NCBI GenBank assembly: GCA_034509925.1
Contig: JAVTLF010000018.1
Span: forward strand, 42,001 to 106,000
Direction: 5' to 3'
Length of the DNA stretch: 64,000 nucleotides
From: Hirudinaria manillensis
Lineage: Eukaryota; Annelida; Clitellata; Hirudinida; Hirudinidae
The position numbers and the translations under genes are program-made. Positions 1-64,000 of the stretch are shown one piece after another; positions within the stretch are counted from its first letter, which is position 1, and each line of letters starts with the position of its first letter. Below the pieces are notes generated by a model, which was not told the DNA's origin, did not search any database, and saw only the letters and a list, made by a program, of their open reading frames with translations.

Positions 1-330
1 AAATCACAATTCATTCGATATAAAAGATTATCTTCTAAGAATGAATACTTCCTTAAAACCTCTAATGAGCTTATCCACAAACAAATTTCGCTGGGTTACA
101 ATCGCCAAACTATGAGAAAAATTCTCAGAGAAGTAGCGAATGCTTCGGATGATCGTCCAAGTAAAAATAAAGATAAGAAAATCTTACCTTTTGTAATTCC
201 TTTTGGTGAAACCTCGAGGAAGGCAGTAAACAGCGTTAGAAGAGTTCTCTCTGAAGATGAGTTCTTCAGAAACTTCACGATCGTCTCAGCCTTCGAAAAA
301 GGAAGTAATCTCCTCTCGAAATTCTTCTAA
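1..330 (+). pseudogene. Module A, reverse transcriptase C-terminal remnant (U0, left-truncated)
   Basis: The frame is open from base 1 to a TAA at 328-330. It starts in the KSQFIRYKRL motif and runs through the LPFVIPFG and SAFEKGSNLL blocks described for 7539-8084. Here the Asp-Asp pair before FF reads Asp-Glu, and the stop is TAA where other units have TGA. Past the stop, another frame reads NEWTLDDILSIHPDDAKPL and ends at TGA, so a single frameshift probably separates two parts of one former C-terminus. Confidence 0.55.
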
Positions 331-1501
331 ACGAATGGACTCTAGATGATATTCTGAGCATCCATCCCGATGATGCTAAACCTCTTGCAGCCTGTAACGA
401 ATGAAAATCATAATTGATTTTTAAACAAAAGTAATTTTTGGAACACATGGTGAGCATAATAATTATAAGAATTATTATCTTTTGTACACTAATACCAGCT
501 AAATAATACTTCTGAGATTTCCAATAAGAGATTTCTTATTGAAAAAATGCTGAATCATGCTAACCAAAAAAAACTTTTTGGTGGTTGTATCAATTCACAT
601 CTCATTCGATATTAAGATTATCTTAAAAAGATTATCTTGGTTGACTGAATACTCCTCTTATATATTCCACTAAGTTACAATCACTATGCCCGGGACGATC
701 GTCAAGGCATTTTTTTGAATATAAGAAATTCTTACCATTCATAACTCCCTTCGATAAACCATGAGGATAATTGATATCCGATGATTTGTCTCCTATGGCG
801 GAATTCGTCGGGAACCTCAACGTCATATTATCGTTAGATATACAAGGAACGATAATTGGAACGGATCACTCGAGGACGCGTAACTTTGTTGAATCTACAA
901 GGATAAAACAAAAGAATTTATTTTTAAAAATTAATTTTTTAAGAATAAATTTTTGTATAATAAATTTTTGAAAAATAATTTTCAATAAATTTGGAGTATA
1001 TTATGACAATAATTATCTTTTCTGAGATTTCCAATAAGAGATTTCTTATTGAAAAAATGCTGAATCATGCTAACCAATAAAAGTGGTTGTATCAATTCAC
1101 ATCTCATTCGATATAAAGATTATCTTAAAAAGATTTTCTTGGTCGACTGAATACTCCCCTTATATACTCCACTAAGTTACAATCACTATGCCTGTGACGA
1201 TCGTCAAGACATTTTTTTTCGAATATAAGAAATTCTTACCATTCATAACTCTCTTCGATTAACCAGGAGGATAATTGATGATTTGTCTCCTATGACGGAA
1301 TTCGTCGGGAACCTCAACGTCATATTATCGTTAGATATACCAAGAACGATAATTGGAACGGATCATTCGAGGCCGCGTAACTTTGAGGAATCTATTAGAA
1401 TAAAACAAAAGAATTTATTTTTAAAATTTAATTTTTTAAGAATAAATTTCTGTATTTTTGAAAAATTAATTTTCAAAAAATTTGGAGTATATTATGACAA
1501 T

Positions 1502-2081
1502 AATTATCTTTTGGATGTAACGGGTTTCCGTGAACTTGATAATTCTTGATACGAATACATTTCTTAATAAAGAAGGAGATTAATTAGAGATTTCTTTCCT
1601 TATAAAAAATGCTGAATCATGCCACCCAAAATTATATGTTTGGGTATCCAGCTATCTCAGAAATCAATAGTTTCATTAGATCACCTTCTAAGAATGAATA
1701 TTACTTAGAAAATTCTATTGAACTTATCGACAAAGATATTTCGCCACTGTACAATCACCTAACTTTGAGAAGTATTCTCATAGAAATTACAAATGCTTCT
1801 GACGATCGTCTAAGTAGTATTTTAAAGTCTTACCCGTTATAGTTCCTTTGGGTAAAAACCACTGGGAACGACAGGAGACAACAACAGAAGATAGCATCAG
1901 GAATGTTCACCCCAGGGATGAACTCTTCAGGAACCTCACCGTCATCTTGGCGTTCGAAAAAGGAAGTTACTTCTGTCCGAAGGAACGTAGCCATCTTACC
2001 GCCTAGTTCTAGGCCAAGGATGCATTACACAATGACTGGCCTGAACTCGATGTAATGAGTCACGCCTGCATAACTAATTAA
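1502..2081 (+). pseudogene. Module D, frameshifted RT remnant (U0)
   Basis: Copy of the remnant detailed at 5371-5950. The first open stretch (1609-1842) ends in TAG, and the LPVIVPLG block continues in another frame. Confidence 0.5.
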
Positions 2082-2189
2082 CTAGTTCCTAGGACACCAC
2101 CTCCCCTCTAGAGGAGAGAGAAGCTAGCCAGCATGAACACTTCAAAGGACAGGGGAAGCAGTGCTCCCACCGCCGCTCAGGAGTCTCCT

Positions 2190-2256
2190 ATTGGTCAACA
2201 CTGGACCTTCCTCGGCTATATAAGGACAATATTTTCCGCTTTTCGATCTTTACGTT
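2190..2256 (+). promoter_or_regulatory. Pol II-type promoter, U0
   Basis: ATTGG (inverted CCAAT box) at 2190-2194 and TATATAAG at 2217-2224. The donor-like GTGAGT follows at 2303. Confidence 0.6.
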
Positions 2257-3515
2257 TTTCGCTTATTCGCTCACCTTAGAGGGCAGAACTGCCGAGGGCC
2301 TAGTGAGTTTAATCGTATTAACGGTATTTTGCCTTGTATTTTGTCTGTTGAAGTATTCGTATTTTTGTCGCTTGATAATCCTAAGATATTTCTTAGTGGT
2401 TATCAGTGTTTTGTTCAAAACACACGTGCTTGCTTCTATTTTGCTTCGATACCATTTTATGCGTTGCAATTTAATGGTATTTCTTAGCGTAATTTTTTAA
2501 TTGCTTTTTTCACTTTTGTTCTTAAATTCTTTTTTATCGTGAAATACGCTTTAGAATTTTGTAGAACTTTTATATAATATATAATATATATTATATATTT
2601 CGGTATAGCTTTGATACTTGTAATGCGAAGCATTTCCTGGTATTTTTTAGCATTTTAATATACCTCGCTCGTCATTCTCAAAAATCTTTAACGTTAAATA
2701 CGTTTTTAGATTTTTTTTGAAAAACGCACGTTATAAACTATTTTATTTTAATTTATTGTATTTTTGGTTTTTAAAAAATTTTTTTTGGGTTCCCAATAAT
2801 TTTTTTACCAAATAAATAACCTTTTTCTTTGGTTTCTTCAAGGGCTGAGATTTCATCTCTTGTTGTTACACTAATTTATCGTTCATTGATGAATTCGTTG
2901 TAAAACTACTAAGTTAATTTAATTGCATCTTTGGTTTTAATTTTTGGGTTCCCAATAATTTTTTTACCAAATAAACAACTTATTTCTGTGGTTTTTCCAA
3001 GGGCTGAGATTTCATCTCTTGTTGTTACACTAATTTATCGTTCATTGATGAATTCGTGGTAAAACTACTAAGTTAATTTGTTGTTTTGGGCGATGATTTA
3101 TCATCCCTTATTAATCTAATAGTTTTTTTAAAAAAAACGTGCTTCGACGGGTAATTATTTATTAAGTGAATTTGCAATCGGTTTCGTTATTTTCTCCTTA
3201 GGTTCTTTCTACGATAAACACGTTTTAAGAATTTTTTGAGAACATACGACTCTCGAATACTACTTTAATTCCAAGCTTGCTTAGCAATTCTTGGCGTTGT
3301 AGTTAAACATTCTGTCCATATCTGGCTCTTATTTTTATGGGTTCCCATTAACTTTAATGCCAGTTTATATCATCAATTGCCGATATATTGTCTCTTGATG
3401 CATTGTTAATTTAGTTAGACTTATATTGTGTGTTTTTGACGACCACGATACATAATTTGCTAGATTGTCTACTAACAAAGAAAGTGGAAGTGCAGTTTTA
3501 TTTATATTTTCTATT

Positions 3516-3529
3516 CTAACCCTAACCCT
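3516..3529 (+). repeat. Telomere-repeat scrap at unit junction
   Basis: CTAACCCTAACCCT is 2.3 copies of CCCTAA. It directly follows the unit end TTTTCTATT and precedes GCCTAATACC of the next unit. The identical 14 bases occur at 7385, 11267, 15129, 18996, 23646, 25892, 28140, 34263, 38131, 42001, 45871, 49740, 53607, 57476 and 61344. At 23646 and 25892 the scrap is followed by a truncated unit instead of GCCTAATACC. Confidence 0.97.
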
Positions 3530-3551
3530 GCCTAATACCATCTTTGTTATT

Positions 3552-3553
3552 AG
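3552..3553 (+). promoter_or_regulatory. Candidate 3' splice acceptor (U1)
   Basis: TTTGTTATTAG ends here, 15 bases before the ATG at 3569. CTAAC and CTAAT, both matching branch-point consensus, lie 20-35 bases upstream, partly inside the telomere scrap. The matching donor would be GTGAGT at 2303 in the preceding unit. Judged from consensus only. Confidence 0.3.
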
Positions 3554-3568
3554 ATTTATCTACAAAAA

Positions 3569-3766
3569 ATGAATCGTGGCAATGAAAGAGGGAACTTGAA
3601 GGGTCAACCAATGACCAGAGATGTGGGTACAAGGAAGTATTTCCCTTACAAGGGACGTACCAATGGTAAAGCAGTGCCGCAAAGGAGGAGACCAGATCTG
3701 GTCCAACCTCCTACTGTTGCGGCTTCTGCCAAGGCGATAAAAACGCAATCAATTTTCTGGATGTAA
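3569..3766 (+). CDS. Short basic open frame, possible element ORF start
   Basis: This 65-residue frame starts at an ATG preceded by AAAAA. It is rich in Arg, Lys, Gly and Gln (MNRGNERGNLKGQPM at the N-terminus) and ends at TAA, overlapping the start of module A in a different frame. No family is recognised. It could be the original start of the element's protein, brought next to the RT tail by an internal deletion. Because the array copies are so alike, their conservation is no evidence of selection. Copies with the same sequence start at 7438, 11320, 15182, 19049, 28193, 34316, 38184, 42054, 45924, 49793, 53660, 57529 and 61397. Confidence 0.3.
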   Translation: MNRGNERGNLKGQPMTRDVGTRKYFPYKGRTNGKAVPQRRRPDLVQPPTVAASAKAIKTQSIFWM

Positions 3767-4216
3767 CGGTATTCCGCGAACCAGATAACTCCATTGGTAC
3801 AAAGGTGTTTTTTAAGGAGACTAACAATAGACTTCTTTTAAAACCCGGACTCATGCCACCCAAAACATACTTTTGGTGGTATTGTTAAATCACAATTCAT
3901 TCGATATAAAAGATTATCTTCTAAGAATGAATACTTCCTTAAAACCTCTAATGAGCTTATCCACAAACAAATTTCGCTGGGTTACAATCGCCAAACTATG
4001 AGAAAAATTCTCAGAGAAGTAGCGAATGCTTCGGATGATCGTCCAAGTAAAAATAAAGATAAGAAAATCTTACCTTTTGTAATTCCTTTTGGTGAAACCT
4101 CGAGGAAGGCAGTAAACAGCGTTAGAAGAGTTCTCTCTGAAGATGATTTCTTCAGAAACTTCACGATCGTCTCAGCCTTCGAAAAAGGAAGTAATCTCCT
4201 CTCGAAATTCTTCTGA
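3670..4216 (+). pseudogene. Module A, RT C-terminal remnant (U1, frameshifted)
   Basis: Same segment as 7539-8084, but an extra A in the run at 3840-3843 breaks the frame between LLL and the HPKHTF motif. An open stretch resumes at 3998 and ends at TGA 4214-4216. Confidence 0.6.
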
Positions 4217-4393
4217 ACGAATGGACTCTTGATGATATTCTGGACATCCATCTCGATGATGCTAAACCTCTTGTAGCCTGTACCGAATGAAAATCATAAT
4301 TGATTTTTAAGAAAAGGAATTATTTGTACACATGGTGAGCAGAATAATTATAAAAATTATCTTTTGTACGCTAATATCAACTAAATAACACTT

Positions 4394-4890
4394 CTGAGAT
4401 TTCCAATAAGAGATTTCTTATTGAAAAAATGCTGAATCATGCTAAACCAATAAAAGTGGTTGTATCAATTCACATCTCATTCGATATAAAGATTATCTTA
4501 AAAAGATTTTCTTTGTCGACTGAATACTCCCCTTATATACTCCACTAAGTTACAATCACTATGCCTGTGACGATCGTCAAGACATTTTTTTCGAATATAA
4601 GAAATTCTTACCATTCATAACTCTCTTCGATAAACCAGGAGGATAATTGATGATTTGTCTCCTATGACGGAATTCGTCGGGAACCTCAACGTCATATTAT
4701 CGTTAGATATACAAAGAACGATAATTGGAACGGATCATTCGAGACCGCGTAACTTTGAGGAATCTACAAGGATAAAACAAAAGAATTTATTTTTAAAAAT
4801 TAATTTTTTAAGAATAAATTTTTGTATAATAAATTTTTGAAAAATAATTTTCAATAAATTTGGAGTATATTATGACAATAATTATCTTTT
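4394..4890 (+). pseudogene. Module B, strongly decayed RT-derived segment
   Basis: A 497-base segment that is near-identical to module C next to it. It aligns in order with module A: GAATCATGCTAA with ACTCATGCCACC, CTCATTCGATATAAAGATTATCTT with the start of the KSQFIRYKRL coding region, GACGATCGTC with GATGATCGTC, and TTCGTCGGGAACCTCAACGTC with the FFRNFTI coding region. Frames are broken many times, so it is a relic. Its last 100 bases are AT-rich low-complexity sequence. In other full units it lies about 878-1374 bases after the telomere scrap start. Confidence 0.5.
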
Positions 4891-5379
4891 CTGAGATTTC
4901 CAATAAGAGATTTCTTATTGAAAAAATGCTGAATCATGCTAACCAATAAAAGTGGTTGTATCAATTCACATCTCATTCGATATAAAGATTATCTTAAAAA
5001 GATTTTCTTGGTCGACTGAATACTCCCCTTATATACTCCACTAAGTTACAATCACTATGCCTGTGACGATCGTCAAGACATTTTTTTTCGAATATAAGAA
5101 ATTCTTACCATTCATAACTCTCTTCGATTAACCAGGAGGATAATTGATGATTTGTCTCCTATGACGGAATTCGTCGGGAACCTCAACGTCATATTATCGT
5201 TAGATATACCAAGAACGATAATTGGAACGGATCATTCGAGGCCGCGTAACTTTGAGGAATCTATTAGAATAAAACAAAAGAATTTATTTTTAAAATTTAA
5301 TTTTTTAAGAATAAATTTCTGTATTTTTGAAAAATTAATTTTCAAAAAATTTGGAGTATATTATGACAATAATTATCTT
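4891..5379 (+). pseudogene. Module C, strongly decayed RT-derived segment (tandem twin of B)
   Basis: Begins with the same CTGAGATTTCCAATAAGAG as module B and follows it for its whole length. Differences are a few substitutions (ATACCAAG where B has ATACAAAG, CTATTAG where B has CTACAAG) and indels in the AT-rich end. The B/C pair is therefore a younger duplication than the A/D split. Its end runs into the LLDVTGF motif of module D. The truncated units T1 and T2 begin inside this module. Confidence 0.5.
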
Positions 5380-5950
5380 TTGGATGTAACGGGTTTCCGT
5401 GAACTTGATAATTCTTGATACGAATACATTTCTTAATAAAGAAGGAGATTAATTAGAGATTTCTTTCCTTATAAAAAATGCTGAATCATGCCACCCAAAA
5501 TTATATGTTTGGGTATCCAGCTATCTCAGAAATCAATAGTTTCATTAGATCACCTTCTAAGAATGAATATTACTTAGAAAATTCTATTGAACTTATCGAC
5601 AAAGATATTTCGCCACTGTACAATCACCTAACTTTGAGAAGTATTCTCATAGAAATTACAAATGCTTCTGACGATCGTCTAAGTAGTATTTTAAAGTCTT
5701 ACCCGTTATAGTTCCTTTGGGTAAAAACCACTGGGAACGACAGGAGACAACAACAGAAGATAGCATCAGGAATGTTCACCCCAGGGATGAACTCTTCAGG
5801 AACCTCACCGTCATCTTGGCGTTCGAAAAAGGAAGTTACTTCTGTCCGAAGGAACGTAGCCATCTTACCGCCTAGTTCTAGGCCAAGGATGCATTACACA
5901 ATGACTGGCCTGAACTCGATGTAATGAGTCACGCCTGCATAACTAATTAA
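5371..5950 (+). pseudogene. Module D, frameshifted RT C-terminal remnant (reference copy)
   Basis: Conceptual pieces match module A in order. LLDVTGFRELDNS corresponds to FLDVTVFREPDNS in A and is followed by stops. The open stretch 5478-5711 has SPSKNEYYLENSIELI against SSKNEYFLKTSNELI, and ends ITNASDDR against VANASDDR. After a one-base shift a third piece reads KVLPVIVPLG and RDELFRNLTVILAFEKGS, matching LPFVIPFG and DDFFRNFTIVSAFEKGS. The final piece, HNDWPELDV to ACITN and TAA, parallels NEWTLDDILDI in A. At least two frameshifts and several stops make it non-functional. It is older or more decayed than A. Confidence 0.6.
5925..5931. promoter_or_regulatory. AP-1/Gcn4-type TGAGTCA match upstream of promoter
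   Basis: TGAGTCA matches the bZIP (AP-1/Gcn4) consensus and sits about 155 bases upstream of the TATA box, inside the relic end of module D. A 7-base match can be chance. The CCTCTAGAGG palindrome at 5974-5983 lies between it and the TATA box. Confidence 0.2.
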
Positions 5951-6058
5951 CTAGTTCCTAGGACACCACCTCCCCTCTAGAGGAGAGAGAAGCTAGCCAG
6001 CATGAACACTTCAAAGGACAGGGGAAGCAGTGCTCCCACCGCCGCTCAGGAGTCTCCT

Positions 6059-6125
6059 ATTGGTCAACACTGGACCTTCCTCGGCTATATAAGGACAATA
6101 TTTTCCGCTTTTCGATCTTTACGTT
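6059..6125 (+). promoter_or_regulatory. Pol II-type promoter near the 3' end of the unit (reference copy)
   Basis: ATTGG at 6059-6063 is an inverted CCAAT box. TATATAAG at 6086-6093 is a strong TATA box 23 bases further on. Initiation is expected about 25-30 bases downstream, around 6115-6122. The surrounding 350 bases are less AT-rich than the rest of the unit. Transcription would run rightward, through the tail and telomere scrap and into the next unit. A perfect GGCAGAACTGCC inverted repeat lies at 6151-6162, in the predicted leader. Confidence 0.6.
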
Positions 6126-6171
6126 TTTCGCTTATTCGCTCACCTTAGAGGGCAGAACTGCCGAGGGCCTA

Positions 6172-6177
6172 GTGAGT
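6172..6177 (+). promoter_or_regulatory. Candidate 5' splice donor (U1)
   Basis: GTGAGT matches all six intronic donor consensus positions, but the exon side (CTA) is weak. It lies about 55 bases after the predicted start site. Paired with the acceptor at 7421-7422 it would remove 1251 bases, including the telomere scrap, and place the ATG at 7438 just after a short leader. Confidence 0.3.
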
Positions 6178-7384
6178 TTAATCGTATTAACGGTATTTTG
6201 CCTTGTATTTTGTCTGTTGAAGTATTCGTATTTTTGTCGCTTGATAATCCTAAGATATTTCTTAGTGGTTATCAGTGTTTTGTTCAAAACACACGTGCTT
6301 GCTTCTATTTTGCTTCGATACCATTTTATGCGTTGCAATTTAATGGTATTTCTTAGCGTAATTTTTTAATTGCTTTTTTCACTTTTGTTCTTAAATTCTT
6401 TTTTATCGTGAAATACGCTTTAGAATTTTGTAGAACTTTTATATAATATATAATATATATTATATATTTCGGTATAGCTTTGATACTTGTAATGCGAAGC
6501 ATTTCCTGGTATTTTTTAGCATTTTAATATACCTCGCTCGTCATTCTCAAAAATCTTTAACGTTAAATACGTTTTTAGATTTTTTTTGAAAAACGCACGT
6601 TATAAACTATTTTATTTTAATTTATTGTATTTTTGGTTTTTAAAAAATTTTTTTTGGGTTCCCAATAATTTTTTACCAAATAAATAACCTTTTTCTTTGG
6701 TTTCTTCAAGGGCTGAGATTTCATCTCTTGTTGTTACACTAATTTATCGTTCATTGATGAATTCGTTGTAAAACTACTAAGTTAATTTAATTGCATCTTT
6801 GGTTTTAATTTTTGGGTTCCCAATAATTTTTTTACCAAATAAACAACTTATTTCTGTGGTTTTTCCAAGGGCTGAGATTTCATCTCTTGTTGTTACACTA
6901 ATTTATCGTTCATTGATGAATTCGTGGTAAAACTACTAAGTTAATTTGTTGTTTTGGGCGATGATTTATCATCCCTTATTAATCTAATAGTTTTTTTTAA
7001 AAAAAACGTGCTTCGACGGGTAATTATTTATTAAGTGAATTTGCAATCGGTTTCGTTATTTTCTCCTTAGGTTCTTTCTACGATAAACACGTTTTAAGAA
7101 TTTTTTGAGAACATACGACTCTCGAATACTACTTTAATTCCAAGCTTGCTTAGCAATTCTTGGCGTTGTAGTTAAACATTCTGTCCATATCTGGCTCTTA
7201 TTTTTATGGGTTCCCATTAACTTTAATGCCAGTTTATATCATCAATTGCCGATATATTGTCTCTTGATGCATTGTTAATTTAGTTAGACTTATATTGTGT
7301 GTTTTTGACGACCACGATACATAATTTGCTAGATTGTCTACTAACAAAGAAAGTGGAAGTGCAGTTTTATTTATATTTTCTATT
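6178..7384 (+). other. AT-rich non-coding tail of the unit (3' end)
   Basis: No convincing gene. It holds an AT-only inverted repeat at 6441-6467; a direct duplication of about 158 bases (6656-6788 and 6814-6947); AATAAA polyadenylation-like signals at 6679-6684 and 6838-6843, one in each duplicate; a hairpin with stem GATGAT/ATCATC at 6956-6975; and a perfect ATGGG-TT-CCCAT palindrome at 7206-7217. The last bases, TTTTCTATT, abut the telomere scrap in every unit. By analogy with telomere-attaching retroelements this would be the 3' UTR. Confidence 0.6.
6656..6947 (+). repeat. Direct duplication inside the tail
   Basis: Two copies (6656-6788, 6814-6947) start GGGTTCCCAATAATTTTTTACC and share an almost perfect core of about 80 bases from GGGCTGAGATTTCATCTC to GTTAATTT, with one mismatch (GTTGTAAAA against GTGGTAAAA). 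The GAGAT/ATCTC inverted repeat could form a small hairpin in each. Both copies are present in every unit whose tail is complete, so the duplication predates array growth. Confidence 0.9.
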
Positions 7385-7538
7385 CTAACCCTAACCCTGC
7401 CTAATACCATCTTTGTTATTAGATTTATCTACAAAAAATGAATCGTGGCAATGAAAGAGGGAACTTGAAGGGTCAACCAATGACCAGAGATGTGGGTACA
7501 AGGAAGTATTTCCCTTACAAGGGACGTACCAATGGTAA

Positions 7539-8084
7539 AGCAGTGCCGCAAAGGAGGAGACCAGATCTGGTCCAACCTCCTACTGTTGCGGCTTCTGCCA
7601 AGGCGATAAAAACGCAATCAATTTTCTGGATGTAACGGTATTCCGCGAACCAGATAACTCCATTGGTACAAAGGTGTTTTTTAAGGAGACTAACAATAGA
7701 CTTCTTTTAAACCCGGACTCATGCCACCCAAAACATACTTTTGGTGGTATTGTTAAATCACAATTCATTCGATATAAAAGATTATCTTCTAAGAATGAAT
7801 ACTTCCTTAAAACCTCTAATGAGCTTATCCACAAACAAATTTCGCTGGGTTACAATCGCCAAACTATGAGAAAAATTCTCAGAGAAGTAGCGAATGCTTC
7901 GGATGATCGTCCAAGTAAAAATAAAGATAAGAAAATCTTACCTTTTGTAATTCCTTTTGGTGAAACCTCGAGGAAGGCAGTAAACAGCGTTAGAAGAGTT
8001 CTCTCTGAAGATGATTTCTTCAGAAACTTCACGATCGTCTCAGCCTTCGAAAAAGGAAGTAATCTCCTCTCGAAATTCTTCTGA
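7539..8084 (+). pseudogene. Module A, RT C-terminal remnant, Penelope-like (reference copy, open frame)
   Basis: 181 codons are open, from just after a TAA to TGA 8082-8084. Visible motifs, by residue: NAINFLDVTVF (26-36), resembling the FLDV motif that follows the catalytic palm in Penelope-like and related reverse transcriptases; KVFFKETNN (45-53), like the KPTDT motif; HPKHTF (63-68) and IVKSQFIRYKRL (71-82); LPFVIPFG (134-141); SAFEKGSNLL (168-177). This order is that of the linker and thumb region downstream of the RT core. The catalytic motifs, including the YxDD box, are absent. After the stop another frame gives NEWTLDDILDI to TGA at 8156-8158, so the original C-terminus is broken by a shift. 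No GIY-YIG endonuclease follows. The family call is from motif memory and needs a profile search; other RT lineages share these motifs. Confidence 0.62.
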
Positions 8085-9253
8085 ACGAATGGACTCTTGA
8101 TGATATTCTGGACATCCATCTCGATGATGCTAAACCTCTTGTAGCCTGTACCGAATGAAAATCATAATTGATTTTTAAGAAAAGGAATTATTTGTACACA
8201 TGGTGAGCAGAATAATTATAAAAATTATCTTTTGTACGCTAATATCAACTAAATAACACTTCTGAGATTTCCAATAAGAGATTTCTTATTGAAAAAATGC
8301 TGAATCATGCTAAACCAATAAAAGTGGTTGTATCAATTCACATCTCATTCGATATTAAGATTATCTTAAAAAGATTATCTTGGTTGACTGAATACTCCTC
8401 TTATATATTCCACTAAGTTACAATCACTATGCCCGGGACGATCGTCAAGGCATTTTTTTGAATATAAGAAATTCTTACCATTCATAACTCCCTTCGATAA
8501 ACCATGAGGATAATTGATATCCGATGATTTGTCTCCTATGGCGGAATTCGTCGGGAACCTCAACGTCATATTATCGTTAGATATACAAGGAACGATAATT
8601 GGAACGGATCACTCGAGGACGCGTAACTTTGTTGAATCTACAAGGATAAAACAAAAGAATTTTTTTAAAAAAATTAAAAATTAGTTTTTTAAAAAAATAA
8701 ATTTTTGGAAAATAAATTTTTGAAAAATAATTTTCAATAAATTTGGAGTATATTATGACAATAATTATCTTTTCTGAGATTTCCAATAAGAGATTTCTTA
8801 TTGAAAAAATGCTGAATCATGCTAACCAATAAAAGTGGTTGTATCAATTCACATCTCATTCGATATAAAGATTATCTTAAAAAGATTTTCTTGGTCGACT
8901 GAATACTCCCCTTATATACTCCACTAAGTTACAATCACTATGCCTGTGACGATCGTCAAGACATTTTTTTTCGAATATAAGAAATTCTTACCATTCATAA
9001 CTCTCTTCGATTAACCAGGAGGATAATTGATGATTTGTCTCCTATGACGGAATTCGTCGGGAACCTCAACGTCATATTATCGTTAGATATACCAAGAACG
9101 ATAATTGGAACGGATCATTCGAGGCCGCGTAACTTTGAGGAATCTATTAGAATAAAACAAAAGAATTTATTTTTAAAATTTAATTTTTTAAGAATAAATT
9201 TCTGTATTTTTGAAAAATTAATTTTCAAAAAATTTGGAGTATATTATGACAAT

Positions 9254-9833
9254 AATTATCTTTTGGATGTAACGGGTTTCCGTGAACTTGATAATTCTTG
9301 ATACGAATACATTTCTTAATAAAGAAGGAGATTAATTAGAGATTTCTTTCCTTATAAAAAATGCTGAATCATGCCACCCAAAATTATATGTTTGGGTATC
9401 CAGCTATCTCAGAAATCAATAGTTTCATTAGATCACCTTCTAAGAATGAATATTACTTAGAAAATTCTATTGAACTTATCGACAAAGATATTTCGCCACT
9501 GTACAATCACCTAACTTTGAGAAGTATTCTCATAGAAATTACAAATGCTTCTGACGATCGTCTAAGTAGTATTTTAAAGTCTTACCCGTTATAGTTCCTT
9601 TGGGTAAAAACCACTGGGAACGACAGGAGACAACAACAGAAGATAGCATCAGGAATGTTCACCCCAGGGATGAACTCTTCAGGAACCTCACCGTCATCTT
9701 GGCGTTCGAAAAAGGAAGTTACTTCTGTCCGAAGGAACGTAGCCATCTTACCGCCTAGTTCTAGGCCAAGGATGCATTACACAATGACTGGCCTGAACTC
9801 GATGTAATGAGTCACGCCTGCATAACTAATTAA
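9254..9833 (+). pseudogene. Module D, RT remnant (U2)
   Basis: First open stretch 9361-9594; later pieces are frameshifted as in 5371-5950. Confidence 0.5.
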
Positions 9834-9941
9834 CTAGTTCCTAGGACACCACCTCCCCTCTAGAGGAGAGAGAAGCTAGCCAGCATGAACACTTCAAAGG
9901 ACAGGGGAAGCAGTGCTCCCACCGCCGCTCAGGAGTCTCCT

Positions 9942-10008
9942 ATTGGTCAACACTGGACCTTCCTCGGCTATATAAGGACAATATTTTCCGCTTTTCGATC
10001 TTTACGTT
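9942..10008 (+). promoter_or_regulatory. Promoter, U2
   Basis: ATTGG 9942-9946, TATATAAG 9969-9976, GTGAGT donor-like 10055. Confidence 0.6.
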
Positions 10009-11420
10009 TTTCGCTTATTCGCTCACCTTAGAGGGCAGAACTGCCGAGGGCCTAGTGAGTTTAATCGTATTAACGGTATTTTGCCTTGTATTTTGTCTGT
10101 TGAAGTATTCGTATTTTTGTCGCTTGATAATCCTAAGATATTTCTTAGTGGTTATCAGTGTTTTGTTCAAAACACACGTGCTTGCTTCTATTTTGCTTCG
10201 ATACCATTTTATGCGTTGCAATTTAATGGTATTTCTTAGCGTAATTTTTTAATTGCTTTTTTCACTTTTGTTCTTAAATTCTTTTTTATCGTGAAATACG
10301 CTTTAGAATTTTGTAGAACTTTTATATAATATATAATATATATTATATATTTCGGTATAGCTTTGATACTTGTAATGCGAAGCATTTCCTGGTATTTTTT
10401 AGCATTTTAATATACCTCGCTCGTCATTCTCAAAAATCTTTAACGTTAAATACGTTTTTAGATTTTTTTGAAAAACGCACGTTATAAACTATTTTATTTT
10501 AATTTATTGTATTTTTGGTTTTTAAAAAATTTTTTTTGGGTTCCCAATAATTTTTTTACCAAATAAATAACCTTTTTCTTTGGTTTCTTCAAGGGCTGAG
10601 ATTTCATCTCTTGTTGTTACACTAATTTATCGTTCATTGATGAATTCGTTGTAAAACTACTAAGTTAATTTAATTGCATCTTTGGTTTTAATTTTTGGGT
10701 TCCCAATAATTTTTTTACCAAATAAACAACTTATTTCTGTGGTTTTTCCAAGGGCTGAGATTTCATCTCTTGTTGTTACACTAATTTATCGTTCATTGAT
10801 GAATTCGTGGTAAAACTACTAAGTTAATTTGTTGTTTTGGGCGATGATTTATCATCCCTTATTAATCTAATAGTTTTTTTAAAAAAAACGTGCTTCGACG
10901 GGTAATTATTTATTAAGTGAATTTGCAATCGGTTTCGTTATTTTCTCCTTAGGTTCTTTCTACGATAAACACGTTTTAAGAATTTTTTGAGAACATACGA
11001 CTCTCGAATACTACTTTAATTCCAAGCTTGCTTAGCAATTCTTGGCGTTGTAGTTAAACATTCTGTCCATATCTGGCTCTTATTTTTATGGGTTCCCATT
11101 AACTTTAATGCCAGTTTATATCATCAATTGCCGATATATTGTCTCTTGATGCATTGTTAATTTAGTTAGACTTATATTGTGTGTTTTTGACGACCACGAT
11201 ACATAATTTGCTAGATTGTCTACTAACAAAGAAAGTGGAAGTGCAGTTTTATTTATATTTTCTATTCTAACCCTAACCCTGCCTAATACCATCTTTGTTA
11301 TTAGATTTATCTACAAAAAATGAATCGTGGCAATGAAAGAGGGAACTTGAAGGGTCAACCAATGACCAGAGATGTGGGTACAAGGAAGTATTTCCCTTAC
11401 AAGGGACGTACCAATGGTAA

Positions 11421-11966
11421 AGCAGTGCCGCAAAGGAGGAGACCAGATCTGGTCCAACCTCCTACTGTTGCGGCTTCTGCCAAGGCGATAAAAACGCAAT
11501 CAATTTTCTGGATGTAACGGTATTCCGCGAACCAGATAACTCCATTGGTACAAAGGTGTTTTTTAAGGAGACTAACAATAGACTTCTTTTAAACCCGGAC
11601 TCATGCCACCCAAAACATACTTTTGGTGGTATTGTTAAATCACAATTCATTCGATATAAAAGATTATCTTCTAAGAATGAATACTTCCTTAAAACCTCTA
11701 ATGAGCTTATCCACAAACAAATTTCGCTGGGTTACAATCGCCAAACTATGAGAAAAATTCTCAGAGAAGTAGCGAATGCTTCGGATGATCGTCCAAGTAA
11801 AAATAAAGATAAGAAAATCTTACCTTTTGTAATTCCTTTTGGTGAAACCTCGAGGAAGGCAGTAAACAGCGTTAGAAGAGTTCTCTCTGAAGATGATTTC
11901 TTCAGAAACTTCACGATCGTCTCAGCCTTCGAAAAAGGAAGTAATCTCCTCTCGAAATTCTTCTGA
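11421..11966 (+). pseudogene. Module A, RT remnant (U3)
   Basis: 181-codon frame intact to TGA, same residues as the U2 copy. Confidence 0.6.
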
Positions 11967-13120
11967 ACGAATGGACTCTTGATGATATTCTGGACATCCA
12001 TCTCGATGATGCTAAACCTCTTGTAGCCTGTACCGAATGAAAATCATAATTGATTTTTAAGAAAAGGAATTATTTGTACACATGGTGAGCAGAATAATTA
12101 TAAAAATTATCTTTTGTACGCTAATATCAACTAAATAACACTTCTGAGATTTCCAATAAGAGATTTCTTATTGAAAAAATGCTGAATCATGCTAAACCAA
12201 TAAAAGTGGTTGTATCAATTCACATCTCATTCGATATAAAGATTATCTTAAAAAGATTTTCTTTGTCGACTGAATACTCCCCTTATATACTCCACTAAGT
12301 TACAATCACTATGCCTGTGACGATCGTCAAGACATTTTTTTCGAATATAAGAAATTCTTACCATTCATAACTCTCTTCGATAAACCAGGAGGATAATTGA
12401 TGATTTGTCTCCTATGACGGAATTCGTCGGGAACCTCAACGTCATATTATCGTTAGATATACAAAGAACGATAATTGGAACGGATCATTCGAGACCGCGT
12501 AACTTTGAGGAATCTACAAGGATAAAACAAAAGAATTTATTTTTAAAAATTAATTTTTTAAGAATAAATTTTTGTATAATAAATTTTTGAAAAATAATTT
12601 TCAATAAATTTGGAGTATATTATGACAATAATTATCTTTTCTGAGATTTCCAATAAGAGATTTCTTATTGAAAAAATGCTGAATCATGCTAACCAATAAA
12701 AGTGGTTGTATCAATTCACATCTCATTCGATATAAAGATTATCTTAAAAAGATTTTCTTGGTCGACTGAATACTCCCCTTATATACTCCACTAAGTTACA
12801 ATCACTATGCCTGTGACGATCGTCAAGACATTTTTTTTCGAATATAAGAAATTCTTACCATTCATAACTCTCTTCGATTAACCAGGAGGATAATTGATGA
12901 TTTGTCTCCTATGACGGAATTCGTCGGGAACCTCAACGTCATATTATCGTTAGATATACCAAGAACGATAATTGGAACGGATCATTCGAGGCCGCGTAAC
13001 TTTGAGGAATCTATTAGAATAAAACAAAAGAATTTATTTTTAAAATTTAATTTTTTAAGAATAAATTTCTGTATTTTTGAAAAATTAATTTTCAAAAAAT
13101 TTGGAGTATATTATGACAAT

Positions 13121-13700
13121 AATTATCTTTTGGATGTAACGGGTTTCCGTGAACTTGATAATTCTTGATACGAATACATTTCTTAATAAAGAAGGAGATT
13201 AATTAGAGATTTCTTTCCTTATAAAAAATGCTGAATCATGCCACCCAAAATTATATGTTTGGGTATCCAGCTATCTCAGAAATCAATAGTTTCATTAGAT
13301 CACCTTCTAAGAATGAATATTACTTAGAAAATTCTATTGAACTTATCGACAAAGATATTTCGCCACTGTACAATCACCTAACTTTGAGAAGTATTCTCAT
13401 AGAAATTACAAATGCTTCTGACGATCGTCTAAGTAGTATTTTAAAGTCTTACCCGTTATAGTTCCTTTGGGTAAAAACCACTGGGAACGACAGGAGACAA
13501 CAACAGAAGATAGCATCAGGAATGTTCACCCCAGGGATGAACTCTTCAGGAACCTCACCGTCATCTTGGCGTTCGAAAAAGGAAGTTACTTCTGTCCGAA
13601 GGAACGTAGCCATCTTACCGCCTAGTTCTAGGCCAAGGATGCATTACACAATGACTGGCCTGAACTCGATGTAATGAGTCACGCCTGCATAACTAATTAA
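13121..13700 (+). pseudogene. Module D, RT remnant (U3)
   Basis: First open stretch 13228-13461, then frameshifted. Confidence 0.5.
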
Positions 13701-13808
13701 CTAGTTCCTAGGACACCACCTCCCCTCTAGAGGAGAGAGAAGCTAGCCAGCATGAACACTTCAAAGGACAGGGGAAGCAGTGCTCCCACCGCCGCTCAGG
13801 AGTCTCCT

Positions 13809-13875
13809 ATTGGTCAACACTGGACCTTCCTCGGCTATATAAGGACAATATTTTCCGCTTTTCGATCTTTACGTT
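13809..13875 (+). promoter_or_regulatory. Promoter, U3
   Basis: ATTGG 13809-13813, TATATAAG 13836-13843, GTGAGT donor-like 13922. Confidence 0.6.
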
Positions 13876-15282
13876 TTTCGCTTATTCGCTCACCTTAGAG
13901 GGCAGAACTGCCGAGGGCCTAGTGAGTTTAATCGTATTAACGGTATTTTGCCTTGTATTTTGTCTGTTGAAGTATTCGTATTTTTGTCGCTTGATAATCC
14001 TAAGATATTTCTTAGTGGTTATCAGTGTTTTGTTCAAAACACACGTGCTTGCTTCTATTTTGCTTCGATACCATTTTATGCGTTGCAATTTAATGGTATT
14101 TCTTAGCGTAATTTTTTAATTGCTTTTTTCACTTTTGTTCTTAAATTCTTTTTTATCGTGAAATACGCTTTAGAATTTTGTAGAACTTTTATATAATATA
14201 TAATATATATTATATATTTCGGTATAGCTTTGATACTTGTAATGCGAAGCATTTCCTGGTATTTTTTAGCATTTTAATATACCTCGCTCGTCATTCTCAA
14301 AAATCTTTAACGTTAAATACGTTTTTAGATTTTTTTGAAAAACGCACGTTATAAACTATTTTATTTTAATTTATTGTATTTTTGGTTTTTAAAAAATTTT
14401 TTTTGGGTTCCCAATAATTTTTTTACCAAATAAATAACCTTTTTCTTTGGTTTCTTCAAGGGCTGAGATTTCATCTCTTGTTGTTACACTAATTTATCGT
14501 TCATTGATGAATTCGTTGTAAAACTACTAAGTTAATTTAATTGCATCTTTGGTTTTAATTTTTGGGTTCCCAATAATTTTTTTACCAAATAAACAACTTA
14601 TTTCTGTGGTTTTTCCAAGGGCTGAGATTTCATCTCTTGTTGTTACACTAATTTATCGTTCATTGATGAATTCGTGGTAAAACTACTAAGTTAATTTGTT
14701 GTTTTGGGCGATGATTTATCATCCCTTATTAATCTAATAGTTTTTTTAAAAAAAACGTGCTTCGACGGGTAATTATTTATTAAGTGAATTTGCAATCGGT
14801 TTCGTTATTTTCTCCTTCTTTCTACGATAAACACGTTTTAAGAATTTTTTGAGAACATACGACTCTCGAATACTACTTTAATTCCAAGCTTGCTTAGCAA
14901 TTCTTGGCGTTGTAGTTAAACATTCTGTCCATATCTGGCTCTTATTTTTATGGGTTCCCATTAACTTTAATGCCAGTTTATATCATCAATTGCCGATATA
15001 TTGTCTCTTGATGCATTGTTAATTTAGTTAGACTTATATTGTGTGTTTTTGACGACCACGATACATAATTTGCTAGATTGTCTACTAACAAAGAAAGTGG
15101 AAGTGCAGTTTTATTTATATTTTCTATTCTAACCCTAACCCTGCCTAATACCATCTTTGTTATTAGATTTATCTACAAAAAATGAATCGTGGCAATGAAA
15201 GAGGGAACTTGAAGGGTCAACCAATGACCAGAGATGTGGGTACAAGGAAGTATTTCCCTTACAAGGGACGTACCAATGGTAA

Positions 15283-15828
15283 AGCAGTGCCGCAAAGGAG
15301 GAGACCAGATCTGGTCCAACCTCCTACTGTTGCGGCTTCTGCCAAGGCGATAAAAACGCAATCAATTTTCTGGATGTAACGGTATTCCGCGAACCAGATA
15401 ACTCCATTGGTACAAAGGTGTTTTTTAAGGAGACTAACAATAGACTTCTTTTAAACCCGGACTCATGCCACCCAAAACATACTTTTGGTGGTATTGTTAA
15501 ATCACAATTCATTCGATATAAAAGATTATCTTCTAAGAATGAATACTTCCTTAAAACCTCTAATGAGCTTATCCACAAACAAATTTCGCTGGGTTACAAT
15601 CGCCAAACTATGAGAAAAATTCTCAGAGAAGTAGCGAATGCTTCGGATGATCGTCCAAGTAAAAATAAAGATAAGAAAATCTTACCTTTTGTAATTCCTT
15701 TTGGTGAAACCTCGAGGAAGGCAGTAAACAGCGTTAGAAGAGTTCTCTCTGAAGATGATTTCTTCAGAAACTTCACGATCGTCTCAGCCTTCGAAAAAGG
15801 AAGTAATCTCCTCTCGAAATTCTTCTGA
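15283..15828 (+). pseudogene. Module A, RT remnant (U4)
   Basis: 181-codon frame intact to TGA. Confidence 0.6.
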
Positions 15829-16982
15829 ACGAATGGACTCTTGATGATATTCTGGACATCCATCTCGATGATGCTAAACCTCTTGTAGCCTGTACCGAAT
15901 GAAAATCATAATTGATTTTTAAGAAAAGGAATTATTTGTACACATGGTGAGCAGAATAATTATAAAAATTATCTTTTGTACGCTAATATCAACTAAATAA
16001 CACTTCTGAGATTTCCAATAAGAGATTTCTTATTGAAAAAATGCTGAATCATGCTAAACCAATAAAAGTGGTTGTATCAATTCACATCTCATTCGATATA
16101 AAGATTATCTTAAAAAGATTTTCTTTGTCGACTGAATACTCCCCTTATATACTCCACTAAGTTACAATCACTATGCCTGTGACGATCGTCAAGACATTTT
16201 TTTCGAATATAAGAAATTCTTACCATTCATAACTCTCTTCGATAAACCAGGAGGATAATTGATGATTTGTCTCCTATGACGGAATTCGTCGGGAACCTCA
16301 ACGTCATATTATCGTTAGATATACAAAGAACGATAATTGGAACGGATCATTCGAGACCGCGTAACTTTGAGGAATCTACAAGGATAAAACAAAAGAATTT
16401 ATTTTTAAAAATTAATTTTTTAAGAATAAATTTTTGTATAATAAATTTTTGAAAAATAATTTTCAATAAATTTGGAGTATATTATGACAATAATTATCTT
16501 TTCTGAGATTTCCAATAAGAGATTTCTTATTGAAAAAATGCTGAATCATGCTAACCAATAAAAGTGGTTGTATCAATTCACATCTCATTCGATATAAAGA
16601 TTATCTTAAAAAGATTTTCTTGGTCGACTGAATACTCCCCTTATATACTCCACTAAGTTACAATCACTATGCCTGTGACGATCGTCAAGACATTTTTTTT
16701 CGAATATAAGAAATTCTTACCATTCATAACTCTCTTCGATTAACCAGGAGGATAATTGATGATTTGTCTCCTATGACGGAATTCGTCGGGAACCTCAACG
16801 TCATATTATCGTTAGATATACCAAGAACGATAATTGGAACGGATCATTCGAGGCCGCGTAACTTTGAGGAATCTATTAGAATAAAACAAAAGAATTTATT
16901 TTTAAAATTTAATTTTTTAAGAATAAATTTCTGTATTTTTGAAAAATTAATTTTCAAAAAATTTGGAGTATATTATGACAAT

Positions 16983-17562
16983 AATTATCTTTTGGATGTA
17001 ACGGGTTTCCGTGAACTTGATAATTCTTGATACGAATACATTTCTTAATAAAGAAGGAGATTAATTAGAGATTTCTTTCCTTATAAAAAATGCTGAATCA
17101 TGCCACCCAAAATTATATGTTTGGGTATCCAGCTATCTCAGAAATCAATAGTTTCATTAGATCACCTTCTAAGAATGAATATTACTTAGAAAATTCTATT
17201 GAACTTATCGACAAAGATATTTCGCCACTGTACAATCACCTAACTTTGAGAAGTATTCTCATAGAAATTACAAATGCTTCTGACGATCGTCTAAGTAGTA
17301 TTTTAAAGTCTTACCCGTTATAGTTCCTTTGGGTAAAAACCACTGGGAACGACAGGAGACAACAACAGAAGATAGCATCAGGAATGTTCACCCCAGGGAT
17401 GAACTCTTCAGGAACCTCACCGTCATCTTGGCGTTCGAAAAAGGAAGTTACTTCTGTCCGAAGGAACGTAGCCATCTTACCGCCTAGTTCTAGGCCAAGG
17501 ATGCATTACACAATGACTGGCCTGAACTCGATGTAATGAGTCACGCCTGCATAACTAATTAA
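16983..17562 (+). pseudogene. Module D, RT remnant (U4)
   Basis: First open stretch 17090-17323, then frameshifted. Confidence 0.5.
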
Positions 17563-17670
17563 CTAGTTCCTAGGACACCACCTCCCCTCTAGAGGAGAGA
17601 GAAGCTAGCCAGCATGAACACTTCAAAGGACAGGGGAAGCAGTGCTCCCACCGCCGCTCAGGAGTCTCCT

Positions 17671-17737
17671 ATTGGTCAACACTGGACCTTCCTCGGCTAT
17701 ATAAGGACAATATTTTCCGCTTTTCGATCTTTACGTT
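17671..17737 (+). promoter_or_regulatory. Promoter, U4
   Basis: ATTGG 17671-17675, TATATAAG 17698-17705, GTGAGT donor-like 17784. Confidence 0.6.
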
Positions 17738-19149
17738 TTTCGCTTATTCGCTCACCTTAGAGGGCAGAACTGCCGAGGGCCTAGTGAGTTTAATCGTATT
17801 AACGGTATTTTGCCTTGTATTTTGTCTGTTGAAGTATTCGTATTTTTGTCGCTTGATAATCCTAAGATATTTCTTAGTGGTTATCAGTGTTTTGTTCAAA
17901 ACACACGTGCTTGCTTCTATTTTGCTTCGATACCATTTTATGCGTTGCAATTTAATGGTATTTCTTAGCGTAATTTTTTAATTGCTTTTTTCACTTTTGT
18001 TCTTAAATTCTTTTTTATCGTGAAATACGCTTTAGAATTTTGTAGAACTTTTATATAATATATAATATATATTATATATTTCGGTATAGCTTTGATACTT
18101 GTAATGCGAAGCATTTCCTGGTATTTTTTAGCATTTTAATATACCTCGCTCGTCATTCTCAAAAATCTTTAACGTTAAATACGTTTTTAGATTTTTTTTG
18201 AAAAACGCACGTTATAAACTATTTTATTTTAATTTATTGTATTTTTGGTTTTTAAAAAATTTTTTTTGGGTTCCCAATAATTTTTTACCAAATAAATAAC
18301 CTTTTTCTTTGGTTTCTTCAAGGGCTGAGATTTCATCTCTTGTTGTTACACTAATTTATCGTTCATTGATGAATTCGTTGTAAAACTACTAAGTTAATTT
18401 AATTGCATCTTTGGTTTTAATTTTTGGGTTCCCAATAATTTTTTTACCAAATAAACAACTTATTTCTGTGGTTTTTCCAAGGGCTGAGATTTCATCTCTT
18501 GTTGTTACACTAATTTATCGTTCATTGATGAATTCGTGGTAAAACTACTAAGTTAATTTGTTGTTTTGGGCGATGATTTATCATCCCTTATTAATCTAAT
18601 AGTTTTTTTAAAAAAAACGTGCTTCGACGGGTAATTATTTATTAAGTGAATTTGCAATCGGTTTCGTTATTTTCTCCTTAGGTTCTTTCTACGATAAACA
18701 CGTTTTAAGAATTTTTTGAGAACATACGACTCTCGAATACTACTTTAATTCCAAGCTTGCTTAGCAATTCTTGGCGTTGTAGTTAAACATTCTGTCCATA
18801 TCTGGCTCTTATTTTTATGGGTTCCCATTAACTTTAATGCCAGTTTATATCATCAATTGCCGATATATTGTCTCTTGATGCATTGTTAATTTAGTTAGAC
18901 TTATATTGTGTGTTTTTGACGACCACGATACATAATTTGCTAGATTGTCTACTAACAAAGAAAGTGGAAGTGCAGTTTTATTTATATTTTCTATTCTAAC
19001 CCTAACCCTGCCTAATACCATCTTTGTTATTAGATTTATCTACAAAAAATGAATCGTGGCAATGAAAGAGGGAACTTGAAGGGTCAACCAATGACCAGAG
19101 ATGTGGGTACAAGGAAGTATTTCCCTTACAAGGGACGTACCAATGGTAA

Positions 19150-19695
19150 AGCAGTGCCGCAAAGGAGGAGACCAGATCTGGTCCAACCTCCTACTGTTGC
19201 GGCTTCTGCCAAGGCGATAAAAACGCAATCAATTTTCTGGATGTAACGGTATTCCGCGAACCAGATAACTCCATTGGTACAAAGGTGTTTTTTAAGGAGA
19301 CTAACAATAGACTTCTTTTAAACCCGGACTCATGCCACCCAAAACATACTTTTGGTGGTATTGTTAAATCACAATTCATTCGATATAAAAGATTATCTTC
19401 TAAGAATGAATACTTCCTTAAAACCTCTAATGAGCTTATCCACAAACAAATTTCGCTGGGTTACAATCGCCAAACTATGAGAAAAATTCTCAGAGAAGTA
19501 GCGAATGCTTCGGATGATCGTCCAAGTAAAAATAAAGATAAGAAAATCTTACCTTTTGTAATTCCTTTTGGTGAAACCTCGAGGAAGGCAGTAAACAGCG
19601 TTAGAAGAGTTCTCTCTGAAGATGATTTCTTCAGAAACTTCACGATCGTCTCAGCCTTCGAAAAAGGAAGTAATCTCCTCTCGAAATTCTTCTGA
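19150..19695 (+). pseudogene. Module A, RT remnant (U5)
   Basis: 181-codon frame intact to TGA. Confidence 0.6.
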
Positions 19696-20848
19696 ACGAA
19701 TGGACTCTTGATGATATTCTGGACATCCATCTCGATGATGCTAAACCTCTTGTAGCCTGTACCGAATGAAAATCATAATTGATTTTTAAGAAAAGGAATT
19801 ATTTGTACACATGGTGAGCAGAATAATTATAAAAATTATCTTTTGTACGCTAATATCAACTAAATAACACTTCTGAGATTTCCAATAAGAGATTTCTTAT
19901 TGAAAAAATGCTGAATCATGCTAAACCAATAAAAGTGGTTGTATCAATTCACATCTCATTCGATATAAAGATTATCTTAAAAAGATTTTCTTTGTCGACT
20001 GAATACTCCCCTTATATACTCCACTAAGTTACAATCACTATGCCTGTGACGATCGTCAAGACATTTTTTTCGAATATAAGAAATTCTTACCATTCATAAC
20101 TCTCTTCGATAAACCAGGAGGATAATTGATGATTTGTCTCCTATGACGGAATTCGTCGGGAACCTCAACGTCATATTATCGTTAGATATACAAAGAACGA
20201 TAATTGGAACGGATCATTCGAGACCGCGTAACTTTGAGGAATCTACAAGGATAAAACAAAAGAATTTATTTTTAAAAATTAATTTTTTAAGAATAAATTT
20301 TTGTATAATAAATTTTTGAAAAATAATTTTCAATAAATTTGGAGTATATTATGACAATAATTATCTTTTCTGAGATTTCCAATAAGAGATTTCTTATTGA
20401 AAAAATGCTGAATCATGCTAACCAATAAAAGTGGTTGTATCAATTCACATCTCATTCGATATAAAGATTATCTTAAAAAGATTTTCTTGGTCGACTGAAT
20501 ACTCCCCTTATATACTCCACTAAGTTACAATCACTATGCCTGTGACGATCGTCAAGACATTTTTTTTCGAATATAAGAAATTCTTACCATTCATAACTCT
20601 CTTCGATTAACCAGGAGGATAATTGATGATTTGTCTCCTATGACGGAATTCGTCGGGAACCTCAACGTCATATTATCGTTAGATATACCAAGAACGATAA
20701 TTGGAACGGATCATTCGAGGCCGCGTAACTTTGAGGAATCTATTAGAATAAAACAAAAGAATTTATTTTTAAAATTTAATTTTTAAGAATAAATTTCTGT
20801 ATTTTTGAAAAATTAATTTTCAAAAAATTTGGAGTATATTATGACAAT

Positions 20849-21428
20849 AATTATCTTTTGGATGTAACGGGTTTCCGTGAACTTGATAATTCTTGATACG
20901 AATACATTTCTTAATAAAGAAGGAGATTAATTAGAGATTTCTTTCCTTATAAAAAATGCTGAATCATGCCACCCAAAATTATATGTTTGGGTATCCAGCT
21001 ATCTCAGAAATCAATAGTTTCATTAGATCACCTTCTAAGAATGAATATTACTTAGAAAATTCTATTGAACTTATCGACAAAGATATTTCGCCACTGTACA
21101 ATCACCTAACTTTGAGAAGTATTCTCATAGAAATTACAAATGCTTCTGACGATCGTCTAAGTAGTATTTTAAAGTCTTACCCGTTATAGTTCCTTTGGGT
21201 AAAAACCACTGGGAACGACAGGAGACAACAACAGAAGATAGCATCAGGAATGTTCACCCCAGGGATGAACTCTTCAGGAACCTCACCGTCATCTTGGCGT
21301 TCGAAAAAGGAAGTTACTTCTGTCCGAAGGAACGTAGCCATCTTACCGCCTAGTTCTAGGCCAAGGATGCATTACACAATGACTGGCCTGAACTCGATGT
21401 AATGAGTCACGCCTGCATAACTAATTAA
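20849..21428 (+). pseudogene. Module D, RT remnant (U5)
   Basis: First open stretch 20956-21189. The one-T deletion in the module C tail just upstream closes the frame that elsewhere leads into LLDVTGF. Confidence 0.5.
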
Positions 21429-21536
21429 CTAGTTCCTAGGACACCACCTCCCCTCTAGAGGAGAGAGAAGCTAGCCAGCATGAACACTTCAAAGGACAGG
21501 GGAAGCAGTGCTCCCACCGCCGCTCAGGAGTCTCCT

Positions 21537-21603
21537 ATTGGTCAACACTGGACCTTCCTCGGCTATATAAGGACAATATTTTCCGCTTTTCGATCTTTAC
21601 GTT
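21537..21603 (+). promoter_or_regulatory. Promoter, U5
   Basis: ATTGG 21537-21541, TATATAAG 21564-21571, GTGAGT donor-like 21650. It lies upstream of the tail duplication, so it is present once. Confidence 0.6.
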
Positions 21604-21877
21604 TTTCGCTTATTCGCTCACCTTAGAGGGCAGAACTGCCGAGGGCCTAGTGAGTTTAATCGTATTAACGGTATTTTGCCTTGTATTTTGTCTGTTGAAG
21701 TATTCGTATTTTTGTCGCTTGATAATCCTAAGATATTTCTTAGTGGTTATCAGTGTTTTGTTCAAAACACACGTGCTTGCTTCTATTTTGCTTCGATACC
21801 ATTTTATGCGTTGCAATTTAATGGTATTTCTTAGCGTAATTTTTTAATTGCTTTTTTCACTTTTGTTCTTAAATTCT

Positions 21878-23443
21878 TTTTTATCGTGAAATACGCTTTA
21901 GAATTTTGTAGAACTTTTATATAATATATAATATATATTATATATTTCGGTATAGCTTTGATACTTGTAATGCGAAGCATTTCCTGGTATTTTTTAGCAT
22001 TTTAATATACCTCGCTCGTCATTCTCAAAAATCTTTAACGTTAAATACGTTTTTAGATTTTTTTTGAAAAACGCACGTTATAAACTATTTTATTTTAATT
22101 TATTGTATTTTTGGTTTTTAAAAAATTTTTTTTGGGTTCCCAATAATTTTTTTACCAAATAAATAACCTTTTTCTTTGGTTTCTTCAAGGGCTGAGATTT
22201 CATCTCTTGTTGTTACACTAATTTATCGTTCATTGATGAATTCGTTGTAAAACTACTAAGTTAATTTAATTGCATCTTTGGTTTTAATTTTTGGGTTCCC
22301 AATAATTTTTTTACCAAATAAACAACTTATTTCTGTGGTTTTTCCAAGGGCTGAGATTTCATCTCTTGTTGTTACACTAATTTATCGTTCATTGATGAAT
22401 TCGTGGTAAAACTACTAAGTTAATTTGTTGTTTTGGGCGATGATTTATCATCCCTTATTAATCTAATAGTTTTTTTAAAAAAAACGTGCTTCGACGGGTA
22501 ATTATTTATTAAGTGAATTTGCAATCGGTTTCGTTATTTTCTCCTTAGGTTCTTTCTACGATAAACACGTTTTAAGAATTTTTTGAGAACATACGACTCT
22601 CGAATACTACTTTAATTCCAAGCTTGCTTAGCAATTCTTGGCGTTGTAGTTAAACATTCTTTTTTATCGTGAAATACGCTTTAGAATTTTGTAGAACTTT
22701 TATATAATATATAATATATATTATATATTTCGGTATAGCTTTGATACTTGTAATGCGAAGCATTTCCTGGTATTTTTTAGCATTTTAATATACCTCGCTC
22801 GTCATTCTCAAAAATCTTTAACGTTAAATACGTTTTTAGATTTTTTTTGAAAAACGCACGTTATAAACTATTTTATTTTAATTTATTGTATTTTTGGTTT
22901 TTAAAAAATTTTTTTTGGGTTCCCAATAATTTTTTTACCAAATAAATAACCTTTTTCTTTGGTTTCTTCAAGGGCTGAGATTTCATCTCTTGTTGTTACA
23001 CTAATTTATCGTTCATTGATGAATTCGTTGTAAAACTACTAAGTTAATTTAATTGCATCTTTGGTTTTAATTTTTGGGTTCCCAATAATTTTTTTACCAA
23101 ATAAACAACTTATTTCTGTGGTTTTTCCAAGGGCTGAGATTTCATCTCTTGTTGTTACACTAATTTATCGTTCATTGATGAATTCGTGGTAAAACTACTA
23201 AGTTAATTTGTTGTTTTGGGCGATGATTTATCATCCCTTATTAATCTAATAGTTTTTTTAAAAAAAACGTGCTTCGACGGGTAATTATTTATTAAGTGAA
23301 TTTGCAATCGGTTTCGTTATTTTCTCCTTAGGTTCTTTCTACGATAAACACGTTTTAAGAATTTTTTGAGAACATACGACTCTCGAATACTACTTTAATT
23401 CCAAGCTTGCTTAGCAATTCTTGGCGTTGTAGTTAAACATTCT
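21878..23443 (+). repeat. 783-base tandem duplication in the U5 tail
   Basis: Copy 1 is 21878-22660 and copy 2 is 22661-23443. The junction joins GTAGTTAAACATTCT to TTTTTATCGTG. The five bases ATTCT occur at both parental ends (21873-21877 and 22656-22660), so the breakpoint shows 5-base microhomology. No telomere repeat lies at the junction, unlike every unit boundary. Confidence 0.95.
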
Positions 23444-23877
23444 GTCCATATCTGGCTCTTATTTTTATGGGTTCCCATTAACTTTAATGCCAGTTTATAT
23501 CATCAATTGCCGATATATTGTCTCTTGATGCATTGTTAATTTAGTTAGACTTATATTGTGTGTTTTTGACGACCACGATACATAATTTGCTAGATTGTCT
23601 ACTAACAAAGAAAGTGGAAGTGCAGTTTTATTTATATTTTCTATTCTAACCCTAACCCTTGTCTCCTATGACGGAATTCGTCGGGAACCTCAACGTCATA
23701 TTATCGTTAGATATACCAAGAACGATAATTGGAACGGATCATTCGAGGCCGCGTAACTTTGAGGAATCTATTAGAATAAAACAAAAGAATTTATTTTTAA
23801 AATTTAATTTTTTAAGAATAAATTTCTGTATTTTTGAAAAATTAATTTTCAAAAAATTTGGAGTATATTATGACAAT

Positions 23878-24457
23878 AATTATCTTTTGGATGTAACGGG
23901 TTTCCGTGAACTTGATAATTCTTGATACGAATACATTTCTTAATAAAGAAGGAGATTAATTAGAGATTTCTTTCCTTATAAAAAATGCTGAATCATGCCA
24001 CCCAAAATTATATGTTTGGGTATCCAGCTATCTCAGAAATCAATAGTTTCATTAGATCACCTTCTAAGAATGAATATTACTTAGAAAATTCTATTGAACT
24101 TATCGACAAAGATATTTCGCCACTGTACAATCACCTAACTTTGAGAAGTATTCTCATAGAAATTACAAATGCTTCTGACGATCGTCTAAGTAGTATTTTA
24201 AAGTCTTACCCGTTATAGTTCCTTTGGGTAAAAACCACTGGGAACGACAGGAGACAACAACAGAAGATAGCATCAGGAATGTTCACCCCAGGGATGAACT
24301 CTTCAGGAACCTCACCGTCATCTTGGCGTTCGAAAAAGGAAGTTACTTCTGTCCGAAGGAACGTAGCCATCTTACCGCCTAGTTCTAGGCCAAGGATGCA
24401 TTACACAATGACTGGCCTGAACTCGATGTAATGAGTCACGCCTGCATAACTAATTAA
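23878..24457 (+). pseudogene. Module D, RT remnant (T1)
   Basis: First open stretch 23985-24218, then frameshifted. Confidence 0.5.
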
Positions 24458-24565
24458 CTAGTTCCTAGGACACCACCTCCCCTCTAGAGGAGAGAGAAGC
24501 TAGCCAGCATGAACACTTCAAAGGACAGGGGAAGCAGTGCTCCCACCGCCGCTCAGGAGTCTCCT

Positions 24566-24632
24566 ATTGGTCAACACTGGACCTTCCTCGGCTATATAAG
24601 GACAATATTTTCCGCTTTTCGATCTTTACGTT
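24566..24632 (+). promoter_or_regulatory. Promoter, T1
   Basis: ATTGG 24566-24570, TATATAAG 24593-24600, GTGAGT donor-like 24679. Downstream lies truncated T2, which has no acceptor or ATG like that at 3552-3569. Confidence 0.6.
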
Positions 24633-26123
24633 TTTCGCTTATTCGCTCACCTTAGAGGGCAGAACTGCCGAGGGCCTAGTGAGTTTAATCGTATTAACGG
24701 TATTTTGCCTTGTATTTTGTCTGTTGAAGTATTCGTATTTTTGTCGCTTGATAATCCTAAGATATTTCTTAGTGGTTATCAGTGTTTTGTTCAAAACACA
24801 CGTGCTTGCTTCTATTTTGCTTCGATACCATTTTATGCGTTGCAATTTAATGGTATTTCTTAGCGTAATTTTTTAATTGCTTTTTTCACTTTTGTTCTTA
24901 AATTCTTTTTTATCGTGAAATACGCTTTAGAATTTTGTAGAACTTTTATATAATATATAATATATATTATATATTTCGGTATAGCTTTGATACTTGTAAT
25001 GCGAAGCATTTCCTGGTATTTTTTAGCATTTTAATATACCTCGCTCGTCATTCTCAAAAATCTTTAACGTTAAATACGTTTTTAGATTTTTTTTGAAAAA
25101 CGCACGTTATAAACTATTTTATTTTAATTTATTGTATTTTTGGTTTTTAAAAAATTTTTTTTGGGTTCCCAATAATTTTTTTACCAAATAAATAACCTTT
25201 TTCTTTGGTTTCTTCAAGGGCTGAGATTTCATCTCTTGTTGTTACACTAATTTATCGTTCATTGATGAATTCGTTGTAAAACTACTAAGTTAATTTAATT
25301 GCATCTTTGGTTTTAATTTTTGGGTTCCCAATAATTTTTTTACCAAATAAACAACTTATTTCTGTGGTTTTTCCAAGGGCTGAGATTTCATCTCTTGTTG
25401 TTACACTAATTTATCGTTCATTGATGAATTCGTGGTAAAACTACTAAGTTAATTTGTTGTTTTGGGCGATGATTTATCATCCCTTATTAATCTAATAGTT
25501 TTTTTAAAAAAAACGTGCTTCGACGGGTAATTATTTATTAAGTGAATTTGCAATCGGTTTCGTTATTTTCTCCTTAGGTTCTTTCTACGATAAACACGTT
25601 TTAAGAATTTTTTGAGAACATACGACTCTCGAATACTACTTTAATTCCAAGCTTGCTTAGCAATTCTTGGCGTTGTAGTTAAACATTCTGTCCATATCTG
25701 GCTCTTATTTTTATGGGTTCCCATTAACTTTAATGCCAGTTTATATCATCAATTGCCGATATATTGTCTCTTGATGCATTGTTAATTTAGTTAGACTTAT
25801 ATTGTGTGTTTTTGACGACCACGATACATAATTTGCTAGATTGTCTACTAACAAAGAAAGTGGAAGTGCAGTTTTATTTATATTTTCTATTCTAACCCTA
25901 ACCCTTGTCTCCTATGACGGAATTCGTCGGGAACCTCAACGTCATATTATCGTTAGATATACCAAGAACGATAATTGGAACGGATCATTCGAGGCCGCGT
26001 AACTTTGAGGAATCTATTAGAATAAAACAAAAGAATTTATTTTTAAAATTTAATTTTTTAAGAATAAATTTCTGTATTTTTGAAAAATTAATTTTCAAAA
26101 AATTTGGAGTATATTATGACAAT

Positions 26124-26703
26124 AATTATCTTTTGGATGTAACGGGTTTCCGTGAACTTGATAATTCTTGATACGAATACATTTCTTAATAAAGAAGGAG
26201 ATTAATTAGAGATTTCTTTCCTTATAAAAAATGCTGAATCATGCCACCCAAAATTATATGTTTGGGTATCCAGCTATCTCAGAAATCAATAGTTTCATTA
26301 GATCACCTTCTAAGAATGAATATTACTTAGAAAATTCTATTGAACTTATCGACAAAGATATTTCGCCACTGTACAATCACCTAACTTTGAGAAGTATTCT
26401 CATAGAAATTACAAATGCTTCTGACGATCGTCTAAGTAGTATTTTAAAGTCTTACCCGTTATAGTTCCTTTGGGTAAAAACCACTGGGAACGACAGGAGA
26501 CAACAACAGAAGATAGCATCAGGAATGTTCACCCCAGGGATGAACTCTTCAGGAACCTCACCGTCATCTTGGCGTTCGAAAAAGGAAGTTACTTCTGTCC
26601 GAAGGAACGTAGCCATCTTACCGCCTAGTTCTAGGCCAAGGATGCATTACACAATGACTGGCCTGAACTCGATGTAATGAGTCACGCCTGCATAACTAAT
26701 TAA
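26124..26703 (+). pseudogene. Module D, RT remnant (T2)
   Basis: First open stretch 26231-26464, then frameshifted. Confidence 0.5.
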
Positions 26704-26811
26704 CTAGTTCCTAGGACACCACCTCCCCTCTAGAGGAGAGAGAAGCTAGCCAGCATGAACACTTCAAAGGACAGGGGAAGCAGTGCTCCCACCGCCGCTC
26801 AGGAGTCTCCT

Positions 26812-26878
26812 ATTGGTCAACACTGGACCTTCCTCGGCTATATAAGGACAATATTTTCCGCTTTTCGATCTTTACGTT
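26812..26878 (+). promoter_or_regulatory. Promoter, T2
   Basis: ATTGG 26812-26816, TATATAAG 26839-26846, GTGAGT donor-like 26925. Confidence 0.6.
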
Positions 26879-28293
26879 TTTCGCTTATTCGCTCACCTTA
26901 GAGGGCAGAACTGCCGAGGGCCTAGTGAGTTTAATCGTATTAACGGTATTTTGCCTTGTATTTTGTCTGTTGAAGTATTCGTATTTTTGTCGCTTGATAA
27001 TCCTAAGATATTTCTTAGTGGTTATCAGTGTTTTGTTCAAAACACACGTGCTTGCTTCTATTTTGCTTCGATACCATTTTATGCGTTGCAATTTAATGGT
27101 ATTTCTTAGCGTAATTTTTTAATTGCTTTTTTCACTTTTGTTCTTAAATTCTTTTTTATCGTGAAATACGCTTTAGAATTTTGTAGAACTTTTATATAAT
27201 ATATAATATATATTATATATTTCGGTATAGCTTTGATACTTGTAATGCGAAGCATTTCCTGGTATTTTTTAGCATTTTAATATACCTCGCTCGTCATTCT
27301 CAAAAATCTTTAACGTTAAATACGTTTTTAGATTTTTTTTGAAAAACGCACGTTATAAACTATTTTATTTTAATTTATTGTATTTTTGGTTTTTAAAAAA
27401 TTTTTTTTGGGTTCCCAATAATTTTTTTTTACCAAATAAATAACCTTTTTCTTTGGTTTCTTCAAGGGCTGAGATTTCATCTCTTGTTGTTACACTAATT
27501 TATCGTTCATTGATGAATTCGTTGTAAAACTACTAAGTTAATTTAATTGCATCTTTGGTTTTAATTTTTGGGTTCCCAATAATTTTTTTACCAAATAAAC
27601 AACTTATTTCTGTGGTTTTTCCAAGGGCTGAGATTTCATCTCTTGTTGTTACACTAATTTATCGTTCATTGATGAATTCGTGGTAAAACTACTAAGTTAA
27701 TTTGTTGTTTTGGGCGATGATTTATCATCCCTTATTAATCTAATAGTTTTTTTAAAAAAAACGTGCTTCGACGGGTAATTATTTATTAAGTGAATTTGCA
27801 ATCGGTTTCGTTATTTTCTCCTTAGGTTCTTTCTACGATAAACACGTTTTAAGAATTTTTTGAGAACATACGACTCTCGAATACTACTTTAATTCCAAGC
27901 TTGCTTAGCAATTCTTGGCGTTGTAGTTAAACATTCTGTCCATATCTGGCTCTTATTTTTATGGGTTCCCATTAACTTTAATGCCAGTTTATATCATCAA
28001 TTGCCGATATATTGTCTCTTGATGCATTGTTAATTTAGTTAGACTTATATTGTGTGTTTTTGACGACCACGATACATAATTTGCTAGATTGTCTACTAAC
28101 AAAGAAAGTGGAAGTGCAGTTTTATTTATATTTTCTATTCTAACCCTAACCCTGCCTAATACCATCTTTGTTATTAGATTTATCTACAAAAAATGAATCG
28201 TGGCAATGAAAGAGGGAACTTGAAGGGTCAACCAATGACCAGAGATGTGGGTACAAGGAAGTATTTCCCTTACAAGGGACGTACCAATGGTAA

Positions 28294-28839
28294 AGCAGTG
28301 CCGCAAAGGAGGAGACCAGATCTGGTCCAACCTCCTACTGTTGCGGCTTCTGCCAAGGCGATAAAAACGCAATCAATTTTCTGGATGTAACGGTATTCCG
28401 CGAACCAGATAACTCCATTGGTACAAAGGTGTTTTTTAAGGAGACTAACAATAGACTTCTTTTAAACCCGGACTCATGCCACCCAAAACATACTTTTGGT
28501 GGTATTGTTAAATCACAATTCATTCGATATAAAAGATTATCTTCTAAGAATGAATACTTCCTTAAAACCTCTAATGAGCTTATCCACAAACAAATTTCGC
28601 TGGGTTACAATCGCCAAACTATGAGAAAAATTCTCAGAGAAGTAGCGAATGCTTCGGATGATCGTCCAAGTAAAAATAAAGATAAGAAAATCTTACCTTT
28701 TGTAATTCCTTTTGGTGAAACCTCGAGGAAGGCAGTAAACAGCGTTAGAAGAGTTCTCTCTGAAGATGATTTCTTCAGAAACTTCACGATCGTCTCAGCC
28801 TTCGAAAAAGGAAGTAATCTCCTCTCGAAATTCTTCTGA
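28294..28839 (+). pseudogene. Module A, RT remnant (U6)
   Basis: 181-codon frame intact to TGA. Confidence 0.6.
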
Positions 28840-29992
28840 ACGAATGGACTCTTGATGATATTCTGGACATCCATCTCGATGATGCTAAACCTCTTGTAGC
28901 CTGTACCGAATGAAAATCATAATTGATTTTTAAGAAAAGGAATTATTTGTACACATGGTGAGCAGAATAATTATAAAAATTATCTTTTGTACGCTAATAT
29001 CAACTAAATAACACTTCTGAGATTTCCAATAAGAGATTTCTTATTGAAAAAATGCTGAATCATGCTAAACCAATAAAAGTGGTTGTATCAATTCACATCT
29101 CATTCGATATAAAGATTATCTTAAAAAGATTTTCTTTGTCGACTGAATACTCCCCTTATATACTCCACTAAGTTACAATCACTATGCCTGTGACGATCGT
29201 CAAGACATTTTTTTCGAATATAAGAAATTCTTACCATTCATAACTCTCTTCGATAAACCAGGAGGATAATTGATGATTTGTCTCCTATGACGGAATTCGT
29301 CGGGAACCTCAACGTCATATTATCGTTAGATATACAAAGAACGATAATTGGAACGGATCATTCGAGACCGCGTAACTTTGAGGAATCTACAAGGATAAAA
29401 CAAAAGAATTTATTTTTAAAAATTAATTTTTTAAGAATAAATTTTTGTATAATAAATTTTTGAAAAATAATTTTCAATAAATTTGGAGTATATTATGACA
29501 ATAATTATCTTTTCTGAGATTTCCAATAAGAGATTTCTTATTGAAAAAATGCTGAATCATGCTAACCAATAAAAGTGGTTGTATCAATTCACATCTCATT
29601 CGATATAAAGATTATCTTAAAAAGATTTTCTTGGTCGACTGAATACTCCCCTTATATACTCCACTAAGTTACAATCACTATGCCTGTGACGATCGTCAAG
29701 ACATTTTTTTTCGAATATAAGAAATTCTTACCATTCATAACTCTCTTCGATTAACCAGGAGGATAATTGATGATTTGTCTCCTATGACGGAATTCGTCGG
29801 GAACCTCAACGTCATATTATCGTTAGATATACCAAGAACGATAATTGGAACGGATCATTCGAGGCCGCGTAACTTTGAGGAATCTATTAGAATAAAACAA
29901 AAGAATTTATTTTTAAAATTTAATTTTTAAGAATAAATTTCTGTATTTTTGAAAAATTAATTTTCAAAAAATTTGGAGTATATTATGACAAT

Positions 29993-30572
29993 AATTATCT
30001 TTTGGATGTAACGGGTTTCCGTGAACTTGATAATTCTTGATACGAATACATTTCTTAATAAAGAAGGAGATTAATTAGAGATTTCTTTCCTTATAAAAAA
30101 TGCTGAATCATGCCACCCAAAATTATATGTTTGGGTATCCAGCTATCTCAGAAATCAATAGTTTCATTAGATCACCTTCTAAGAATGAATATTACTTAGA
30201 AAATTCTATTGAACTTATCGACAAAGATATTTCGCCACTGTACAATCACCTAACTTTGAGAAGTATTCTCATAGAAATTACAAATGCTTCTGACGATCGT
30301 CTAAGTAGTATTTTAAAGTCTTACCCGTTATAGTTCCTTTGGGTAAAAACCACTGGGAACGACAGGAGACAACAACAGAAGATAGCATCAGGAATGTTCA
30401 CCCCAGGGATGAACTCTTCAGGAACCTCACCGTCATCTTGGCGTTCGAAAAAGGAAGTTACTTCTGTCCGAAGGAACGTAGCCATCTTACCGCCTAGTTC
30501 TAGGCCAAGGATGCATTACACAATGACTGGCCTGAACTCGATGTAATGAGTCACGCCTGCATAACTAATTAA
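29993..30572 (+). pseudogene. Module D, RT remnant (U6)
   Basis: First open stretch 30100-30333. The frame through the C tail is closed by the same deletion as in U5. Confidence 0.5.
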
Positions 30573-30680
30573 CTAGTTCCTAGGACACCACCTCCCCTCT
30601 AGAGGAGAGAGAAGCTAGCCAGCATGAACACTTCAAAGGACAGGGGAAGCAGTGCTCCCACCGCCGCTCAGGAGTCTCCT

Positions 30681-30747
30681 ATTGGTCAACACTGGACCTT
30701 CCTCGGCTATATAAGGACAATATTTTCCGCTTTTCGATCTTTACGTT
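30681..30747 (+). promoter_or_regulatory. Promoter, U6
   Basis: ATTGG 30681-30685, TATATAAG 30708-30715, GTGAGT donor-like 30794. Its transcript would cross the long telomere tract and carry about 64 CCCUAA repeats. Confidence 0.6.
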
Positions 30748-32007
30748 TTTCGCTTATTCGCTCACCTTAGAGGGCAGAACTGCCGAGGGCCTAGTGAGTT
30801 TAATCGTATTAACGGTATTTTGCCTTGTATTTTGTCTGTTGAAGTATTCGTATTTTTGTCGCTTGATAATCCTAAGATATTTCTTAGTGGTTATCAGTGT
30901 TTTGTTCAAAACACACGTGCTTGCTTCTATTTTGCTTCGATACCATTTTATGCGTTGCAATTTAATGGTATTTCTTAGCGTAATTTTTTAATTGCTTTTT
31001 TCACTTTTGTTCTTAAATTCTTTTTTATCGTGAAATACGCTTTAGAATTTTGTAGAACTTTTATATAATATATAATATATATTATATATTTCGGTATAGC
31101 TTTGATACTTGTAATGCGAAGCATTTCCTGGTATTTTTTAGCATTTTAATATACCTCGCTCGTCATTCTCAAAAATCTTTAACGTTAAATACGTTTTTAG
31201 ATTTTTTTTGAAAAACGCACGTTATAAACTATTTTATTTTAATTTATTGTATTTTTGGTTTTTAAAAAATTTTTTTTGGGTTCCCAATAATTTTTTTTAC
31301 CAAATAAATAACCTTTTTCTTTGGTTTCTTCAAGGGCTGAGATTTCATCTCTTGTTGTTACACTAATTTATCGTTCATTGATGAATTCGTTGTAAAACTA
31401 CTAAGTTAATTTAATTGCATCTTTGGTTTTAATTTTTGGGTTCCCAATAATTTTTTTACCAAATAAACAACTTATTTCTGTGGTTTTTCCAAGGGCTGAG
31501 ATTTCATCTCTTGTTGTTACACTAATTTATCGTTCATTGATGAATTCGTGGTAAAACTACTAAGTTAATTTGTTGTTTTGGGCGATGATTTATCATCCCT
31601 TATTAATCTAATAGTTTTTTTAAAAAAAACGTGCTTCGACGGGTAATTATTTATTAAGTGAATTTGCAATCGGTTTCGTTATTTTCTCCTTAGGTTCTTT
31701 CTACGATAAACACGTTTTAAGAATTTTTTGAGAACATACGACTCTCGAATACTACTTTAATTCCAAGCTTGCTTAGCAATTCTTGGCGTTGTAGTTAAAC
31801 ATTCTGTCCATATCTGGCTCTTATTTTTATGGGTTCCCATTAACTTTAATGCCAGTTTATATCATCAATTGCCGATATATTGTCTCTTGATGCATTGTTA
31901 ATTTAGTTAGACTTATATTGTGTGTTTTTGACGACCACGATACATAATTTGCTAGATTGTCTACTAACAAAGAAAGTGGAAGTGCAGTTTTATTTATATT
32001 TTCTATT

Positions 32008-32396
32008 CTAACCCTAACCCTAACCCTAACCCTAACCCTAACCCTAACCCTAACCCTAACCCTAACCCTAACCCTAACCCCTAACCCTAACCCCTAACCC
32101 TAACCCTAACCCTAACCCTAACCCCTAACCCTAACCCTAACCCTAACCCTAACCCTAACCCTAACCCTAACCCTAACCCTAACCCCTAACCCTAACCCTA
32201 ACCCTAACCCTAACCCTAACCCTAACCCTAACCCTAACCCTAACCCTAACCCTAACCCTAACCCTAACCCTAACCCTAACCCTAACCCTAACCCTAACCC
32301 TAACCCTAACCCTAACCCTAACCCTAACCCTAACCCTAACCCTAACCCTAACCCTAACCCTAACCCTAACCCTAACCCTAACCCTAACCCTAACCC
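32008..32396 (+). repeat. Long interstitial telomere tract, (CCCTAA) about 64 copies
   Basis: A 389-base run of CCCTAA. Four repeats are CCCCTAA (runs of four C at 32078, 32091, 32122 and 32183); the right half is perfect. It begins in the same register as all the short scraps (CTATT then CTAACCC). It ends at AACCC against AGCTATCTCAG of truncated unit T3, sharing CC with the unit's own CCAGCTATC. The near-perfect sequence suggests addition by telomerase and recent burial. Confidence 0.98.
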
Positions 32397-32828
32397 AGCT
32401 ATCTCAGAAATCAATAGTTTCATTAGATCACCTTCTAAGAATGAATATTACTTAGAAAATTCTATTGAACTTATCGACAAAGATATTTCGCCACTGTACA
32501 ATCACCTAACTTTGAGAAGTATTCTCATAGAAATTACAAATGCTTCTGACGATCGTCTAAGTAGTATTTTAAAGTCTTACCCGTTATAGTTCCTTTGGGT
32601 AAAAACCACTGGGAACGACAGGAGACAACAACAGAAGATAGCATCAGGAATGTTCACCCCAGGGATGAACTCTTCAGGAACCTCACCGTCATCTTGGCGT
32701 TCGAAAAAGGAAGTTACTTCTGTCCGAAGGAACGTAGCCATCTTACCGCCTAGTTCTAGGCCAAGGATGCATTACACAATGACTGGCCTGAACTCGATGT
32801 AATGAGTCACGCCTGCATAACTAATTAA
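32397..32828 (+). pseudogene. Module D, RT remnant, 5'-truncated (T3)
   Basis: Lacks the LLDVTGF start and the first 14 codons of the 5478-5711-type open stretch. TAG at 32587-32589, then the usual frameshifted pieces. Confidence 0.5.
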
Positions 32829-32936
32829 CTAGTTCCTAGGACACCACCTCCCCTCTAGAGGAGAGAGAAGCTAGCCAGCATGAACACTTCAAAGGACAGG
32901 GGAAGCAGTGCTCCCACCGCCGCTCAGGAGTCTCCT

Positions 32937-33003
32937 ATTGGTCAACACTGGACCTTCCTCGGCTATATAAGGACAATATTTTCCGCTTTTCGATCTTTAC
33001 GTT
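32937..33003 (+). promoter_or_regulatory. Promoter, T3
   Basis: ATTGG 32937-32941, TATATAAG 32964-32971, GTGAGT donor-like 33050. About 570 bases from the long telomere tract. Confidence 0.6.
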
Positions 33004-34416
33004 TTTCGCTTATTCGCTCACCTTAGAGGGCAGAACTGCCGAGGGCCTAGTGAGTTTAATCGTATTAACGGTATTTTGCCTTGTATTTTGTCTGTTGAAG
33101 TATTCGTATTTTTGTCGCTTGATAATCCTAAGATATTTCTTAGTGGTTATCAGTGTTTTGTTCAAAACACACGTGCTTGCTTCTATTTTGCTTCGATACC
33201 ATTTTATGCGTTGCAATTTAATGGTATTTCTTAGCGTAATTTTTTAATTGCTTTTTTCACTTTTGTTCTTAAATTCTTTTTTATCGTGAAATACGCTTTA
33301 GAATTTTGTAGAACTTTTATATAATATATAATATATATTATATATTTCGGTATAGCTTTGATACTTGTAATGCGAAGCATTTCCTGGTATTTTTTAGCAT
33401 TTTAATATACCTCGCTCGTCATTCTCAAAAATCTTTAACGTTAAATACGTTTTTAGATTTTTTTTGAAAAACGCACGTTATAAACTATTTTATTTTAATT
33501 TATTGTATTTTTGGTTTTTAAAAAATTTTTTTTGGGTTCCCAATAATTTTTTTTACCAAATAAATAACCTTTTTCTTTGGTTTCTTCAAGGGCTGAGATT
33601 TCATCTCTTGTTGTTACACTAATTTATCGTTCATTGATGAATTCGTTGTAAAACTACTAAGTTAATTTAATTGCATCTTTGGTTTTAATTTTTGGGTTCC
33701 CAATAATTTTTTTACCAAATAAACAACTTATTTCTGTGGTTTTTCCAAGGGCTGAGATTTCATCTCTTGTTGTTACACTAATTTATCGTTCATTGATGAA
33801 TTCGTGGTAAAACTACTAAGTTAATTTGTTGTTTTGGGCGATGATTTATCATCCCTTATTAATCTAATAGTTATTTAAAAAAAACGTGCTTCGACGGGTA
33901 ATTATTTATTAAGTGAATTTGCAATCGGTTTCGTTATTTTCTCCTTAGGTTCTTTCTACGATAAACACGTTTTAAGAATTTTTTGAGAACATACGACTCT
34001 CGAATACTACTTTAATTCCAAGCTTGCTTAGCAATTCTTGGCGTTGTAGTTAAACATTCTGTCCATATCTGGCTCTTATTTTTATGGGTTCCCATTAACT
34101 TTAATGCCAGTTTATATCATCAATTGCCGATATATTGTCTCTTGATGCATTGTTAATTTAGTTAGACTTATATTGTGTGTTTTTGACGACCACGATACAT
34201 AATTTGCTAGATTGTCTACTAACAAAGAAAGTGGAAGTGCAGTTTTATTTATATTTTCTATTCTAACCCTAACCCTGCCTAATACCATCTTTGTTATTAG
34301 ATTTATCTACAAAAAATGAATCGTGGCAATGAAAGAGGGAACTTGAAGGGTCAACCAATGACCAGAGATGTGGGTACAAGGAAGTATTTCCCTTACAAGG
34401 GACGTACCAATGGTAA

Positions 34417-34962
34417 AGCAGTGCCGCAAAGGAGGAGACCAGATCTGGTCCAACCTCCTACTGTTGCGGCTTCTGCCAAGGCGATAAAAACGCAATCAAT
34501 TTTCTGGATGTAACGGTATTCCGCGAACCAGATAACTCCATTGGTACAAAGGTGTTTTTTAAGGAGACTAACAATAGACTTCTTTTAAACCCGGACTCAT
34601 GCCACCCAAAACATACTTTTGGTGGTATTGTTAAATCACAATTCATTCGATATAAAAGATTATCTTCTAAGAATGAATACTTCCTTAAAACCTCTAATGA
34701 GCTTATCCACAAACAAATTTCGCTGGGTTACAATCGCCAAACTATGAGAAAAATTCTCAGAGAAGTAGCGAATGCTTCGGATGATCGTCCAAGTAAAAAT
34801 AAAGATAAGAAAATCTTACCTTTTGTAATTCCTTTTGGTGAAACCTCGAGGAAGGCAGTAAACAGCGTTAGAAGAGTTCTCTCTGAAGATGATTTCTTCA
34901 GAAACTTCACGATCGTCTCAGCCTTCGAAAAAGGAAGTAATCTCCTCTCGAAATTCTTCTGA
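34417..34962 (+). pseudogene. Module A, RT remnant (U7)
   Basis: 181-codon frame intact to TGA. Confidence 0.6.
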
Positions 34963-36116
34963 ACGAATGGACTCTTGATGATATTCTGGACATCCATCTC
35001 GATGATGCTAAACCTCTTGTAGCCTGTACCGAATGAAAATCATAATTGATTTTTAAGAAAAGGAATTATTTGTACACATGGTGAGCAGAATAATTATAAA
35101 AATTATCTTTTGTACGCTAATATCAACTAAATAACACTTCTGAGATTTCCAATAAGAGATTTCTTATTGAAAAAATGCTGAATCATGCTAAACCAATAAA
35201 AGTGGTTGTATCAATTCACATCTCATTCGATATAAAGATTATCTTAAAAAGATTTTCTTTGTCGACTGAATACTCCCCTTATATACTCCACTAAGTTACA
35301 ATCACTATGCCTGTGACGATCGTCAAGACATTTTTTTCGAATATAAGAAATTCTTACCATTCATAACTCTCTTCGATAAACCAGGAGGATAATTGATGAT
35401 TTGTCTCCTATGACGGAATTCGTCGGGAACCTCAACGTCATATTATCGTTAGATATACAAAGAACGATAATTGGAACGGATCATTCGAGACCGCGTAACT
35501 TTGAGGAATCTACAAGGATAAAACAAAAGAATTTATTTTTAAAAATTAATTTTTTAAGAATAAATTTTTGTATAATAAATTTTTGAAAAATAATTTTCAA
35601 TAAATTTGGAGTATATTATGACAATAATTATCTTTTCTGAGATTTCCAATAAGAGATTTCTTATTGAAAAAATGCTGAATCATGCTAACCAATAAAAGTG
35701 GTTGTATCAATTCACATCTCATTCGATATAAAGATTATCTTAAAAAGATTTTCTTGGTCGACTGAATACTCCCCTTATATACTCCACTAAGTTACAATCA
35801 CTATGCCTGTGACGATCGTCAAGACATTTTTTTTCGAATATAAGAAATTCTTACCATTCATAACTCTCTTCGATTAACCAGGAGGATAATTGATGATTTG
35901 TCTCCTATGACGGAATTCGTCGGGAACCTCAACGTCATATTATCGTTAGATATACCAAGAACGATAATTGGAACGGATCATTCGAGGCCGCGTAACTTTG
36001 AGGAATCTATTAGAATAAAACAAAAGAATTTATTTTTAAAATTTAATTTTTTAAGAATAAATTTCTGTATTTTTGAAAAATTAATTTTCAAAAAATTTGG
36101 AGTATATTATGACAAT

Positions 36117-36696
36117 AATTATCTTTTGGATGTAACGGGTTTCCGTGAACTTGATAATTCTTGATACGAATACATTTCTTAATAAAGAAGGAGATTAATT
36201 AGAGATTTCTTTCCTTATAAAAAATGCTGAATCATGCCACCCAAAATTATATGTTTGGGTATCCAGCTATCTCAGAAATCAATAGTTTCATTAGATCACC
36301 TTCTAAGAATGAATATTACTTAGAAAATTCTATTGAACTTATCGACAAAGATATTTCGCCACTGTACAATCACCTAACTTTGAGAAGTATTCTCATAGAA
36401 ATTACAAATGCTTCTGACGATCGTCTAAGTAGTATTTTAAAGTCTTACCCGTTATAGTTCCTTTGGGTAAAAACCACTGGGAACGACAGGAGACAACAAC
36501 AGAAGATAGCATCAGGAATGTTCACCCCAGGGATGAACTCTTCAGGAACCTCACCGTCATCTTGGCGTTCGAAAAAGGAAGTTACTTCTGTCCGAAGGAA
36601 CGTAGCCATCTTACCGCCTAGTTCTAGGCCAAGGATGCATTACACAATGACTGGCCTGAACTCGATGTAATGAGTCACGCCTGCATAACTAATTAA
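36117..36696 (+). pseudogene. Module D, RT remnant (U7)
   Basis: First open stretch 36224-36457, then frameshifted. Confidence 0.5.
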
Positions 36697-36804
36697 CTAG
36701 TTCCTAGGACACCACCTCCCCTCTAGAGGAGAGAGAAGCTAGCCAGCATGAACACTTCAAAGGACAGGGGAAGCAGTGCTCCCACCGCCGCTCAGGAGTC
36801 TCCT

Positions 36805-36871
36805 ATTGGTCAACACTGGACCTTCCTCGGCTATATAAGGACAATATTTTCCGCTTTTCGATCTTTACGTT
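36805..36871 (+). promoter_or_regulatory. Promoter, U7
   Basis: ATTGG 36805-36809, TATATAAG 36832-36839, GTGAGT donor-like 36918. Confidence 0.6.
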
Positions 36872-38284
36872 TTTCGCTTATTCGCTCACCTTAGAGGGCA
36901 GAACTGCCGAGGGCCTAGTGAGTTTAATCGTATTAACGGTATTTTGCCTTGTATTTTGTCTGTTGAAGTATTCGTATTTTTGTCGCTTGATAATCCTAAG
37001 ATATTTCTTAGTGGTTATCAGTGTTTTGTTCAAAACACACGTGCTTGCTTCTATTTTGCTTCGATACCATTTTATGCGTTGCAATTTAATGGTATTTCTT
37101 AGCGTAATTTTTTAATTGCTTTTTTCACTTTTGTTCTTAAATTCTTTTTTATCGTGAAATACGCTTTAGAATTTTGTAGAACTTTTATATAATATATAAT
37201 ATATATTATATATTTCGGTATAGCTTTGATACTTGTAATGCGAAGCATTTCCTGGTATTTTTTAGCATTTTAATATACCTCGCTCGTCATTCTCAAAAAT
37301 CTTTAACGTTAAATACGTTTTTAGATTTTTTTGAAAAACGCACGTTATAAACTATTTTATTTTAATTTATTGTATTTTTGGTTTTTAAAAAATTTTTTTT
37401 GGGTTCCCAATAATTTTTTTTACCAAATAAATAACCTTTTTCTTTGGTTTCTTCAAGGGCTGAGATTTCATCTCTTGTTGTTACACTAATTTATCGTTCA
37501 TTGATGAATTCGTTGTAAAACTACTAAGTTAATTTAATTGCATCTTTGGTTTTAATTTTTGGGTTCCCAATAATTTTTTTACCAAATAAACAACTTATTT
37601 CTGTGGTTTTTCCAAGGGCTGAGATTTCATCTCTTGTTGTTACACTAATTTATCGTTCATTGATGAATTCGTGGTAAAACTACTAAGTTAATTTGTTGTT
37701 TTGGGCGATGATTTATCATCCCTTATTAATCTAATAGTTTTTTTAAAAAAAACGTGCTTCGACGGGTAATTATTTATTAAGTGAATTTGCAATCGGTTTC
37801 GTTATTTTCTCCTTAGGTTCTTTCTACGATAAACACGTTTTAAGAATTTTTTGAGAACATACGACTCTCGAATACTACTTTAATTCCAAGCTTGCTTAGC
37901 AATTCTTGGCGTTGTAGTTAAACATTCTGTCCATATCTGGCTCTTATTTTTATGGGTTCCCATTAACTTTAATGCCAGTTTATATCATCAATTGCCGATA
38001 TATTGTCTCTTGATGCATTGTTAATTTAGTTAGACTTATATTGTGTGTTTTTGACGACCACGATACATAATTTGCTAGATTGTCTACTAACAAAGAAAGT
38101 GGAAGTGCAGTTTTATTTATATTTTCTATTCTAACCCTAACCCTGCCTAATACCATCTTTGTTATTAGATTTATCTACAAAAAATGAATCGTGGCAATGA
38201 AAGAGGGAACTTGAAGGGTCAACCAATGACCAGAGATGTGGGTACAAGGAAGTATTTCCCTTACAAGGGACGTACCAATGGTAA

Positions 38285-38831
38285 AGCAGTGCCGCAAAGG
38301 AGGAGACCAGATCTGGTCCAACCTCCTACTGTTGCGGCTTCTGCCAAGGCGATAAAAACGCAATCAATTTTCTGGATGTAACGGTATTCCGCGAACCAGA
38401 TAACTCCATTGGTACAAAGGTGTTTTTTAAGGAGACTAACAATAGACTTCTTTTAAAACCCGGACTCATGCCACCCAAAACATACTTTTGGTGGTATTGT
38501 TAAATCACAATTCATTCGATATAAAAGATTATCTTCTAAGAATGAATACTTCCTTAAAACCTCTAATGAGCTTATCCACAAACAAATTTCGCTGGGTTAC
38601 AATCGCCAAACTATGAGAAAAATTCTCAGAGAAGTAGCGAATGCTTCGGATGATCGTCCAAGTAAAAATAAAGATAAGAAAATCTTACCTTTTGTAATTC
38701 CTTTTGGTGAAACCTCGAGGAAGGCAGTAAACAGCGTTAGAAGAGTTCTCTCTGAAGATGATTTCTTCAGAAACTTCACGATCGTCTCAGCCTTCGAAAA
38801 AGGAAGTAATCTCCTCTCGAAATTCTTCTGA
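38285..38831 (+). pseudogene. Module A, RT remnant (U8, frameshifted)
   Basis: The A insertion at 38455-38458 breaks the frame before HPKHTF. An open stretch resumes at 38613 and ends at TGA. Confidence 0.6.
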
Positions 38832-39985
38832 ACGAATGGACTCTTGATGATATTCTGGACATCCATCTCGATGATGCTAAACCTCTTGTAGCCTGTACCG
38901 AATGAAAATCATAATTGATTTTTAAGAAAAGGAATTATTTGTACACATGGTGAGCAGAATAATTATAAAAATTATCTTTTGTACGCTAATATCAACTAAA
39001 TAACACTTCTGAGATTTCCAATAAGAGATTTCTTATTGAAAAAATGCTGAATCATGCTAAACCAATAAAAGTGGTTGTATCAATTCACATCTCATTCGAT
39101 ATAAAGATTATCTTAAAAAGATTTTCTTTGTCGACTGAATACTCCCCTTATATACTCCACTAAGTTACAATCACTATGCCTGTGACGATCGTCAAGACAT
39201 TTTTTTCGAATATAAGAAATTCTTACCATTCATAACTCTCTTCGATAAACCAGGAGGATAATTGATGATTTGTCTCCTATGACGGAATTCGTCGGGAACC
39301 TCAACGTCATATTATCGTTAGATATACAAAGAACGATAATTGGAACGGATCATTCGAGACCGCGTAACTTTGAGGAATCTACAAGGATAAAACAAAAGAA
39401 TTTATTTTTAAAAATTAATTTTTTAAGAATAAATTTTTGTATAATAAATTTTTGAAAAATAATTTTCAATAAATTTGGAGTATATTATGACAATAATTAT
39501 CTTTTCTGAGATTTCCAATAAGAGATTTCTTATTGAAAAAATGCTGAATCATGCTAACCAATAAAAGTGGTTGTATCAATTCACATCTCATTCGATATAA
39601 AGATTATCTTAAAAAGATTTTCTTGGTCGACTGAATACTCCCCTTATATACTCCACTAAGTTACAATCACTATGCCTGTGACGATCGTCAAGACATTTTT
39701 TTTCGAATATAAGAAATTCTTACCATTCATAACTCTCTTCGATTAACCAGGAGGATAATTGATGATTTGTCTCCTATGACGGAATTCGTCGGGAACCTCA
39801 ACGTCATATTATCGTTAGATATACCAAGAACGATAATTGGAACGGATCATTCGAGGCCGCGTAACTTTGAGGAATCTATTAGAATAAAACAAAAGAATTT
39901 ATTTTTAAAATTTAATTTTTTAAGAATAAATTTCTGTATTTTTGAAAAATTAATTTTCAAAAAATTTGGAGTATATTATGACAAT

Positions 39986-40565
39986 AATTATCTTTTGGAT
40001 GTAACGGGTTTCCGTGAACTTGATAATTCTTGATACGAATACATTTCTTAATAAAGAAGGAGATTAATTAGAGATTTCTTTCCTTATAAAAAATGCTGAA
40101 TCATGCCACCCAAAATTATATGTTTGGGTATCCAGCTATCTCAGAAATCAATAGTTTCATTAGATCACCTTCTAAGAATGAATATTACTTAGAAAATTCT
40201 ATTGAACTTATCGACAAAGATATTTCGCCACTGTACAATCACCTAACTTTGAGAAGTATTCTCATAGAAATTACAAATGCTTCTGACGATCGTCTAAGTA
40301 GTATTTTAAAGTCTTACCCGTTATAGTTCCTTTGGGTAAAAACCACTGGGAACGACAGGAGACAACAACAGAAGATAGCATCAGGAATGTTCACCCCAGG
40401 GATGAACTCTTCAGGAACCTCACCGTCATCTTGGCGTTCGAAAAAGGAAGTTACTTCTGTCCGAAGGAACGTAGCCATCTTACCGCCTAGTTCTAGGCCA
40501 AGGATGCATTACACAATGACTGGCCTGAACTCGATGTAATGAGTCACGCCTGCATAACTAATTAA
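39986..40565 (+). pseudogene. Module D, RT remnant (U8)
   Basis: First open stretch 40093-40326, then frameshifted. Confidence 0.5.
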
Positions 40566-40673
40566 CTAGTTCCTAGGACACCACCTCCCCTCTAGAGGAG
40601 AGAGAAGCTAGCCAGCATGAACACTTCAAAGGACAGGGGAAGCAGTGCTCCCACCGCCGCTCAGGAGTCTCCT

Positions 40674-40740
40674 ATTGGTCAACACTGGACCTTCCTCGGC
40701 TATATAAGGACAATATTTTCCGCTTTTCGATCTTTACGTT
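40674..40740 (+). promoter_or_regulatory. Promoter, U8
   Basis: ATTGG 40674-40678, TATATAAG 40701-40708, GTGAGT donor-like 40787. Confidence 0.6.
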
Positions 40741-42154
40741 TTTCGCTTATTCGCTCACCTTAGAGGGCAGAACTGCCGAGGGCCTAGTGAGTTTAATCGT
40801 ATTAACGGTATTTTGCCTTGTATTTTGTCTGTTGAAGTATTCGTATTTTTGTCGCTTGATAATCCTAAGATATTTCTTAGTGGTTATCAGTGTTTTGTTC
40901 AAAACACACGTGCTTGCTTCTATTTTGCTTCGATACCATTTTATGCGTTGCAATTTAATGGTATTTCTTAGCGTAATTTTTTAATTGCTTTTTTCACTTT
41001 TGTTCTTAAATTCTTTTTTATCGTGAAATACGCTTTAGAATTTTGTAGAACTTTTATATAATATATAATATATATTATATATTTCGGTATAGCTTTGATA
41101 CTTGTAATGCGAAGCATTTCCTGGTATTTTTTAGCATTTTAATATACCTCGCTCGTCATTCTCAAAAATCTTTAACGTTAAATACGTTTTTAGATTTTTT
41201 TTGAAAAACGCACGTTATAAACTATTTTATTTTAATTTATTGTATTTTTGGTTTTTAAAAAATTTTTTTTGGGTTCCCAATAATTTTTTTTACCAAATAA
41301 ATAACCTTTTTCTTTGGTTTCTTCAAGGGCTGAGATTTCATCTCTTGTTGTTACACTAATTTATCGTTCATTGATGAATTCGTTGTAAAACTACTAAGTT
41401 AATTTAATTGCATCTTTGGTTTTAATTTTTGGGTTCCCAATAATTTTTTTACCAAATAAACAACTTATTTCTGTGGTTTTTCCAAGGGCTGAGATTTCAT
41501 CTCTTGTTGTTACACTAATTTATCGTTCATTGATGAATTCGTGGTAAAACTACTAAGTTAATTTGTTGTTTTGGGCGATGATTTATCATCCCTTATTAAT
41601 CTAATAGTTTTTTTAAAAAAAACGTGCTTCGACGGGTAATTATTTATTAAGTGAATTTGCAATCGGTTTCGTTATTTTCTCCTTAGGTTCTTTCTACGAT
41701 AAACACGTTTTAAGAATTTTTTGAGAACATACGACTCTCGAATACTACTTTAATTCCAAGCTTGCTTAGCAATTCTTGGCGTTGTAGTTAAACATTCTGT
41801 CCATATCTGGCTCTTATTTTTATGGGTTCCCATTAACTTTAATGCCAGTTTATATCATCAATTGCCGATATATTGTCTCTTGATGCATTGTTAATTTAGT
41901 TAGACTTATATTGTGTGTTTTTGACGACCACGATACATAATTTGCTAGATTGTCTACTAACAAAGAAAGTGGAAGTGCAGTTTTATTTATATTTTCTATT
42001 CTAACCCTAACCCTGCCTAATACCATCTTTGTTATTAGATTTATCTACAAAAAATGAATCGTGGCAATGAAAGAGGGAACTTGAAGGGTCAACCAATGAC
42101 CAGAGATGTGGGTACAAGGAAGTATTTCCCTTACAAGGGACGTACCAATGGTAA

Positions 42155-42700
42155 AGCAGTGCCGCAAAGGAGGAGACCAGATCTGGTCCAACCTCCTACT
42201 GTTGCGGCTTCTGCCAAGGCGATAAAAACGCAATCAATTTTCTGGATGTAACGGTATTCCGCGAACCAGATAACTCCATTGGTACAAAGGTGTTTTTTAA
42301 GGAGACTAACAATAGACTTCTTTTAAACCCGGACTCATGCCACCCAAAACATACTTTTGGTGGTATTGTTAAATCACAATTCATTCGATATAAAAGATTA
42401 TCTTCTAAGAATGAATACTTCCTTAAAACCTCTAATGAGCTTATCCACAAACAAATTTCGCTGGGTTACAATCGCCAAACTATGAGAAAAATTCTCAGAG
42501 AAGTAGCGAATGCTTCGGATGATCGTCCAAGTAAAAATAAAGATAAGAAAATCTTACCTTTTGTAATTCCTTTTGGTGAAACCTCGAGGAAGGCAGTAAA
42601 CAGCGTTAGAAGAGTTCTCTCTGAAGATGATTTCTTCAGAAACTTCACGATCGTCTCAGCCTTCGAAAAAGGAAGTAATCTCCTCTCGAAATTCTTCTGA
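42155..42700 (+). pseudogene. Module A, RT remnant (U9)
   Basis: 181-codon frame intact to TGA. Confidence 0.6.
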
Positions 42701-43853
42701 ACGAATGGACTCTTGATGATATTCTGGACATCCATCTCGATGATGCTAAACCTCTTGTAGCCTGTACCGAATGAAAATCATAATTGATTTTTAAGAAAAG
42801 GAATTATTTGTACACATGGTGAGCAGAATAATTATAAAAATTATCTTTTGTACGCTAATATCAACTAAATAACACTTCTGAGATTTCCAATAAGAGATTT
42901 CTTATTGAAAAAATGCTGAATCATGCTAAACCAATAAAAGTGGTTGTATCAATTCACATCTCATTCGATATAAAGATTATCTTAAAAAGATTTTCTTTGT
43001 CGACTGAATACTCCCCTTATATACTCCACTAAGTTACAATCACTATGCCTGTGACGATCGTCAAGACATTTTTTTCGAATATAAGAAATTCTTACCATTC
43101 ATAACTCTCTTCGATAAACCAGGAGGATAATTGATGATTTGTCTCCTATGACGGAATTCGTCGGGAACCTCAACGTCATATTATCGTTAGATATACAAAG
43201 AACGATAATTGGAACGGATCATTCGAGACCGCGTAACTTTGAGGAATCTACAAGGATAAAACAAAAGAATTTATTTTTAAAAATTAATTTTTTAAGAATA
43301 AATTTTTGTATAATAAATTTTTGAAAAATAATTTTCAATAAATTTGGAGTATATTATGACAATAATTATCTTTTCTGAGATTTCCAATAAGAGATTTCTT
43401 ATTGAAAAAATGCTGAATCATGCTAACCAATAAAAGTGGTTGTATCAATTCACATCTCATTCGATATAAAGATTATCTTAAAAAGATTTTCTTGGTCGAC
43501 TGAATACTCCCCTTATATACTCCACTAAGTTACAATCACTATGCCTGTGACGATCGTCTAGACATTTTTTTCGAATATAAGAAATTCTTACCATTCATAA
43601 CTCTCTTCGATTAACCAGGAGGATAATTGATGATTTGTCTCCTATGACGGAATTCGTCGGGAACCTCAACGTCATATTATCGTTAGATATACCAAGAACG
43701 ATAATTGGAACGGATCATTCGAGGCCGCGTAACTTTGAGGAATCTATTAGAATAAAACAAAAGAATTTATTTTTAAAATTTAATTTTTTAAGAATAAATT
43801 TCTGTATTTTTGAAAAATTAATTTTCAAAAAATTTGGAGTATATTATGACAAT

Positions 43854-44433
43854 AATTATCTTTTGGATGTAACGGGTTTCCGTGAACTTGATAATTCTTG
43901 ATACGAATACATTTCTTAATAAAGAAGGAGATTAATTAGAGATTTCTTTCCTTATAAAAAATGCTGAATCATGCCACCCAAAATTATATGTTTGGGTATC
44001 CAGCTATCTCAGAAATCAATAGTTTCATTAGATCACCTTCTAAGAATGAATATTACTTAGAAAATTCTATTGAACTTATCGACAAAGATATTTCGCCACT
44101 GTACAATCACCTAACTTTGAGAAGTATTCTCATAGAAATTACAAATGCTTCTGACGATCGTCTAAGTAGTATTTTAAAGTCTTACCCGTTATAGTTCCTT
44201 TGGGTAAAAACCACTGGGAACGACAGGAGACAACAACAGAAGATAGCATCAGGAATGTTCACCCCAGGGATGAACTCTTCAGGAACCTCACCGTCATCTT
44301 GGCGTTCGAAAAAGGAAGTTACTTCTGTCCGAAGGAACGTAGCCATCTTACCGCCTAGTTCTAGGCCAAGGATGCATTACACAATGACTGGCCTGAACTC
44401 GATGTAATGAGTCACGCCTGCATAACTAATTAA
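43854..44433 (+). pseudogene. Module D, RT remnant (U9)
   Basis: First open stretch 43961-44194, then frameshifted. Confidence 0.5.
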
Positions 44434-44541
44434 CTAGTTCCTAGGACACCACCTCCCCTCTAGAGGAGAGAGAAGCTAGCCAGCATGAACACTTCAAAGG
44501 ACAGGGGAAGCAGTGCTCCCACCGCCGCTCAGGAGTCTCCT

Positions 44542-44608
44542 ATTGGTCAACACTGGACCTTCCTCGGCTATATAAGGACAATATTTTCCGCTTTTCGATC
44601 TTTACGTT
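44542..44608 (+). promoter_or_regulatory. Promoter, U9
   Basis: ATTGG 44542-44546, TATATAAG 44569-44576, GTGAGT donor-like 44655. Confidence 0.6.
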
Positions 44609-46024
44609 TTTCGCTTATTCGCTCACCTTAGAGGGCAGAACTGCCGAGGGCCTAGTGAGTTTAATCGTATTAACGGTATTTTGCCTTGTATTTTGTCTGT
44701 TGAAGTATTCGTATTTTTGTCGCTTGATAATCCTAAGATATTTCTTAGTGGTTATCAGTGTTTTGTTCAAAACACACGTGCTTGCTTCTATTTTGCTTCG
44801 ATACCATTTTATGCGTTGCAATTTAATGGTATTTCTTAGCGTAATTTTTTAATTGCTTTTTTCACTTTTGTTCTTAAATTCTTTTTTATCGTGAAATACG
44901 CTTTAGAATTTTGTAGAACTTTTATATAATATATAATATATATATTATATATTTCGGTATAGCTTTGATACTTGTAATGCGAAGCATTTCCTGGTATTTT
45001 TTAGCATTTTAATATACCTCGCTCGTCATTCTCAAAAATCTTTAACGTTAAATACGTTTTTAGATTTTTTTTGAAAAACGCACGTTATAAACTATTTTAT
45101 TTTAATTTATTGTATTTTTGGTTTTTAAAAAATTTTTTTTGGGTTCCCAATAATTTTTTTTACCAAATAAATAACCTTTTTCTTTGGTTTCTTCAAGGGC
45201 TGAGATTTCATCTCTTGTTGTTACACTAATTTATCGTTCATTGATGAATTCGTTGTAAAACTACTAAGTTAATTTAATTGCATCTTTGGTTTTAATTTTT
45301 GGGTTCCCAATAATTTTTTTACCAAATAAACAACTTATTTCTGTGGTTTTTCCAAGGGCTGAGATTTCATCTCTTGTTGTTACACTAATTTATCGTTCAT
45401 TGATGAATTCGTGGTAAAACTACTAAGTTAATTTGTTGTTTTGGGCGATGATTTATCATCCCTTATTAATCTAATAGTTTTTTTAAAAAAAACGTGCTTC
45501 GACGGGTAATTATTTATTAAGTGAATTTGCAATCGGTTTCGTTATTTTCTCCTTAGGTTCTTTCTACGATAAACACGTTTTAAGAATTTTTTGAGAACAT
45601 ACGACTCTCGAATACTACTTTAATTCCAAGCTTGCTTAGCAATTCTTGGCGTTGTAGTTAAACATTCTGTCCATATCTGGCTCTTATTTTTATGGGTTCC
45701 CATTAACTTTAATGCCAGTTTATATCATCAATTGCCGATATATTGTCTCTTGATGCATTGTTAATTTAGTTAGACTTATATTGTGTGTTTTTGACGACCA
45801 CGATACATAATTTGCTAGATTGTCTACTAACAAAGAAAGTGGAAGTGCAGTTTTATTTATATTTTCTATTCTAACCCTAACCCTGCCTAATACCATCTTT
45901 GTTATTAGATTTATCTACAAAAAATGAATCGTGGCAATGAAAGAGGGAACTTGAAGGGTCAACCAATGACCAGAGATGTGGGTACAAGGAAGTATTTCCC
46001 TTACAAGGGACGTACCAATGGTAA

Positions 46025-46570
46025 AGCAGTGCCGCAAAGGAGGAGACCAGATCTGGTCCAACCTCCTACTGTTGCGGCTTCTGCCAAGGCGATAAAAACG
46101 CAATCAATTTTCTGGATGTAACGGTATTCCGCGAACCAGATAACTCCATTGGTACAAAGGTGTTTTTTAAGGAGACTAACAATAGACTTCTTTTAAACCC
46201 GGACTCATGCCACCCAAAACATACTTTTGGTGGTATTGTTAAATCACAATTCATTCGATATAAAAGATTATCTTCTAAGAATGAATACTTCCTTAAAACC
46301 TCTAATGAGCTTATCCACAAACAAATTTCGCTGGGTTACAATCGCCAAACTATGAGAAAAATTCTCAGAGAAGTAGCGAATGCTTCGGATGATCGTCCAA
46401 GTAAAAATAAAGATAAGAAAATCTTACCTTTTGTAATTCCTTTTGGTGAAACCTCGAGGAAGGCAGTAAACAGCGTTAGAAGAGTTCTCTCTGAAGATGA
46501 TTTCTTCAGAAACTTCACGATCGTCTCAGCCTTCGAAAAAGGAAGTAATCTCCTCTCGAAATTCTTCTGA
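46025..46570 (+). pseudogene. Module A, RT remnant (U10)
   Basis: 181-codon frame intact to TGA. Confidence 0.6.
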
Positions 46571-47723
46571 ACGAATGGACTCTTGATGATATTCTGGACA
46601 TCCATCTCGATGATGCTAAACCTCTTGTAGCCTGTACCGAATGAAAATCATAATTGATTTTTAAGAAAAGGAATTATTTGTACACATGGTGAGCAGAATA
46701 ATTATAAAAATTATCTTTTGTACGCTAATATCAACTAAATAACACTTCTGAGATTTCCAATAAGAGATTTCTTATTGAAAAAATGCTGAATCATGCTAAA
46801 CCAATAAAAGTGGTTGTATCAATTCACATCTCATTCGATATAAAGATTATCTTAAAAAGATTTTCTTTGTCGACTGAATACTCCCCTTATATACTCCACT
46901 AAGTTACAATCACTATGCCTGTGACGATCGTCAAGACATTTTTTTCGAATATAAGAAATTCTTACCATTCATAACTCTCTTCGATAAACCAGGAGGATAA
47001 TTGATGATTTGTCTCCTATGACGGAATTCGTCGGGAACCTCAACGTCATATTATCGTTAGATATACAAAGAACGATAATTGGAACGGATCATTCGAGACC
47101 GCGTAACTTTGAGGAATCTACAAGGATAAAACAAAAGAATTTATTTTTAAAAATTAATTTTTTAAGAATAAATTTTTGTATAATAAATTTTTGAAAAATA
47201 ATTTTCAATAAATTTGGAGTATATTATGACAATAATTATCTTTTCTGAGATTTCCAATAAGAGATTTCTTATTGAAAAAATGCTGAATCATGCTAACCAA
47301 TAAAAGTGGTTGTATCAATTCACATCTCATTCGATATAAAGATTATCTTAAAAGATTTTCTTGGTCGACTGAATACTCCCCTTATATACTCCACTAAGTT
47401 ACAATCACTATGCCTGTGACGATCGTCAAGACATTTTTTTTCGAATATAAGAAATTCTTACCATTCATAACTCTCTTCGATTAACCAGGAGGATAATTGA
47501 TGATTTGTCTCCTATGACGGAATTCGTCGGGAACCTCAACGTCATATTATCGTTAGATATACCAAGAACGATAATTGGAACGGATCATTCGAGGCCGCGT
47601 AACTTTGAGGAATCTATTAGAATAAAACAAAAGAATTTATTTTTAAAATTTAATTTTTTAAGAATAAATTTCTGTATTTTTGAAAAATTAATTTTCAAAA
47701 AATTTGGAGTATATTATGACAAT

Positions 47724-48303
47724 AATTATCTTTTGGATGTAACGGGTTTCCGTGAACTTGATAATTCTTGATACGAATACATTTCTTAATAAAGAAGGAG
47801 ATTAATTAGAGATTTCTTTCCTTATAAAAAATGCTGAATCATGCCACCCAAAATTATATGTTTGGGTATCCAGCTATCTCAGAAATCAATAGTTTCATTA
47901 GATCACCTTCTAAGAATGAATATTACTTAGAAAATTCTATTGAACTTATCGACAAAGATATTTCGCCACTGTACAATCACCTAACTTTGAGAAGTATTCT
48001 CATAGAAATTACAAATGCTTCTGACGATCGTCTAAGTAGTATTTTAAAGTCTTACCCGTTATAGTTCCTTTGGGTAAAAACCACTGGGAACGACAGGAGA
48101 CAACAACAGAAGATAGCATCAGGAATGTTCACCCCAGGGATGAACTCTTCAGGAACCTCACCGTCATCTTGGCGTTCGAAAAAGGAAGTTACTTCTGTCC
48201 GAAGGAACGTAGCCATCTTACCGCCTAGTTCTAGGCCAAGGATGCATTACACAATGACTGGCCTGAACTCGATGTAATGAGTCACGCCTGCATAACTAAT
48301 TAA
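47724..48303 (+). pseudogene. Module D, RT remnant (U10)
   Basis: First open stretch 47831-48064, then frameshifted. Confidence 0.5.
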
Positions 48304-48411
48304 CTAGTTCCTAGGACACCACCTCCCCTCTAGAGGAGAGAGAAGCTAGCCAGCATGAACACTTCAAAGGACAGGGGAAGCAGTGCTCCCACCGCCGCTC
48401 AGGAGTCTCCT

Positions 48412-48478
48412 ATTGGTCAACACTGGACCTTCCTCGGCTATATAAGGACAATATTTTCCGCTTTTCGATCTTTACGTT
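48412..48478 (+). promoter_or_regulatory. Promoter, U10
   Basis: ATTGG 48412-48416, TATATAAG 48439-48446, GTGAGT donor-like 48525. Confidence 0.6.
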
Positions 48479-49893
48479 TTTCGCTTATTCGCTCACCTTA
48501 GAGGGCAGAACTGCCGAGGGCCTAGTGAGTTTAATCGTATTAACGGTATTTTGCCTTGTATTTTGTCTGTTGAAGTATTCGTATTTTTGTCGCTTGATAA
48601 TCCTAAGATATTTCTTAGTGGTTATCAGTGTTTTGTTCAAAACACACGTGCTTGCTTCTATTTTGCTTCGATTCCATTTTATGCGTTGCAATTTAATGGT
48701 ATTTCTTAGCGTAATTTTTTAATTGCTTTTTTCACTTTTGTTCTTAAATTCTTTTTTATCGTGAAATACGCTTTAGAATTTTGTAGAACTTTTATATAAT
48801 ATATAATATATATTATATATTTCGGTATAGCTTTGATACTTGTAATGCGAAGCATTTCCTGGTATTTTTTAGCATTTTAATATACCTCGCTCGTCATTCT
48901 CAAAAATCTTTAACGTTAAATACGTTTTTAGATTTTTTTTGAAAAACGCACGTTATAAACTATTTTATTTTAATTTATTGTATTTTTGGTTTTTAAAAAA
49001 TTTTTTTTGGGTTCCCAATAATTTTTTTTACCAAATAAATAACCTTTTTCTTTGGTTTCTTCAAGGGCTGAGATTTCATCTCTTGTTGTTACACTAATTT
49101 ATCGTTCATTGATGAATTCGTTGTAAAACTACTAAGTTAATTTAATTGCATCTTTGGTTTTAATTTTTGGGTTCCCAATAATTTTTTTACCAAATAAACA
49201 ACTTATTTCTGTGGTTTTTCCAAGGGCTGAGATTTCATCTCTTGTTGTTACACTAATTTATCGTTCATTGATGAATTCGTGGTAAAACTACTAAGTTAAT
49301 TTGTTGTTTTGGGCGATGATTTATCATCCCTTATTAATCTAATAGTTTTTTTTAAAAAAAACGTGCTTCGACGGGTAATTATTTATTAAGTGAATTTGCA
49401 ATCGGTTTCGTTATTTTCTCCTTAGGTTCTTTCTACGATAAACACGTTTTAAGAATTTTTTGAGAACATACGACTCTCGAATACTACTTTAATTCCAAGC
49501 TTGCTTAGCAATTCTTGGCGTTGTAGTTAAACATTCTGTCCATATCTGGCTCTTATTTTTATGGGTTCCCATTAACTTTAATGCCAGTTTATATCATCAA
49601 TTGCCGATATATTGTCTCTTGATGCATTGTTAATTTAGTTAGACTTATATTGTGTGTTTTTGACGACCACGATACATAATTTGCTAGATTGTCTACTAAC
49701 AAAGAAAGTGGAAGTGCAGTTTTATTTATATTTTCTATTCTAACCCTAACCCTGCCTAATACCATCTTTGTTATTAGATTTATCTACAAAAAATGAATCG
49801 TGGCAATGAAAGAGGGAACTTGAAGGGTCAACCAATGACCAGAGATGTGGGTACAAGGAAGTATTTCCCTTACAAGGGACGTACCAATGGTAA

Positions 49894-50439
49894 AGCAGTG
49901 CCGCAAAGGAGGAGACCAGATCTGGTCCAACCTCCTACTGTTGCGGCTTCTGCCAAGGCGATAAAAACGCAATCAATTTTCTGGATGTAACGGTATTCCG
50001 CGAACCAGATAACTCCATTGGTACAAAGGTGTTTTTTAAGGAGACTAACAATAGACTTCTTTTAAACCCGGACTCATGCCACCCAAAACATACTTTTGGT
50101 GGTATTGTTAAATCACAATTCATTCGATATAAAAGATTATCTTCTAAGAATGAATACTTCCTTAAAACCTCTAATGAGCTTATCCACAAACAAATTTCGC
50201 TGGGTTACAATCGCCAAACTATGAGAAAAATTCTCAGAGAAGTAGCGAATGCTTCGGATGATCGTCCAAGTAAAAATAAAGATAAGAAAATCTTACCTTT
50301 TGTAATTCCTTTTGGTGAAACCTCGAGGAAGGCAGTAAACAGCGTTAGAAGAGTTCTCTCTGAAGATGATTTCTTCAGAAACTTCACGATCGTCTCAGCC
50401 TTCGAAAAAGGAAGTAATCTCCTCTCGAAATTCTTCTGA
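49894..50439 (+). pseudogene. Module A, RT remnant (U11)
   Basis: 181-codon frame intact to TGA. Confidence 0.6.
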
Positions 50440-51593
50440 ACGAATGGACTCTTGATGATATTCTGGACATCCATCTCGATGATGCTAAACCTCTTGTAGC
50501 CTGTACCGAATGAAAATCATAATTGATTTTTAAGAAAAGGAATTATTTGTACACATGGTGAGCAGAATAATTATAAAAATTATCTTTTGTACGCTAATAT
50601 CAACTAAATAACACTTCTGAGATTTCCAATAAGAGATTTCTTATTGAAAAAATGCTGAATCATGCTAAACCAATAAAAGTGGTTGTATCAATTCACATCT
50701 CATTCGATATAAAGATTATCTTAAAAAGATTTTCTTTGTCGACTGAATACTCCCCTTATATACTCCACTAAGTTACAATCACTATGCCTGTGACGATCGT
50801 CAAGACATTTTTTTCGAATATAAGAAATTCTTACCATTCATAACTCTCTTCGATAAACCAGGAGGATAATTGATGATTTGTCTCCTATGACGGAATTCGT
50901 CGGGAACCTCAACGTCATATTATCGTTAGATATACAAAGAACGATAATTGGAACGGATCATTCGAGACCGCGTAACTTTGAGGAATCTACAAGGATAAAA
51001 CAAAAGAATTTATTTTTAAAAATTAATTTTTTAAGAATAAATTTTTGTATAATAAATTTTTGAAAAATAATTTTCAATAAATTTGGAGTATATTATGACA
51101 ATAATTATCTTTTCTGAGATTTCCAATAAGAGATTTCTTATTGAAAAAATGCTGAATCATGCTAACCAATAAAAGTGGTTGTATCAATTCACATCTCATT
51201 CGATATAAAGATTATCTTAAAAAGATTTTCTTGGTCGACTGAATACTCCCCTTATATACTCCACTAAGTTACAATCACTATGCCTGTGACGATCGTCAAG
51301 ACATTTTTTTTCGAATATAAGAAATTCTTACCATTCATAACTCTCTTCGATTAACCAGGAGGATAATTGATGATTTGTCTCCTATGACGGAATTCGTCGG
51401 GAACCTCAACGTCATATTATCGTTAGATATACCAAGAACGATAATTGGAACGGATCATTCGAGGCCGCGTAACTTTGAGGAATCTATTAGAATAAAACAA
51501 AAGAATTTATTTTTAAAATTTAATTTTTTAAGAATAAATTTCTGTATTTTTGAAAAATTAATTTTCAAAAAATTTGGAGTATATTATGACAAT

Positions 51594-52173
51594 AATTATC
51601 TTTTGGATGTAACGGGTTTCCGTGAACTTGATAATTCTTGATACGAATACATTTCTTAATAAAGAAGGAGATTAATTAGAGATTTCTTTCCTTATAAAAA
51701 ATGCTGAATCATGCCACCCAAAATTATATGTTTGGGTATCCAGCTATCTCAGAAATCAATAGTTTCATTAGATCACCTTCTAAGAATGAATATTACTTAG
51801 AAAATTCTATTGAACTTATCGACAAAGATATTTCGCCACTGTACAATCACCTAACTTTGAGAAGTATTCTCATAGAAATTACAAATGCTTCTGACGATCG
51901 TCTAAGTAGTATTTTAAAGTCTTACCCGTTATAGTTCCTTTGGGTAAAAACCACTGGGAACGACAGGAGACAACAACAGAAGATAGCATCAGGAATGTTC
52001 ACCCCAGGGATGAACTCTTCAGGAACCTCACCGTCATCTTGGCGTTCGAAAAAGGAAGTTACTTCTGTCCGAAGGAACGTAGCCATCTTACCGCCTAGTT
52101 CTAGGCCAAGGATGCATTACACAATGACTGGCCTGAACTCGATGTAATGAGTCACGCCTGCATAACTAATTAA
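51594..52173 (+). pseudogene. Module D, RT remnant (U11)
   Basis: First open stretch 51701-51934, then frameshifted. Confidence 0.5.
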
Positions 52174-52281
52174 CTAGTTCCTAGGACACCACCTCCCCTC
52201 TAGAGGAGAGAGAAGCTAGCCAGCATGAACACTTCAAAGGACAGGGGAAGCAGTGCTCCCACCGCCGCTCAGGAGTCTCCT

Positions 52282-52348
52282 ATTGGTCAACACTGGACCT
52301 TCCTCGGCTATATAAGGACAATATTTTCCGCTTTTCGATCTTTACGTT
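52282..52348 (+). promoter_or_regulatory. Promoter, U11
   Basis: ATTGG 52282-52286, TATATAAG 52309-52316, GTGAGT donor-like 52395. Confidence 0.6.
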
Positions 52349-53760
52349 TTTCGCTTATTCGCTCACCTTAGAGGGCAGAACTGCCGAGGGCCTAGTGAGT
52401 TTAATCGTATTAACGGTATTTTGCCTTGTATTTTGTCTGTTGAAGTATTCGTATTTTTGTCGCTTGATAATCCTAAGATATTTCTTAGTGGTTATCAGTG
52501 TTTTGTTCAAAACACACGTGCTTGCTTCTATTTTGCTTCGATACCATTTTATGCGTTGCAATTTAATGGTATTTCTTAGCGTAATTTTTTAATTGCTTTT
52601 TTCACTTTTGTTCTTAAATTCTTTTTTATCGTGAAATACGCTTTAGAATTTTGTAGAACTTTTATATAATATATAATATATATTATATATTTCGGTATAG
52701 CTTTGATACTTGTAATGCGAAGCATTTCCTGGTATTTTTTAGCATTTTAATATACCTCGCTCGTCATTCTCAAAAATCTTTAACGTTAAATACGTTTTTA
52801 GAATTTTTTTGAAAAACGCACGTTATAAACTATTTTATTTTAATTTATTGTATTTTTGGTTTTTAAAAAATTTTTTTTGGGTTCCCAATAATTTTTTTAC
52901 CAAATAAATAACCTTTTTCTTTGGTTTCTTCAAGGGCTGAGATTTCATCTCTTGTTGTTACACTAATTTATCGTTCATTGATGAATTCGTTGTAAAACTA
53001 CTAAGTTAATTTAATTGCATCTTTGGTTTTAATTTTTGGGTTCCCAATAATTTTTTTACCAAATAAACAACTTATTTCTGTGGTTTTTCCAAGGGCTGAG
53101 ATTTCATCTCTTGTTGTTACACTAATTTATCGTTCATTGATGAATTCGTGGTAAAACTACTAAGTTAATTTGTTGTTTTGGGCGATGATTTATCATCCCT
53201 TATTAATCTAATAGTTTTTTTAAAAAAAACGTGCTTCGACGGGTAATTATTTATTAAGTGAATTTGCAATCGGTTTCGTTATTTTCTCCTTAGGTTCTTT
53301 CTACGATAAACACGTTTTAAGAATTTTTGAGAACATACGACTCTCGAATACTACTTTAATTCCAAGCTTGCTTAGCAATTCTTGGCGTTGTAGTTAAACA
53401 TTCTGTCCATATCTGGCTCTTATTTTTATGGGTTCCCATTAACTTTAATGCCAGTTTATATCATCAATTGCCGATATATTGTCTCTTGATGCATTGTTAA
53501 TTTAGTTAGACTTATATTGTGTGTTTTTGACGACCACGATACATAATTTGCTAGATTGTCTACTAACAAAGAAAGTGGAAGTGCAGTTTTATTTATATTT
53601 TCTATTCTAACCCTAACCCTGCCTAATACCATCTTTGTTATTAGATTTATCTACAAAAAATGAATCGTGGCAATGAAAGAGGGAACTTGAAGGGTCAACC
53701 AATGACCAGAGATGTGGGTACAAGGAAGTATTTCCCTTACAAGGGACGTACCAATGGTAA

Positions 53761-54306
53761 AGCAGTGCCGCAAAGGAGGAGACCAGATCTGGTCCAACCT
53801 CCTACTGTTGCGGCTTCTGCCAAGGCGATAAAAACGCAATCAATTTTCTGGATGTAACGGTATTCCGCGAACCAGATAACTCCATTGGTACAAAGGTGTT
53901 TTTTAAGGAGACTAACAATAGACTTCTTTTAAACCCGGACTCATGCCACCCAAAACATACTTTTGGTGGTATTGTTAAATCACAATTCATTCGATATAAA
54001 AGATTATCTTCTAAGAATGAATACTTCCTTAAAACCTCTAATGAGCTTATCCACAAACAAATTTCGCTGGGTTACAATCGCCAAACTATGAGAAAAATTC
54101 TCAGAGAAGTAGCGAATGCTTCGGATGATCGTCCAAGTAAAAATAAAGATAAGAAAATCTTACCTTTTGTAATTCCTTTTGGTGAAACCTCGAGGAAGGC
54201 AGTAAACAGCGTTAGAAGAGTTCTCTCTGAAGATGATTTCTTCAGAAACTTCACGATCGTCTCAGCCTTCGAAAAAGGAAGTAATCTCCTCTCGAAATTC
54301 TTCTGA
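53761..54306 (+). pseudogene. Module A, RT remnant (U12)
   Basis: 181-codon frame intact to TGA. Confidence 0.6.
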
Positions 54307-55460
54307 ACGAATGGACTCTTGATGATATTCTGGACATCCATCTCGATGATGCTAAACCTCTTGTAGCCTGTACCGAATGAAAATCATAATTGATTTTTAA
54401 GAAAAGGAATTATTTGTACACATGGTGAGCAGAATAATTATAAAAATTATCTTTTGTACGCTAATATCAACTAAATAACACTTCTGAGATTTCCAATAAG
54501 AGATTTCTTATTGAAAAAATGCTGAATCATGCTAAACCAATAAAAGTGGTTGTATCAATTCACATCTCATTCGATATAAAGATTATCTTAAAAAGATTTT
54601 CTTTGTCGACTGAATACTCCCCTTATATACTCCACTAAGTTACAATCACTATGCCTGTGACGATCGTCAAGACATTTTTTTCGAATATAAGAAATTCTTA
54701 CCATTCATAACTCTCTTCGATAAACCAGGAGGATAATTGATGATTTGTCTCCTATGACGGAATTCGTCGGGAACCTCAACGTCATATTATCGTTAGATAT
54801 ACAAAGAACGATAATTGGAACGGATCATTCGAGACCGCGTAACTTTGAGGAATCTACAAGGATAAAACAAAAGAATTTATTTTTAAAAATTAATTTTTTA
54901 AGAATAAATTTTTGTATAATAAATTTTTGAAAAATAATTTTCAATAAATTTGGAGTATATTATGACAATAATTATCTTTTCTGAGATTTCCAATAAGAGA
55001 TTTCTTATTGAAAAAATGCTGAATCATGCTAACCAATAAAAGTGGTTGTATCAATTCACATCTCATTCGATATAAAGATTATCTTAAAAAGATTTTCTTG
55101 GTCGACTGAATACTCCCCTTATATACTCCACTAAGTTACAATCACTATGCCTGTGACGATCGTCAAGACATTTTTTTTCGAATATAAGAAATTCTTACCA
55201 TTCATAACTCTCTTCGATTAACCAGGAGGATAATTGATGATTTGTCTCCTATGACGGAATTCGTCGGGAACCTCAACGTCATATTATCGTTAGATATACC
55301 AAGAACGATAATTGGAACGGATCATTCGAGGCCGCGTAACTTTGAGGAATCTATTAGAATAAAACAAAAGAATTTATTTTTAAAATTTAATTTTTTAAGA
55401 ATAAATTTCTGTATTTTTGAAAAATTAATTTTCAAAAAATTTGGAGTATATTATGACAAT

Positions 55461-56040
55461 AATTATCTTTTGGATGTAACGGGTTTCCGTGAACTTGATA
55501 ATTCTTGATACGAATACATTTCTTAATAAAGAAGGAGATTAATTAGAGATTTCTTTCCTTATAAAAAATGCTGAATCATGCCACCCAAAATTATATGTTT
55601 GGGTATCCAGCTATCTCAGAAATCAATAGTTTCATTAGATCACCTTCTAAGAATGAATATTACTTAGAAAATTCTATTGAACTTATCGACAAAGATATTT
55701 CGCCACTGTACAATCACCTAACTTTGAGAAGTATTCTCATAGAAATTACAAATGCTTCTGACGATCGTCTAAGTAGTATTTTAAAGTCTTACCCGTTATA
55801 GTTCCTTTGGGTAAAAACCACTGGGAACGACAGGAGACAACAACAGAAGATAGCATCAGGAATGTTCACCCCAGGGATGAACTCTTCAGGAACCTCACCG
55901 TCATCTTGGCGTTCGAAAAAGGAAGTTACTTCTGTCCGAAGGAACGTAGCCATCTTACCGCCTAGTTCTAGGCCAAGGATGCATTACACAATGACTGGCC
56001 TGAACTCGATGTAATGAGTCACGCCTGCATAACTAATTAA
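55461..56040 (+). pseudogene. Module D, RT remnant (U12)
   Basis: First open stretch 55568-55801, then frameshifted. Confidence 0.5.
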
Positions 56041-56148
56041 CTAGTTCCTAGGACACCACCTCCCCTCTAGAGGAGAGAGAAGCTAGCCAGCATGAACACT
56101 TCAAAGGACAGGGGAAGCAGTGCTCCCACCGCCGCTCAGGAGTCTCCT

Positions 56149-56215
56149 ATTGGTCAACACTGGACCTTCCTCGGCTATATAAGGACAATATTTTCCGCTT
56201 TTCGATCTTTACGTT
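56149..56215 (+). promoter_or_regulatory. Promoter, U12
   Basis: ATTGG 56149-56153, TATATAAG 56176-56183, GTGAGT donor-like 56262. Confidence 0.6.
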
Positions 56216-57629
56216 TTTCGCTTATTCGCTCACCTTAGAGGGCAGAACTGCCGAGGGCCTAGTGAGTTTAATCGTATTAACGGTATTTTGCCTTGTATTT
56301 TGTCTGTTGAAGTATTCGTATTTTTGTCGCTTGATAATCCTAAGATATTTCTTAGTGGTTATCAGTGTTTTGTTCAAAACACACGTGCTTGCTTCTATTT
56401 TGCTTCGATACCATTTTATGCGTTGCAATTTAATGGTATTTCTTAGCGTAATTTTTTAATTGCTTTTTTCACTTTTGTTCTTAAATTCTTTTTTATCGTG
56501 AAATACGCTTTAGAATTTTGTAGAACTTTTATATAATATATAATATATATTATATATTTCGGTATAGCTTTGATACTTGTAATGCGAAGCATTTCCTGGT
56601 ATTTTTTAGCATTTTAATATACCTCGCTCGTCATTCTCAAAAATCTTTAACGTTAAATACGTTTTTAGATTTTTTTTGAAAAACGCACGTTATAAACTAT
56701 TTTATTTTAATTTATTGTATTTTTGGTTTTTAAAAAATTTTTTTTGGGTTCCCAATAATTTTTTTTACCAAATAAATAACCTTTTTCTTTGGTTTCTTCA
56801 AGGGCTGAGATTTCATCTCTTGTTGTTACACTAATTTATCGTTCATTGATGAATTCGTTGTAAAACTACTAAGTTAATTTAATTGCATCTTTGGTTTTAA
56901 TTTTTGGGTTCCCAATAATTTTTTTACCAAATAAACAACTTATTTCTGTGGTTTTTCCAAGGGCTGAGATTTCATCTCTTGTTGTTACACTAATTTATCG
57001 TTCATTGATGAATTCGTGGTAAAACTACTAAGTTAATTTGTTGTTTTGGGCGATGATTTATCATCCCTTATTAATCTAATAGTTTTTTTAAAAAAAACGT
57101 GCTTCGACGGGTAATTATTTATTAAGTGAATTTGCAATCGGTTTCGTTATTTTCTCCTTAGGTTCTTTCTACGATAAACACGTTTTAAGAATTTTTTGAG
57201 AACATACGACTCTCGAATACTACTTTAATTCCAAGCTTGCTTAGCAATTCTTGGCGTTGTAGTTAAACATTCTGTCCATATCTGGCTCTTATTTTTATGG
57301 GTTCCCATTAACTTTAATGCCAGTTTATATCATCAATTGCCGATATATTGTCTCTTGATGCATTGTTAATTTAGTTAGACTTATATTGTGTGTTTTTGAC
57401 GACCACGATACATAATTTGCTAGATTGTCTACTAACAAAGAAAGTGGAAGTGCAGTTTTATTTATATTTTCTATTCTAACCCTAACCCTGCCTAATACCA
57501 TCTTTGTTATTAGATTTATCTACAAAAAATGAATCGTGGCAATGAAAGAGGGAACTTGAAGGGTCAACCAATGACCAGAGATGTGGGTACAAGGAAGTAT
57601 TTCCCTTACAAGGGACGTACCAATGGTAA

Positions 57630-58175
57630 AGCAGTGCCGCAAAGGAGGAGACCAGATCTGGTCCAACCTCCTACTGTTGCGGCTTCTGCCAAGGCGATAA
57701 AAACGCAATCAATTTTCTGGATGTAACGGTATTCCGCGAACCAGATAACTCCATTGGTACAAAGGTGTTTTTTAAGGAGACTAACAATAGACTTCTTTTA
57801 AACCCGGACTCATGCCACCCAAAACATACTTTTGGTGGTATTGTTAAATCACAATTCATTCGATATAAAAGATTATCTTCTAAGAATGAATACTTCCTTA
57901 AAACCTCTAATGAGCTTATCCACAAACAAATTTCGCTGGGTTACAATCGCCAAACTATGAGAAAAATTCTCAGAGAAGTAGCGAATGCTTCGGATGATCG
58001 TCCAAGTAAAAATAAAGATAAGAAAATCTTACCTTTTGTAATTCCTTTTGGTGAAACCTCGAGGAAGGCAGTAAACAGCGTTAGAAGAGTTCTCTCTGAA
58101 GATGATTTCTTCAGAAACTTCACGATCGTCTCAGCCTTCGAAAAAGGAAGTAATCTCCTCTCGAAATTCTTCTGA
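57630..58175 (+). pseudogene. Module A, RT remnant (U13)
   Basis: 181-codon frame intact to TGA. Confidence 0.6.
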
Positions 58176-59329
58176 ACGAATGGACTCTTGATGATATTCT
58201 GGACATCCATCTCGATGATGCTAAACCTCTTGTAGCCTGTACCGAATGAAAATCATAATTGATTTTTAAGAAAAGGAATTATTTGTACACATGGTGAGCA
58301 GAATAATTATAAAAATTATCTTTTGTACGCTAATATCAACTAAATAACACTTCTGAGATTTCCAATAAGAGATTTCTTATTGAAAAAATGCTGAATCATG
58401 CTAAACCAATAAAAGTGGTTGTATCAATTCACATCTCATTCGATATAAAGATTATCTTAAAAAGATTTTCTTTGTCGACTGAATACTCCCCTTATATACT
58501 CCACTAAGTTACAATCACTATGCCTGTGACGATCGTCAAGACATTTTTTTCGAATATAAGAAATTCTTACCATTCATAACTCTCTTCGATAAACCAGGAG
58601 GATAATTGATGATTTGTCTCCTATGACGGAATTCGTCGGGAACCTCAACGTCATATTATCGTTAGATATACAAAGAACGATAATTGGAACGGATCATTCG
58701 AGACCGCGTAACTTTGAGGAATCTACAAGGATAAAACAAAAGAATTTATTTTTAAAAATTAATTTTTTAAGAATAAATTTTTGTATAATAAATTTTTGAA
58801 AAATAATTTTCAATAAATTTGGAGTATATTATGACAATAATTATCTTTTCTGAGATTTCCAATAAGAGATTTCTTATTGAAAAAATGCTGAATCATGCTA
58901 ACCAATAAAAGTGGTTGTATCAATTCACATCTCATTCGATATAAAGATTATCTTAAAAAGATTTTCTTGGTCGACTGAATACTCCCCTTATATACTCCAC
59001 TAAGTTACAATCACTATGCCTGTGACGATCGTCAAGACATTTTTTTTCGAATATAAGAAATTCTTACCATTCATAACTCTCTTCGATTAACCAGGAGGAT
59101 AATTGATGATTTGTCTCCTATGACGGAATTCGTCGGGAACCTCAACGTCATATTATCGTTAGATATACCAAGAACGATAATTGGAACGGATCATTCGAGG
59201 CCGCGTAACTTTGAGGAATCTATTAGAATAAAACAAAAGAATTTATTTTTAAAATTTAATTTTTTAAGAATAAATTTCTGTATTTTTGAAAAATTAATTT
59301 TCAAAAAATTTGGAGTATATTATGACAAT

Positions 59330-59909
59330 AATTATCTTTTGGATGTAACGGGTTTCCGTGAACTTGATAATTCTTGATACGAATACATTTCTTAATAAAG
59401 AAGGAGATTAATTAGAGATTTCTTTCCTTATAAAAAATGCTGAATCATGCCACCCAAAATTATATGTTTGGGTATCCAGCTATCTCAGAAATCAATAGTT
59501 TCATTAGATCACCTTCTAAGAATGAATATTACTTAGAAAATTCTATTGAACTTATCGACAAAGATATTTCGCCACTGTACAATCACCTAACTTTGAGAAG
59601 TATTCTCATAGAAATTACAAATGCTTCTGACGATCGTCTAAGTAGTATTTTAAAGTCTTACCCGTTATAGTTCCTTTGGGTAAAAACCACTGGGAACGAC
59701 AGGAGACAACAACAGAAGATAGCATCAGGAATGTTCACCCCAGGGATGAACTCTTCAGGAACCTCACCGTCATCTTGGCGTTCGAAAAAGGAAGTTACTT
59801 CTGTCCGAAGGAACGTAGCCATCTTACCGCCTAGTTCTAGGCCAAGGATGCATTACACAATGACTGGCCTGAACTCGATGTAATGAGTCACGCCTGCATA
59901 ACTAATTAA
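59330..59909 (+). pseudogene. Module D, RT remnant (U13)
   Basis: First open stretch 59437-59670, then frameshifted. Confidence 0.5.
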
Positions 59910-60017
59910 CTAGTTCCTAGGACACCACCTCCCCTCTAGAGGAGAGAGAAGCTAGCCAGCATGAACACTTCAAAGGACAGGGGAAGCAGTGCTCCCACCG
60001 CCGCTCAGGAGTCTCCT

Positions 60018-60084
60018 ATTGGTCAACACTGGACCTTCCTCGGCTATATAAGGACAATATTTTCCGCTTTTCGATCTTTACGTT
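60018..60084 (+). promoter_or_regulatory. Promoter, U13
   Basis: ATTGG 60018-60022, TATATAAG 60045-60052, GTGAGT donor-like 60131. Confidence 0.6.
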
Positions 60085-61497
60085 TTTCGCTTATTCGCTC
60101 ACCTTAGAGGGCAGAACTGCCGAGGGCCTAGTGAGTTTAATCGTATTAACGGTATTTTGCCTTGTATTTTGTCTGTTGAAGTATTCGTATTTTTGTCGCT
60201 TGATAATCCTAAGATATTTCTTAGTGGTTATCAGTGTTTTGTTCAAAACACACGTGCTTGCTTCTATTTTGCTTCGATACCATTTTATGCGTTGCAATTT
60301 AATGGTATTTCTTAGCGTAATTTTTTAATTGCTTTTTTCACTTTTGTTCTTAAATTCTTTTTTATCGTGAAATACGCTTTAGAATTTTGTAGAACTTTTA
60401 TATAATATATAATATATATTATATATTTCGGTATAGCTTTGATACTTGTAATGCGAAGCATTTCCTGGTATTTTTTAGCATTTTAATATACCTCGCTCGT
60501 CATTCTCAAAAATCTTTAACGTTAAATACGTTTTTAGATTTTTTTTGAAAAACGCACGTTATAAACTATTTTATTTTAATTTATTGTATTTTTGGTTTTT
60601 AAAAAATTTTTTTGGGTTCCCAATAATTTTTTTTACCAAATAAATAACCTTTTTCTTTGGTTTCTTCAAGGGCTGAGATTTCATCTCTTGTTGTTACACT
60701 AATTTATCGTTCATTGATGAATTCGTTGTAAAACTACTAAGTTAATTTAATTGCATCTTTGGTTTTAATTTTTGGGTTCCCAATAATTTTTTTACCAAAT
60801 AAACAACTTATTTCTGTGGTTTTTCCAAGGGCTGAGATTTCATCTCTTGTTGTTACACTAATTTATCGTTCATTGATGAATTCGTGGTAAAACTACTAAG
60901 TTAATTTGTTGTTTTGGGCGATGATTTATCATCCCTTATTAATCTAATAGTTTTTTTAAAAAAAACGTGCTTCGACGGGTAATTATTTATTAAGTGAATT
61001 TGCAATCGGTTTCGTTATTTTCTCCTTAGGTTCTTTCTACGATAAACACGTTTTAAGAATTTTTTGAGAACATACGACTCTCGAATACTACTTTAATTCC
61101 AAGCTTGCTTAGCAATTCTTGGCGTTGTAGTTAAACATTCTGTCCATATCTGGCTCTTATTTTTATGGGTTCCCATTAACTTTAATGCCAGTTTATATCA
61201 TCAATTGCCGATATATTGTCTCTTGATGCATTGTTAATTTAGTTAGACTTATATTGTGTGTTTTTGACGACCACGATACATAATTTGCTAGATTGTCTAC
61301 TAACAAAGAAAGTGGAAGTGCAGTTTTATTTATATTTTCTATTCTAACCCTAACCCTGCCTAATACCATCTTTGTTATTAGATTTATCTACAAAAAATGA
61401 ATCGTGGCAATGAAAGAGGGAACTTGAAGGGTCAACCAATGACCAGAGATGTGGGTACAAGGAAGTATTTCCCTTACAAGGGACGTACCAATGGTAA

Positions 61498-62043
61498 AGC
61501 AGTGCCGCAAAGGAGGAGACCAGATCTGGTCCAACCTCCTACTGTTGCGGCTTCTGCCAAGGCGATAAAAACGCAATCAATTTTCTGGATGTAACGGTAT
61601 TCCGCGAACCAGATAACTCCATTGGTACAAAGGTGTTTTTTAAGGAGACTAACAATAGACTTCTTTTAAACCCGGACTCATGCCACCCAAAACATACTTT
61701 TGGTGGTATTGTTAAATCACAATTCATTCGATATAAAAGATTATCTTCTAAGAATGAATACTTCCTTAAAACCTCTAATGAGCTTATCCACAAACAAATT
61801 TCGCTGGGTTACAATCGCCAAACTATGAGAAAAATTCTCAGAGAAGTAGCGAATGCTTCGGATGATCGTCCAAGTAAAAATAAAGATAAGAAAATCTTAC
61901 CTTTTGTAATTCCTTTTGGTGAAACCTCGAGGAAGGCAGTAAACAGCGTTAGAAGAGTTCTCTCTGAAGATGATTTCTTCAGAAACTTCACGATCGTCTC
62001 AGCCTTCGAAAAAGGAAGTAATCTCCTCTCGAAATTCTTCTGA
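61498..62043 (+). pseudogene. Module A, RT remnant (U14)
   Basis: 181-codon frame intact to TGA. Confidence 0.6.
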
Positions 62044-63198
62044 ACGAATGGACTCTTGATGATATTCTGGACATCCATCTCGATGATGCTAAACCTCTTG
62101 TAGCCTGTACCGAATGAAAATCATAATTGATTTTTAAGAAAAGGAATTATTTGTACACATGGTGAGCAGAATAATTATAAAAATTATCTTTTGTACGCTA
62201 ATATCAACTAAATAACACTTCTGAGATTTCCAATAAGAGATTTCTTATTGAAAAAATGCTGAATCATGCTAAACCAATAAAAGTGGTTGTATCAATTCAC
62301 ATCTCATTCGATATAAAGATTATCTTAAAAAGATTTTCTTTGTCGACTGAATACTCCCCTTATATACTCCACTAAGTTACAATCACTATGCCTGTGACGA
62401 TCGTCAAGACATTTTTTTCGAATATAAGAAATTCTTACCATTCATAACTCTCTTCGATAAACCAGGAGGATAATTGATGATTTGTCTCCTATGACGGAAT
62501 TCGTCGGGAACCTCAACGTCATATTATCGTTAGATATACAAAGAACGATAATTGGAACGGATCATTCGAGACCGCGTAACTTTGAGGAATCTACAAGGAT
62601 AAAACAAAAGAATTTATTTTTAAAAATTAATTTTTTAAGAATAAATTTTTGTATAATAAATTTTTGAAAAATAATTTTCAATAAATTTGGAGTATATTAT
62701 GACAATAATTATCTTTTCTGAGATTTCCAATAAGAGATTTCTTATTGAAAAAATGCTGAATCATGCTAACCAATAAAAGTGGTTGTATCAATTCACATCT
62801 CATTCGATATAAAGATTATCTTAAAAAGATTTTCTTGGTCGACTGAATACTCCCCTTATATACTCCACTAAGTTACAATCACTATGCCTGTGACGATCGT
62901 CAAGACATTTTTTTTTCGAATATAAGAAATTCTTACCATTCATAACTCTCTTCGATTAACCAGGAGGATAATTGATGATTTGTCTCCTATGACGGAATTC
63001 GTCGGGAACCTCAACGTCATATTATCGTTAGATATACCAAGAACGATAATTGGAACGGATCATTCGAGGCCGCGTAACTTTGAGGAATCTATTAGAATAA
63101 AACAAAAGAATTTATTTTTAAAATTTAATTTTTTAAGAATAAATTTCTGTATTTTTGAAAAATTAATTTTCAAAAAATTTGGAGTATATTATGACAAT

Positions 63199-63778
63199 AA
63201 TTATCTTTTGGATGTAACGGGTTTCCGTGAACTTGATAATTCTTGATACGAATACATTTCTTAATAAAGAAGGAGATTAATTAGAGATTTCTTTCCTTAT
63301 AAAAAATGCTGAATCATGCCACCCAAAATTATATGTTTGGGTATCCAGCTATCTCAGAAATCAATAGTTTCATTAGATCACCTTCTAAGAATGAATATTA
63401 CTTAGAAAATTCTATTGAACTTATCGACAAAGATATTTCGCCACTGTACAATCACCTAACTTTGAGAAGTATTCTCATAGAAATTACAAATGCTTCTGAC
63501 GATCGTCTAAGTAGTATTTTAAAGTCTTACCCGTTATAGTTCCTTTGGGTAAAAACCACTGGGAACGACAGGAGACAACAACAGAAGATAGCATCAGGAA
63601 TGTTCACCCCAGGGATGAACTCTTCAGGAACCTCACCGTCATCTTGGCGTTCGAAAAAGGAAGTTACTTCTGTCCGAAGGAACGTAGCCATCTTACCGCC
63701 TAGTTCTAGGCCAAGGATGCATTACACAATGACTGGCCTGAACTCGATGTAATGAGTCACGCCTGCATAACTAATTAA
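63199..63778 (+). pseudogene. Module D, RT remnant (U14)
   Basis: First open stretch 63306-63539, then frameshifted. Confidence 0.5.
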
Positions 63779-63886
63779 CTAGTTCCTAGGACACCACCTC
63801 CCCTCTAGAGGAGAGAGAAGCTAGCCAGCATGAACACTTCAAAGGACAGGGGAAGCAGTGCTCCCACCGCCGCTCAGGAGTCTCCT

Positions 63887-63953
63887 ATTGGTCAACACTG
63901 GACCTTCCTCGGCTATATAAGGACAATATTTTCCGCTTTTCGATCTTTACGTT
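63887..63953 (+). promoter_or_regulatory. Promoter, U14
   Basis: ATTGG 63887-63891, TATATAAG 63914-63921. Confidence 0.6.
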
Positions 63954-64000
63954 TTTCGCTTATTCGCTCACCTTAGAGGGCAGAACTGCCGAGGGCCTAG

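What the first reader, a model, noticed from the sequence alone, without database searches (positions are those of the whole stretch)
1..64000. Chromosome-end array built from a retroelement derivative interleaved with telomere repeat
Seen: every unit is in the same orientation, has the same 3' end and is separated from the next by CCCTAA repeat; three units are 5'-truncated; each full unit carries reverse transcriptase remnants. Known: endonuclease-deficient Penelope-like elements (Athena, Coprina) attach to telomere ends and carry short reverse-complement telomere repeats at junctions, and HeT-A forms head-to-tail arrays at fly telomeres. Inferred: a non-autonomous relative here forms part of the chromosome end together with telomerase repeats. 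The strand sense agrees: the G-strand 3' end points left, so priming there would copy a + strand RNA from its 3' end, leaving element 5'->3' followed by CCCTAA.
Basis: partly seen in the sequence, partly recalled or inferred. Interest (0 to 1): 0.82.

Follow-up and report, generated by a model that had tools for sequence, protein, structure and literature searches.

The report
Telomere-capping retroelement arrays in a leech
The stretch is a chromosome-end-type array of a crippled retroelement whose complete relatives sit near the ends of several chromosomes of this leech, alternating with ordinary telomere repeat, which suggests that retroelement copying and telomerase build these chromosome ends together.

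Summary
The window is a same-strand array of a 3.87-kb unit: 16 of 17 unit junctions carry two CCCTAA-type repeats, one a 385-bp tract. It is the last 64 kb of an unplaced 106-kb contig in a genome matching the leech Hirudinaria manillensis. The unit is an internal-deletion derivative of a 6.47-kb, two-ORF element with a Penelope/telomerase-like reverse transcriptase and no recognised endonuclease. Of the listed placed copies of three families, 94 of 95 lie within 75 kb of scaffold ends, at 18 of 26 ends, 85 with the 3' end inward (two lists capped). Nine distinct 5' truncations abut telomere tracts. Best reading: an endonuclease-deficient Penelope-like element primes on the telomere 3' end and telomerase re-caps it. 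New here: annelid host, ORF1 and RT joined in frame across a conserved UGA, no hammerhead found, long non-autonomous arrays. Not shown: activity, terminal position of this contig, Penelope membership by phylogeny.

The parts
1..64000 (+). Head-to-tail array of family-1 element units: 12 complete 3.87-kb units (3529-7397, 7398-11279, 11280-15141, 15142-19008, 28153-32020, 34276-38143, 38144-42013, 42014-45883, 45884-49752, 49753-53619, 53620-57488, 57489-61356), one fused unit, three truncated units and two units cut by the window edges
11280..15141 (+). Reference 3.87-kb unit: element positions 1-205 joined to 2804/2808-6473 of the 6473-bp full-length element (2.6 kb deleted at a 4-base CAAG overlap)
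28354..28357 (+). Deletion joint (CAAG) in one unit; removes most of ORF1 and ORF2 up to codon 428; the remaining 5' reading frame stops after 65 codons
   Evidence: the 65 codons were read in the unit at 11280
28429..28839 (+). RT remnant: 136-aa ORF from the C-terminal part of ORF2 (one of 12 such ORFs listed in the window)
32012..32396 (+). CCCTAA telomere tract, 385 bp, 98% canonical hexamers
32395..34275 (+). 5'-truncated unit (element 4590-6473) starting directly at the telomere tract
23659..25904 (+). 5'-truncated unit (element 4225-6473), upstream junction CTAACCCTAACCC only
25905..28152 (+). Second unit with the same truncation point (element 4225-6473), probably a duplicate of 23659-25904
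22656..23658 (+). Partial unit fused inside the previous unit without CCCTAA: internal rearrangement
24593..24599 (+). TATATAA of a TATATAAGGACAA block in the 3' part of the unit (element 5160), also present in the diverged family on C10 and at the C13 right end: candidate promoter firing into the next copy (function inferred)
61348..61356 (+). Example of the constant two-repeat junction (CCCTAACCC) between units

Best explanation
The window is a subtelomeric-type array of a non-autonomous, internally deleted derivative of a telomere-targeted, endonuclease-deficient Penelope-like retroelement of a leech. Inferred cycle: a transcript, probably begun in the 3' part of an upstream copy (TATATAAGG), ends in CUAACCC repeats that pair with the TTAGGG overhang. 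The element's reverse transcriptase, made as an ORF1-RT fusion by reading through a UGA, extends the chromosome's own 3' end with element cDNA. The cDNA often stops early, giving a 5' truncation facing the chromosome tip. Telomerase then adds TTAGGG to that end, and the next element attaches to the new tract. The derivative in the window would use the enzyme in trans. Most of its near-identical tandem units then arose by recombination or by copying of multimeric RNA. Shown: anatomy, end location of placed copies, orientation, truncations joined to tracts, open ORFs, purifying selection, conserved UGA. Inferred: priming, transcription, readthrough, telomerase capping, trans-action.
For: End location and orientation. 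Nine distinct truncation points joined straight to CCCTAA tracts, with slight microhomology (mean 1.44 vs 0.68 expected, p=0.023, 9 junctions). The C11 left end starts with about 1.5 kb of CCCTAA followed by a truncated unit. Two-repeat 3' tail kept in a family about 74% identical in its 3' region. TERT gene present. RT: TIGR04416 E=1e-8 (34.7 bits, far below that model's cut-off of 300), RVT_1 E=1.1e-6 in one of 7 aligned members; palm aligns with leech TERT (31% identity over 94 columns, E 3e-4, probability 39). No endonuclease domain matched in ORF1 or ORF2; the single GIY-YIG match in the genome reads by eye as an SLX1-like host gene. Ten copies with an open 589-codon ORF2; both ORFs open in 3 of 5 full-length copies examined. 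dN/dS 0.14-0.18 in 7 of 8 ORF2 comparisons, the eighth saturated.
Against: The contig of the window is unplaced, so its own terminal position is not shown. 14 of 74 ORF2 matches lie away from ends, including mid-chromosome fragments on C8 and C9. 10 of 95 placed copies point the other way. The full-length 5' end, wherever seen, abuts an upstream copy, never a tract, so a full-length end attachment as such is not seen. The end lists of families 2 and 3 rest on 40 scored candidates of 112 and of 78. Pfam gives no RVT_1 match for the main ORF2 itself, and PDB matches are weak. Penelope membership was judged by motifs recalled from memory, not by a tree.
Confidence: 0.83

Rival explanations
1. Ordinary subtelomeric satellite: an old retroelement fragment that once captured a telomere scrap was amplified by unequal exchange and spread between chromosome ends by recombination, with no recent retrotransposition.
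For: Units in the window are near-identical and share one short junction; identical truncations recur in pairs (el 4225, 3427, 5887); the left end of the contig is a 1.2-kb tandem of the element's interior.
Against: Nine different truncation points each joined to tracts, three families at chromosome ends, open ORFs and ORF2 dN/dS near 0.15. Recombination surely shaped the 3.87-kb array but does not explain these.
Confidence: 0.12
2. Telomere-repeat-specific insertion by an endonuclease (as SART/TRAS are described): elements insert into existing tracts rather than onto bare ends.
For: Gives the same order tract-element-tract; telomere-specific location.
Against: No endonuclease domain recognised in ORF1 or ORF2; variable 5' truncations are common here, whereas SART/TRAS copies at telomeres are described as full-length (PMC4700185, passage).
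Confidence: 0.05
3. Scaffolding or haplotig artefact: the unplaced contig is a collapsed or mis-assembled repeat, so the array length and the 385-bp tract are not real.
For: Contig C18 is a separate 106-kb contig; inverted element pieces at the outermost part of C1, C3, C10 and C14 look like fold-backs.
Against: The same 3.87-kb unit occurs on C11, and tract-joined truncations occur independently on several chromosome-scale scaffolds.
Confidence: 0.05

Closest known systems
Athena elements of bdelloid rotifers (endonuclease-deficient Penelope-like elements)
   Same: RT without endonuclease, copies at chromosome ends, telomere repeats at the 3' junction, 5' ends truncated by telomere repeats (PMC3846280, PMC5537684, PMC6431247: passages). 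Two ORFs and 4-6 kb, as described for this subclass (PMC6431247).
   Different: Host is an annelid with TTAGGG telomeres; no hammerhead ribozyme found near the 3' end; ORF1 and RT lie in one frame across a single conserved UGA, an arrangement I could not check in Athena.
Terminons of Adineta vaga
   Same: 3' end carries short reverse-complement telomere repeats; 5' truncation by telomere repeats; head-to-tail or interspersed arrays (PMC6431247 passage).
   Different: Terminons reach 40 kb, carry accessory genes and a hammerhead next to the telomere repeats; here the full element is 6.47 kb and no hammerhead was found.
Coprina and other fungal, plant and protist endonuclease-deficient PLEs
   Same: Same reported class and telomeric habit (PMC3846280 passage; the name Coprina was seen only in the finding and in a search listing).
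HeT-A/TART/TAHRE of Drosophila
   Same: Head-to-tail, same-sense arrays with 3' end to the centromere; a promoter in the 3' part firing into the neighbour is proposed here by analogy (PMC5537684 passages).
   Different: Non-LTR elements in a telomerase-less host; here TERT and TTAGGG tracts are present.
SART/TRAS of insects, MoTeR of Pyricularia
   Same: Retroelements interleaved with telomerase repeats (PMC10088271 passages).
   Different: SART and TRAS are non-LTR elements with an endonuclease (PMC4700185, PMC5537684 passages). No such domain was recognised here; MoTeR's own domains were not looked up.

Membership tests
Endonuclease-deficient Penelope-like elements | Encodes a reverse transcriptase | tested here: met
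   ORF2 residues 331-441 match TIGR04416 at 1e-8 (34.7 bits, curated cut-off 300); one of 7 aligned members matches RVT_1 at 1.1e-6; palm motifs GDVSSLYTNM and YLRYLDDIF. The main ORF2 alone gave no RVT_1 match.
Endonuclease-deficient Penelope-like elements | RT belongs to the Penelope/telomerase branch | tested here: inconclusive
   hhalign with leech TERT palm: 94 columns, 31% identity, E 3e-4, probability 39. Penelope motifs (ADKG block, HPKHTF...RYKRL thumb) are recalled, not from a call; no PLE reference sequence was available for a tree.
Endonuclease-deficient Penelope-like elements | No GIY-YIG endonuclease in the element | tested here: met
   No endonuclease match in ORF1 or ORF2; the only GIY-YIG hit in the genome reads by eye as an SLX1-like gene.
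Endonuclease-deficient Penelope-like elements | Largely confined to chromosome ends, 3' end next to telomere repeat, same orientation | tested here: met
   28 of 28 placed 3' ends of the window's family and 66 of 67 listed for two others within 75 kb of ends; 85 of 95 in the expected orientation. The lists for the two others are capped, and 14 of 74 ORF2 matches are interior fragments.
Endonuclease-deficient Penelope-like elements | 5' truncations capped by telomere repeats | tested here: met
   el 318, 443, 488, 631, 1098, 3427, 4590, 5447, 5887 (the last lies in an internal repeat, so it could also be 5728), and 1427 in a diverged copy with one extra base.
Athena/Terminon subgroup | Hammerhead ribozyme next to the 3' telomere repeats | tested here: not met
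   No hammerhead among Rfam matches of two stretches holding full-length copies (four hits, all unrelated families far below gathering score); no CTGANGA core on the sense strand in the last 1.7 kb. Not filed as Athena or Terminon.
Athena/Terminon subgroup | Groups with Athena in an RT phylogeny | not testable with these tools
   No Athena sequences in the collections at hand.
SART/TRAS | Non-LTR element with an endonuclease | tested here: not met
   No endonuclease domain recognised.
HeT-A/TART | Non-LTR element replacing telomerase | tested here: not met
   Telomerase gene present and CCCTAA tracts at ends.

The most novel reading that the evidence does not exclude
Leech telomeres are kept up jointly by telomerase and a small set of endonuclease-free retroelements whose RT is made as an ORF1-RT fusion by programmed UGA readthrough. 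The elements attach mainly to short telomeres, so each buried tract (22 measured, 199-752 bp, median 374.5; the one long end tract measured is 1534 bp) is a fossil of germline telomere length at the time of capture.
Probability: 0.25. Interest if true: 0.78.

Novelty: new variant of a known kind. Interest (0 to 1): 0.62.

Why it matters
Endonuclease-free Penelope-like elements are described as close relatives of telomerase (PMC5537684, passage), but the cases named in the passages I saw are rotifers, fungi, plants, protists and one shrimp (PMC3846280). A leech with intact copies, non-autonomous derivatives and standard TTAGGG telomeres would be an accessible animal in which attachment to chromosome ends, trans-use of the enzyme and the division of labour with telomerase could be measured. 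The conserved in-frame UGA would add stop-codon readthrough to the ways such elements make their polymerase.

Tried and rejected
Hammerhead ribozyme at the 3' end: Rfam (only four unrelated chance-level hits) and a core-motif scan, none found. Pfam on two copies of the 136-aa window ORF: no match. PDB search with ORF2 and with alignment A1: only weak group II-type RT matches (best E 0.033 and 0.33). Relatives in IMG/VR and GTDB contigs: none confirmed (7 and 54 pattern matches). Covariation of the stem-loop after the UGA: pairs hold in 95.5% of 44 cells against 29.5-43.2% when slid, but with 4 distinct rows the covariation score is reached by 123 of 500 shuffles and the percentage paired by 269 of 500, so covariation is not significant. 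The folds have z -2.4 to -3.7 over 81-85 nt but -0.9 to -2.4 over 124 nt. ORF1 constraint is less clear than ORF2: dN/dS 0.30-0.34 for the stretch just before the UGA, and 0.05 with near-saturated dS for codons 78-178. Leech telomere papers: the rows listed by searches (15 of 40; 10 of 10) were not on leech telomeres. Selenocysteine at the UGA and CUG initiation were considered; neither can be excluded. The junction overlap test paired labels and values wrongly in its last step; rerun with values read off its table, same mean, p 0.023 instead of 0.021.
Full report
What is in the window. The 64 kb consist of one repeated unit, on the + strand throughout. A reference unit (11280-15141, 3862 bp) was compared with the whole window; of 11 other complete units, 10 are 99.7-99.85% identical to it and one is 98.8%. 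Seventeen unit 3' ends are present; 16 are followed by the next unit after only two repeats (CTAACCCTAACCC) and one by a 385-bp CCCTAA tract at 32012-32396. 58 exact CCCTAACCCTAA matches were found, all in this tract, where shuffles give 0. Units with truncated 5' ends begin at 23659 and 25905 (same point) and at 32395; a further short unit at 22656 is fused within its neighbour without any telomere repeat.

Where it lies. The window is bases 42001-106000 of contig C18 (106,000 bp) of a genome of 148,429,096 bases in 23 contigs; C18 is not part of a chromosome-scale scaffold. The organism is most likely the leech Hirudinaria manillensis: four hirudin-family matches on C4, three over the family cut-off; a mitochondrial contig whose COX1 fits the invertebrate code, judged by eye since several codes keep the frame open; and a published assembly of 148.59 Mb with 22 scaffolds, 13 of them 14.76-8.30 Mb (PMC10671345, passage), against 14.7556 Mb for C1 and 8.3038 Mb for C13 here.

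The complete element. Near the ends of C5, C7 and C9 the unit is 6.47 kb. The window unit equals its positions 1-205 joined to 2804/2808-6473, with CAAG shared at the joint. The full element holds ORF1 (492 codons from the first ATG), one TGA, and in the same frame ORF2 (589 codons) with RT motifs. Ten genomic copies have an open 589-codon ORF2. Of five full-length copies examined, ORF1 and ORF2 are both open in three; a copy cut at 488 also has an open ORF2. ORF2 matches an RT model at 1e-8, though at 34.7 bits against a cut-off of 300 (TIGR04416), and one of 7 aligned members matches RVT_1 at 1.1e-6; the main ORF2 alone gives no Pfam RT match. Its palm aligns with the leech telomerase palm (31% over 94 columns, E 3e-4, probability 39). 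No endonuclease domain was matched in either ORF, and the one GIY-YIG match in the genome reads by eye as an SLX1-like gene. In the window unit only codons 429-589 of ORF2 remain, and the 5' frame ends after 65 codons, so it is non-autonomous.

Chromosome-end habit. The 43-base 3' end of this family occurs 54 times, 28 on chromosome-scale scaffolds and 26 on C14 and C18. A diverged second family (about 74% identical in the 3' region) and a third family whose one 7.1-kb unit examined has no ORF of 90 codons or more outside simple-sequence stretches were followed by their 3' ends; those searches scored only 40 of 112 and 40 of 78 candidates, so copies elsewhere could have been missed. Within 75 kb of scaffold ends lie 28 of 28, 34 of 34 and 32 of 33 placed copies listed; 75 kb at 26 ends is 1.3% of the placed genome. 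Of the same 28, 34 and 33 copies, 26, 28 and 31 have the 3' end facing inward, and 18 of 26 ends carry at least one family. Against this, 14 of 74 ORF2 protein matches lie elsewhere, among them diverged fragments without telomere repeat in the fetched 3.0 and 7.5 kb in the middle of C8 and C9; telomere-like stretches also occur inside C1; and 10 of 95 placed copies are inverted, partly in outermost stretches that may be fold-back artefacts.

Truncations and tracts. In the fetched ends and the window, copies of the main family cut at el 318, 443, 488, 631, 1098, 3427 (twice), 4590 (the window), 5447 and 5887 (twice; 5728 is equally possible because of an internal repeat) begin directly at CCCTAA repeat. 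A diverged copy on C2 is cut at 1427 with one extra base, and one copy at 4666 has a few filler bases. At nine distinct junctions the overlap with telomere repeat averages 1.44 bases against 0.68 for random cuts (p=0.023; two duplicates and the filler junction left out). The 22 tracts measured other than the C11 end tract are 199-752 bp, median 374.5, and the tract at the left end of C11 is 1534 bp, neighbouring pieces up to 40 bases apart being merged. On C1 a third-family 3' end is followed by tracts holding very short pieces of the same 3' end (by eye). Full-length 5' ends (TGCCTAATACC), wherever seen, directly follow the two-repeat end of another copy. This fits transcripts that begin in the upstream copy, where a TATATAAGGACAA block is shared with the second family on C10 and with the right end of C13 (local score 51 against a best of 33 in 30 shuffles). 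That starting point is inferred.

ORF1-UGA-RT. CGG TGA CTG joins the two frames in 12 of 12 fetched main-family copies that hold the site (selected by an identical 16-base word just upstream) and in three diverged copy groups, one copy of each shown, despite length changes in multiples of three around it. The first methionine of ORF2 is codon 100, yet codons 3-98 show dN/dS 0.15-0.18 in three comparisons, like the rest of ORF2 (0.14-0.18; one more distant comparison was saturated). ORF1 just before the UGA is less constrained, 0.30-0.34 over 29-49 codons. Translation across the UGA, or starting at the CUG, is therefore likely. A helix begins about 14-17 bases after the UGA in each of the four copies folded (z -2.4 to -3.7 over 81-85 nt; weaker, -0.9 to -2.4, over 124 nt in three); covariation is too thin to count.

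Mechanism. The order telomere - truncated 5' end - element - 3' end with two repeats - older telomere tract is what priming on the G-rich 3' end followed by telomerase capping would leave, as described for endonuclease-deficient Penelope-like elements (PMC3846280, PMC6431247, PMC5537684; passages). A telomerase gene is present as one open frame of at least 1028 codons; its best matches among solved structures are telomerase reverse transcriptases at 2e-109 (that these entries are human is recalled). The long runs of near-identical 3.87-kb units need recombination or multimer copying in addition.

Comparison and novelty. It works like Athena-type elements and meets the features tested except the hammerhead ribozyme, which was not found. 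RT phylogeny could not be tested, so I file it as a probable endonuclease-deficient Penelope-like element, not as Athena. Among the rows shown by searches (20 of 32; 15 of 40; 1 of 1; 6 of 6; 7 of 7; 10 of 10; 15 of 137) of the held open-access papers I saw no title or abstract start reporting such elements at leech or other annelid telomeres, and search 76 for Penelope-like elements with stop codon readthrough gave 0 papers. The three leech genome papers looked into contain neither 'telomer' nor 'Penelope' in the main text. The founding 2007 paper and the 2017 Terminon paper were not held, and subscription journals and repeat libraries such as Repbase were not searched.

Noticed in passing
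L034 (C9:5170501-5178000): Mid-chromosome tandem of about 1.41-kb units made from ORF1/ORF2 fragments of a diverged relative; a possible centromeric or interstitial satellite derived from the telomeric element.
   Followed up: partly
C18:1-11522 (L023, L024): The left end of the window's contig is a tandem of about 1.2-kb units from the element's interior (el 3416-4639), a satellite born within the element.
   Followed up: partly
L064 (C5:20481-27640): Third telomeric family, about 7.1 kb, no ORF of 90 codons or more outside simple-sequence stretches, with ATACCATC near its 5' end and a GAGGGCCTAGTG block as in the main element; its 3' ends recur at about 7.26-kb spacing on contig C19.
   Followed up: partly
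L062 (C1:2801-3400): Very short third-family 3' pieces embedded in CCCTAA tracts, possible extreme cases of 5' truncation.
   Followed up: no
L057 and L058 (C13 left end, C4 right end): A further shared sequence (around CAACCGGT...GAGTCATCC) meets telomere repeat at two chromosome ends: possibly a fourth telomere-attached family.
   Followed up: no
C9:3026446-3027786 (L030): A COX1 match with the same score as the mitochondrial contig C23: a recent nuclear mitochondrial insertion or an assembly error.
   Followed up: no
L029 (C10:6446931): The leech telomerase gene is a single open frame of at least 1028 codons, i.e. apparently without introns over that stretch.
   Followed up: partly
C1:7197156-7197239: Interstitial TTAGGG stretch in the middle of a chromosome, a possible old fusion or repair site.
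   Followed up: no
L019/L020 (C10:5001-12783), L026 (C1 right end), L028 (C14), L046 (C3 left end): Element pieces in inverted orientation at the outermost parts of several ends; may be fold-back assembly artefacts or real inverted ends.
   Followed up: no
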